A DNA stretch of 64,000 bases from Pomacea canaliculata (taxonomy: Eukaryota; Mollusca; Gastropoda; Architaenioglossa; Ampullariidae). Under the pieces are notes generated by a model. The model ran no database searches. It was not told the DNA's origin and worked only from the letters and a program-made list of their open reading frames with translations. The first letter of the stretch is position 1, and each line of letters opens with the position of its first letter. Made by a program: the position numbers and the translations under genes. Below are positions 1-64,000 of the stretch, one piece after another. The stretch is taken from the NCBI RefSeq assembly GCF_003073045.1, contig NC_037600.1:16012352-16076351 (forward strand), given 5' to 3'.

Positions 1-1282
1 GATGGTTCAACTGTCTCTCCTAATACACTGAGACAAGGCAGGCTACTTTGACATGGCTTACCCTGTACCATTATTTGTTTAGTAAATAGCATTAGTAAAT
101 ATTACTTCTGTTTACTTTTACTGTCATGTTTAATAATAAATTTGGTGTATATAGCACCACCATCAAAGGTTGGCTCTAATGCTTTATAAAAACAAAAACA
201 ACATACATCATAATAATAGGAGCTGGTCTTGCAGCAAGGAGTTGATTGCAGGCCAGTTAGTGTTGCTACTCATGTAGAGAAGGATGTGACTGCCATCAGC
301 ATAGATGCAGTATGCAGCTTTGTCATTGCATGGCATATTTAAACAATAATGTTCTACTTTGAAAAGTAGCTGATCTTATTTTTGTATGGAAGTGCAACTT
401 GCATTCTTTGGTGCAGGGGGCTAACTTTTGTAGACTTTCATGTTTGCATTAAATTATGCCATTGCATAGGCATGTGTACGTGCACATAACACATGTGCCA
501 TCAGGACTGCCTCAAACTTAGGACATGTTGTGAAACACTAATAATACCAAGTTAATGGTGTGATGTGGAGCAGTGCTTCGTCTGCCACCAGCTGTGGTTT
601 TATATTTACACAGTGTGTTCTAGGTATATTTACACAAGATTGTTGTGCTTTATGATACTAGTTGAGAGATGTTGCCCCCAATATCTTTTCCATTTTCTTT
701 ACCTGGTTTCATTAAATGTTAATTTTATTGACCTGTAATTGAGTTTTATACAAAATCATCAAGGGACCAGATAGTGATAAATTTTAAATTCTCAAAGTGA
801 CCATTGTTGAGCCTACATAGACAGTCTAGGAAATCATTTATTTTCATGGTCTAGTTCTGCAGTTACAAATAATAGCAACAGTAAATCCTCACACTGCAAT
901 ATGATATGAGTATCTTGCTTTTTATCTAACAGACTTCCCCCTTTTTTTTGTTACTGTTTACACTAGGTAGTGTTTACAGTGACTAGTGTAGTTGATATTT
1001 GAGATGACTTGCTTGCAGATCATATAAACCACATTTTACTCTCTAGGTCATATTGAACTAAAGTGTGTGATGATTGCACACATTTTCAGTTTGTGTACTT
1101 GTCATGCAAAATTTGTGTGGACATGCGTGTGTTTGCATCCAGCTCATTATCTTAGCAATCTCACCTCTTGTCACATTTTGTGGAAGAATGGATATTCCCC
1201 CCAAAGTTACCCCTAGGTTATAGCTCATATACCCTTTGATGTTAGTTCTGTATTTATCGTACAAAATTGTGTATGTTGCCAG
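1..1282 (+). other. NPDC1 intron (no exon recognised)
   Basis: This is the AT-rich sequence upstream of the first recognisable NPDC1 exon. A splice acceptor ends at 1282, so it should be the 3' part of an intron. I looked for the expected transmembrane-segment exon on the plus strand and saw none, so the 5' exons probably lie outside the window. I see no repeat with clear boundaries here. Confidence 0.6.
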
Positions 1283-2499
1283 GTACCACAAAAGTAAGAA
1301 AGCAGCCACAAGTGTGGAGTACCCAGCTTATGGGGTCACTGGCCCCACAAAAGACCGCCTCCCTTCCCCAGGTGACAGGAAGTTGGCACAAAGCGCACAA
1401 ATGTACCACTATCAGCACCAGAAGCAGCAGATGATTGCTATGGAGAAGTGAGTGGCAAGTCTGGACTTCTCCAGCTCTTAACAGCATTCTGGTTGCCAAA
1501 AATAACGCAAGAGGTAGTTCACCTCTAAGTAGGAAAAGAAATAACAGGGAGAGAAAGAATTTGTCGCAAATTATAACTGACTAGCTTTAATATGACTTTA
1601 ATGAGCAGAATAATAGTGCAGAATAATTTAATTTAAAAATGATTGCAGTGGAGCAACAGTAACAAAAGATTCCATTAACTTGTGAAACTGTCTGCAGAGC
1701 TAATGGTGATATGAAACATGATGCATCTGATGACGAGTCGGAAGAAGACAACGTGGAGGGTGACTACACTGTCTATGAATGCCCTGGTCTTGCACCGGTT
1801 CGTTTTTTTTTTTTTTTTATTAAACTTTCTGAGGCAGTTATGCAATTGGTTAATCCATCAACTTTCATTTGGATTGTTGCTAAGCACTACTTTGCAATTT
1901 TTAGCACCAATTTTATCAGTTCTGTCTGTTGAAAATATAAGCAGATTTATGGACATCAGTCATGGATGTTGCATGTGAGTAGCTGGCTTGCCTTCATTGT
2001 TTTAATCCAACTTTATTTTGATGCTATATTTAAATCTACAGGATTTCATGCAGATTTAATTGCAACATGCATAGTTCAGTAAGTGCAAATGTCACTGAAA
2101 GCATCTAAAGGGCTTAAGAGAAGTTTTTAATCTCGTATACCTCCAAATAAATACTGTTAAAAACATAGTTTAGTGCAGGTTATGGCAGGGATTTAAGAAA
2201 AAATCATAAATAACCACTCACAGATATGCCTAGAATGGAACTTCAGTCAAGTGCAGGGTACTGCAAATAGCATTGTTGGTGAGGATACGGTTTATGACTG
2301 TTTGGCAGCAACTCATAGAATCAGGATTTGTTGAGGGATCTTTTATGGACTTCAGAAACTACATTCTCTCCTGAGGGCTATTCATCATTGACTGTTTCAG
2401 ACAGGAGAGATGGAGGTCAAGAACCCTCTTTTTCGAGGGGAGGACACTCCCAGCACCCCAAATAATGATGACACCCAGCGGCCAGCTGGGGGCAACTAG
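1283..2499 (+). CDS. NPDC1: NPDC1, neural proliferation differentiation and control protein 1, C-terminal exons (5' partial)
   Basis: Three exons join in frame: 1283-1447, 1698-1797 and 2401-2499, with stop TAG at 2497-2499. The first exon encodes YHKSKKAATSVEYPAYG and then RKLAQSAQMYHYQHQ. The second contains an acidic run (ASDDESEEDNVEGD) followed by YTVYECPGLAP. The third begins TGEMEVKNPLF. This order of motifs (LAQSAxMYHYQHQ, acidic stretch, FTVYECPGLAPTGEMEV.NPLF) is the signature of the cytoplasmic tail of NPDC1, a single-pass membrane protein linked in vertebrates to neural differentiation and reported to bind cell-cycle and transcription factors. The signal peptide, extracellular part and membrane segment are not in the window. 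Donors at 1448 (gtgagt) and 1798 and acceptors tctgcag and tgtttcag are canonical. The C-terminus (GEDTPSTPNNDDTQRPAGGN) is shorter than the vertebrate one. Identification is firm; the 5' extent is unknown. Confidence 0.93.
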
Positions 2500-5025
2500 G
2501 ACAACTGGGTGGCAGCAAGAGTCGGCTTCTGCACCATGACCTCTGTCCTCTCTTCAAATAGGGAGCACCTGTGGTTATCACCATGGCAACAGTTTCTTCC
2601 CCTCCCCTCAACCATGACGGCTGTTTTTCCCTCCCCTTGTTTTTCCCTCTCTTGCCCTAGTCCTGTGTTTCAACTCTTACCCGTCTTGTGAACCTTTGTG
2701 TGGTGACAGTAATTGTCCAGACAAGCATATATATGTACATATAAATGTATCTTTCTCCATGGAAATGAGACATCCACATTCCTGCATTTGTTTTAAGCCT
2801 TCTCTTGGTTTGAGAAATGTTTGTAAGGACAACTGATTGTTTTACAGAGTTTTTCCTTATTTTTCAATTCTGGTGATGGATAATTTTGTTTTATTTTTGG
2901 TAAGGATTTTACTTTTACAGTGTGCTTTTGCACAGTAATACAGATGGTTCTTCTGTACTTTTTTAAAGAGCGGGACCTTTTGTTGATCAAGTGACAGTAT
3001 TCTCAAAGACTTGTTTAGATTTGGGGTGGGGAAAGTCATGAAATCCTGAAGTATCCATACAGATTTAACAGCCACACATAGAACTTCACATTCCACTTGC
3101 CTCATGGTACTTGTAGTTCCAGATTATCTGCGATATAAAAGATGAAGTGTGTGCACAAACACTTAACAGTTATTTATTTATCAAGATGGGTACCATGATT
3201 GTCCATACTTTTTTTATCTAGTACATTCTGGAATAAGGAAAAATAACTTGTACTTCTTGACAAGGGACTCGTGATGCCTAGGTAAGATTTGAAGATTTTT
3301 ACTTATTTCAAATTTCTACATCTTTCCATGACAGTGATGCTGAATCGGACCTTTTCACTCATGACCAACTTAAGCATTTAACCATTCAATTTAAGCATTT
3401 ACTTTTTTTGCATTGATGTATTATTCTGAGGTCAGTAGAAACAGTAGGTTTATGGGGCTTTGTGTTTCTTGTCCTAATTTGACTGCAATAGAGAATGTTA
3501 TTTAAAGATGTGAATTCAGCCAGAAAAAAATGACTTGTCACCAGTTTGTAGTGTTTATCTTTAACTTTGAGCAGTAGGATTTTCTCTCCCCACCCACCTT
3601 CCTCTGTGCGTGCATGCACACAATTTTTTTTGTTTTTGTGGTGATGGTATGCCTCATTCCATGCTGTACCAACATTTCATCTGCCTGTATTTATTTATTA
3701 ATGTTGATATAAATACATATGTACAGAAGTTGACATGGATTAGGGGTATTCAGATCTCTAATGTTACAAAGCAATGCAGATTCTGTTGTAATGAGTTACG
3801 ACAATACTTCCTGAAGTAATCTGACTGATAAAATGGAGATCTACAAAATCAGAGTTTCATATTTGCTTATGTTCCAGTTTGTTTCTGCAGCATTTTCGTT
3901 GAGTTTTATCCCTTTATTTATTGTTGTTTTTGTTTAAGTCGGTCGAAGATGTGGACCTGCATAGACATTACAGACAGATCTCAGAAACATTACTGAGTCA
4001 AAAAGGGATCTTAATACTAGTTAAATGCTGCTATAACTGTATTGCTAAAGCAGCCTAAAACCGATCATACCAAGGTTGTGCCAACAGGGAGTCCTGCAAG
4101 AACTAATTAATGCAATAATGTGTTGTTAAATATGCAGGATTTTAAAATAGACTATTGAAATTGTTGTTGATTGTCACGATGACAATGTTTGATTGATCAT
4201 GATGGCATGTAGAAATGCAGCAGAGGGGCTTCTCTGTGTTGAGTTTTTTTTTTCAAATTCATTTTGCATTTGAGGAGGAGTAATGGTCTCAGACCCTTTT
4301 TTTAAGTTTCCATGACCAGCAGCTGGAGAAATTGGTAAACTGCATTCTGTTCACCTCCAAAGTTTAAAGCAGCAGTTGGATACTTTTTAAAAATATATTC
4401 TACAGAAAATAGATGGGTGACCAATATGTGTCTTTTTAAACCCAGGTGGGCTTTTTTCATTTACATTTCTGTTTCTGCATTTACTAGAGATCAGACTTTG
4501 GCTGTAAAAAGCTCAACACAGACTTGGAAATATTGTACATAGTGTTGATACATATGGTCACAATTTTATGCTGCATTTCTAGGGATTTGTGATTGTTTGG
4601 AGGGTCCAAAACTAAGACATCAGCTAAGAAAACTGCACTTCTGAAAGTTAACGAGTTAGCATAATGAGCATGACATCTCTGTTCTGCAAGACAAAACACA
4701 ACTGAGTAAAGTTTCTTTTGGTTTTGTGACTGTTGCTGTCAAGATTTCAACAGACCTAGTTTCTTTCCTTTAGGAATAGACCATGTATGCACCATTAGCC
4801 TAGGTTTTTGTGACCTCTAGCCATCGCCTACCCTACACATACACACCCCACTTTGTCAGTGTCTATGGGCAGATCTTTGTGCTCAGAGCCACCCATTTAC
4901 CTGTCTACTGCAAAGTTACAACTTGGAGGTATGGTTCTGAACTCCACCAAAAATGTGAAAGAAAGCTTTCTCCAATGGACCCTGGTATCTCAGCAATATG
5001 AAATAAAACTTTCAGTAGTGCAGCC
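2500..5025 (+). other. Probable NPDC1 3' untranslated region
   Basis: No coding exon was recognised between the NPDC1 stop and an AATAAA at 5002-5007, and the short open frames here resemble nothing known. The simplest reading is a 3'UTR of about 2.5 kb, though several earlier AT-rich sites could also end the transcript. Confidence 0.45.
5002..5007 (+). terminator. Candidate NPDC1 polyadenylation signal AATAAA
   Basis: A canonical hexamer on the coding strand lies downstream of the NPDC1 stop and just before a SINE inserted between the two converging genes. Choice among candidates is by position only. Confidence 0.4.
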
Positions 5026-5086
5026 ATGCTTTTATGTGAGTTTTTGTGTGTGTAAGACAGAATGTGCATATGTTAAGAGGGGAGAG

Positions 5087-5241
5087 GGGAATTGGTGTTT
5101 TACATCAAGCCAGCAACTAAGGCTAAAACAGATGCCACATGCAGAGAAAGAACAGCATGCCCGAGACAAAAGCTGAACCCAGGACAGCCAACCCTCGATG
5201 TATTGGTGAGAATTGCTAACAACTGCTCCACTTGACTGCCA
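5087..5241 (-). mobile_element. tRNA-derived SINE, copy 1
   Basis: This copy shares a long body with the copies at 8150, 37210 and 37450. The shared blocks are ttggtgttttac, agccagcaactaaggct, acagatgccacatgcagaga and aacagcatgccc. It runs on the minus strand, because the tRNA-like head (A-box-like block near the right end, B-box-like ggttca) is at the right. It is diverged and has lost part of the middle relative to the 37210 copy. It lies between the converging 3' ends of NPDC1 and SNAPIN. Confidence 0.7.
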
Positions 5242-5327
5242 GTGCACACATTAAAAAGGCTATAGAATTAACATAAGCTGAAAATTTGACATTCAGACTG
5301 CAAGATCACAGGTAAGATTAAAAATAG

Positions 5328-5333
5328 TTTATT
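5328..5333 (-). terminator. Candidate SNAPIN polyadenylation signal
   Basis: TTTATT on the plus strand reads AATAAA on the SNAPIN strand, about 530 bases past its stop codon. TTTATT also occurs nearer the stop, around 5513, so the true site may be earlier. Confidence 0.4.
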
Positions 5334-5862
5334 GTTTTTTTTACACATGAATCCACTAAAAAATGAGAAGTAGTAATCTTAATCACTTCCAACACTACAA
5401 ACATTTTCTTTCAACAATAACAAGTCCAGTGGGTCCTATTTCAGGAAGTATTACTCACAAATGAGCAAAAATGAAAATGGAATCGTTCATTTTTTACATG
5501 CTGTCTTTTTTTTTTTATTCCTTTTTTCACCCACCTTTGCGAATGTAAACTTGTTGATTACTACAACTCTACTTAAGTTCTGCAATAATATTAATTTTGT
5601 GCCTAGTCATCTTACAGAAGCTTTATTCAAATGTTGACATGATGCTACAAAACTAAATCTTAAATCTCAACACATTTTTTTGTAGGACTGCATCTGACCA
5701 GAATACTTGAAATATTGCACGTACACGCACATTCATGAATGTGTACATTTCGCTTCACTTCAGAACATGGTAGCTCAACTCAAACTATTCAGTTTTTGCA
5801 ACATAACATGCTTGCACACAATAGCCGTCCATGGTGTGATCTTTGGTTTGTATGCACGCCCC

Positions 5863-8107
5863 TTACTTAAGCTGAGCAGAGGCGGGCGGGTCCAGCATTG
5901 TTTTGCGTCGTGCTGTTTCCTTGGAGACATTATTCTGAAGTTTGTGCAGTCTTTCCTGTACAGTGAGAAATACAATCAAGGACACAATCTTACACAGTTA
6001 TTACAATGTTAACATAACCTGTTTTGTTTGCTTCGTGAATGAAGAAGTGAATGCACGCAATCATGTAACTTCAGTGACAAAGGATAGCATCTTTTATGCT
6101 TTTATGCTTGTTTCTTTTATTTATTTGTACTCCAAAAACTTGCTGGCTAAACCAACGCAAATGGGTTGTTACAATCTCAACAAAAGCCACACTACCTGCA
6201 CATTCTGCAATATGCTGTTCACCAGCATGACACGGCGGCGAGAATTGTTGAGTTTCTTAACATACGGCTCCAGCTCTACAGGCGTGGCCTCACTTTCTGA
6301 AATCTTCTTAAGGTCTGCATTTTAAACACAGTAAGCATTTCTTCTTGAGAGTTGAGTGATTTTAAAAATCTGTGCCATAGATATGCCTAAACTATAATTC
6401 TGTGCAACAGACAAAACTTATTACGGGACAAACTGAAGAATCATTAAATTATCAGTCAACAGTGCAACTCAGTCTTAGACATAAAAGAAATCATCCTAGA
6501 TATTTATAGCTTAATTTAAAACTGCATGACCACCAAGAAATAATAATTCCCATGGAAAAGAACCAGTCAAAATTCCTTGAAGACTTCATGCATCTTCAAT
6601 CTTACATAATGTGGCTGAGATTGTGTTGACCACAGGCATCCATCAAGGCTGCACTTCAACTTACCATCACAGAGGCTATCAATCTGCTGTCTGAGTTCTA
6701 TCTGACTTTCTCTGCAAAATGCAAACAGTACATTCATCTTTCTTTTCATTCTTCTACCTGCACTTAATATTTTTTATTTTAGAAATATTTCTTCCCAACA
6801 CACTTCACTACTCTCCTCATTATTGAGGTGTTCACAGGTTTCAAAATATTCTCTTCTTTTATCTTCACCACTGTGGGCAGTCCCACATCCTACCCTTTTC
6901 CCCTTGCACTCAAATGACAAATTACTGTGAACCTAAACTAACAGATCAGATTTATATATCTATGAACGGAACTTTGCTATACTCAAGATCCACATCTATT
7001 ATTCTGCCTGTGCAGTTCTTATTCAGAGGAAGGCCTGCTTCAAAGGATCAAAGATAAATTCAGAGGAGGACTTGCTGCCTTGAAGGCACCAAGTACTGCT
7101 GCTTTTCAGGAGATCCTAGTCTTTACTATCATTAAGGACCCTGTTAAATGGGAAGATATTCATGGAAGGACCACTTCCACTATTTGTGACTTACTAGATC
7201 TTCCCACTTTGGTTAGTTCTATTTAGTCCCAACCTCAGTCATAATTTTCTGCATCCAGATCTAACTGCCTATCCAAGTTAACAATCGTCACTAACAGCAA
7301 ATACTTTGCACCAAACCTATAATGCATTATGGCAAGCCTGCATGGTTTGGTAAAGTACTCCAGAAAGCCATAAACGTTGCAGACCTATTAACTCTAAAGA
7401 AAAGAGGCCAAGAAGATAAGCATCTTAGGCAAAGAAAATTGGCTTCTATGAAAAGAAATATGATACTAGCTACTGTTAAAGTCAAAACAGAATATTGAAA
7501 CAAGCTTAGGAGTTGGAAAGCCATTAACCAACTAACCTAATAGAATTTCTGACAAACTAGTTCCATAATTGCAATGTATCCTCTAAAGTTGTTAATACAA
7601 CTGTTAATGAGTTTGTTTCTGACAACGAGATTCGAAAGAAAACAATTTTAATAACATTAAAAAGCTAACTGCAAACTAATAACAAACGGGTTGCTTACCC
7701 TCTCACTGTATGTGAGAAAGTAAATTTAATACCGATTTACATTTGTCTCTTCCTCCACGTAAACAAGATGCCTGTGCAATTTAAATTGTTGATTAACTAT
7801 TCATCTTTCCCCATTTATTTTTAAAGAAAAAGTGTATAAACATGCTTCATTCTAATAAACAATAAACATCAGTTTATCCACAAGTTAAAAGAATGTCACA
7901 CGAGTCACGCGCCGACGCTGTTTCGACATTTGTTTTTCTCGCCGAATAAATAAACAGCTCGTACCTTACTGTTTTCACTCTATCGTCGATTTCATCAACG
8001 GCAGGTTTTAGAAGCTCAAACAGTCCATTTGCAAGGGCATCTCTTTTTCTGGAATCCAAGGAGGCTTCTGCCTCTTTAGCAGACGGCATCCTGTTGACTT
8101 CCGCCAT
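5863..8107 (-). CDS. SNAPIN: SNAPIN, SNARE-associated protein / BLOC-1 and BORC subunit
   Basis: Four exons join in frame on the minus strand: 8107-7965 (ATG at 8107-8105), 6711-6665, 6314-6196 and 5955-5863 (TAA). The product is 133 aa; human SNAPIN is 136. Diagnostic stretches are RDALANGLFELLKPAVDEID, RESQIELRQQIDSLC, VELEPYVKKLNNSRRRVMLV and LQNNVSKETARRKTMLD. These match the SNAPIN coiled-coil helices in order, including the LEPYVKKL..SRRRV.LVN core. In known systems SNAPIN is a small helical subunit of BLOC-1 and BORC, acting in lysosome-related organelle biogenesis, lysosome positioning and synaptic vesicle priming. All splice sites are GT-AG. The start codon is fixed by a TISU-like element around the ATG and the SNAPIN-like length. 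Downstream of BAG6 on the same strand, convergent with NPDC1. The large intron 1 (6712-7964) contains AT-rich and possibly decayed sequence. Confidence 0.96.
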
Positions 8108-8111
8108 CTTG
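8100..8111 (-). promoter_or_regulatory. TISU / YY1-like element over the SNAPIN start codon
   Basis: On the SNAPIN strand the start context is CAAGATGGCGGA. This matches 11 of 12 positions of the TISU consensus SAASATGGCGGC (Translation Initiator of Short 5'UTR), which doubles as a YY1 site in vertebrates. The following GCGGAAGT also resembles an ETS core. TISU genes have very short 5'UTRs, which fits the presence of a SINE only about 43 bp upstream of the ATG. Function here is inferred. Confidence 0.55.
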
Positions 8112-8149
8112 CTAACAGCGTCAGCCTTCAATTTACTTCCCTTGCACAG

Positions 8150-8285
8150 ACTGGATGTCCTGGGTTCAGATCTCGTCTTGGGCACACTGTTTTTTTTTTT
8201 CTCTGCATGTGGCATCTGTTTACAGAGTTGGCTGCCTTGCCGTGATATAGCCTTGGTTGCTGGCTCAGTTTAAAACATCTAATGT
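8150..8285 (+). mobile_element. tRNA-derived SINE, copy 4 (5'-truncated)
   Basis: The plus strand carries the SINE body: gtcctgggttcagatctcg (B-box side), then ctctgcatgtggcatctgtt, tgatatagcc and ggttgctggctc. The A-box end of the tRNA-like head is missing, so the copy is 5' truncated or decayed. It begins about 43 bp upstream of the SNAPIN ATG and is followed within 25 bp by a hAT MITE. Confidence 0.72.
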
Positions 8286-8309
8286 TCCGAGCAATGGTGT
8301 ACATACTGC

Positions 8310-8470
8310 CAGGCCAGTTCTTAGCCCCCGCGGGGCCCGAGGCAAAGGGCATGTGCGGGGCCCTCACGCCACGATCACACGGTTTTAGTTGGGATCTAAA
8401 GTCACATATCAATCAAAAGCGCGGGGCCCTAGGCAGATGCCTCGTCCGCCTGCCCCTAAGCACGGCCCTG
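8310..8470. mobile_element. hAT-type MITE with perfect 8-bp target duplication
   Basis: A 161-bp non-coding element has imperfect terminal inverted repeats: CAGGCCAGTTCTTAG at the left, and the right end reads CAGGGCCGTGCTTAG when reversed. The inner sequence is GC-rich, with ggggccc blocks on both sides. It is flanked by identical 8-bp direct repeats CATACTGC at 8302-8309 and 8471-8478. Termini starting CAG and an 8-bp duplication are typical of hAT elements. It carries no transposase and so is non-autonomous. It sits in the SNAPIN upstream region. Confidence 0.85.
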
Positions 8471-8985
8471 CATACTGCACACGATATCTTTGGCCTTGGC
8501 TATCGCATGAAGAAATTTTTTTTTTTTTTTTTTTTTTAAAGAAGTTACAAGTTTGGGTCTTATTAAATGAAGAATACTAAAGACGTCAGTGAGAAAGGTT
8601 TTTGTCACTTGTTGACCAGACCAGCTGAACGTTTATACTGGTCCATTGATGGGCAGACGTTGTGGCTGACAATTAAGGCTCACCACACCACTTAGGCCTG
8701 AGAATTCTTTATTAACGAGAGGTAATGTAAGCAAGACATTTTTTTTTCTGTTCAGCCCTTGCCCTTATGCGTAGGTCCACTTCTCCATGTTTGGTAGCTA
8801 ATTCGTACTCTGACCACCTCCGTGTCGACCACCCTGTACCGTGCTCCATACTAAGTCATTGATCTTACATTCTGTGTAGGAGATTCAAGCACTTGAGTTT
8901 TTTGTTTTTTTTTTAATAAAAACGTTTTCTCTTATACGCAACTGAAAATTTAAGGCCTTTTCAACACAAGAGATAGAACTGAATT
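8471..8985. other. Intergenic gap between BAG6 3' end and SNAPIN
   Basis: The stretch holds long T runs (8516-8537, 8902-8914) and no recognisable gene. It is the remainder of the gap between the BAG6 polyadenylation region and the SNAPIN promoter. Confidence 0.5.
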
Positions 8986-8998
8986 TTTGTAAAAGCAC

Positions 8999-9004
8999 TT
9001 TATT
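8999..9004 (-). terminator. Candidate BAG6 polyadenylation signal
   Basis: TTTATT on the plus strand is AATAAA on the BAG6 strand. It is the last good hexamer before the SNAPIN upstream repeats, and would give a 3'UTR of about 3.6 kb. Earlier hexamers could be used as alternatives. Confidence 0.45.
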
Positions 9005-12000
9005 AATGTAGACCGAGAATGGATGCCATAGTTTAATACCGTCTGTCTTCTAACCCCAAACAAAAAAAAAGTCATGCATGATAAAGCACATTCTTTAACT
9101 TAGCAAAAGAGTCACATGCAAAACAAAACAAACTGAAATCCCCTCCATTCTCTTGGTTAAAAGCAAAACACTAGCAGAGTGCAAGAACACTCATCAGTCT
9201 GTGGGGGCTTTCTAAGCACCCACAAGTTGGTGGTGCATTTTTCCTCTATTTCTTTCACGTTCTGTCAAATATTGCTACCTTTGGTGTTACATAGCACCAC
9301 AGAACCTGAGCAGCTGCACAGTGTGGTCAGCATCAGAAACCACCTGGGGTTGCAATGATTGTATGATGTGCACTGACTGTGGGTCTGGGAACGGTATCAG
9401 ACCCATACACCCGGTCCAGGACCTTTTCCTCCTCAGCCCAGAAACAGCAAAACCACATGACATTTGTAGTCCAGTACTTTGAAATGATATTCTTAACCTT
9501 ACTATTTATAGTAATGAAAGAAATTGCTGACCTTTATGTCCCCCCCCCCAACACACACACCCTCTTACAGATGCTGGTCATCGGAAAGAAGGTAAAGGAT
9601 TGGTGTCTCAACAAATTTTGTCACAATGAACACTTTCAACACACACCAGTAAGCATTATCTTTGAACTTAAACATTATAATGTTCCAAAATTTATTCAAC
9701 CAGAAAACTGTACAGACAAATGAATATGTACAAAATCTGCATCACCCTAAAACCATATGGTAAGGAAGGTGTCAGGCATGGATTATAATTGTTACACAAA
9801 TACATAAATAAAAATAATAACACTGTTGCCTTCCTCTAAAGACAGTTCACCCTGTTCTTAATTTATATCTCAATTCAACCAATCTACTGAAGACAGGACA
9901 CATTTAACTTTGGTACAATGGTATGAGCTGTTGCAATGAGAATGCTTTACTCTTTAACACTTTAGGGGACATATCTGGCAGAGCACTCATGCACACACCC
10001 GCACAAAAATCATGTGAGAGAGAAATGCTGCATTTTCTTCTAAATAACATGGAAATAAATAGGAGATGGGAAAAAACTTTTACTTGAAATTTTTTTTTTA
10101 ATGAGGCAGCAAGACCTTCAGAATGACAAACCCATTCTTCTTTTTGAATCTGCTGATGTAACTAAAGCACATGACAGCTCATTAATGCAGAACAGTTCAA
10201 TCTGATGTGCACTGTACAACCTGTCTACCCTGAAGATACATAAACATTCACTTTCAAAATGAAGCTATTCTTTTCATTTTTAAGTCGCATTGACAGCTGC
10301 AGTCACACAGTTCCCAGCCGAATCAAGAAAACTACTATAGGGGTTTTGTTAGGTGAGGATTAAATCAAATCTTGACTGTATTACTTTTGTCAGAATAACT
10401 ACATCAAAGAAATACAAACATTAGGATGCACATGATTAATTTTACACAAATGGCTATGGAACAAACATGCTTGGCACGATTTTTATTTTTAATATGCCAG
10501 ACAATCCCAGCAATCACACTTCACAAAATTATAAGGAGATTTACTGCTTTTATTGGAAGTAATTTGACTGAAGACTACTTGGATTTCACAGCGCTCTCAA
10601 GTTCAGTCCTCGATAAAACTTTCTCCAATTTAAAAGGGGCACTAAAAATATGCAGACAACTAAAAGTGACCACAAAAGTTCATTGCAGGCTTTTGTTTTC
10701 AAAGCTTTCTTACTTAAAGAAATATTTCAAGTCATGGCCAAAACAAATCTGCAGTACAAGAGATGAAGGACAAACAAAAATATGGGGAAAAACATTTTCA
10801 GAGGTGCTGTAAAAAAATCATTTCTCAGGATGTGCTGTTTTTTTTAAAAAAAAAGCATGTAATGATAAAACAAACAAAAATAAGTTCAGAACTCATGTCA
10901 CATATTAAAAACATATATTCCTTTACATAAGCCTATACAACTGCCTTCTTTGTTTCAAAGTTATTCCTACGCAACTTTTGATGACAAAGTATGCAAGGCT
11001 GGAGTTATAGTTCTATGCAAATTCACATTTGTTAGTACTGAAATAATGAATACATAATCCAAATATTCTTTTTCTGCGTCCTTAATGATTTGAAAAAAAA
11101 ATATAATTAATCCCTGCCCTACATTCTATGAATAAAACTCCTTTTTCGCCCATTCCAGCAACAGTCTGCAGCTTAAGAAGGGCTTCATGTCATCAAAAAT
11201 TCTCATATCATGAAATCTGATGCCACATATATGAAAACATTACAACATGGATATGACAAAAAGACAAAGCAATGGTATTAAAATGGAATCCTACTGCAGA
11301 GGCTCCAAGAAACAGGTTCCTTAGTAGCAAGATTCAAGAAAAAGTCACTCTCGAAAGTGAAATTTGCATACATCAGTATGTCTGCCAAGTTGCATGGTGG
11401 GTGTCCTGAAAGAGGATCACAGCCTCACAACCTACAACATTAAAGTCAAATATCGATGTGCCATTTGATGCCTAACACAAATTTTGACATCAAAGTGAGG
11501 TTGGTTACTCTGACAGTAGGATGGCCTTCAGTGTAGCAAAGGCAGCAGACACTTTTTTTTTGGGGGGGAGGGGAGGGGATGTGTTTGGGGGGGAAAAGGT
11601 AAAGGTTGCCTCCAAGTTTTTTGTTTTTATTTGGTTATTGGGGAGTTAGAGACGCTAGAACCAGATTTCTCAGTGCAAGCTTCTTGTGAGGGTAATCCCC
11701 ATCTCTCCTTTGCCTTACTTTACATGAAGCCAGGAATTGACAGATGAATCAACTGAGAGAAGTTTCTTGCACCACAGAACAGCAAAGTGCCATGCCTCCA
11801 GGTTCAGATGCAAGTTTTAACCACCTGGCTATCCGCTTCCCCAAACATGCATTTCAAAACAAACAGGCATTTAAAAAAATAGAATAGAAGACAGACCCTG
11901 ACCTGCAGAAATGAATGAAAATTTATAGCCAACTTTGGTTGTACTGTTTAGAAAGTAACATGTTGCTTGCCACCAGGTCCTTTCCGCTCTTTTTGTGACT

Positions 12001-12603
12001 AGACTCAGTTCCTGATAAAAAATAACTAAACAATCAACATAAGCATGGGGTGTCTTTTTTTCTGGCCAGCAAAAGAATTTCTGCTATTTGATGTGATGTA
12101 TGACATCCTGCTTAAGGAATACAGATTGGGATACGGTGCACAGATGATAAAATTTGCGTTTTCTTTATCAGTCTGTGCTGTGAAGTGCAAATGGCATCCT
12201 CATATTCTCTAGTTTTTGGTCTTGAAGTACTGCTGATGTGTAGGAGGGCAAAGGTCAGTTCTAGAAGTTAAATGAAAAAAAATGAAAATGCAGCACACTT
12301 TTCCACACGCCACAGTCACACACAATGACAGTCACATGTTTCCAAATTAATTTTTTTTTTAAAAACTGTATAATAAGGAGCTAGAAACTGAACTATACAG
12401 TAAAACTGTTTTAAGCTTCAAGGACAAAAGGTTGGAAATACTGCAACTGAGTGATAAACCGACAACAGTTGTTTGCTGAAGATATATGTATATACATGCA
12501 CTATGTTCATCAAGACAACTCTAGACATTTGAGAAACATGAAGACTGTCTTTCTTGACACCTCTGCTGCGTTACTTCCAAAACTTGATGATGTGCAAGAG
12601 GAA
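9005..12603 (-). other. Probable long BAG6 3' untranslated region
   Basis: About 3.6 kb lies between the BAG6 stop and the candidate polyadenylation signal. I see no exon of another gene and no repeat with clear ends. There are T-rich and G-rich runs (for example around 11553-11592) and short chance open frames. Whether the whole length is transcribed cannot be told from sequence. Confidence 0.45.
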
Positions 12604-15600
12604 TCATGATGGTTTGGGCTTAGAGTTAAAGTACTGCTGTGCATTGGGAAACCTGCAACAGAAGGCCAAGGGTTCACTATATGATTGTCAAACCACTCTT
12701 AAAACTGTCATTCAATTATTATAATACCCATAGAACCATAGCCAAGATAAGTCAAGATTATTAGTTAAACAAAGTCTTACTATGACAAGAAGTAAGAAGC
12801 TTATACTCTGTATGATTCTCATCAAAGTTGAATAGTCTAAGTGAAGATGTCCAAGATTAAAAAAAAAAGTTAACATAATGAGCATGAACTGTGCGCAAGT
12901 AAACAGAAATCTTGTAAACTGCTGACTGTCAAGGTCAATGGTGTTAGTTGTACATGTCAGTGTTTCACTGGCGGACACCTTGTGCTGCATGTGATAGTTG
13001 AGGAAGTAAGCAACTGTGTGAGTTGTTTGGAAGGTTCTGACGAATGAGATTTTAAAACTATAAACAGGTGGCCAGTCTTTCACTTCATGATGAAACGGTG
13101 GCTGCTGCGTCAGATCTCATGCTGGGAAATGAAGACTATGCCTGCCAAGCCTGGCATGAACAGATTTTGATTCTATTTTTATCTGTTAAAAAAGAAAATC
13201 AACTGGTTTTTGGAACTTCATTTTTTTTTTTACAAATGACTACAGGTCCCAGCTCAACACCAATGAGAAGGCAGTCCTACTGTATAGCTCTAAAACCTGA
13301 AGAGTGACAAATACCATCAACAACAAGCTGCAGACCTTTACCAACTGATGCCTACGCCATATTCTGGGAATAAGATGGCCTGAAAAGATCTCCAACAGAA
13401 GCCTGTGGAAAAGAACCAACCAGAACGCCGCCAACCAAGACAAGACATCAGAAAGTGCAAATGGGCTGGATAGGACACACCCTGCGCAAACCAGCTGACA
13501 CCACTGGCAAGCAGGCACTTGACTGGAACCCTCAGGGAAAAGGAGAGTTGGGAGACCAAAGCAGACTTGGAAAAGAACAGCAGAGAGTGAGGCAAAGGAC
13601 ATCAGAACCACATGGGCCCAACTGAAGGGGGTCTGCCCAAAGCCGGGTCCGCTGGCGAGGTGTTGTTGCGGCCTTATGCTCCTCAAAGGAGCAACAAGGA
13701 ATAAACTAAACTAAACAGGTCCCAGCACCAGTTTTTCTTTTGTAATATTGGGCATCATATCTGTGTTGTCTTTATTATTCACCATGGATACCAAGGGAGG
13801 TGTTTCTTTCAGCTGGAATATATGTTTGCAAGGATATCACAGTCTCTGTGACCACTTGTGAGTTTGATGCTGAACTACAGCAGACCTCTATGCTAGTCTA
13901 GCATAGGTGTGAGGAGCACGATTTCCACTACAGCCGGAACATTCAAATAGACACTATTCACTGTAAGCGGAAAACTGTGGTAAGTGCATCCCAGAGACCG
14001 TGTGTACCCCAGTAGCTGTACCTGGTTAGCAAACTGAAAACTAAGAATGGTACTCTTATGCTTTTATTGAGTTACTAGACAACTCAGACTGGGAGGGATG
14101 AATGTTCTTGTTGAAGTGAAATAGTGGTTAAATGAACTGTGTGCCAGGGCTGGAGCTGCCCATTCCTTGTAGTTATAATTAAAAGTCGATGTGTGTATGA
14201 AACTATTTGGGGAATGAATGGATATGAAAGCATAGTATAGTTGTATTATTAACATTAGACAGAGCCCAAAGTGGCAGATTTGTTTTGTATTGAGGTTGAA
14301 TAAAAGGATGCATGCATATTGTGTGCCTGTGTGATTTATGAGAGGTATACATGTCATGATACGGGCAAGAAGCCAGGGAGGTCAGATATACAATGATGGC
14401 CAAGACTGTGATGTACACAGATACAAGAGACAAACTCTAGTTTACTGGTAAAGCTAAAAAAGTCAAGGTGAGGGACAAAGTTTAAGCAAGCCCACCTATC
14501 AGCACTGTAGTCATCATCGCTAGCAAGTCTGTTGGCTAGTGATCGCTGCACCTCCGCCTCCAGCATGTTCTGCAGTTCCTCTGCATCAGAAGCCTCTGCT
14601 GCCAAGTTGTCCACGCTACTGACTGGCTCAACACCTGCCTGAGTTGCTGCTCTTTTCACTGCTGTTGGCAGGTAGTCGGCCATGTTTGAAAGGTTGTTAG
14701 GTCGATCACAAGTCATTAGCTGAGGTCACAAAAAAGAAACAAAAATCATCCATGACAATTTAAACATGTTTTTCAGGTATATCTTGAAGTTTCAAAAATG
14801 ACCATAATACAGCTTTTTTGTAAATGCAGGACGCAGAAATGTGATCAATATATTATGGTACAACCATCAGAAGATCTGCTTACCCTACGGCGTTTGGGTG
14901 GCATCCCCTGAAGATAGGCATCACTGAGAGGAGCATGCGAATGATGGGTCTTCTGTCGCTGGATATCCGTCTCAATGATAGGAACCCACTCCTATATAAA
15001 TGAACATTTGAACACCACAATGAATTCCATAGTCTCCTATACAAACAAACATATGAACTCCACAGTTTTGTATATCTTAGAAAGAGTCAACCTAAGACTA
15101 ATTTTTAAGATATGCAGTGTAAAGTATTTATGGTAATACTGACTACACACTGCTACATTTTTCACAGGGACCAGGTCGTTGACCTTGTAACAAAGTGCAA
15201 CTATGATGACTTTGAAAAGTACACCGAGAAGAGAGTACATGGAGAGGGAAGTGTGTCAGGCAGTGATTGACATTAAACAAAATATATGACACAAAAGTGA
15301 AAAAGAGGTGCAACCGAGTGCATAACAGATTGGAAGAGAGAGTCATATGCTGCGAGTGTGAGAGAGTTTTGTAAAATACTACCATAAGCATGCTGTCTAC
15401 ATCAACTGCATGTGCATGTTCTTTTGTGATATAGATGTTTTTCGCTAGAGAACAATTATTTCTGTCCCTTCTTGTAAGTTGACTTAAGAAGTGGATTTGT
15501 ATTATAGATGGAGACATTTTATATTTTCAAGATTATGTAGCATTTGCAATTTGAATGCTGTTTAGTCAGATGAGTACAAAGTTGAAATAATATGTAAAAC

Positions 15601-18600
15601 AGCGGCCAGCAAAGTGTTTTGTATGGAGAATAGGAGACCATGCTCATACACAATTAAGATTTGGCTAATTGCATACATCCAGCCTACTTTCAACAGTTGG
15701 AAACTTTCAAACAAAGTTGGCAGAAAGGTAAGTAGGGTATCAGAGTATATGACAGATACCAGTCTGAAGTTGGACAGTACTTGCTTGGAGATACAGCAGT
15801 TATAATTCTTACAAGACTTCCAGTTGCCTGCTGTAACTAGTGTGACAGTTTTTTGACAAGTACAATTTCTGGAAAGCAACATTCTGCTAGAGAAAAAATC
15901 TTGACCATGAGAGGACAAATTGTGTCAAAAGTGTTTATAGTAGAGATGACAACTAGTATTATGGTGATATGTATTTTTTTTTCACTCCAGTATCAGGGTC
16001 ACATAAAATACAAGTTCCAGCATGGCAAGACAAGCATGACAAGTCAAGTGAAAAGTTGGCTGAAAGGTTAAGTTGTTAATTCACAAAAGGACATGGAACT
16101 CACTGGTGAGACAACCTCCTGCCAATTCTCCTCTCCATTTCTAGGACTTCTTGTTGCAGATGATGGGGATGCTGCTGAAGAATCGTGGTTGCCATTTACC
16201 AAGGCCTGCCTCAAGCCATTGACTGAGGGGCGTTCCTCTTGCCTGCCATCTGCCCTCTGAACATTTCTGGTCAGGTCCAATGTACGGGGAGCCTGCTCAT
16301 ACAAGGAAGATGTTTTTAGTGGTGACAAAGAAGAAATCACAATACCCTTGCACTAAGCCCTGATCCCTGGAAAGCAGGATTCTACCATTCACAGATCATA
16401 TTAAAAAAAAGAGAGAGAGAGAACAACATGACACGATAAAAAGTAATATCTTGAAGGAATACAGACGTCAAGGTGAGATGGATTCTTTATCCTACAGCAC
16501 TGAGTGAAATGTGGAATGAACAGTTACGTTTATATTTACATGCTTATCTTTTGTGCTTCTCTTTGTGTTACTGAAAGCCACAACAAATACTTCCCACATG
16601 AATCAGCGACAGAGCAAACCACAAGCTTGCAGATGCAACTGGCAGTTACCTGAGCAGTCGGCCTTGCTGTGCTTCCATTACCAGGTGGTGCTGCCTCTAC
16701 CTCCATGACATGTTGTGAAGACGACACTTCAACATTCCTTGAAACAGTGCTAGCAGCAGCTGTAATGGACCCTGCAGCTGTGGTTGATGGTCGCACGATG
16801 TAAGACTGCACTTCTGACTCTGGAATGGACACACTGCTGCGGAACGTAGACAGCTGTGTGAGTGTCATTGAAGCCATCCACTGCCTGATGAGTGGGTTCA
16901 GACCAGAGGTGATGCTTGCCTACAACACAAACTTCTTACCCTAAGACATAGCCCACTGATGTCATTTCAGACTTTTATGCACATCTCTCTTTTTGACAAT
17001 ACCAAAGGTAGTTTTAACCTCTTCTCATTTTTTTTTCGTTTTACTGCTCTTGTAAGGAAACTTTTATTTATCTTTATATGCAAGCAAACAGAAACTACCT
17101 TATTGTATGGTAGGATGCAAATGAATGATTCTTTCCATAGCAAGACCGAACAGAAACAAGGAAAAAATGTGACAAAACAGGCAACCATGCCAGAATAACA
17201 TCCTACTGAACCCAGTTACTTAAGTTTTTGATTCCCAGGCTGCAGGTAGGCTTAAAATGCATATAGTTCAGTGCATGTCAATGAGGTCAGCTGTGTTATG
17301 CCCCTCACATCTATTGGTTTAGTCTTTCACCCTTTCAGGTATGAAGAAATTGAAATAAAGTACAAATAGAGGGTCACATCGCTTAGCCCATGTGGCTCAT
17401 GGTGTTGAAATGATATAATCAATAATCCTAACCTCTAAGGATAAAAAAAAATTAAAAGAAGCCCATGAGTCATCAATGATGCCTCTAAAACATTTCAATT
17501 CATAGACTTACTGATAACAATGACAATAATAAATTATGACGACTATAAGCCCTGCTGCTCAATCGATACAGTTTCAGAGGTCGCACGCTTTAGTGAAGCA
17601 AAGAAAACATTATGCACCTCAATGCTTGTATACTGTTGTGTACTTGTACACGTTCATATAGATTCATGTGTTAATGAATTATGAAGGCTATTATGTTCAG
17701 TATCAAAACACCTATTGTTACGAGAAAAGATGATTGTTCATATTAAATTAAGCAACGAAGCATAAGTCCCATGCGCCTATGTCGTCATCAATGGCTCATT
17801 GCGGGTCCTAAATCCACGACGCCAACCTCTTCAAGAAACTGAGTCTTTGCAGTCAAAGATATTTCAAAAAAAGCACTTTATTTACAGTTTATACAACAGT
17901 GTCCTCTTGTATCCATGCTGGCAAATAGGCGACATGCTGGAAACACAATCATCAGCTACACCTGCTGAAATTATTCTAGCAGCAACTCCTGCTACAGACC
18001 ACAGCGACAACTGATTCACAACTCTGACCCAGCGACACATGCCTAACATAACAAGCTGGTTTCAAGAAAAGTGTGATGCTTGAAACCCTCACTCCCTTAC
18101 AACCGAAATGTTACAGGACAGCACTTATTCTTACTTTATTTTTTATTACTCTGTTATTCCCTCATAAAGACTTCTTCAAGCAAAACTTACCAGTCGGCTT
18201 TGTACCAGATTGTTGAAATCAGCCTGGCCCCCACGTAGACATGCTGGCATCAAGACAATGAACTCCCCCAATGCACGACGCACACTATCATACAAGCTGC
18301 GTCCAAAATCTGAATCAGTGTCTGCAAAAAGAAGTTAACCCTATATCTCCAGAAGATTGCAGATACCTTTACCTGGAACAATGATGGTTCTCTGCAGCAA
18401 GTTCTATGCACCTCCAGCATCTGCTTGCTGATAGTTACTCCTGTCATCTGGAGCCATGAGTCACACACATATAACACACAAAGGCCCACATTTTATAACC
18501 AAGACAAATGAAGAGCTAAGACTAAGAAGGTCAGAACATTGAAAATGGTCCCTGCTTTGCCTCTGGTTCATAGCATTAGCCCTTGTACGGTACGTATGAG

Positions 18601-21600
18601 CCCCAAAGGTAAACTTGATAGCCATAGGGAGGAAACAGAGCCGTCTTTTTTTTATACGGTGATACTTAACCAACCATTCAATTTAGATGAGGGGTTGGTC
18701 TGATTTCACCATCTTCAACATTTTTTAAACCACTTAAACCATTAGACACCTACCCGCCCTTCTAAATAAACCCATCACCCAAAAATAAAAAATTTTATGA
18801 ACCAATTTTTCTTAATGATTTTTTTTATATCAAATGAACAATCAAATTACTGCAATTTGTTTTCAGAAAGGATGGATACAGACAAAAAAACTGACCAGAA
18901 CTAGACATGATAATGCGGAAGATGATGATAAGCTGGTGTCGAAGGAATGCTTTCACTGTTGCCTCTAGGTCGATGTCTTGAACAACATCAAACCCTTCCT
19001 GTAAGAAAAATAATTATGATAAGTATGCAAAAATAATTATATTCTCATACATACAACAACAACAATGATGATGGTGATGATAAGGATTTTGGACTCCCCT
19101 AAACCATAAGCTCTAGGAGCTGTCCAATAACAAAAATAAACAAATAACATCAGGACTTCTGTATTCCATCTGATAACCAACAGATCACAGGTAACTACAG
19201 TTTACTGTAAGAGTTTTTCCTAATTGGTTACTGTCTAAATATTGATGGTTTTTTTTTACACTGAAAATGGATTAGACATCAAATAAAAATTAAATCATGA
19301 GATGACCTATAATTAAAAAAAAAAGGTGGGGAAGAGAACCATATTAAGGGTTAGTTTACTTAGGATTATTTGTAGTTTTTTTTTTCTTGTGAGTAATAAA
19401 TAATAATGATATTTCTATAGTGATTCCTCTGTGGCGTTAACAAATAGCTTAATATCTCTGTCTCACACATACACACAGGGAAAATGTGCGCATTTTGTAA
19501 GTACTTACACAAAAACATACACGTATAAGGAGTGGAAAGTATGAAAAAAGAAATGAGAAGCCCATCGGCTACTTAAAGCAATACAATGTTGAGCAATATA
19601 CGTAAACACACAGAACATATCATGCTACACATAAAGAGTAATATATGTAGGACTTCTATAAGCTTTTCTAAGTTACGACTGCGATGTGATAACTCTCAAA
19701 ATAAGGCATGCCATCCCAGCCATGTGAACACTAATTAACGCCTGCTATTACAGCCATTTGCACACAAGCCCAATGGTATTCTGTTGAGAACCACTTACCA
19801 CCGAAGCTTGTACTTCAGGTACCAGTTCATCCAACAGAGAGTCAGTAGATGACCGAAGGGTCCTTTCATCAAATTCACTTCCATTTAAAACACGTTCTCG
19901 AATGAACTGTTGCAGGGGGTGTAGCAAACCCCTAATGGAATCAACCTGACCAAGGAATATACTGAAGAGGTTGGCAAAGGTGAGATGCTGGGCCACACAA
20001 AGGAAAGCATCTGTGAGAAAACCTGGGCAAAGGAAAAATAATTAAGATAACACTTGTCACTTCAGGAAAGACAGCTGTATCAGGAACAAAACTTAAGCTT
20101 TATTACACTCCACCTCTTGAACTGATGCTGCAAACAGAGTGATGTCTCTTCACTAAACAGGTTGAGGGCGACACCTCTCTGTGCTCTATGCTGACGATCA
20201 GCTGTGACTTTCTATGCTATTATGTGCTCTGATTTACTAGACTATTTTGTGACCAGCTGCTTCTGTGCAGTGATCTCTGAAACACCTTATAACACCCTCA
20301 AAATATTTTTTGTGGTTCTCGCCCAATGACTGAAGGAAACAGGCCAGTCTCTCCCAAGGATATGCCTGCTGCTGCTTGTGAAGCTTGTGCCCCGATATCC
20401 TGGACTATGCCAGCAAATATTTTTTGTGCTGATGTCTATATCTTTACTGCTCAAGGCATAATTAAAACAAATTCTGGTGGGCAACAATTTACCTTAATTT
20501 TAAGTGAGCAAGAGTACTGGTGACAACAAACTGAAAAGTAAGGAATAAGAGTAAAGAGTAAAAGTGACGCTCGCTACCTTCTCCTGCCACAACACTGTGG
20601 TTCTCGCCCAATGACTGAAGGAAATTAGCCACAGTCTCTCCTGAGGATATGCCTGCTGCTGCTTGTGAAGCTTGTGCCCCGATACCCTGGACTATGCGAG
20701 CAAATGTGTCATCTGTCATGGCACTCTGTCCTGCTGCTTCCATCCTTCCTGATTCAGAGGCCTGCAAGAAAATGGCAAAGCAATTTTTCCTAAACACTTT
20801 CCAAATATGGAAACTGCAGTCTTCTTTGTTTTTCCTGCACAACTTTTGGATGGGAAAACTGGAAGCAATGGGTGGGTGGATATCACAACTAAACATTTAA
20901 GGCAAAATAAACATGACGTCAAACCCTTGATACAGCTTGTCTGTACACTGAGAGTTTGTCACTCCTGAATGATAACACTAAAACTTACAACTGTATTTTG
21001 AAACGTTTGCCAGTCCCATATGGTGACATCAGGACTACTATCTGACCATCAAGAGGTTGTTGATTACCTGCGATAAACCCAGGAATTCTTCCTTTAAGAG
21101 GTTTGTCAATCCAAAAAGATCTCAGGATTTGTATGTAGGTGTTAAAGAATTATATCCATCCTGAGGACAATCCTTGAAGCCAGATAGCAACAAGGTACCT
21201 GTGTATATGATATGTAATGTGAAATGAAGGAAACATGTTATGGGAGGGTTTGACCTGTTATTAATTGGAATTTAGGATAACTAAACGCAGATAAAGCCTT
21301 CATAGGAAATTCATTCTGTGAGGAAAATGATATGAACTTGTCACCATCCAAGTGACAAGCACTGCACAACTGTGCCACTGGACTGCTTTAAAACATTTTT
21401 TTGTAAAGGAGATTTGATGGTTGAGGCAGTGATTATGGGACAATAAGCAAGAATGCTTCAATGCATCATGCCCCATGTCACAAGTAACCTGCAAAGTCAG
21501 TCTCATTTGCTATAATTGAGACAACTGTTGCAGATGACTCCCATTAACAATTTATAGATATACTCAGGCACTAGTTTACTCACCTCTCTGTTCAGCATGC

Positions 21601-24600
21601 TGGTCATGGCTGCTGCCAATCCAGCAACACCTGCACCAGGCTCTGAGACCATCCTTCCTCCGCTAGACTGCCCACTGGCCGGAGCTGAGGCACCACCCAA
21701 AAGCTGGGAAAACAGGGCAGCAAATGGATTGGCTGAGATGGAGCCCTGCTGGGTTGCTGTGGTGTTGGTCTGCGCACGGTTGGAGTTTTCGTTAGCATTG
21801 CGTTGAGGTGTTCCACCAGGCTGCTGAGACTGACGCTGTGACATCGGAGGACCTAGATAATACATGCAAAAAAATGTATACACATACACAAAGATGCACA
21901 TGTGCACACACACACATATTTATGCATACAAATGTGCCCAAATTTTTTATGATTAGTCTTTTTTTTTTGTTTAAAAAAATTTCTTTTAATCACAAACATG
22001 TTAGATTAACATTTTTTTTTTCAAGTCTCAGTTGTAAGCTCCACAGAATACACAGCAACTCACCTCGTGCATGTAAAGGCTGACCAAACAAACTGGACAT
22101 CATGCCTGCCATCATGTTGCCAATATTACCAGTAGCCTAAAGGGGAAAATAACAACTGTAGTCACATACTGACACCTGCCAATATTAACAGTAGCCTAAA
22201 AAGGAAAATAACTGCAGTCCCATACTGAGAATTGAAAATTTGTTTTAAAAACCAATTAATTTTATAAAACATGTTCTTCATGATTCAAGCAAATAAATAT
22301 ACATAATGCACAAAGCAAAACTGTCCATTGACATCATTATTGATAAAGAAATAATTAAGACACCGAAATGTAAAAAAATAAAAACTTAGTAGTAAACATC
22401 AAGAAAAAAAAGCTAGCCTTATTGGTGTTTTTCAGTCACTGTCATGTTTAAGGTGAACCTTTATAACAAATATTTACTTGCAATCGTTGAGTGTGATCCA
22501 CTATTTCACGCACTCCTTGTGTAATAAAATGATGTGAAAAGCAAGGTAGATAAATGTCTGTTGGCTGCATCAGTGGCATAGGAAGCAAGGCATGAGGACC
22601 TGGCGCTCGTTGACGGAAGATGGGTATCTGAGCGAACATGGGCATGCCTTGAGCTGCACATGGGCAGAACAAAGGCCAATAAACATTACTGACACACAAC
22701 AGATTGTTGGTAACTAATACAGTTCTGTAACAAACCAAAAAAGTCATACTTGGTTTGTTAAGTATACCCTCCATTTCTTTGAATCAAGTAACCTGAAAAT
22801 GGAAAGTTAACTTATGACTCACCTCCAGCAGAACCAGGTACATGGGAACGGACTCCTGGTCCATGTAGAAAGTGTAAGGGTGGAGGAGGCGGCAACTGCT
22901 GACTGTTTGGTCCTGATCCAACAGAACTTCCTGTATTTAGAGCTGCTGTGGATGTGGTGCCTGAGGTGGAGGGGCTTGCAGAGGGGACTGCACCTTCTAG
23001 TCGACTGGCAGATGATGTCCTGTCAAAGTGCCAGTTTTGTCACGTTTGTTGAAAGGCCATTTAAGCCACATTTGTGCAAAATTGTGCACATACTCAATGT
23101 AAAAGTATGCACTTACATTCTGACCTAATTATAATTATAATCAACTTCACTGTCTACATATTAGTTTCCCAAAGAAATTTCAAAAGAAATTATATCATAA
23201 TTTTACAAAATGATTATTTTATGTATACACGTGTTTATATTTACAAATTAGTTATAAATCTCTTACAAACTGTTTCAATGCTAAAATGATTTATGCTTTA
23301 TAAAAAACTTTTTCCCATTGTTGTAACAACCAAAAGATTTGTATTCCAATATACCTTTAAGAACTTAAACAATCTTTTCTAAGTTAGGAATTTTCTACTG
23401 TACCTTTTCTCCTGTAATCAAATGTACATTATAATCTAAACAGTTTCTGAAATTCATATAATACACATCTTACAATGCATATAAATATCAAATCATTGCA
23501 ATACTGCTACATACAGACTGCTTACCTTGAGAATCTGACAGAGGTTGTCTGAGATTGAGAGTGTGAAGAAGTGGCAGTAACTGGTGTGATGTTGATGGTA
23601 GCTGAACCACTTGCTGTTGCTAAGGGCGTACCTCCACCTGGCATTTGCACAGGCACAACATTGACTTGCACTGGCTGATCCTGGCGCACACCTGCACAAT
23701 CAATGAAAAGAATACATCCATACTTCCAAGAAATTTATAAGCAACAAACAAAATGCTGCTAGGCTACCTGTGCCACTATACATGTCAAATACATACAAAA
23801 AAATAAAACTACAAACCTGCTGTAATTTATGTTATGTGTCTAAACATATCTGCATCTCCAGCTATGTTGTTACTGTTCTATCAAAGAGAGTGTTTGTGTT
23901 TATGATCTTTTGATCATTGATGAATGGGAAAATTCTGACTGAAATCTTGCTACGCCGGAGAGATAGCAGTCAACCAAAGAAAGCACATGTGGTTACCCTA
24001 GACCAGTGATTCTTAACCGAGGTTCGATCGAACCCTAGGGGTTCGGTGAGTCGGTCTCAGGGGTTCGGCGGAGCCTCCGCCACGGAGGTCAAGACACACC
24101 CGACTGATTATGTAAATTCGTGATGCCACTACAGAAGGGTTCGGTGAATGTGCATATAAAACTTGTGGGTTCGGGACCTCAAACAAGGTTAAGAACCACT
24201 GCCCTTGACCAAGGCAAATAGTATTCTTTGGGAGCAAAATTGTACTTTAAACAGACCAAAGAGTATTTTCTTTTATGTCACAGCAACAGGGAAGATTATT
24301 CCATGGGCTCTCTTATTTTCTTGGCATTGGAGGATTGTAGAGTCTGTTTTCTTTTTCATATAATTGAATTATAAGTACTCTATTACTCTTTGATTACCAA
24401 GCTCTGTTATTTTAAATTTGATTAGCAAAATTGTTTAAGTTTTGTTTCTTCTGCATTCATCTGTTTTTGATTTTAGTGCCCTTTGTTTTTAACAATCCTT
24501 CTTGAAAACGTACTAAACTCATCTTAAAACGGCCAGAAAATGTGCCTAATCAGTGCACTTTGTATTATGTTCACATTACTGCTTTCTCAGTTCCACCAAT

Positions 24601-27600
24601 TTCACTGTCTATAATTTGCTGTGAGATATGGTGACTATCTAATGTCATTCTGCTCTTTTTGTCTGTTTCCACATTTTGCCCCTCAACTCTGCATTCTTTG
24701 GTTTGAAGCTTTAAGCCTGGTTAAGACAGTACCTGTGGAAACAGCCTTGCTAAGCTGGTAGAACTTCAAAGCATTCAGACACCACCCCCAAACAAATGAC
24801 TGATCACAGACACAAGTGCTAATCCTTCACCAAGTTAATTCCTTAGAATTTAGTACTGGTTTATGAACAACAGTTGGCTGATTTGGAAGCTGCTGAAATG
24901 TTATCACTGATTCTAGATGACGGGTTTCAAGCCAGTCTGTCAAAATTGATTGTTGAAGTACTACACTAGAAGTGTGCAGCAGTATTCTGCAGGCACAGGA
25001 CCATGTGGGCTTTCAATTTAAGTGCCCTCTACTAAAATTTAGCAAGAATCCCCCAAGGCTGCATCTGAAAACATTTAAGAAGTTTCTTATATTTCATACC
25101 TGAAATACTAAGGCAAAATCTAAATGACTAGTTAGGAGCCAAATCAAGTGAGGTGGAAAGGGTTGGGTGGGGTAGGGGGAACCCTCAAAATCAAACCTAT
25201 TCAGGACCAGCCAAATCTTTTCTTTCCTTTTTTTTTTTTGCTATGAAAGCAAATTGACATATGGGATTGAACACAAACTCTCATAGAATTAAAACTATCT
25301 CACCATGGGCCTGTAAGACTGACTGCACAATGCTGTTAACCATTTCCCCTGTTAGGCCAGGTATACTGGACAGTCCCTGTACATTAACATTAGGCATTGT
25401 GGGCCTTCCAGTCTGTCCCTGATTCTGGGATGTCTGTGACAAGGATGATGTAGAGGAGGTGGAAGTTAAAGCAGCTGTTGAGGCCAACCTTGTAGCAGCA
25501 TTTGCAGTGATGTCTGTTTCTAAAATTAAATCAGATGGCATCAAACCACAATTAGAAGCAAACATACATCTGTATACGTTTTAGTAAATACAGCAAAAGG
25601 AAAATAAAACAAGTAAAAATAACCTGTATTCAAAGATCATGTGACTGATATGAGAAAGGGTTTAAAAAAAAAACAAAAAAGAAAATGCAAAAGGAGTGTT
25701 CTGCTGGCCAAAAGATGCAGAATTTTTACTTATTAACCACTGGCATGACTGTAAATGTCCTCAATGTTGTAAATGTTGGACTGGTAGGTCCATAAGAACT
25801 GAAGAATGCCTACCTTGATTGTCAGTTTCCATGTGGACATCATCGTTATCTTCTGACATAACCACATGTGTAGAAATGCTATTAACAGTCAATGAGTCTG
25901 GACCCACTTCCACAAAGACATATGGATCATCCCCAGGTACTGGCAAATTAGCGCCACGAAGAGTGCCATTAGCAGGACTGCCAGTGGCAGCTGTGACAGC
26001 AGCGCCTAATGATGACAGTTGGGAAGGAGAAGATTGAAATGTGAAGGCTGGGAGGGGCACTGCTGTGGAGGACACTGTTGTGGACTGTGGCACAGACTGT
26101 GATGTTGCTGTCTGGTTAGGGGCAGCATTTCCCCCTTGATTCTAATTAAAAACAGAAGACACAGTATTACAGACAGAAACATGAAACAAGAACACAATGC
26201 AAAAGAAAAGATAATAATGCATATATCTGTCACATCATCATTGCTGCAGAATTATGTCTTATACAGAAAAGTGATGTCATGTAACTAAAGGCCTTTATGA
26301 GTTCTTGTCCAGGGTAGCAGTAGCAGTAATAATAACAATAGATATCAACCGACAGTTACAACACAGAAAAGTGCAATCAGTGTAAAATACCATTTTTTTT
26401 CTTTGAGTGATTTTCAGATATGACTTTATGGACATATCATCCTCTAGTAACCCACTTTCAGATGTCCACTCCTGATTGACCAGGGATGACCAATGAACAG
26501 AGAAAACACAAAATCAACCTGCCTTGCTGTGGAAAAAAAACTAGAGAGGTGCACCCTAAACAGTGAACCGTTATGCAAACAATAAAGTACCTCATCCAGC
26601 ATTCACAACCAGCTTGAGCTTGCCTTTAACCTAATCATAAGGTTCATATTTTAATAGGACAAGGCATCCTTTCCTAACCAGGTTCATTTTACACCTGCAT
26701 CAAACAGTCTTCAGACCAGAAGCAGCAAAGATCACACAGTAAGTGCAAAAAGCACGACAAGCAGGAAAGGCAATGAGCAAGGGAGTTGGCAGGAGACTGC
26801 CACAGAACAAGCAGCATAAAGAAATCCAGCGAACAGCAAACAAGGACTTAAAACACACAACTAACATGGTCAAAACTGGAGAGGCATGCTCACTAGCCTG
26901 AAAGGAAGGGATGGGGGTGTGGGGTGTGACTTAGTTGATGTATTTTCTCTGCTCACTGGTCATCCCTAGGAGTGGACATCTGGAACTGGGTAGCTATAGG
27001 GCAATATCTCCATGTCCTCATGTCATCTGTTACAGTGTGAAGAATAAACTGCCAAATCTCACAGTTGTTAGAAAGTGCTTGTTAGAGGAAAAACATAATT
27101 GTAAGAAAAACCAGTATACAGACGATAAAGACATCAAACCATCTACAATACAAAGATGTAATGGTGTTGGCATACCCTGCTGGCTGCAGCATTGATCACA
27201 ATGTTTGGAGAATGCTGTGAGTGGTAAATGGGAAGGCGCTGAGCAGTTAGAAGACGTGGTGGAGGTGCTGACAATTCATAGTTGATGTCACTTATGTTGT
27301 GGAAGCAGTGACTGAGAGCGTGCATAGCTTCAGACACGTGGTCGACCATTCTTTGGCGAGGTATGAGATCCTGCCAATACAAGAGTACTACAGTCAAATT
27401 ATCAGGAAAAGATGTCAGGGATGTAATCCTTTTACAAGATAATAACCTCTATCCTATACTGTGAAATGAGTGTCCTTTATAGACTCTATTGTTCCCAGTT
27501 GTTACTGACCCACAAATGACATGTACCTGTACACAAGACAGGGGTTATAAAGGATATTACCTTCACAGCCTGTGAGAAAGTTACAATCTTATGGCAATGA

Positions 27601-30600
27601 GAAAATGAATATACTGTAAAAGTAGACTTGTTTACCAAACTAAAAAACAATGAATTAACATTTGATATTAAAAAGAAAAAGCCAAAGGAATAATAAAAAT
27701 CTAAATATTTTTAATTTAATTATGAATAATAATGGTTAGCATGGTCTGCTAAAAGCCAATGATCAACATTACAAAGACGAAAATTTTTTTTGCCTTGAGA
27801 TAATATATTGAAGACATAAAAATCTTAATGTACATTCAATTCTCCTTAAAATACCACACTTTTATTAAATTCTAATTATATTTGCCTAAGATATTGCTGT
27901 TTAAAATGTGTGTAGTTTTGCTGGCCTCCACTGCTCTATTTTGGGTTATCATGCAAAAACTTTCCAAATGCAAACCGATGACAAAATGGTCTAGGTTTTA
28001 TAAATGTACCCATAGTGAAATTTCTTTTTGTAAAAATGAATGCAAGATGCAATATTTGAGACATTATTAGTAACTGTTAGCAATGCAAAAAAGTTAACAA
28101 GAGTGTCTTTATCACATTGTTTTACAGTGGGCAGCATTCAATCATATATTTTGGAAATTAAGGGCGCCGTGTAGTGAGAGTTAAACTTTTGCCTTCCACA
28201 ATATACACGTGAGAAAAGCAACCCCTTTGCTGAAAACAAATTCACTAACAAGCATGATGAATCTTGTGTGGGCACAAATGCAAGAGACCAACCTGTGAAC
28301 TAATCTCTGGGTCTGCAGCAGCTAGTTCACATATCTGATTCAAAAATGGTGACATGCGCTGATAGGTAGCCTGAACTTCCCGTAGTAGCTCTGCTAAATT
28401 GCTTGGAGTAGCTGCTTGCCTATTTAAGAAATGTACAAGTTTAAAAAGATATAAAATAACAAGTAACAAATCACTATATATGTATATGAATACAAGGAAA
28501 GCCAAGTGAATTTTTTATCGGTGATCATCATTATTATAGTATTACAAAATGAGAATTAACAAACCTCAAAAGTTGTTGTTTTTTTTTTACCCATTTTCCA
28601 TGTAATTTAGGTCTGTAAGAAACTGCCATATGCTCAACAATCTTTCAACTTTTAACCCATTCTTGAGGTGTCGGTGTATCTCAGTGTTGTTTATTCCATG
28701 GGACCAGTCATGTATTAAAAGGAGCATTGGTGGCGATTTCACAAAAACATCAATGGACCTTATTCACATGGAGCTCTTCCGTCTTTTCAAAATGAGGCCT
28801 CATGTGCCTCTTAGATAGGAAGAAGAATGCCCAAGAGCTTCACAGCGAGAGTAAAATCATGCAGGCACTAATATGTGCCGTTCTGTACAAATGATGACAA
28901 ATATGATATGGATGTCAGACTCTCGTTTCTTTTATTTGTAAGTGATAAACACACTTTGAATGCTTTAAACTTTAAAAATTTGTGGAGATTATGACACGCT
29001 TTGAACTATGAGTTGAGTATATGGTAGGTCTGCTAAGCTTTTGAAAACTTTTTCAATTTAAGTCCATTCAAAAGAACTAAAATTACAATACACACAAGTA
29101 TAGTTGACTAAATCTACAAGAATAATAAAGAAAATTCAAATAAAACTTTTAAACAAGTATTTATAATAAGTGCATGTTATGTGTGTGGTAAAGTAGGCCT
29201 TTGTATGTCGGCATTTGTTGACATTTACACATAATGGTAGACTTGCAGAAAGCAAAACAGCAAATCTAAACACTGTTATTGTCTTTCTGCTTGAACATTT
29301 TTAACAGCATGACTTATTTGCATACACCAATAAAAGACACAATAAACCCTTTAGTGCTGTCACATTTGCTATTTCTTTATGCATGTCATCCCGGGAGATT
29401 AAGTCATAGTAAATAAGGAATTTACAGACATTTTATTAAAATCCCCTAACTGCAGTGTATCTATAATTTAGTTTTTCATGGTGACCTGGATATCAAACCT
29501 GGTTCTGGAGACTGGGGGAGTCATTGCAGAAGACTTTGGCATGATTTCTTTATAATCCTACAACCAACTTAAGCGTATTGCAAGAAAAATAAAATATGAA
29601 AATAACACCTTTCATCTGTTTTTTTTTTCATCATAAATATTCCTACCTACACACCCCAACTTTCACATTTACATGTACAAAGTTTAAAAACTTCTCCCAC
29701 AAGCTAAGAAAAGACATATGGATAGAAGTTTTTCTCCTACCAAGCCCCATCAACTTAGAACAGATTACCTGTCAACCTTCATCACTCTGATTCTCTTGCC
29801 TCTTTTAAGTCGAGACTTAGGACACATCTTTTTTTAATTCCGATTTAACTGTGACCCTGTCCTGACCATGAACATGTATAACGTTTGTCTGTAATTTACT
29901 TTATGTATGAGTAGTGTATGTTGTAGAAGTGAGTGGGTCTGTTATATGTGAATATGGGTACATGGTTGTTGATGATTTAATCTATGCATGATTTATGTAA
30001 AGTGCTTTGAGCAAATCTTTGGAAAGGTGCTATATATATCCTCATTATTATTATTATAATACTATGCTGGCATGTAAAATTTTAATACTTTTATATCTTT
30101 TAGAATCATTTAGAACCTAATATTTTAATGACGTCAGATTTGATTTTAACTTTTGTCACTTGCAACCTACTTCAGCTTTAAGCAGATTCACTACAAAAAA
30201 AATGACATAAAAACTTTATGATTACCAAAATGCTTTATATTTAAAAGACTTTTCTTTTTAAATTAGCCTGAACTGTCTCATAATTTTCTACTATGTAATT
30301 TACACTTGATGCCTAGACAGAGAAGATGACTGTCAGGGAAAGAAGAGAGAGACTGAGGTGAGATTTAGTGAGAGACCAGACAAAAATGAGCTACAAATAA
30401 CACAGCACACCAAAATAAAAAAGCAAGAAATGTGGAATAGTTATAGCATCCAAATGCCAAGGATGACAACATTTCAGACACCTACTGTACTGATGTATCT
30501 GAAGTTGCACTGTCCTGGTTTTCTGTTGGATCTGTGGTATTGTCCCCAGTATTTCCTTCTGAGCGTGCCTGATCTACATCTGTTGTTGTTGTGCCATTGT

Positions 30601-33600
30601 TTAAAGCTGAGGTGTTAGACCCTCTTGACCCAACATTTCCCTGCAACCAATATTTCACACATTTTACAATCACAATGATGAGATTTATTCAAGATTCTTA
30701 CACCCAACTGACTTGTACTTTGATAAGCATCAAGAGTATTTTATACCTACAAAAATTCACAATTTTTTTCTTTTAAATAATAAAGTTATGGGAAGTAATC
30801 CCACAAATCTATAACTTCACATTTCCAAAAGAAACAGCTCCCTTAACTCCTCCAAATGAAAATTAAAGACAAAGAACGAAACAGACATGAAATCGACAAA
30901 TATCAAGAAAAGAGAATGGTACAAAGAAAAATGGTTTTTGGCTAGTCCACATATTTTCAATCTGCAAAAAACGTGGTGGATCATGAATTTAGGTAGGATT
31001 GGCTGATTTTTGCATAATTAGATCTTTCATTTGTTCTTCACTTAAATTATTATGATTTTTTTTAAAAATTGAGTAAATTTGATGCCTGTCAGGGTAGTAA
31101 AGTCAATATCAAGATAATGGTCTTAAATATTTAATTATTAGGCTTTTTAAAATTTCTTTATCATTTAATCACACAGTGATTTAGTATATCTCTTCCACAA
31201 AAATAGTCTGTTAAGCAAGTAAGGAGGTGAAGAAAATGTTTCCAAAAATGGCCTTCATCATCTCTTTTTTTAATAATCTCTGTTACATCATTCAACTCAC
31301 TTCTAATCGACTTATTGCATTCTGAGCCAGATTAAGGTTTCGCTGTGCTTGCATCAGCCTCTGTTTTGCTTCGCCAGAGCTGCTACTGCTGTTTACAAAC
31401 AGACCGGCGGGACCTCCACCAGGAGCTCCCCAACTGCTGCTGGTTGTGCCACCTGGTGGGTTTTGGCTGTTAATAGTGGTCATGGGTCCCATGGCAACGG
31501 GAGACAGGTTGATATGTACGTTGAGAGAACCCCCATCTATCTGCAAAGGCCAATGGCATGTCATTACTTGATACAGCAGATGATGAAATGCACATACTAA
31601 TACATTAAATCACCAAAATAATTTTCTGAAGGAAAGGCTAAAAATGAAAAATACACTATACATTCAAATCAAGTTTGATGCACAGTTCTCAGAATTCTTT
31701 TGATAGCACTTTTTACCTAAAGAATATACAATAGATGGTTATTTCAGTAAATATTTCTGTGTGTATGCGTGTGCATCTCCATGCATGCATTTTATATTTC
31801 TTTACAGAGTTTTTTTTTTGAACAGCACAATTAATTCTCTAGACCTGTTATAAAAGAGCTAGCAAGACATTCTATTTGTTTTCCGCATATCAATAACAAA
31901 AAAAAGCCCCAAAATTTCTTTGACTAAAGATAAGGCATTAGTTTAGTTTATTCCTTGTTGCTCCTTGACGATCATAGGGACAAAACAACACCTCGCCAGC
32001 GGACCTGGTTTTTGGCAGCCCCCTTCAGTTGTACCCATGTGGTTCCGACGTCCTTTGCCTTGCTCTCTACTGTTCTTTTTCCAACTCTCCTCTTCCTGTG
32101 AGTGTTCCAGTCAAGTGTCTGCCTGGCAATGGTGTCATCTGGTTTGCGCAGGGTGTGTCCTATCCAGCCCCATTGACACTTTGTCTTGGCTAGTTGCATT
32201 CCGGTTGGTTCTTTTCCACAGACTGCTGTTGGAGATTTTTTCAGGCCATCTTATTCCTAGGATATGGTGTAAACATCAGTTGGTAAATGTCTGGAGCTTG
32301 TTGATGATGGTGTTTGTTTCAGAACCGTACAGTAGGACTGCCTTCACATTAGTGTTGAAGATGCAGATCTAACTGTGGAAGGATAATACTTGGGAGTTCC
32401 AAATGGGGCGTAGGTTTTTAAAAGCATGCCTGGTCTTGTTGATGCAGCTTTTGATGTCATCATCCGCTCCACCATCCTTGTTGACAATGCTCCCCAGATA
32501 CATAAAGCGATCTGTTTCCAGGATGTTCTCTCCTTGAAGTTGGATTAGGAGTTCCTACTTGTTGTTGATTCTTATCACTTCAGTCTTCTTTTTGTTGACC
32601 TTTAAGCCAACTTCTCTGCTTTACTCAGTTTGCTTTGTGCATGCTGCTGCTGATGAGATAGGAGACTAAGGGCATTATTTATTATTTCCACTTACTTTCT
32701 CTCTACTAAGACAAGCTTTTGACCCTTGACATGGTCTGCCAGAGTGATCAACTAAGAAACCTTAACTTATTCAAAGCATTAATGAAAAAAAAATTTATTC
32801 CAGACTTACATAAACAAAAATCCAATCATTTCACCAATGGAACCACTGTTGAATAATATATAACTTAACACCAAAAACCAGAAAATGTTGGTTTGAAAAG
32901 TTCAATTTTTCCAATTGTACCCTGGTAGCACAAGGTCGCACGCAAAGCGACTAGTGATTTTTTTTCATCACTCTGGAGTCCATTTCAGACACTAAAGCTG
33001 CTTTTCATCAATGTAAATTATGTTTATTCACTTCTACACTGCATGCAACCATAAGAAGCCATTGCCCTCAGGACAACCTTGCAGTGGTCAAACGCTGTGT
33101 GTAAAATTGTGTCCCAAAATACTTTGAGAAATGGATGGACATAATTTCCTTCGGATTCACAATGGACTGAGATAGGAATAGTTTATTTCTCCTTACTCTG
33201 AACTTCATCTGTAATTTTGATTTGTTCTCCTATCATGTGGCTAGCAAAGATTGTACCTTCTTCGCAAACTTGACAGTTATTTAGTCACCAAGGCAATCAG
33301 AGGGAGTTAGCTTCTTTTTTGTCATCAGCAAACTGTCAGAAAAACTTCAAACATTCTGTTGAGAACATGTACTATTATTTTACTGAGATCAAGTGAATGT
33401 AATGCTATGTCTGTATACAGAAGTAACAGGCACTTGAAAGCGTTTGAACCCTAAGTCCAGCTGCTTGACCATAGATGAACTGTTGGTTTGTGTTGGTGTA
33501 TGGTTTTGTAGGATTGAATGGGTGCATGATGTTGTTAAGTGTGTTTTACAAATGGTTTTATGTTAGGTTGCATGTTTTTGTGTTTCACTACAATGCAACA

Positions 33601-36600
33601 CTTATTCTTGTCTAGCAACTGTTTTTTCTGAGATTTTCTTTTTTGCAACTGAACACACTTCTCAAGTTATAACTGCCCATTGGGATTAATAAAGTTAGTC
33701 ACTTGTCATGGTTTTTTTTTTAAATTCAAAAATTATACTCACCTGGGTATTAATGTGAGAGTCAAGGTCTGTAGCCAGTGATTAACTTTTTCTGGCAAGG
33801 GACACAACACTATTTAATGACAATGCAAAAAAGGCACTTACAGGCAGTTGTGCAGTGTTTAGAATTTCTGGCGGAAAGGTGAAGGATCCCACAAGGACAC
33901 TCTGCAGGTTGGGTGGGTGATGGATATGAGGTGGGAGTGGAGGATTGGACTGTGAAGACGACTGTGTGTCGCTGGTGCCAGAAGAAAGAGACGGGGGTGC
34001 CCGCTGCACCACATGAATCACTTTTCCATGAACTTCTGTTAATTTGAAGAAAAAAATCAATTTTAAAAGACCAAAACAATGACAAAACTGTGAAAACACT
34101 AACAGCTAAAGAACACTGAGAAAACATAAGATAGCAAAAGCTATACCCAGTTTGTACAGCATTATCTAATTTGCTCCAAATTCGCCAAAAACTAATGAAG
34201 AAATGTAGACAAATCAGAATTATCTTAAATACATACACAAAAACCTGAACTCACCATACTCCCTTAGCATCTTTTCATCTTGAAGAACACGGCCATGAAA
34301 AATAAGGCGCTGAGTATCTGCTGAAATGCCCTGGATATACCACATATGTTATATAATTATTATTATTAGGTTTTGAATGAAAAGTTATCGACATCCTGAA
34401 AAAGTTATATAGTTATATTGGCTTGAATAATATTCCATCAAAATACATATCAAAAACACAAAAAATAACATAACTGAGCTATCAAACATTGAAAGCTACA
34501 AACATGACTGAAGATGTAGCAAAGCATTACAAAGACATATATACGAGTCTAAAAATTTGGCCACATTAAAGGAATTAAACTGATATAACTGGCAGTATAT
34601 TTTCACCATCATTTAAGATTTATTTTTTAATGCCTGCATGTATGCGTATGAACGCACACATTCTTTTGAACTAGTAATATCAAATTATTTTGGTTTTCTA
34701 TTTGATTAACTTGCTGATCTCATACTTCACAAATTAGCCCCTTTATAATAATATTAATGTAAAATGTTACTGGTACTATGAAGGAAAAATAAGACACAAA
34801 ATCAAAATTATACTTACGATAGAAGCTGCAATCTTTTCTTTGAACTGAGTTACTGTTGTCTGTTGCAAAAGAAGTTAATCCCAACAAATTGTATTAAGAG
34901 GTGAAATAAAATGATCATCAGAGAAAGTATCAATAAACAGACTGCTACATGCAAATAAGTTTAACTGGTATAGGACTTGAAATTATTATGCCAAATGATT
35001 GGAAAAACAATAACAGCACAACTGGAAGACCAGAACTCTGAGAAAAAGGCTAATTTGTTTTAAAAGTGGCAGAGACAAAAGGAATTTTACCTAAGAACAG
35101 AAAGGCAATCTAGGAACATTTTCACATGAAACGTTCATAACATATGAAAAATATTCTTTTATAATCACTCATATGTTTGGAGCATTGTGAGATTGGTTCA
35201 GTCACAATATCTCAGAAGAAAACAAGGATAGGGGGGAAAAAAGTATGAATACTGATGCCTGACATGAGCCAGAATGGCCTACAGCAGCGAAGAGAGCATG
35301 TGAAGTAAACAGAATGTGTAAAATCTGAAGACGACCCAAATGGCTTGAGAGAAAATTCCCTGAGGTAGATTCCAGAGTTTACAAACCAAATTCCACAACC
35401 AAAATAAGGTAAGGTTCCTTCATCACTGCTACCTCAATGTCTTTGAAAATGACACAAGCACATAAAATGGTGCAGCAAAAGGACCTTCAACAACAAATGT
35501 GTGAGGATTCAAGACTTAACAATCTCAAAACAGAGCTGAGATATGGCAAAATTGCAAGTGACAAAAATAAAGGCATAAAACCATACGCCACTGGAGTTGC
35601 AGCAGTAGACAAAAGTTCATTGAAAGATGACAAAACCATAAAATAATCAAATAAGTCACTGAAACCTCAAGTGGAAGTAAATACAAGTGGCTCAAAATGG
35701 TGAGTTAGGATGGATTCAGAATATGATTGGCCTTGTGGTCAATATAACTGTCTGGGACATGTTTGCAGCATTTGAAGGCCACTCAGAAGTGCTGAAGTGT
35801 CTTGTTGACTCAGCAGCTGGTTTATCCCAGACCAGGTCTGTTGGGCAGACAGAAGCATTTGGCACAAAGCTGGGTCATAGTTCTGCTTTACATTTCATTC
35901 AGAGGCTTCAAGTAAAAGAAGAAATGGCACACAGCTGCTGCAAATCTCAAAAAAGGTGGGCCTCAGACCAAAAGATCCTGTATTTTTAACTTATCCAAAT
36001 AAAGGCTATGAAATGCTGTTGAAGAGCAGATTAGGACCTAATGGACAAGGTTATATGTATCCTATGAAAACATACCTCAAGAAGGACAGAAAAGGCTTTG
36101 GAAACAATAATGGTGAAAAGAGTAAAATAAATCATTTTCAACCTCATGATACATCGGCCATGCATAATGTTCAAAGCATTCAGAAAAGAAGTCGGACACA
36201 TCCAAATGAGAAAATACTTGCTAGAAAAGAACAGAAGCAAAGAGAGATGGCAAGACTGTGGGAAAAATGGAACTAAGGAAGGCTCCGAGTCTTATAAAAG
36301 ATGAGGACATGTTGTTTTGACCATGACCTAGAAAAACAGCGAAAGGTGAACATACTTCATAGTTTAACAAGCATGTGCAATAATGTAATGCTTTTTATGA
36401 CTGCATGTGTGTGTGTGTGTGTGTGCGGTGTGCATGAGTGTGTATGCATGTACATGAAAGTGCATCTGAAACCTACCCTTGTGCACATGCCTGTATGTAT
36501 ATAAAATACCTTTATCCCCAATAAAATAATGTAGGAGTCTACAAAGCACAATATCTCAGCCAAAGGCCAACTCATTGCGCTGAACAAGAAAGATAGCAAA

Positions 36601-36718
36601 ATACTGATAGTTTTATATAAAGACACACACTGTATTGTTATTAAATTTGACTTACATCTTCAGGAATGCTGAAATGTTTGTTCTGTCCATCCAGTGTTTT
36701 CACTGTTACATCCATCAT
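12604..36718 (-). CDS. BAG6: BAG6 (BAT3/Scythe), large proline-rich chaperone-holdase
   Basis: Twenty-four exons join in frame on the minus strand: 36718-36656, 34859-34818, 34330-34255, 34035-33842, 31540-31301, 30640-30486, 28419-28293, 27370-27176, 26141-25814, 25519-25304, 23691-23526, 23019-22823, 22653-22478, 22136-22064, 21852-21584, 20761-20578, 20022-19799, 18998-18896, 18321-18191, 16919-16650, 16292-16104, 14991-14884, 14719-14496, 12652-12604. The sum is 3999 nt, encoding 1332 aa (human about 1130). Residues 1-75 are an N-terminal ubiquitin-like domain (MDVTVKTLDGQ, TQRLIFHGRVLQDEKMLREY, GKVIHVVQRAPP). The middle is low-complexity Ser/Thr/Pro-rich with conserved BAG6 blocks (LAELLREVQATYQRMSPFLN; FLTDAFLCVAQHLTFANLF). 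The C-terminus has EWVPIIETDIQ, PLSDAYLQGMPPKRRR (NLS-like) and FPNAQQYF, the BAG-like Ubl4A-binding end. BAG6 guides tail-anchored proteins (with GET4/UBL4A) and mislocalised proteins to the proteasome. Start ambiguous between two adjacent ATGs; a 5' noncoding exon is expected. Confidence 0.95.
13254..13714 (+). mobile_element. 5'-truncated RTE-like LINE with 12-bp target duplication
   Basis: The plus strand carries the 3' end of a LINE reverse-transcriptase ORF (traces of NEKAVLLYSSKT, INNKLQTFTN, LRHILGIRWPEKIS) followed by a short 3' tail ending gcaacaaggaataaactaaac. Direct repeats ACAGGTCCCAGC occur at 13242-13253 and again at 13715-13726, as expected for target-primed insertion. The frame is interrupted by stops. 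The 3' tail is shared with the copy at 31941-32667, so the two belong to one family. It lies in the last BAG6 intron, antisense to the gene. Confidence 0.85.
20311..20420 (-). pseudogene. Dead partial duplicate of a BAG6 exon
   Basis: About 110 bp repeats most of the BAG6 exon at 20578-20761 (matching roughly 20596-20706) at about 90% identity by eye, 285 bp further downstream in the intron and in the same orientation. Conceptual translation gives GIVQDIGAQASQAAAGIS, then shifts frame where the copy is two bases shorter (ctggcctgtttc against ctgtggctaatttc). I see no splice acceptor in the right place. It is a fossil of a local tandem duplication. Confidence 0.85.
22119..22236 (-). repeat. 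Tandem duplication of a BAG6 splice acceptor (2 x 59 bp)
   Basis: Two adjacent copies start gccaatatta, at 22119 and 22178, and continue with cagtagcctaaa...ggaaaataac and catactga. The left copy contains the acceptor and first bases of the exon 22136-22064 (acceptor cctttag). The right copy repeats the acceptor as tttttag with a few changes. Use of the right copy would add 59 bases, shift frame and soon meet a stop. Confidence 0.8.
24004..24201. mobile_element. hAT-type MITE with 8-bp target duplication
   Basis: A 198-bp element begins CAGTGATTCTTAACC and ends GGTTAAGAACCACTG, a terminal inverted repeat of about 15 bp. It is flanked by CCCTAGAC (23996-24003) and CCCTTGAC (24202-24209), an 8-bp target duplication with one mismatch and a central TA as hAT elements prefer. 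The GC-rich interior (ggttcgatcgaaccctagg, gttcggcggagcctccgcc) forms hairpins. It has no coding capacity. It lies in a BAG6 intron. The CAGTGGTTCTTAACC-type terminus resembles widespread Charlie-like hAT families. Confidence 0.87.
26430..27015. repeat. Long imperfect inverted repeat in a BAG6 intron
   Basis: The segment 26430-26519 (containing cagatgtccactcctg, gggatgaccaatgaac and agagaaaacac) is repeated in reverse complement at 26932-27015 (gttgatgtattttctctg, cactggtcatccct, aggagtggacatctg). The arms are roughly 80-90 bp, with an extra run of about 11 bp in the left one, around a centre of about 410 bp. It may be an old MITE or an inverted duplication; no target duplication was found. 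Confidence 0.65.
29690..30060 (+). mobile_element. 3' end of a CR1/L2-type LINE (fragment)
   Basis: The segment shows the tail of a LINE ORF2 (decayed version of the usual LP..LR.SDSL..FKSRLRTHLF ending, seen around 29745-29835) and then a 3'UTR with gtaaagtgctttgagcaaat, ggaaaggtgctatatat and a terminal (ATT)n microsatellite. This order is characteristic of CR1/L2-like elements. The 5' boundary is vague. It lies in a BAG6 intron. Confidence 0.65.
31941..32667 (-). mobile_element. 5'-truncated RTE-like LINE
   Basis: On the minus strand this encodes the C-terminal part of the LINE ORF (QLAKTKCQWGWIGHTLRKPD, followed by KRRVGKRTVESKAKDVGTTW) and ends with the same 3' tail as the 13254 copy (ttagtttattccttgttgct on the plus strand). 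Near-identical direct repeats, aaggcatta on the left and aagggcatta on the right, bracket it. Truncated at the 5' side within the reverse transcriptase region; broken. It lies in a BAG6 intron, in the same direction as the gene. Confidence 0.82.
32668..33841 (-). other. BAG6 intron segment, no clear feature
   Basis: AT-rich intron sequence. A block ending cattgggattaataaagtta near 33669-33690 has the look of an old LINE 3' end or processed transcript, but I could not establish boundaries or a coding remnant. A tempting 26-base exon at about 33743-33768 does not keep the BAG6 frame. Confidence 0.4.
35437..36276 (+). pseudogene. GPANK1-like (G-patch and ankyrin repeat) pseudogene inside BAG6 intron 1
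   Basis: The plus strand holds intronless but frame-shifted coding remnants. First comes an ankyrin-like piece (FAAFEGHSEVLKCLVDSAAG, then GHSSALHFIQRLQ). It is followed by RPKDPVFLTYPNKGYEMLLK, SRLGPNGQGYMYPMKTYLKK and DRKGFGNNNGEKSKINHFQP. A basic tail (RKEQKQREMARLWEKWN) ends at a TAA. This is the domain order of GPANK1 (BAT4): ankyrin repeats, zinc-binding segment, G-patch, a THFP..DT block and a basic, charged C-terminus. The frame switches at least twice, a stop precedes the ankyrin part, and part of the zinc-binding segment and the GWE..GLG core of the G-patch are missing, so it is not a working copy. AATAAA follows at 36520-36525, with no poly(A) tract. It could be a retrocopy or a decayed native neighbour; it is antisense to BAG6. 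Confidence 0.72.
36404..36440. repeat. (GT)n microsatellite
   Basis: A run of GT dinucleotides starting at gcatgtgtgtgtgtgtg breaks up into gcggtgtgcatgagtgtg. It is simple sequence in BAG6 intron 1, just 3' of the GPANK1-like fossil. Confidence 0.8.
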
Positions 36719-37209
36719 TTTCCAAGGGACTTTGTTGTGGCACTACTTTAAATGTTGTCAGATCTTGCAATTTTCGATGGTCTCAACCTATAAATGTTAT
36801 AACAATGTTATGCTTTTGCTAAAATTGTAGAAGAGGATTAAAACTTGTTGCTGCTTTACACTATTACAATTCTGCTCAAAGTAAAATGCGACTTGCAAGC
36901 AGCTGTGTTCAATACATCATACAGGATGTTACATTTACAAAATGCTGGATTTTTTAAAAATAACTCAAGATTACTGCATAATCAAAGCATGTACCTAATT
37001 AGATACATCAAATTCTCACAGCAAAAAGACATTAAATCCACAGTGAAAACAAAAATAAAAAAGGAGTATACATGATGGAAAAATTAAAGAATTCAAAGAG
37101 TAAACACTACATCATCATCATTGTTAATTGGATGTGAGGATGTTTTTAAAGCAAATTTTTTCTTATTGACTATAAAACTGGTAAGTAACATATGACCAAA
37201 CAGTCTTAA

Positions 37210-37393
37210 GGGGGGGAATTGGTGTTTTACGCGGAGCCAGCAACTAAGGCTATATTACGACAAGACAGCCAGCCCTGTAAACAGATGCCACGTGCAGAGA
37301 AAGAACAGCGTGCCAGAGATGAGAAATGAACTCACGGCAGCCAACTTTCACTGTATTGGTGACAGGCACTAACCGTTGCGCCACTGGACCGCT
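37210..37393 (-). mobile_element. tRNA-derived SINE, copy 2, with 15-bp target duplication
   Basis: This is the best-preserved copy. Identical 15-bp repeats ACCAAACAGTCTTAA flank it at 37195-37209 and 37394-37408. Read on the minus strand it starts with a tRNA-like head (A-box-like TGGCGCAACGGTTAGTGC; degenerate B box gagttcatttc) and continues with the shared body ending in the block complementary to attggtgttttacgc. The direct repeats and Pol III boxes identify it as a SINE. The body domain is not one I can place in a named superfamily. Confidence 0.88.
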
Positions 37394-37449
37394 ACCAAAC
37401 AGTCTTAACTTCAGATATAACTTAGGTCAAGCCTAATAATCAAAAGGAT

Positions 37450-37632
37450 TAAGGGAATTTGTGTTTTATGCCAAGCCAGCAACAAGGCTATATCACTGCA
37501 AGGCAGTCAGCCCTGTAAACAGATGTCACATGCAGAGAAAGAACAGCATGCCCAAGATAGAAGCTAAGCCCAGGACAGCCAACCTTCACTGTATTGGTGA
37601 CAGGCTCTAACTGTTGCACCACTGGGCCACCC
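37450..37632 (-). mobile_element. tRNA-derived SINE, copy 3
   Basis: A second copy lies 57 bp from copy 2 in the same orientation: gccaagccagcaacaaggct, aacagatgtcacatgcagag and gttgcaccactgggcc (A-box end). It is more diverged than copy 2, and I found no clean target duplication. Confidence 0.78.
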
Positions 37633-40240
37633 TAATAAGAGAAACTATTGAATAAAATGATCTTGTTATTAGCAGGTTAGTGTATTAGTAATAGTAACAA
37701 CATTTACTCAGGCAAAACCTGGCAGAAAGTTCCTGCATCACTTCCACAGGAAGCTATGTTTGGTCATTTAGGCTATAGCATATTTATGCACTTTTATAAA
37801 AACTAGATCATCACAAGTAAAATATCTCAAATAATGGGAGGGTAAAATAATCAATGCAAGTAGTAAAAAACAGATACACCTATTCACCAAATTAAATTAT
37901 TTCAGTTGCTTTCATCTACACATTAGACTACAGCTGTTCATTAATTAGTGTCTGCAAATGCATCAGGATGCCTGCATTATTGATATTAAATTTCTTTTTG
38001 AATAGTCAGCATATCTGCTCTTATTTTTCTCTCAAATTCTTATTATGTTATCTTTATTTTACTTTTTTATATAATTTTATTAACACACAACTTAAACATA
38101 TTGCACCAACATTTCCTGAAAATCACTCTAATGGGACATATGTTCTTAGCCTCGAATTAGTACCAAACAACAAGAAATGCTTTTAGTTTATATACAAAGA
38201 AAACAAGAACACTCATCTGGTACAAGAAGATCAAATAGTTATAAAACAGAGTCAAGTTACTATGATTATCATGAATGACAAACATCTTTCACATTTATAT
38301 AGTCTGTTGATACAATGTATCTGAGTAGTAAGGAAAAAAAATTAAACAAAATAATATAAAAAGAAGGTGAAAGCAACATCAACAGGCTTTCCTTGCACCA
38401 ACTTCAAAGCTGAAATTGAAATCCTGATCTGTGCAGTGAACAATATCAGCAGCAGATCAGGTCATCTTCCTGACAGATGCCCTGTCTGTGCAGGTCTCAA
38501 CACCAAATAAATACTGAATACCTGTGCTAAATATGGCACTTCCAAATGTCAAATGCCTTAGCAGTGTTCTGTTACGGATATCCTTGCATAGTTGTACTGA
38601 ATGCAGTAAGCAGAAAACACAAAACAAAACTCAGGGCTTGAGACCAGCAGGAATTAAACAAGGTCAGCCTCACAGACAAAAGCTTTCCCTACAGCTCTGT
38701 CGCAAATATCACTATCAACTGTCCAGATCAGATGAGCAGGTCACTTTTCTAATATTAAGAAAGGGCATAAGTTAATCACATACAGCAGATGCTGTAAGCT
38801 TGTTCTTGATACTCAGAAGGAGTGGGGATGCAGAGCAAGTGCACTGAATAATAGGGAGCCAAAAAAAAAAAAAAAAGATCTGCACAAATTCAAGAGACAT
38901 ATGTGAGAACAGCAAAGCAGCAAAAGAAAAAAAAAAGAAGGTACTTAGTGCGTGATTATTTGTAGATTATAGCAATGCTGCCCTCAACAAGGAATAGGTT
39001 GCAAACATGGGCAAAACAAACAACATTCCAAATTGTTGTTTCACAGTAATTCCAAAAATGCAGAACACATAAAAAGACAATCAGTCAACCACATAAAGGA
39101 ACACAAGAGCTGCCCCCTTGAGCACATAAGGCAGTGGGATCAGGTAACTATATAATCCCGAAGAGGATAATAATAAAACAGAAAAATAATAATTAAAGTA
39201 TTTATACATAATGCTGTTTCCTTAAATCTCCCTATGCTTTACAGATACAAGTAACAAATAAAGACACAGTATGCACACTAATCCAAATCAAAACATTATA
39301 TAAATATACTACTAATCAACCTGAAAAGGAGCCCAGCAAGTAACACCACGAAAAAGGCAAGTAAAATAAAAGTAACTAATTTTTTCTCACTGGCTAAATA
39401 CTTTATAATATCATAATATCACAGATTTATCACATGAAAAGTATATAATGTAATAAAACACTCAGCAATATTAATTTGCACAATTACTAAAACCTTTGTA
39501 AAATACTTCCCTCTGCTACTAAAGCATCTGCAGCAGACTGTATTAAGTATGAACTTATTCACTCCTTATAATTGAGAAAAACAGGAAAAACAGGCGACGG
39601 ATAATTTGTCCAGAATACCTATCTGGTACTAAGCCTATTTTACATAATCTGTCTAATGACAAGTAAATTCAGAATACTGCTTAGACTACAACATTACGTT
39701 AATCAAGATATGAAAATAAACGATATTTTCTACACAGGAAGTCATATGGTGTTCTCAAAAGACTGAATTTTACAGAATTAGAAATATCTGCACCATTGTT
39801 CAGAATAGGTTGAATCGATATACTATAAAAGTGTCAGTACTATATACCCAGTCACATATCAGACGGTAGCTGTAGGATAAACTTGAAACTACCTGTCATA
39901 ACCGACCAACATTTTTAAGAGTGAAAAGTGAGATTGATCTATTGATTTATCTTCTTAAAAAGCGAAAATATTTTCATGTTTCTCCCGTACAAACCTGTGT
40001 AATAAATGAAATTCTCGTAAAGTTGTTACTGCTTACTAACTTCAACGTCTGCAGATTCTCTCGTTTCTTTTTCACACAAACCATTCCAAAAATCACTGTT
40101 TACGACTTTATGTTGTGTCATATTTTAAGTATAGTAAGTTTAAAAACATAAAAAAAAGAAATATATAAGTCCTAAGTACATATTAATTATATTATTGCAC
40201 TTTATGTACACATTTGAACAACTTATGCTTTTGACATGTT
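37633..40240 (-). other. BAG6 5' intron / upstream sequence without recognised genes
   Basis: AT-rich sequence lies between the first coding exon of BAG6 and the EDF1 promoter region. The BAG6 exon has an apparent acceptor at about 36788 (tttatag), so a noncoding first exon further upstream is expected. A short dispersed repeat is present at 38395-38460. Poly(A) runs at 38863-38877 and 38926-38937 are simple sequence. No coding exon was recognised. Confidence 0.45.
38395..38460 (+). repeat. Dispersed repeat, shared with 60121-60185
   Basis: The block gcaccaact...gctgaaattgaa..cctgatctgtgcagtgaaca...tcagcagcag is found again in the same orientation at 60121-60185. About 60 bp matches with scattered differences. 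The family and full length are unknown. Confidence 0.6.
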
Positions 40241-40401
40241 TGCGACATTACGTCACTTCCTGCTACAAAAATTGTATCACTGCGTTCTAGATCTTGTATT
40301 TACCTGTCATCATCTTGTGAAATAGTGGTTTCTTAATAGTCCACACTGTCGTGACTCAGGAGTATTTAGGCTTAATTTTTCCAATTAGTAATTTTGTAAA
40401 A
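40240..40401. promoter_or_regulatory. Putative bidirectional BAG6/EDF1 promoter
   Basis: EDF1 starts its coding sequence at 40402 on the plus strand. On the minus strand a good 5' splice site (GACAG|gtaaat, junction at 40304/40303) could end the noncoding first exon of BAG6. A CRE-like TTACGTCA at 40248-40255 and an overlapping ETS-like CACTTCCTG at 40254-40262 sit beside it. No TATA box is evident. The exact start sites, and so which side of the motifs is transcribed, are inferred. Confidence 0.45.
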
Positions 40402-43400
40402 ATGGCTGAAGCCGATTGGGAAGAAGTTACCTACATTGGACACAGAGCCAAAGCAAACCAGCAGAGATCGAAGCAGGTAGACTACAGTAAAGCATGGAAA
40501 GATTCCGTTAATGATCGTTCCTCGAATTAGATACTTAAATACTTTTAAAATATTAATAATGATATTCAGTTTTTCTTTCTGCATCATTATTACCAAAATC
40601 ATTTTATCTAGAGGATCATCTTTTCATCGTTATTGAGCACTGAGTAAGCACATGGCACATTAGCAGTATTATAGAGAGGTTTTTATATTGATGATGATGT
40701 CTATTTGTAATGCGCAGGTATCCATTCAGAAGAATGCTCATTGCGCAGCAAAAAATAAAAAAGAAGAAAAAGATAAAGTGAACAAATATATAAAACACCA
40801 GAAAAGTAAAAAATAAAGACAGAAGTGTTGCTTGGTTGTTTAAGTCTGTCTTAAACAGATGGGTCTTCAGTCTTTTTCGAAACTTGGTTGGTGAGGTGAT
40901 ATATATATATATTGCTACACAATCCTCTGTGCAGGCTATTAATTCAGCAATGAGAAGTGGAGCAGATATTGAAACCACAAAAAAATGTAAGCAACGTTTG
41001 ATGAAGTTAACAGCAATGAGTTTTCACATGTTTTTCACTATAAAACTGCAGACAGTTTGATATCACCAAGTAGTACTATTGAGTACCCAAATGCCAATAT
41101 GTTTTGACAGTTACATTATCAGCAAAGATTTTTACACCCTTAGAATTATATTTACAGTTTTACAAATTTACTTTTATTGCGATGCACTTATGTATGGGAA
41201 AGAGTTTTACATTTCATGTAGGGAATCATTTAGATTTGATACATGATGCTAAAAGAACATTAATCTCTAGTTCATTGATTGTTTATGTATTTATAAACTT
41301 TTATTATGGAACAGATTCTGCAGGTCAAAACAAACAACTGTCAGCAGCAAAAAACACAGCAAAATTGGATCGTGAAACAGAGGAATTGCATCATGACCAT
41401 GTCAGTCTGGATGTTGCTAAACTGATTCAGCAGGGTCGACAGTCAAAAGGATTAACACAGAAGGACCTTGCCCAGGTCAGTAACAAGTTTTTGATTTCTG
41501 TACCATCCTGTTTTTTTTTCTTGTTTGTATTCGCCCCCAGTGGAGCATAGGGCAGCAACCACGCCCCGCCGTCAGACCTGGTTCTGGGTGCCCCTTTCCA
41601 TTTGGGACCATGTCATGCCAGCTGTCTCTGCCTCTCTGTGGACTGATCTCTTCCACGTCTGTCTGGGTCTCCCAACCCTGGGCCTCCCATGTGGGTTCCA
41701 GCCCAGAGCTTGTCTTGTTAAATTGTCTACTGGCTTTCGTAAAGTGTGACCAAACCAGCCCCACTTCCGCTTCTTGATGTCTTGGCTGGCAGGTTTTTGG
41801 TTGGCTCTCCCACAGGTCTGTATTGGAGATCTTCTGAGGCGATCTGATGTTGAGGATGCGGCGCAGACATCTGTTGACGAATGTCTGTATCTTGTTGGTG
41901 ATGGCATTTGTCACACGCCACATCTCGGATCTATATAGAAGGAGAGACTTTACATTTGTATTATAGATGCGGATCTTGGTGTGTAAAGACAAAGCCTTGG
42001 AGTTTCAGATAGGTTGTAGGGTGTGGAATGCAAGCCTGGCTTTGTTTATTTGGCTTCTTACATCTTCATATGTACCTCCATCTTTGCTGACTGCCAAGGT
42101 AGGTGAAACGGTCAGACTCTGTAATACATTCTCCATATGTTGGAGTGGGGCTTCTTGCTTGTTGTTGACCCGCATTATCTCCGTCTTCTTGATGTTGATG
42201 ATTAGGCCAGTATTGCTGCTTCTTCTGCGAGCTGAGTGAGCTTTGTCTGTGCGTGTTGTTGCATGTGGGACAACAGGCTGATGTCATCCACAAAGTCAAG
42301 ATCCTCAAGTTGCCTGGCGAAGGTCCACTGAACGCCCGTGTTGCTGTTAGAGGTTGTTCTTCTCATGATCCAGTCTATGATGATCAGGAAGATTGTCGGT
42401 GAGAGCATACAACCTTGCCTCGCTCCAGTCCTCACTGCGAAGGAGTCAGTCAGCTTTCCGTTGTGTATCACCTGGCATGTCGAGTCCTCATACAGCTGCT
42501 GGATGATGGCTGTGAACTTTTGTGGAAATCCATAGTGCTGCATCAGTTTCCAGATGGTTTCCCTATCTACAGAGTCCAAGGTCTTTTCAAAATCCGAAAA
42601 AGCTATATATAGTGACGACTGCCATTTGACGGACTGTTCGATAATATTTCGTAGAGTAGCGATTTAGTCGGTGCATGATTTTCCCTGCCGAAAGCCTGCC
42701 TGTTCTTGTCTCTTGTCTAGGGCATTCTTCAGTCGCTCCAGGATGATTCTGGTCAGCACCTTGCTTGGAATGGACAACAGCGTAATCCCTCGCCAATTGC
42801 TGCACTGTGTCAGGTCACCTTTTTTTGGGTAGCTTTACTAGGTAGCCAAGCTTCCAGTCTGCTGGAACTTTCTCCTGTTCCCAAATTTTCTTCAGCATGG
42901 GATGAAGCATCTCTGCTGCAGCTGTTGGGTCTACCTCAAGTGCTTCTGCAGGAATGCCATCTGGACCTGCCGCCTTGCCAGAATTCAAGGACTTGATGGC
43001 TTCGATGATTTCTGCCTTGGTTGGCGGGTTGGTATTTTCTTGGAGCTGTACTGCAGCTGGGGGAATGTCCAAAGTGGTTGTTGGTGGTGATTAGTTAAGT
43101 ATTTCATCAAAATGTTCCACCCATCGTGATCTTTGTTCTGCATCCCCGGTGATGATGCTGCCATTCTTATTCTTTATTGGTCTGCATGCATTGGTGTTTT
43201 TCCTTCCTGACAGAATTCTTGTAATTTCGTATAGTCTCTTTGTGTTATTTTTCCTAGCTGCTTATTCAGCGTCTTCTGCCATCCTGTGTGCAAACTGTCT
43301 CTTGTCATCCCTTGCGCTTTTCTTCACTTCTTTGTTGATCTCCCAGTATTTTGCTCTGAGCTCTTCTTTTTCCTGCTGGTCTTGACATTGGTTGATCTTC

Positions 43401-46050
43401 AGCTCTTTCCTTTCCTCTGTCTTTTGCCAGGTCCTTAGAGTCAGCCATTCCTTGTGCTGTTTTCCTTTTTTTTTTTCCCCAGAACGTGTGTGCAGGCAGT
43501 CTTCCAGGTCTCTTGTAATCCTGTCCAGTGGTTGGCCACTGTTTCTTCCATGAGTCCTTCCAGTGTCACAAATCTGTTTTTAACTTCGCAGTTGAACTCT
43601 TTTTGCTTTCTACAGTCTCTAAGAAACTGCACGTTGAAATTGTGGTGCGGTCTGTCTGATGTGTCGTGGAAAGACCTCAGCTTTATCTTCATGGTTGCCA
43701 CAAGCAGGTGGTCTTTGGCTACATCTGCACCTCACTTTACTCTGACATCCAGCAGGCTCCTTCTAAACTGGCGATTAATGGTGATGTGATCGATCTGGTT
43801 TTCTGTATGTCCATCTGGTGAAGTCCAGGTGGTCTTGTGGATGGTTTTGTGTGGAAAAACTGTGCCTCCGACTACAAGGTTATTGAACAGGCAGAAGTCT
43901 GAGCAGCTCACCATTTTCATTGCAGTTGCCCACACTGTGCTTTCCCATTATGTGTCCTTTGTCTGTGTTGTCATTTCCAACTTTGGCATTCATGTCGCCC
44001 ATTGTGATCTGTAGGTCTCGTTTTGGAGTACGATCAACCAGTGCTTGCAGGGAGTTGTAAAAGTCATCTTTTTCCTCTTCTTTAGCTGCGTTGGTAGGTG
44101 CATAGCACTGGATGATCGTGATCTTTCTCCCTTTGGAGTTGAACCTGGCTGACATGAGTCGTGGGGAGACTGGTTCTCATGCTATTAGTGATCTTGCAGC
44201 CTCTGGTGTCATCAGTACTGCTACTCCTTGTGTGTGATCATGGTCAGGGTCTTCATGTCAGGAGTAGATGATAGTCTCCCCTTACGAAAGTCTGGTCTGA
44301 CCGTTGCCGTTCCACCTTGTCTCGCACAGGCCGAGGAACTTGATGTTATAGTTCTTCCTTTCCTGTGCTATCTGAGCTGATTTTCCTCTCTCGTATAGGG
44401 ATCTGATGTTCAGGTCCCTATCCTGGTTTTTGCCTTAGCCGTGAGAAGATGGGTCGGTGAGCTGGCTTCCTGAGTGCTTTCACCAGCACGCATCATAAGC
44501 CCCTCCGAAGAGGGATCTTCCCGTCCGGGCTCCATTTGTACAGTTAGCATGCTTGTGGTTTCTATAGCGTTTAATTTTTTTATAGGGTGGGGTTGCTAGC
44601 CCCATGCCCAACCCTTCTCTATCTGGGCTTGGGACCAGCAGGTTACCCGAGTGGCTTCAGGCGGAGTTCATATTAGCTCTTAGGGACTGCTATTTTTGTC
44701 ACACCCATGGATCTGCATTGACTTTGGTGTTTCTTGTTAATCTGTGCTTTTTTTTTCTGGTCTATTTACCTCTGCTCTGGATTATTCCTTTGCTTTTGCC
44801 AATGCCAAGGCAATGCAGCTCAGAAAGGGGTCGGAGTCTTATTACAAGCATCCTTGCTTTGAACTGTTTGAAACTTATCAAGCAGGAATCTTGGGTGGCT
44901 AACAAATAGTTTCAGTTGTCCAGCAAAAATATTCCTATTTTCTTTCTCCCATCATGATTTACATTGTTTTCAAAAATCTTCATGCGCATACCTTTATTTA
45001 ACTGAGTTATTGTTCCTTGTTGAGGCATACTGAGGGGGCCCGTCATTTCATCTTTTGGGCTTGCAATAATTTTGCTTTCGGTTTTGGGATGATATGGTCT
45101 TGAGACAGTATGGACAACACTCGGATGATTTGATTCAGGCTGTTGGGCAGGTGTTGACAGTAATGGGTGTGTACTTTATGCCATTATACTATAAATCAAG
45201 CTCGCATCCATTTTTCTCTTTTTTAAGTTTTCTTGCTATTTTAATTGTTTGTTGTTATCAGTACTATATATATGTGTGTGTTTTTCTTCAGTAAACAGAT
45301 CTTGTAGATATTTAGGTTAAAGCTACAACTGTTCCCATGGCATTGACTAGTTTTCTGTAGCTTAGACCTTTTATTTGCACCTCTAGGGGGTATGCTAGTT
45401 TTTATATTACTATTATTGGCAACATTTCCGAAGTTGTAGCCATATTTTTTTCTTCCTTTGTAGAAGAAAACAATATGTGTGGAGCACAAGCAGATGGCAT
45501 CTATAATAAATCTCCTCTTATATGAAATTGTTATCTTAACAGAGAATTAATGAGAAACCCCAGGTGATCAATGAGTATGAATCTGGCCGTGCCATACCTA
45601 ACAACCAAATAATGGGCAAGTTAGAAAGAGCACTTGGTAAGTTCATTCTGAAATTTCAGTATGTTTTCTTATTTTTTAAATTTGTCCTTCTTGTATGCTT
45701 AGCTATATTTGTGGTATCACTTAAATTTTCTTTTATCTTGTCATCTGCCAACATTTCAAAGCTGGATGCTGGGTCATAATAATGTGGAAGCATAGTTTGT
45801 ACAAGGTAAGCATCAGTTACTGTCAGAAAATTGCATTAAACACCACATTATGACAATTGAAATGGAGACATTGCATGCGTAAAACTTCACAAACCCTTAA
45901 AGAACATCTATTAGAAAGTTGAGTTAAAACAGAACTAAATTATATTATTAATTTTTTGCTTGCACAGGTATTAAACTTCGTGGGAAGGATAAGGGCACAG
46001 CCATTGCTACTCCTGCTGCCAGCGTGGCTGCTACTCCTGCAAAGAAGTGA
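40402..46050 (+). CDS. EDF1: EDF1, endothelial differentiation-related factor 1 / multiprotein bridging factor 1
   Basis: Five exons join in frame: 40402-40476, 40935-40986, 41315-41475, 45543-45636 and 45968-46050 (TGA), giving 154 aa (human 148). The N-terminal MBF1 domain reads [15 protein letters not shown]...[17 protein letters not shown]. The hallmark [16 protein letters not shown] follows. A helix-turn-helix domain of Cro/C1 type comes last ([59 protein letters not shown]). MBF1/EDF1 bridges TBP and bZIP or nuclear-receptor factors, and also binds collided ribosomes to start quality control. The tail ([18 protein letters not shown]) is Ala/Thr-rich. Intron 3 is 4.1 kb and holds a nearly complete LINE in antisense; intron 1 ends in a LINE 3' fragment about 30-45 bp before the exon. 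All splice sites are GT-AG. Confidence 0.96.
40690..40895 (-). mobile_element. LINE 3'-end fragment in EDF1 intron 1
   Basis: The minus strand encodes [15 protein letters not shown], the usual end of a CR1/L2-type ORF2. A 3'UTR follows that ends tgcgcattacaaatagacatcatcatc. The fragment and an adjoining (AT)n run stop just short of the exon 2 acceptor. Confidence 0.62.
41522..44680 (-). mobile_element. Nearly full-length RTE-like LINE (non-LTR retrotransposon), broken
   Basis: On the minus strand, in order: a 5' part with the endonuclease ([15 protein letters not shown]-like start near 44400; [20 protein letters not shown] and [13 protein letters not shown] near 44000); a linker; the reverse transcriptase ([14 protein letters not shown] near 42980, [42 protein letters not shown] near 42290); and the C-terminal region ([20 protein letters not shown]). 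It ends in a short 3'UTR and an A run (T run at 41513-41521). The open frame is interrupted by several stops and frame changes, and the catalytic motif reads FVDD instead of the usual FADD/YADD. Length of about 3.1 kb is close to a complete RTE-type element. Clade assignment rests on motif style. It sits antisense in EDF1 intron 3. Confidence 0.87.
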
Positions 46051-47308
46051 CTGCCTTCTGTAACATTGTTTTGGAAATTCTTCAGAAACGAACTTTTGGG
46101 TTTTTTTAACCAACACTGTGCAGTGTTCAGCTTTCTTGTTTCAGCATGCAGTTAGCACGAAGAATATATAACTATATGCAATGGTAACCTTAAGAGTCAT
46201 TATTATTAACAAACCTTTAAAAAAAAAATATTTGACAGGATACATCTTTCTCGGGAATTCATAAATGCGTCATGCATCCTCTTTTTTTAGGGAAGGGTTT
46301 TATGTTCATTTTTACATATACTTATGTAAAGTTTATCATTTTTTAGATATAGTGCATACCAATTTGCTTTGTAGGGACATGGATGGGGTAAGCATTTATG
46401 CTCAAGAAACAGATTGTGATTTTTCTGAACATATGCAATGCACATTTTGTGTTGTGAAATTCGTATCCAAGAGCCATGTTTGACAGGATTCATTGGCCAT
46501 CACCTGTGACATTGGTAATCTAACCAGTGCTTTCGTCTGGCTTCCACAGGATACATGCTTATGGAGATGGAACTTTCTTGTACTACTCCTCCTTTTGCCT
46601 TGTGCCAATAAAGTGTTTGTTCATGAAACATACCCAAGTGTATGTGAGGATATATTCCATCTTCAGTGTTTGTGCTCCATGTGAACATAAGGACAGATCT
46701 AGCATTAAATGTGCAACAAATCTTATAGGTCTATATAGGACAAAGAATCTTGCAGACTTTGGCTAGAGTCTATAGTGCACTAAGTTACTTGCTGTTCTTG
46801 GAAGATTTGTTGATAATACAATAAATGTCTGGATCATTGCCACATGTACTCAGCAGTCTAAAATAAAAAAGCTCATTCAAAAATGTCCTTTTAATGTCAC
46901 ACAATTCTGCAGATGGAAATGAAATCAACATTTTTGAAATGTATTATCTTCTCTCTTAATTATCATGCAATGGATTCAGTCTTCACTACTCCAGGAAAAT
47001 TATAATATGATGATACCAGGTGAAGTGTTGCAAACATACAAATGAAATTTTTTATGCAGAGATTGTGAAACATAAATATGGTCCTGTAAAAGAACAAAAG
47101 CCTGCACTTTAAATGTTAGATCTGCAACACATATAAGGTCTAGCTTAAATGCCAAACCAGCTAAACCAAACTACCAAACAACTAGTATTGTTTAAATTTA
47201 TCAAATCAAAAAAAAAAGTTCAATTTGTTTTTAAACTTAACCTAGTCTTGCCACAGAGCAATAAGGAAATGCTCCTACCAAAACCTAAAAGCTGAAATCA
47301 TGAATCAA
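46051..47308. other. Converging 3'UTRs of EDF1 and PSMB1
   Basis: No exon was recognised. AATAAA at 46607-46612 suits EDF1 on the plus strand. On the minus strand ATTAAA (TTTAAT at 46890-46895) is the likeliest end for PSMB1. The two transcripts would end within about 300 bp of one another. Confidence 0.5.
46607..46612 (+). terminator. Candidate EDF1 polyadenylation signal AATAAA
   Basis: A canonical hexamer (tgccaataaagtg) about 560 bp after the EDF1 stop, followed by a GT-rich stretch (gtgtttgttcatg, gtgtatgtg), fits a cleavage site context. Confidence 0.55.
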
Positions 47309-50109
47309 CTAGTCACGTCTGAGTGGGTATCTTTCAGTGGTGATGCCAGTTTTAGAGATGACATTTATGACAACACTATCTCCAGTGTGGATGTCTCGCT
47401 CTGCAGCTGAAGTGAACACGTCTCGCACCAGTGCCACTGCTTTTTCTTGGGACAGCGGGACCTGACTGACTCCTGTCTGGTTCTTAAAGCCAATCTGCGT
47501 AAAGAAAATAATATGTAACCCAAGACCTTAAGGCAACTTAAAAGACAACAAAACTCGGGCATTTTCACCGCATAAAAAAAAAGGTTTACCATTTAAAACC
47601 AATGGCGTGTTTTTAATACAGAAGCTTAATAAATTAAATCACACATTTCTCTTCAAACCACTCAAAACTAAATCCTATATATTAGTTATAGGAAAAGTAT
47701 TAAGTTGTTCATTAAATGAAAATTGGGTCTTCATCCTTTTCTTAAAGTTGAGATGGGAAATGTAATACTCAAATGTATCTTGTGTACAAGAAGGCTATCT
47801 GCAAAGATTAAGGAATTAGTACCTTGCTTTAATTTGGAACCAATCATTTGAAACTTATTCTGCAATCAGGCTAACCTTCAAGTGCCTAATTCTTCCCACC
47901 AATATTAAAAAATACCTGATTATCCAGTAAAGGCTGAAGCATAGCACTTGCTGAGCCTCCAGCACGATATGTTTCTCTTTCGTAAGATCCCACTGGGTCA
48001 AAGCTAAACACACATCCTTTACCTGAATGAAAAAAAGGCATTCCAACAGATTCATAAAAAATATTCACAACTCGTACCGTTTAGCATTTAAAGCACATTA
48101 ATAATCATAAAAATGTACAACTCGCTTTCAAACAATACAGGAAGTCAAGCACACACAGAAAATAGATTGTCGGTCCCCAGGTAATCTGATGCTATTCTGA
48201 AAAACTAAACAGTCATCAAGCTTATTTACATTTTACAAAGTGACAATGTACTCAGATACATGTAAATCTTGTATCTATCATTTCTGACAATGGTATTGCA
48301 AACACATAAATGTGTAAGCTTTACAATGACAAGACATGGTACGCATGTTACTGACCTTCAGCATCTAGACCAGCCACAATGTTGTAAACATAATAAGGGA
48401 AAAAACGCCGGTAATATAAAATAGTAGAGAGCATGGCTGCCACAGAAGATGTATCCATTTCTTTGTTGTGTAACTGTTCAAACATCTGTTGTACACAAAC
48501 AACAATTATTAAATTAGCTTACTTGTAACAAAGAAATCAGTTGATTTCTAAGTAACACAACAACATGCTAGTTTAAATTTCCATTTCTTCTTAAGACTTA
48601 TAATACTTAAGTGGCATGTGCATTTGAGGATCCTTGGAAAGGGTAGTAGAACAGGATGTCAACATTTGCACTTACTGAAGAATATCATCAGTTGCATAAT
48701 GTAGCACTCAAAGGTTGCTGAAGAATTACACTCAAGCAAAGATATCAAAACAAAAATGCTGGGCTTTATTTAATGACATTAAACAGTAATATTTTAAAAT
48801 ATCTGATCCAAACTATTGCTTTTCTTGGCTGGAAAAACACTTGATCACCTGAAATAAAGAGAAAATGAAAATACCTACCATGAGTCTGGCCTGTAACACT
48901 TTAGTCAGAGTGAGAACATCACCATGAAAACCACAGCTGCCAACCACAGTTGTCCCAGTTCTGAAATGTTATAATAACAAAGAAACTTACCATGATCTCA
49001 AAAGTCGAACAACAATAAAAATACTGAATATACAAATATCAGGTATTTTAAAAAAAACTTGGATTATCCTAAACTTTCTTGTAAGCTAGTTGATTTCAAT
49101 GATCTTTTAGCTCTACTCTGCAAATCAAAATCTTTTACAAAGACTCAAAAAGAAGGCCCAGAAACCTATTGGAAACTTGCAATGGGTGATTCTTCTCCTC
49201 CTTCCAAAGATTTTACTACAAAATAAATGAGAGGGAAAGGGTGAAGATGCTGCAAGGATTTTTATGCACACTATACAATGTGTAACGAACTGCAGATCAC
49301 ATGTTTCACAGAAAGGTAACACAATAAGCATAAACTCTACTGCAAATCACTGTAACAAATAAGCTGAAGCTATGTATTTTTTCTGGATGCTTGTCAATCT
49401 AAGACACGTATAGAGATGCCAAGTCTACACCAGGTCTTTTCAGGTTTATGTAATATATTAAAGTTATGGATACTCACAGCTCATTTATTCTGGGAGTGTC
49501 ACGAGACAAAATGGAGTAGCCCTGACTAAGACGGGTATCTGATGCTATAACAGCAAAATCTTCACCAGCAATTGCTAGTACTGTCCTGTGGTGCAGCATG
49601 AGGTAAAGATGTTTAATATTCAGAAAACAATGTGTAAATTTGTTATCCATTTAGTGGTCAGATTCTATGCACATAACCTAACCCTGAATTACACCAAACT
49701 GGTAAAAATTTAATCATACACATTATTTAACATTTCCTTCTTAGTTTAAACTGTGACAAGATTATAGGTGCTAAAGCCCCTTGTCCTTTGTTCTGTAATT
49801 ACAAATACTAGGCAAATATCTTCACAAGATTAGACTGTCAGTCAACAATATGTCAATAAGTTTGAAAATAACATTAACGACTTATACATCACCTAAAGAG
49901 AAGAAAACATTGAGTTTTGTATCCATTATTCTGTTACACTCTTGGCTAATTAGAAAGAAGCATTCTTTACACGAATAAACAAGGTTGTGGGTCTAAATAT
50001 ACACCATTTCTAAAATAACATACCCTCCATTGTCGTCATAAGGAGAGAAGGGAGTTTCCTTTCCCGCTCCAAACTGTGACATGTGTAGATGATCTGGTGT
50101 GGCAAACAT
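47309..50109 (-). CDS. PSMB1: PSMB1, proteasome subunit beta type-1 (beta6)
   Basis: Six exons join in frame on the minus strand: 50109-50024, 49585-49478, 48960-48879, 48485-48356, 48022-47916 and 47494-47309 (TAG). The product is about 232 aa (human 241). Motifs are [93 protein letters not shown] and [13 protein letters not shown]. The last exon covers [20 protein letters not shown] and [12 protein letters not shown]1 is the non-catalytic beta6 subunit of the 20S core. I chose the upstream in-frame ATG (50109-50107, [14 protein letters not shown]) because an in-frame stop lies further upstream. A second ATG at 50082-50080 would give 223 aa; the mature core is the same. It is divergent from LSM2 across under 300 bp. 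Confidence 0.96.
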
Positions 50110-50401
50110 GTCTTGTTTGTAGTTAAACCGTACCTTCTTTCTTCGATGACTTGCACACCGGAAGTTAAAAACTATCTATACATCAAAATAAAAATGGTAA
50201 ATATACTAAAATTCATGATTTTACAATATCTAAATGTGATCTATATTAGCAAATTTATTTTCTTAAATTAGTTCTTGTCTAAAACTTACAAAAGCTTTTA
50301 CATTTTGCAACAGCTGTGTCTATTATTTCTCATCGGAGATATCAAGGTAGATAACTCGTTTGGCGTTCCCATCTTACCAGCGCATGTTTGATGCTTTCAA
50401 A
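50110..50401. promoter_or_regulatory. Putative bidirectional PSMB1/LSM2 promoter
   Basis: The 292 bp between the two start codons must hold both transcription starts. A perfect ETS/GABP-type core CCGGAAGT lies at 50158-50165, within reach of PSMB1. No TATA box stands out at a sensible distance. Shared control of the pair is an inference from head-to-head spacing. Confidence 0.5.
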
Positions 50402-52284
50402 ATGGTAAAGAAGCATTTATAGAATGTGTATTTATAGAATTTGAATTTATAGAAAATTTGTCAGTGAATAAAATGCTTTAATATAATATTTTATTTCATA
50501 GTAATTGCAAAAGCTTTTTATGTTTATTGACCCACATAATTTGATCTTTGATCAGTTGGGGTTTGTTTTGTTTTTCTTTGGCTGGGGGATTGCCGAATTT
50601 GTTTTTAGTAATCGTGAACGTTCAGGATCAAAACCTGTAACCAGGATTTATAATGAATTTAAGTGTCTTTCATTATCAACTAGATGCGTGGAAACTTCAG
50701 CTGTTTCATTTATCCTCTGTATCATTAAATGTTTGATTTTATCCACTGGACACTGAACTAACCCTCTATATTAGCTTTGAAAAAAAAAGCACTTGCAAGC
50801 CGCAGAGTAGTTGTGTAAGATTAACTACTGTGTTGCTGTACTAAGGTTCTCTTAATACGTGTAACGCATATGTTTCCGTTAGAAAGGTTATGACTGTATA
50901 ACTTTGAGCATTCATGTTAAGAAAGAGAGAGAAATATGACCACCTGTGCAAGTCATACGAAGAAATAAGTTTCACTCGAAGGAGGACGCAAACATACTAT
51001 CACATAGCAACAGGATGGAACAGCATCATCCTGAAAATCCCTGCCCAAAGACTTTTCAGATTGTTTTACACTGCACATTTTTATGAAATCTTTCAGTTAT
51101 TCTACTCATTTTTCAAGTCACTTGTGGGCAAGGATGTTGTGGTGGAGCTGAAAAATGACCTCAGGTGGGATGTTTGTTTTTTAAGTCTCTTTTCCAGTAA
51201 TGAATAATCAGAAAAAATGTGATTACATAAATCAATGTGAGCTAAAAAATCATTTACACAAGTGTTTGCTTACTGCTTTTTAAACTGCATGTTGAAATGT
51301 AGGCAAATAAATTGTTTTCTGCATACAGCAATACCACAAATTTAAGGGTAATTTGAAATACTTTATTGGTTTCATAACATCTTTGTTAATATACTAAAGG
51401 GCGTTTTATATTGTGGATGTATGTGCAGCATTCACTTATATACCATATAATGCTGTATTTAAAATGTGTGTGCATGCACACTTGCATGTACATGTGCACT
51501 ATGATACTATACCTTGATGATTATTCCAGCATTTGTGGTACTCTTCATTCTGTGGATCAGTTCCTCAACATCAAACTGACAGACATCAGTGTAACAGATC
51601 CAGACAAGTATCCACACATGGTAAATAATCATTCAAAGCTATTAACAATGAAGAACAAGAGAAATATCCCCAAAACTTTGGATGTATTATTATTTACAAA
51701 TGCTAGATACTGCTGTGGCAAAGCAGAAAAAAAAGAGACCAAACAAAATGTGGGTCAGTCTTGTACATTTTTTTAAAAAAAGTAATTGATAGTCTTTGTC
51801 TTTGAACAAAATATTACACATCATTTTAAAGTTGCTTAACAGCTACTTTCAAGATGTAATTTTGTGACTGTTAACTTCCTTAGCATTTGCCCTGAGCAGT
51901 ATTCATACAGAAATCTGTATCTGGGGTCAAAGTCACCATGAGTGATGCTGGAGGTTAACTGTTCTCATATAAAATTGTAAGTTTAACGCTTGGAGTTAAC
52001 GTCAAGATTCAGTCAGTTCATTTGTCATTCTTTAAAGCTTTACATGTTTTTTAATGCCGTTGTATGTTATAGACTTAAAGCTAGTTGTGTTAAGGGTGAA
52101 AGGTTTATATGTGAGTGTATATATATATATGAGGTTTTTTTTTTCTTTTTTCCAGCTTTCTGTAAAGACATGCTTCATCAGAGGATCTGTAGTGCGCTAT
52201 GTGCAGCTGCCTGCTGATGAATGCGACACACAGCTTCTGCAAGATGCAGCACGTAAAGAAGCTGCACAAAACAAACAACGGTGA
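50402..52284 (+). CDS. LSM2: LSM2, U6 snRNA-associated Sm-like protein
   Basis: Four exons join in frame: 50402-50404 (only the ATG), 51097-51164, 51530-51620 and 52156-52284 (TGA). The product is 96 aa (human 95) and nearly identical to human. It begins LFYSFFKSLVGKDVVVELKN (Sm1 motif), then CGTLHSVDQFLNIKLTDISV and DPDKYPHM, and ends with CFIRGSVVRYVQLPADECDT (Sm2 motif) and a QLLQDAARKEAAQNKQR tail. LSM2 is a ring subunit of the nuclear Lsm2-8 complex on U6 snRNA and of the cytoplasmic Lsm1-7 decapping activator. The initiator codon ends exon 1 directly against the donor (AAAATG|gtaaag). Later splice sites are GT-AG. AATAAA follows at 52529-52534. Confidence 0.97.
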
Positions 52285-53933
52285 TATCAGCTGTAAAGAA
52301 TTATGGTTTATACCCTTGGGAAGACTCTGCGTGACTGCAGAGAATTATGGTTTACCTTGTTGGAAAGAGACTGCGAGCGACTTCACACTCCTTTTACATA
52401 CACTAGATGCTTAGAAAATTTACACATTTTTGTGGAATATTACTACAGGTTCAAAAAAACACCTTAAAATAATTGGGTTCTGAAACTAGTGATTCAGTTT
52501 ATTTTATTGAAACATTGTCATTTTGTAGAATAAACTACTAAGATTTTGTTGAAAGAAAACAGAACATTCTAAAAGAGATTCATTGCAGTATTGTCAGCAT
52601 GACTGGAAGATAATGAAAACATCTTTGTAAAGATACTTTTCTGGCAGGTTACAAAATGGCCACTATAATTATTTTGACTGCAAGGATGTTTTTAATACTG
52701 ATACATCACAAAAGAAACTGGATGAGTGGTACTAGCAATAGAGCTGTACAGCTGATTTTACAGTAACTTGGCTTTAGTTGTACTTGGTGAAATGACTGAG
52801 AGTCTGCTCACATATATGTACTGGACATTTGTAAAGATATTCAGGTGTCCTAAATTTGCTTTATTAATGCTTGACTAAAAGTTAATCACCCGACTTAAAT
52901 TTCATGAAAATGCATCATGTATTTCTTGCTTGCTTTCTTCTTGTTGCAAAAACTCTTAGCTTTGCAGGCTAAAATATTTGGCCTGTTAAAACAACATTTG
53001 TCTCATATCCTTAGGTATCACTATCAACAGCAGTCTCATTTATATTTCTTCGTTCACATTTCATGAAATTAACACACTTGGATCTTTTATTTCTCTCTTT
53101 GTTTTTTACATGAAGTGTAGATAGGTAGGTTATGGATAACATGGCAGTGCTTATTTAACAATCCTGCTGTTGTTTTTGCAATGGAAAAATATTGATAAAA
53201 TTCTCAACTGAACAACCTATCTTTTCACCTACTAAAATTTACTTTTGTAATGATAATTCCCATTATCAACTAAAAAGGCAAAAAAGCCAAAAAGTACATC
53301 ATGTTAAGAAATATTATTCTTTTAATTATGTGAAATCATTGAAATAAAAGCTTGGCAGCATGATTTCATTATTTTATCTTTTCCATAACCCTTTGCTTCA
53401 TTTGTGTTAAAATTGTTATTTTTGGCTCTGTGATAGGTTTTCAATAACTGCACCCATGAAAATAAATGTTTATTAAATAACAAGATAAACACTGAATATT
53501 TCATAAGATTTTACTCTGACACAGCAAAAGGTAAATAGCAATAATTTTAAAACAAAAACTCTAAAAATACCAGTACTCATTGATGCTTGTACAACATAAA
53601 TCAAAATGCATACACCGCAAGCTGGTACTTGACCATTTTATGCACGCAAAATTTATTTTAAAGCAACGTAAAACCTCCACAATGATGGACATTTTTTATG
53701 ACCATGAAAATACAGACATGTATTATCTGTGGTCATGAAGCCTAATATCACAGCCAAAAAAAATTATATCTTTTACGGTATGCAGTAAAATGGCCTGAAA
53801 AGTAAACCCAATCATGTTTGCCATGGGTATTTGAAAAAGAAGGATAATGAAAATACAGAAAAGTTTATGTCCAGCATCTTTAAGGCATTGTCTTCTTCCC
53901 TCGTACTTAACGTCCACATCTTCCATTTGTAAA
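52285..53933. other. Converging 3'UTRs of LSM2 and WDR31
   Basis: No coding exon was recognised between the two stops. AATAAA at 52529-52534 fits LSM2. On the WDR31 strand, TTTATT at 53652-53657, 53469-53474 and 53086-53091 are possible ends. The rest is AT-rich. Confidence 0.5.
52529..52534 (+). terminator. Candidate LSM2 polyadenylation signal AATAAA
   Basis: A canonical hexamer (tagaataaactac) about 245 bp past the LSM2 stop is the first good signal downstream. Confidence 0.6.
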
Positions 53934-56900
53934 TCACAATATGACCACGCGATACACATGCCTTATAGGAAAAAAAAACACTGAATGTTGCACAACTACT
54001 TTGAAACATTTAAAAAGAAACAAATGGCAATCTTAATTTTAAAGGGAAAATAAGGAAACTATAACTGTTACCTTTTCAATTATGTTCATAATTCTAATAC
54101 CAAAAAATTGTTTGACAGTGTGAAGGAAGAGTTATCTGTGTAAAATGTCACCTATCTTGAGAGAATGGTAAAGCATTACAAATATGAATTGTTCCCTTGA
54201 CATTGGACCAAGAATTGTCTCGACAAAATCCATGCAAAACTTGTAGACTATTTCAGCAAAGCTCAAAGTTAAACATCCTTGCCTATTACCCTTAAAATGT
54301 GCTCAAAAAAAAGGACAATGCAACAGGGCAGAACAACTTGGGATAAAATAGTACTGGCAACCACTAATGGTTACTTCCGTTTTATCATTATTGGTAGAAA
54401 ATAACTATAATAGTGAACACTGCTTAATAACTGGTGCAAAAAAAGATAGAGAAAACTAAAAGCATGCTTTAGGTGTGATTACACTTCCTTGGAGCTTCAG
54501 AACTTGAATGCCCATGTTGAAGGTGCTCACCAACAGGCTACGCATCAGAAAGAAAACAATGACATAAATTCAACATGGAAAAATGTGATGGCAAAGATTC
54601 CTTTCCTTCGATACAAGATGCCTACTCTGCAAATGTTCCAGCAGTTTATTATCATTTTATTCCATTATATCAGGTACTCCAAGCTGATATTTTAATAAAT
54701 AATAATCAAAAAGACAAGTACATAAATTTTTTTAAATTCTGATTTCAATAGTACCAAGGTTTTTTTCTATAGGTCAAATAGTTCCAAAGATGCAATTTTT
54801 TTAATATTTTAATTTCTGGGTTAGAAAATTATTGCTCAAAATTGATGATGAATAAAATGCTAATTTTGGAAAGTCCATGCACCAACACTTAATTACTTAA
54901 CTCTTAGAAACATTTATTTGGTAGCACTACCTAATACTAAGAACTGCTCTACTGTTTTTCAAGACATCCAGGTACTGAAAAATATTGGTAATGATTTCAA
55001 AATTAGGATTTCAAGCAAATGTCACTTCTCTGAAACACAGCAGCATTATCAACACTTATCTAGAACCACCCCCCCCCCCATTAAAAAAAAGGTTTAAAAA
55101 AATGGTGTAACTCTGGTTCTAATTAAGTATTGATGATTATAGCAGAAGGTCAACATCTGGTCCTGCCTGCTAAAGTGAACTGCATTCCTGACAGAGATGT
55201 GTCATCAGCTGTCTCAGTCTCAGGAACATTTTCTTGTTGGTGTTCAGTGGGATGGGATTGTTGGTGAGTGGAGAAACTTTGATGTAACTGGTTTACAGTT
55301 TCAGATAACCTGAAAGCTCCTTTCTGGTATAAGACAAGTTTTTGATACCTAATCTCATCCAGTAGAGCCGACCTCTGGTACATGAAGTTCCTATTCACAG
55401 TGCATCTTTTGAATCAGTCTTAAGACACCTGTTGTGTTTTGATAAGGCCCACCATCTGCTGTCGCTTTTTTCACTGTATCAGCACAATTGGTAGCAAGTC
55501 TTGCCTCCTTCAGCTGCTGCTTGCACTGGTTTTCAATCAGCTTCTCTTGCAAGTTCATATGGACAAGCTTCTCTTGTTCCCTGTGGAAGGCATGCAGTAC
55601 CTGGTTTTATTTTCCTTGCTGTATTCATGAGCTCTGCTCTGTACAACTTTTCTTGGCAAGCCACTCTGTTGTTTTGTTGTGCCGCATCATAAGCAGGGAA
55701 GACGGGGTAAAAAGAAGCATGCCTTGGCTTGCTCATGTTGAAGTCCATCTGCCCAAAAATATTTCCCTCCAAGCAAATAGGTGCGGGAGTAGTGCTTTAG
55801 CATGCTCTTAAACTCTTCTGTCTGTTTCTGACCATACTTTCCACCTTGAAAATGTCAGACAGCTGGGTGCAAATTACAATCATCAACACTTCAACTGATG
55901 TCTTGACTTTTTGTGCCTAATCAGTTTCATTTTCTCACCTACTAAACACATTTCACATACTTAATAAACAGCAGCTAGAAATAAATGTGTAAACTTACCA
56001 ACGATCATTTTTGAATTGAGCAGGATTGACGATGAAGGCAGAAACCTTATGTCAAAACTGATCAGTTATGGTGGAGCAAAATTTAGTTTTGCAAGGTTTT
56101 TAAAGGCAGATCCCAATACATGAGAGTTATTTTCAGAAAAATAAACCTGACAGTTTTGTAGCTTAAAGAATTCTACATCTTTTGTGTCAAAATATTAAAT
56201 TCAGTGTGTGCTTTCTGATGATAACAAATCGCTATTCTAACTTTTCACATTTGATTTTAGTGCACTTTTTTGAAACAAAAGATGCCAGCTTTTGGTATCA
56301 AGTTAAAGCTTATTCTACCCCCTAGATGATGAAATTGCCTACTATTAGATCCTATATGCATAGGGATTAAATGTGAAAGTGCTGCAGTGTCCATCTACCA
56401 TCATGACCAACTTCTGACACTCTGGCTGAAACTCGCTTGGCTTTCAAGTTTCAAGCTCACTTTGGCCACTTACTTTGTATTCAGTCATAAAACAAATCAC
56501 ACACTTGGGCAGAAAATAAAACGAGCATTATTTTTTGTTCATGTATTGATGTTAAAAACAGTACAATAACAAAAATGCACAGTGTGTTTGAAAGTGAGCA
56601 ATTTTTCACAAAACTGTCACAATCATAGCAATTTGTTCAGTTTGGAGTACCTAATTATATTTAACTCTTTTCATTTTATTGTATCTCATCTTCAAAAACA
56701 GTTCAGATAATGCATTAGTTTGTAAAGAACACGCTGTAGTTCAAATTCTTTCTTTTACATAGGCTTTGCTTAGGTAATAGCTCATCAAAAATACTTACCT
56801 TCCACCTTCATATGCAATTAAAGATGTCAAAGGACCAGATCCACTTAAGTAAAAGTCACAGATGCACTCTGAAAAATTGCCATATTTTCCCTTTCTTAAA

Positions 56901-59900
56901 CATTAATGTAAATGGAAAAGAAAAATATAATGGCAAAATAAGTGAAGGATAAAAAAAAGCATTTTTCTTTATCAAGCAAGCCTTATTCTCATATCCCTTA
57001 AGTGTTCTTCAGCAATCCCGCTCACTTACCTCGGGAGTCCCTGTTCCAAATACGCACACTACAATCTCTTGACACTGTGGCTATCAATGGCTGCTCAGAA
57101 GAGGGCAGGAAGATGCATGCTTCAACAGCTTCACGATGACCTTTGAACTCATGGATAAGAGCAGATGTCTTCAGATCCCATAACTGAAATGTGGCAGAAA
57201 AAAGGGAGATTCTCAGTTCTATAATGGATTTTAAAAAAAAACGTAAAGAAGTGATGTAAAAATAAATACATTTACAGGGCATCTGCTAAGGCTAAATTCT
57301 TTGGGGTCCCAGGGACCCCTTCTTCAGATTTTTAAGGGGGTCCCTGTTCTTCGCCCAAATTTGAAGGGGACCCCATTGACGAAAACTGAAGGGGTCCTCC
57401 GAACTTTTAATGCGTACTGTACGCAATTTTTTGCGTAAGCAGAAGCCCTGCATTTATAGTCTTCACAGTAGAGAGCATATTAAGAGGGTAACACTACAGC
57501 TGAAAGTGTACAGTGCAAATACAACACTCACGGTGGCTTCACAGCCATTGCCTCCAAATCCATTGCTGCACGTAAGGCAATAGTTGCCATCAGGTGAAAT
57601 GTCACAGCTCATCTGGATGTATTGTTTTTTGGTAAACGTGCGAACCACGGTCATAGTTCTTGTGTCATAGATCCTGAAAAAAAGTACAATAATTAACTCA
57701 CTGACAATACTGCTGCAATGCAAAGTATTTGGATTTGTTAAAACAATAGAAGTTATATATAATGAAAACAAAATGTCACTGCCATTATAGCAAGGTTTTA
57801 ATGAAATAAAATTTCCTCAGAAAGATGAATCTCAAAACCCATATAATAAATTTCATGCCACAGAAATTTGCATAAATCTACTCTTTAAAAGCTTTCCTAA
57901 CTGGACATGTATTGGCAAATATATGACAATTTCAAATTTGTTATGACTATTGCATAAAATGTCAGATAACATAATCAGCAACATCCACCAAATAACAGAA
58001 TGACATTGGTATGTACTACGATCTGTTTACATGTAAATTCCATTACAAATCTATGTATGTATATAGTCTATATACCTTTAAAATATAGATGCCTGCTTAA
58101 AGCTAACCTGTCCTGTTACTAAAAGTATTCCACTTTGTAGCTAGCAGATGTCGAACAATGAAGCCCTGAACAGCACACAAATAATTATTGAACCCCGCTG
58201 TTATTCAACAATCAGCGCAATAAATCAAAGATGCTCTCATCTTTTGGATGCACATGATAGCAATCATATGGTGTTACATCTGGGACCATATATGTATGTC
58301 ATTGACTAGGAATGCAGGCATTATATCAAGAAGTGTAGGGGAAGGAAAAGTAGCATACAGAGAATTACCTCACTTCTTTATCTTCACCTGTCTGTAAAAC
58401 TTGCTCAGTGCCTGGAATCCACTTCACATCTGTAACCTTTGGATGAAAAAAAGAAATCATTTAAAAGAGGCAGCAGAAGAATCTTCAATGCCACTTTCAT
58501 AACACACCTGCTGAACAATCTAATCAAGTTTCCATCCAGCACAAAAACAATGTGATGCAAATTTCTCTTCATAGCATTTGTAACCCTTTTACTTCCTTGT
58601 GTATTCACTTTCATCAATTACCAGCAAGAACACTGACAGATGGCTATATTTTTTAGTCTACAGTTTTTAGGAACAACCTACATCTACATACAGAATTTGT
58701 CCGTAAAAAATAACAATACTTAACAGCATCTAAGAGGCAATGAACACACTTGGCAGTCTAAAAGTAGCAAAACATATGGACAAATGGATGCTTGGGACAG
58801 AATCCAAAGAAAAGTCTGAAAGCTGCTATGTTAGAAATATTGACCAGTGACAGATGAAGTATATATGTGAGGTGGTGTGGGGAGAGCACTCAGGTTGAGG
58901 AAATCTTCAAAGAGGAAGCCTCAGGCACATGTGTGAGATCATAGTCACCAGAACACCTTGTTTAATTTTTTTTTTTTTGTGTGGGGGGGAAATGTCCAAG
59001 ACAGATGACACAAACGGTGGAGCATTCATAAAATGGTTACACAAAGATGTGAGTTCCCCATATCTGTGTGCATCCAGATGCATTTGAGTGTGGAGCACAC
59101 AGCAAATTAGCTGGGTTTTTTTTTTCTACAATCTTAACACGCTTCATAAGGCAAAAGCACCAACCAGATTTTGAGGGATGTTATTTTGGCACAAACAAGT
59201 TCCTCTTTCCACATCCCAGATTCTCACTGAATTGTCACGAGAACCACTGCACAATAGGGTATTGTCTGAAACAAATAAATAATCCTAACTAAATGATAAA
59301 AGAGCAATGTACTGTAGTGTCCAGCATGTAAACACTTCTTCTAATAAAATGTCCTCATGTCATATAATTATGATGGAAAATATGACATGAACATCACAAA
59401 AATTCAGACTTAACTGATAAAAGATAGAGCAATAAAACAAATATTCCTAAGTACTGAAAATCACACATTAAACAGAGTAGGACACATTCCTCTCTCTCTG
59501 GTTTTCACAACATTAATATCAACCCATTTTATTCGTTATTATCATTACATGTGTTAACTCATTGCGCTTTCCCTTCCTAAAACACATTTTTATGTCCCTA
59601 AACAGCCTTTGATTAAATCCTTTGCACATTCATGCACATTATTTAGAGGCAAACCCCACATTGAATGACATGCCTTCATCAAAGTAGTTATCTTAAGTGA
59701 CTGCCTTGTCAAATTTGATGCAAATTGTTTCACCTAGACAAATCCTCTGATGAGTGCCAGACAAACACAACTATCTTCAGGTAGGCTTAAAAGATCAAGC
59801 TTTGTGGAAGAGACAGAGGCACTACAGAGACAACACTAGAAACAGCTGCCTGCAAAAGTAGAGAACCAGGTCCCCCCTTTCGATCCTCCTCCATGGGAAG

Positions 59901-62133
59901 AGAGAGAATTGCCTTACCATCTGCATCACAATTTTACATTTCACAATCAAGGATAAACACAGTGATATAAGCAAGAAAACACTGACGCTTGCCTTCCTAG
60001 AAGAAAAGTACCCCCAAGAAGCATGGATGTGGGCTTACACAGAAAGCCATCCAAAATGGAGGAGCTGGAGTATACATCCAGTACCCTGACAGACATAGGC
60101 AGATGATAGCCATTTGAACTGCACCAACTGCAGAGCCAAAGTTGAAGCCCAGTGATCTGTGCAGTGAACAGTGTCAGCAGCAGCAATACAAGCATATCCT
60201 ACAGGATGGTAGGCTTCTCTAAGAACTGAAGACAAAAGTCTGGTTGTTACCAATGCCCCTCAAGACCAAGCTGTCTGAACCTTAGCAGATGACTGACAGT
60301 TTTATCTCAAAAGCTGGCCTTCAAGTGGGAAAAGAAAATAGGCAAAAAAGAGCAACTTAATTCTTCTGCCAAAAAATGCAAAACAAAACGAAACCTAAAA
60401 GGCTGCAGAAACTTAGAGTACTATCTACCCAAAGGTTAAGAAATTCTTTCAGGAAGTTAAATGACTACTGAAACTATATTTGATGAAAAAATGTGATTAT
60501 TTCCTTCTCCCACATATATACCTTCATTTAAGTGAATAGCAGTCACAACCAGATCATGGCCAATGAATTCACGCAAGCTGTGTGAGTTCCCCCTCTGCCA
60601 CATTTTGATGGTCTTGTCTCGAGATGCACTGAAGATGCCACCACAGCTGGCTCCATAGGTGACCTGCATGTACAAACCATGAATCAAGATCATCTTCACT
60701 AATTTCTCAATAAGAGAATACTAAATGTGAGAATTTTTCAACACTATCAAGAGCTTGAATATAGCAATTCCTGTCTAGATAAACAAAATTACTGCATAAG
60801 AACAAAAAAGTTTTATAATAGCAAAAAAAAAAAATTAATATTTTGCAAGAACAAAATGTCTCCTAAGAGTGATTACCTCTTGGTTTTTTATTCCCAAATT
60901 GCTTCTGCACAAGCAAAAGATATCTAAGTTTGACAATATACCTGTTAATGTAGCTTCCTTCCACACACTTAATAACACATGTGGTTGCACCAACTCCATA
61001 TGGGAATGCATGCAAACACCCCGTAAAAAAAATCTCTAGCTATCTTAGGTAAGCTTACCTTAAGAAAAACATGAGTACTATGTTAGCCATATGCAATATA
61101 CATACTTTTTTTCCAATACCTTAGTAACTTCTCTATCATGTCCTGTCCATCTGTCTTCTAGTCGCCCATTTTGATAGTCATAGAGTGCAATAGTCTGCCC
61201 AGAAAGAACCAGAAATGTGAAATGTTTAAAATTATTTAGCTACAGCTTACAAAATTCTTATTAAAATTGTTTCTTAGCATGAGTATTTATAACTACTAGA
61301 TCAACCGCTTTTTCTGTTGTACATACATATTTATTCTTTTAGTATTCTAATGAATGACAATTTTTTTTATATTTTCAAGCTTTTGAAGTGCTAAACACTT
61401 TTTTGACATAAGAAAATGGTGTCTCTGATGAGCAAATATTTCAAAAATGTTTTTCAAAACAACTTATATCAGTAGAATATAGTTTAAAATTACATGATGA
61501 ATAAATCCACACCTTGTCCTTACTACCGGATATACACAGCCCTGGTTGTAAGGATGCCAGACTAACAACAGCATCAGAGTGAATTCTAGGTCCTGTCATG
61601 GTGCTTTTCTCCAGAACTTCTTCCCCATCCACCTGATTCCCTTCCTGCCTTCTATCACAGTCAATGTATCGTAAAACACACACGCAAAGAGAGAGAAAAG
61701 ATTTTAAGACAGATTAAAATTTGTAAACGTCACTAGAAAGTATATCTGGATCTAAAAAATATCGTTTATCAACAGGTTTTTTTTTTTTACATACGCTTTA
61801 TAATTAGTACTATATACTCAGTTATTATTGCATTTTTACAAGTTAATGATACGGATCCATTTAGGCGTCTATAAGAAATCAATCTTATAAATATAGTATT
61901 GTTCATTTCTATTTCCAAATTAAAGTGAATGCAATTTATAATTATTCAGTTTAAATAAGTCAAGCATGTGACTCGATAAATTCAATATGAAATGAAAAAT
62001 AGGTGCGTCGATACACAAACTGCGAAAGCTAGAAATATGGTAAAAACTGAAGGACTCAGCAAACTGTGCAAAGCAAACGACACAGATACCTGTCGTATTT
62101 AAGGGTCTTCCGTTTGCTCAATAGTTTTCCCAT
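53934..62133 (-). CDS. WDR31: WDR31, WD repeat-containing protein 31
   Basis: Ten exons join in frame on the minus strand: 62133-62090, 61651-61513, 61194-61120, 60663-60522, 59265-59165, 58436-58369, 57673-57532, 57183-57030, 56868-56799 and 53961-53934 (TGA). The product is 320 aa (human about 367). The N-terminus MGKLLSKRKTLKYDR resembles human WDR31 and fits an N-myristoylation signal (G2, S6, basic run). WD repeats follow: HSDAVVSLASLQPGLCISGSKDK; GHDREVTK then FSASRDKTIKMW; GHDLVVTAIHLNE then CSGSRDNSVRIWDVERGTC; VTDVKWIPGTEQVLQTGEDK then IYDTRTMTVVRTF; LWDLKTSALIHEFKGHREAV then ATVSRDCSVRIWN. The end, GPLTSLIAYEGGR plus HVYRVVIL, would close the propeller. WDR31 is reported as a ciliary trafficking factor working with ELMOD and RP2. 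The tiny last exon, across a 2.8-kb intron, rests on frame and splice match only. Confidence 0.9.
55150..55860 (-). pseudogene. Broken coding remnant, unknown helical protein, in WDR31 last intron
   Basis: The minus strand has protein-like text in three frames in succession: FNMSKPRHASFYPVFPAYDA, VACQEKLYRAELMNTARK; then HAFHREQEKLVHMNLQEKLI, QCKQQLKEARLATNCADTVK; then NFMYQRSALLDEIRYQKLVL, LSETVNQLHQSF. The charged Gln/Glu/Leu-rich composition suggests a coiled coil. Frame changes and stops occur within a few dozen bases, too close for introns, so I read it as a decayed gene or retrocopy. I cannot name the parent with confidence. Confidence 0.5.
57275..57450. mobile_element. Unclassified MITE with 6-bp target duplication
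   Basis: A 176-bp element has imperfect terminal repeats: CAGGGCATCTGCTAAGGC at the left, and the right end reads CAGGGCTTCTGCTTACGC when reversed. CATTTA directly flanks it on both sides (57269-57274, 57451-57456). Inside are repeated ggggtccc/gggacccc blocks and the palindrome gcgtactgtacgc. It has no coding capacity. The CAG terminus is hAT-like but a 6-bp duplication is not typical of hAT. It lies in a WDR31 intron. Confidence 0.75.
60121..60185 (+). repeat. Dispersed repeat, shared with 38395-38460
   Basis: The second copy of the block gcaccaactgcagagcc...gttgaagcccagtgatctgtgcagtgaaca..gtcagcagcag in a WDR31 intron. Boundaries are not defined and no family is known to me. Confidence 0.6.
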
Positions 62134-62598
62134 TATTTTCTGACATTCTTTGGCAGATGTTTATAGTTTTGCTTTACATTGCTTAAATTATTCCAGACAG
62201 CGCTACGCTGCCGGTGGTTGTTAGGTACAGTTGTCTTTCTTATGTCGTCTGCATGGAATCACGGAGTTTTATAATTTGACTCCGCGATGGAATTGAACAA
62301 TTTTCTTTTGAAAAATTGTACAGTTTTAGCACAATTTTATAATATAGTTATGATGATTTTTCTGTCTTCAGATAATTCACGTTTATGAAATAGTTTTGGG
62401 GCTAATATATTTTATGGTCAGTGGGAAGAACGTTCCAAGGGAGGTAGTCAGATACAGGAAAAGCCAAGTTGTTAGTGCCCCTGTCAAGGTGGCGCTACCG
62501 ACTTCCTGTCTAACGTCGGGTGCACAAACGCAGCCTGCTCAAAGTTTATAATAGGATAAAGCTATTTAGCTGAGAATTTGAAGAAACTTTTTCATCAG
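62134..62598. promoter_or_regulatory. Putative bidirectional WDR31/PRPF38B promoter and PRPF38B 5'UTR exon
   Basis: WDR31 begins at 62133 on the minus strand. On the plus strand a donor (TTCATCAG|gtttgt, junction 62598/62599) probably ends the noncoding first exon of PRPF38B, since its first coding exon has an acceptor at 63139. An ETS-like ACTTCCTG lies at about 62501-62508, just before the likely PRPF38B start. Start sites are inferred. Confidence 0.5.
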
Positions 62599-63154
62599 GT
62601 TTGTATTTAAGTGATTACTTTGCTTTTACATCTCGGTTTGTGTTTATGATAGCTAACTGCCAAGTTTATTTAAGTTATTGATCAATTGTTGAGACTTTTC
62701 TTCGCAAGTTCATGGCGTTTTTAACCCGTCTCTCCTTAGTGTTTGTGTATTTTTAATCTGAAGTTGTGTGTTTAGCCTTCTAATGAAACTTTGGCTTCTT
62801 TCTATTTTAATGTCCTTCTTTTGTTTTCAGACAACACTGCAATTAGTGCTGTTTATAAGGATTTATAGTATGAATGATACCTAATGTTATAATAAAAATA
62901 ATAACATAATAGAATGTAGTTTTATTCATAGAGCATCTTTTCTACCACTGAAGGGAAACTCAAAGCATTTCACGTATAAATTTTCAGTTATCTGAAAGTG
63001 CGTGAGTACAAGTTGTATGAAAACATCTAAATGTACTTCACAAAGTTAATTTTTATTCAGACACACAGTACCATGAGGAAACTGACAACCACACGAACGT
63101 GATATGAATACAGAAACACTTTTATCTTTTTCTTTGTAGTGAGAGGCTTGAACG

Positions 63155-63310
63155 ATGCCTCCTAACAACCCTCTTACAGTATGGGGCAATGAAAAGACAA
63201 TGAACCTCAACACCCTTATACTGACCAACATCCAGTCATCTCCATATTTCAAGGTCAACTTGTTTGAGTTGAAGACCTACCATGAAGTAATTGATGAAAT
63301 ATATTACAAG
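63155..63310 (+). CDS. PRPF38B: PRPF38B, pre-mRNA-splicing factor 38B, first coding exon (3' partial)
   Basis: One coding exon (exon start 63140 after tctttgtag; ATG at 63155) encodes 52 residues: MPPNNPLTVWGNEKTMNLNT, LILTNIQSSPYFKVNLFELK, TYHEVIDEIYYK. Then comes a donor gtaaat at 63311. This is the start of the PRP38 domain. The phrase WGNEKTMNLN..ILTNI.SSPYFK is characteristic of PRPF38B rather than PRPF38A. The low-complexity N-terminus of the human protein is absent. PRPF38B is a splicing factor of the PRP38 family; vertebrate forms carry a long Arg/Ser-rich tail. Remaining exons lie beyond the window. Confidence 0.93.
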
Positions 63311-64000
63311 GTAAATAATTTTTTTTAAGGAACGTAATCGAAAGAGGAACAATTCCTAAAGGTTCCTGTGTTTTCTCTCTTATGTATTTGTTCATTTACG
63401 CACAGAATTAAAAGCTCAGGCTCTGCTGTGGTTACAACAATGTGCCGTTCGGCTCCGGACAGCCCGTAAGACCAGCGAGGTAGTGCTGCAGGCTGGCTCA
63501 GGGCAGCCCGTGTTTAATGTGTTAATTTGAAATTTTTTAACTCTGCAGGCTTAATTCCTAAGCTTGTTTGATGATAATGTGTGTTAGCAGACTGTTTAAT
63601 TACTATTTTATAATAATTTAGGTGCGTTAGATAAACATGGTTTAGGTATTGGAATTGGGCTTTAGGTTCTTTCTACCATAAGTGCATGAACTGTTTCTGT
63701 TTTCAGCAAATGACTGGGCTTTCTAGTGTGCTCACAGAATCTTAGAGAAAGACCCTGTACATATTTTGTCAAATTCCTCTCTAAATCCTTTCAGATAATA
63801 TTAACCATATATGTTGTGAAGAGAACAAACATGATAAATCTGCTTTGAAGGATAAATTGTAGACCTTAACAGGCTAGTGACATCAGGGAAAGAGATTCCT
63901 TGGAGCAGGTAAAATGAAGATCAAGTTAATAAAATTGCTAAAAAACAAAATTACATTTTTTCTTTTTTCACCTTGTTATACCCTTTTATGTGTATATATA
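63311..64000 (+). other. PRPF38B intron (partial)
   Basis: AT-rich intron sequence apart from a GC-richer patch at about 63415-63520 (ctccggacagcccgtaag, gctggctcagggcagcccgt), which contains short internal repeats. No exon was recognised before the window ends. Confidence 0.55.

What the first reader, a model, noticed from the sequence alone, without database searches (positions are those of the whole stretch)
1283..63310. Compact invertebrate remnant of the proto-MHC linkage group
Seen: NPDC1, SNAPIN, BAG6, a GPANK1-like fossil, EDF1, PSMB1, LSM2, WDR31 and PRPF38B lie within 62 kb. Known: in human BAG6, GPANK1 and LSM2 are in MHC class III (6p21.33); NPDC1 and EDF1 are both in 9q34.3 and WDR31 in 9q32; SNAPIN is 1q21.3, PRPF38B 1p13.3 and PSMB1 6q27. 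Regions of 6p21, 9q33-q34 and chromosome 1 are recognised MHC paralogons. Inference: genes now split between paralogons were neighbours before the vertebrate genome duplications, and this animal still shows the intermixed ancestral order.
Basis: partly seen in the sequence, partly recalled or inferred. Interest (0 to 1): 0.85.

Follow-up and report, generated by a model that had tools for sequence, protein, structure and literature searches.

The report
Snail chromosome matching MHC gene regions
The nine genes are really there, and they most likely sit together because this whole snail chromosome descends from the ancient chromosome that later gave rise to the human MHC region and its sister regions; the 62,000-base stretch looks like an ordinary, shuffled slice of it rather than a preserved miniature MHC.

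Summary
All nine reported genes are found; eight look intact in the exons recognised, the GPANK1-like one is a broken copy inside a BAG6 intron. The window lies on contig C11 (24.3 Mb) of a 440-Mb genome, probably the apple snail Pomacea canaliculata (inferred). I placed recalled human marker segments in the genome. Of 30 scorable markers from human 6p21.3/9q32-q34 or four-fold MHC families (PBX, RXR, NOTCH, BRD, PRRC2 and others), 26 are on C11; 0 of 9 from single places on chromosome 1, 6q27 or 19p13.11, and 0 of 15 controls, are. So C11 carries the MHC-paralogon linkage group, but markers run from 0.44 to 20.24 Mb: the conserved unit is the chromosome, not this 62 kb. SNAPIN and PSMB1 give no support, PRPF38B is undecided, and the intact GPANK1 is on C1. 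Shared ancestral linkage is supported; 'compact' and 'ancestral order' are not. Mollusc-vertebrate linkage conservation is already published (PMC7269912, PMC8302630; passages). A clean case of a known kind, with one weak hint of residual local order.

The parts
1283..2496 (+). NPDC1-like gene, 3' part (human 9q34.3, recalled)
   Evidence: Pfam NPDC1 5.7e-12 and 7.8e-6 on two exons, profile positions 241-323 of 352; stretch 2392-2496 by eye; that the gene begins left of the window is inferred
5866..8269 (-). SNAPIN (human 1q21.3, recalled)
   Evidence: tblastn 50-79% identity over three stretches; first exon at 7877-8269 by eye
14357..36720 (-). BAG6, from the first recognised exon (about 36.7 kb) to the BAGS-domain exon (human 6p21.33, recalled)
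   Evidence: tblastn, best E 7.4e-9; Pfam Bag6_BAGS 1.3e-5; first exons by eye
20311..20705 (-). 110-bp repeat pair (93% identical) inside BAG6, overlapping two similar exon-like frames
   Evidence: self-BLAST, translations
35291..36285 (+). GPANK1-like pseudogene, antisense inside a BAG6 intron
   Evidence: tblastn E 8.8e-11 to recalled human GPANK1; alignment to the intact C1 copy with many frame breaks
40402..46047 (+). EDF1 (human 9q34.3, recalled)
   Evidence: tblastn 1.2e-24 and 1.0e-14 on two exons, weak E 0.018 and 0.053 on two more; last exon by eye
41616..44176 (-). Reverse-transcriptase-like element pieces in an EDF1 intron
   Evidence: Translations recognised by eye; no Pfam match for the one piece tested
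47312..49584 (-). PSMB1 (human 6q27, recalled)
   Evidence: tblastn, five stretches, 45-78% identity
51097..52278 (+). LSM2 (human 6p21.33, recalled)
   Evidence: tblastn, three exons 88-100%
57034..61713 (-). WDR31 (human 9q32, recalled); 3' end probably near 56.8 kb
   Evidence: tblastn with recalled WDR31, five stretches between 57034 and 61212, best E 2.4e-15; WD40 matches; first exon by eye
63152..64000 (+). PRPF38B, 5' part (human 1p13.3, recalled); continues beyond the window
   Evidence: tblastn 87%, Pfam PRP38 2e-12; continuation in L022, PRP38 E 0.0023, below Pfam's cut-off

Best explanation
The window is an ordinary slice of a chromosome that descends, largely intact, from the bilaterian chromosome ancestral to human 6p21.3 and 9q32-q34 (the core MHC paralogons). 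Exchange between chromosomes is rare, so the gene set has stayed together; inversions within the chromosome shuffled the order. In vertebrates two genome duplications followed by different losses left BAG6 and LSM2 on one copy (6p21) and NPDC1, EDF1 and WDR31 on another (9q), while in the snail they still mingle. Shown here: gene content, and chromosome-wide sharing of markers. Inferred: the history, which rests on published mollusc-amphioxus-vertebrate comparisons. No immune function and no selection for the cluster are implied.
For: 26 of 30 scorable 6p21.3/9q32-q34 or four-fold-family markers on C11 against 0 of 15 controls (Fisher 1.1e-8), C11 being 5.5% of the genome. Markers span 0.44-20.24 Mb, uniformity P = 0.41. 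SURF4 and RPL7A 12.5 Mb apart. Published: amphioxus and scallop chromosomes keep whole linkage groups with scrambled order (PMC7269912, passages); proto-vertebrate chromosomes conserved in scallop (PMC8302630, passages).
Against: 4 of 30 core markers lie elsewhere (RPL12 C3, RPL10A C6, RING1/RNF2 C1, RNF5-like C4), and 0 of 9 single-place chromosome-1, 6q27 or 19p13.11 markers are on C11. Six marker pairs lie within 64 kb against 1.7 expected (P = 0.009; cut-off chosen after seeing the distances), so some local order may survive. No other animal genome could be searched. The background share of C11 genes that map to 6p21/9q34 was not sampled. Markers were hand-picked from recall, and only part of the candidates was scored (39 of 76, 33 of 133, 35 of 651, 38 of 93).
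Confidence: 0.9

Rival explanations
1. The 62 kb is a compact, order-conserved relic of a proto-MHC gene cluster, kept together by selection or by lack of breakage.
For: 5 of the 8 intact genes have human orthologues in 6p21.33 or 9q32-q34 (recalled), perhaps 6 with PRPF38B; PKN, STXBP, RPL7A and EHMT lie within 0.4 Mb to the right. Marker pairs within 64 kb: 6 against 1.7 expected (P = 0.009); within 2 Mb of the window 8 against 4.3 (P = 0.05).
Against: Markers spread over 20 Mb of C11; excess near the window not significant at 0.5 and 1 Mb (P = 0.09, 0.16). Other spots on C11 pack markers as tightly: DDX39B-VARS 14 kb, CSNK2B-POLE3 about 2 kb, BET-SURF4 45 kb. At least SNAPIN and PSMB1 look like outsiders.
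Confidence: 0.06
2. Coincidence: nine unrelated conserved genes that happen to have MHC-paralogon cytobands.
For: All are broadly conserved genes; SNAPIN and PSMB1 do look like unrelated neighbours.
Against: 26 of 30 core markers on the same contig, 0 of 15 controls.
Confidence: 0.02
3. For the GPANK1 piece: it is the decayed original gene, marking an ancestral BAG6-GPANK1 neighbourhood, and the C1 copy is the one that moved.
For: GPANK1 lies close to BAG6 in human (recalled); a random landing inside BAG6 is unlikely.
Against: It is nested antisense in a BAG6 intron; similarity ends near a splice-acceptor-like site upstream of the C1 reading frame, as in a processed copy, though no poly-A tract was seen. 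Differences are alike at the three codon positions (0.17, 0.21, 0.21), so it probably died soon after duplication, which does not tell the direction.
Confidence: 0.4

Closest known systems
Chordate and bilaterian ancestral linkage groups (Simakov et al. 2020, PMC7269912; passages read)
   Same: Whole-chromosome conservation of gene content with scrambled gene order, shown there between amphioxus and scallop
   Different: Here tested on one snail contig with hand-picked markers; which lettered group it is was not established
Proto-MHC / bilaterian pre-MHC region (PMC1945033 and PMC10751288, passages; Danchin and Pontarotti 2004, title only, in the reference list shown)
   Same: PBX, RXR, NOTCH, BRD, VAV and PSMB7 linked together
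   Different: Spread over about 20 Mb, not a compact region; the single-place chromosome-1, 6q27 and 19p13.11 markers tested are not included
Proto-vertebrate chromosomes of Nakatani et al. 2021 (PMC8302630, passages)
   Same: [quoted passage not shown] absence from C11 of the tested chromosome-1 single-place markers is in keeping with mixed ancestry of those arms
   Different: Their data are vertebrate, amphioxus, scallop and Trichoplax; this is a snail, and NKC/LRC genes were not tested here
20 molluscan linkage groups in Ampullariidae (PMC13336756, passages)
   Same: n = 14 apple-snail chromosomes derived from 20 ancestral molluscan groups with fusions
   Different: That paper was not searched for MHC genes; the passages seen give no assignment of C11

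Membership tests
Linkage group ancestral to 6p21.3/9q32-q34 (proto-MHC linkage group) | Framework genes PBX, RXR, NOTCH (named so in PMC10751288) on one chromosome | tested here: met
   All three on C11, at about 17.17, 17.71 and 19.11 Mb
Linkage group ancestral to 6p21.3/9q32-q34 (proto-MHC linkage group) | Excess of 6p21.3/9q32-q34 orthologues against control genes | tested here: met
   26 of 30 scorable (35 tried) against 0 of 15, Fisher 1.1e-8 (markers)
Linkage group ancestral to 6p21.3/9q32-q34 (proto-MHC linkage group) | Chromosome-1 and 19p13 paralogon orthologues also included | tested here: inconclusive
   0 of 7 single-place chromosome-1 or 19p13.11 markers on C11 (ILF2, RPS27, PSMD4, UFC1, APH1A, TAF13, RPL18A); but families with chromosome-1 or 19p13 members (VAV, STXBP, GPSM, ABL) are on C11
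Compact conserved gene cluster (microsynteny block) | Member genes concentrated in the block rather than along the chromosome | tested here: not met
   Markers span 0.44-20.24 Mb, uniformity P = 0.41
Compact conserved gene cluster (microsynteny block) | Same gene order in other invertebrates | not testable with these tools
   No other animal genome was available to search
BAG6-GPANK1 ancestral neighbourhood | Functional GPANK1 beside BAG6 | tested here: not met
   Copy beside BAG6 is broken; the intact 414-residue frame is on C1

The most novel reading that the evidence does not exclude
Beyond chromosome-scale linkage, this chromosome keeps fragments of the ancestral local order: RPL35-ARPC5, DDX39B-VARS, BET-SURF4, and a dead GPANK1 left in place beside BAG6, so the ancestral neighbourhood that became the MHC class III region could be partly read from gastropod chromosomes.
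Probability: 0.25. Interest if true: 0.45.

Novelty: new member of a known kind. Interest (0 to 1): 0.27.

Why it matters
It gives a clear single-genome check that gene sets of human 6p21.3 and 9q32-q34 were one linkage group before vertebrates, while the single-place chromosome-1 genes tested do not belong to it. It also warns that a run of MHC-paralogon genes in a short invertebrate window can reflect the whole chromosome rather than a preserved cluster.

Tried and rejected
Rejected: a special compact block; SNAPIN and PSMB1 as MHC-paralogon evidence; a PSMB1-TBP-PDCD2 neighbourhood, known to me in other animals (recalled): TBP is on C8 and PDCD2 on C5. On checking this report I withdrew the claim that PRPF38B gives no support: it is undecided, since VAV, STXBP and GPSM families are on C11 and TAF13 is not.

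Dropped before counting: BARHL (homeodomain hits at 12.41 and 13.56 Mb on C11, 72-76%, orthology unsafe; it stood in the 27 of 31 and was removed); LHX3, LMX1, NDUFA8 and AGPAT gave no assignable hit. Weakly assigned but kept on C11: PHPT1 (54% against 40-42% elsewhere), POLE3 and ATP6V1G (30 residues), EHMT (57-60% on C11, though a single 38% stretch on C9 has more bits) and FLOT1 (50-68% on C11, though the best single stretch, 52%, is on C4). The split into core and other markers was made by human place after the results; pooled, 26 of 39 are on C11 against 0 of 15 controls. Close-pair tests with other cut-offs, BARHL included: 2, 5, 7 and 14 pairs within 10, 50, 100 and 500 kb against 0.3, 1.4, 2.9 and 14.3 (P 0.03, 0.02, 0.03, 0.55).

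One search failed because a translation held stop codons. Rfam and tRNA scans were empty; two short tandem arrays were found. Paper searches; the one for BAG6, GPANK1 and synteny together found 0 papers.
Full report
What is there. The window is bases 16,012,352-16,076,351 of contig C11 (24.3 Mb) in a genome of 440,159,624 bases and 24 contigs. A published Pomacea canaliculata assembly has 440.1 Mb in 14 chromosomes, the longest 45.4 Mb and the shortest stated as 27.2 Mb (PMC6129957, passages). Here C1 is 45.4 Mb and C9 27.2 Mb, but C11 and C12 are shorter (24.3 and 23.7 Mb), so the fit is good in total and longest chromosome, not in the stated shortest. That the animal is this snail is my inference. 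The proteasome family search did not list the window's PSMB1 exons, although tblastn finds them. A genome search with segments of the eight intact genes returned 28 matches (45 of 50 candidates scored); one lay outside the window and its right flank, a 42% WD40 stretch at 1.58 Mb of C11.

The GPANK1 piece. Its longest frame finds an intact 414-residue frame on C1 at 12.01 Mb, 57% identical, plus one marginal hit on C3. The C1 frame matches recalled human GPANK1 at 34% over 267 aligned columns, E 1.8e-45. The window copy has many frame breaks, lies on the plus strand inside a BAG6 intron (exons at about 36.7 and 34.85 kb, recognised by eye), and its similarity to the C1 copy ends near a splice-acceptor-like site upstream of the C1 frame. 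Differences per codon position are 54/325, 68/322 and 68/322: no sign of a long working life after duplication. Whether it is a copy that landed there or the decayed original cannot be told here.

Is the linkage real? I placed recalled human segments by six marker searches (44 markers) and two control searches (15 genes). In some searches only part of the candidates was scored (39 of 76, 33 of 133, 35 of 651, 38 of 93); all were. Of 35 markers from 6p21.3, 9q32-q34 or four-fold MHC families, four gave no assignable hit and one (BARHL) was dropped as unsafe; of the other 30, 26 are on C11: CSNK2B, RPS18, RPL7A, SURF4, PBX, BET, EHMT, PRRC2, FLOT1, RXR, ARPC5, SSNA1, PHPT1, ALAD, POLE3, ATP6V1G, DDX39B, PSMB7, SET, RPL35, NOTCH, VARS, GPSM, VAV, STXBP, ABL. 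Not on C11: RPL12 (C3), RPL10A (C6), RING1/RNF2 (C1), RNF5-like (C4). Controls on C11: 0 of 15. Fisher 1.1e-8; C11 holds 5.5% of the genome. EHMT, FLOT1, PHPT1, POLE3 and ATP6V1G are the less certain assignments.

What does not clearly belong. Markers with a single human place on chromosome 1 (ILF2, RPS27, PSMD4, UFC1, APH1A, TAF13), at 6q27 (TBP, PDCD2) or at 19p13.11 (RPL18A): 0 of 9 on C11. So SNAPIN (1q21.3) and PSMB1 (6q27) should not be counted as proto-MHC genes. PRPF38B (1p13.3) is undecided: TAF13 from that band is on C6, but VAV, STXBP and GPSM, which have members there (VAV3 in PMC1945033; others recalled), are on C11. Published definitions do count 1p11-p32, 1q21-q25 and 19p13 as MHC paralogons (PMC1945033, passages), and families with members there (VAV, STXBP, GPSM, ABL) are on C11, so those arms are of mixed ancestry by these results. 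Nakatani et al. 2021 call the hypothesised proto-MHC chromosome that joins MHC, NKC and LRC an artefact of later fusions (PMC8302630, passages). Pooling core and other markers, 26 of 39 are on C11.

Local or chromosomal? The 26 markers run from 0.44 to 20.24 Mb; uniformity is not rejected (P = 0.41). Within 0.5, 1 and 2 Mb of the window there are 3, 4 and 8 against 1.1, 2.1 and 4.3 expected (P = 0.09, 0.16, 0.05). Pairs within 64 kb: 6 against 1.7 expected, P = 0.009, including RPL35-ARPC5 (adjacent also in human, recalled) and DDX39B-VARS; the cut-off was chosen after seeing the distances, and a uniform null ignores gene density, so this is a hint only. SURF4 and RPL7A, neighbours in human (recalled), are 12.5 Mb apart. 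The conserved unit is the chromosome, in shuffled order, as published for amphioxus and scallop (PMC7269912, passages).

Flanks. 100 kb on each side was read. Right: the rest of PRPF38B, then PKN about 25 kb past the edge (Pkinase_C 1.5e-14; tblastn to recalled PKN2, E 7.6e-17; human PKN3 is 9q34.11, recalled), then several frames alike by eye, the one scanned matching PML_C and RNase_T. Left: no gene recognised; of four frames scanned, three had no Pfam match and one a weak match below the cut-off (DUF7668, E 0.06); a 16.8-kb segment is repeated at 95% identity, and there are 100 N. So the neighbours support the linkage on one side only.

Verdict. A clean example of a known kind.

Noticed in passing
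C11:15,912,352-16,012,351 (L012-L021), left flank: A segment of about 16.8 kb occurs twice at 95% identity about 48 kb apart, with further repeats and 100 N: a recent duplication or an assembly artefact.
   Followed up: partly
L029-L031 (C11:16.15-16.18 Mb): Several frames alike by eye; the one scanned (L030) matches the PML C-terminal domain (PML_C 4.5e-16) and the RNase_T exonuclease domain (1.2e-8): an apparent local array.
   Followed up: partly
window 20311-20705: A 110-bp repeat inside BAG6 at 93% identity overlaps two similar exon-like frames, as if an exon had been duplicated.
   Followed up: no
C11:7,438,168-7,451,664 and C11:10,337,290-10,341,799: Close pairs POLE3-CSNK2B (9q32 and 6p21.33 in human, recalled) and RPL35-ARPC5 (neighbours in human, recalled).
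   Followed up: partly
C11:1,518,354-1,543,336 and C2:20,761,842-20,801,148: Clusters of long open frames (up to 1361 and 1789 residues) that match the ankyrin part of the NOTCH query at 28-37%.
   Followed up: no
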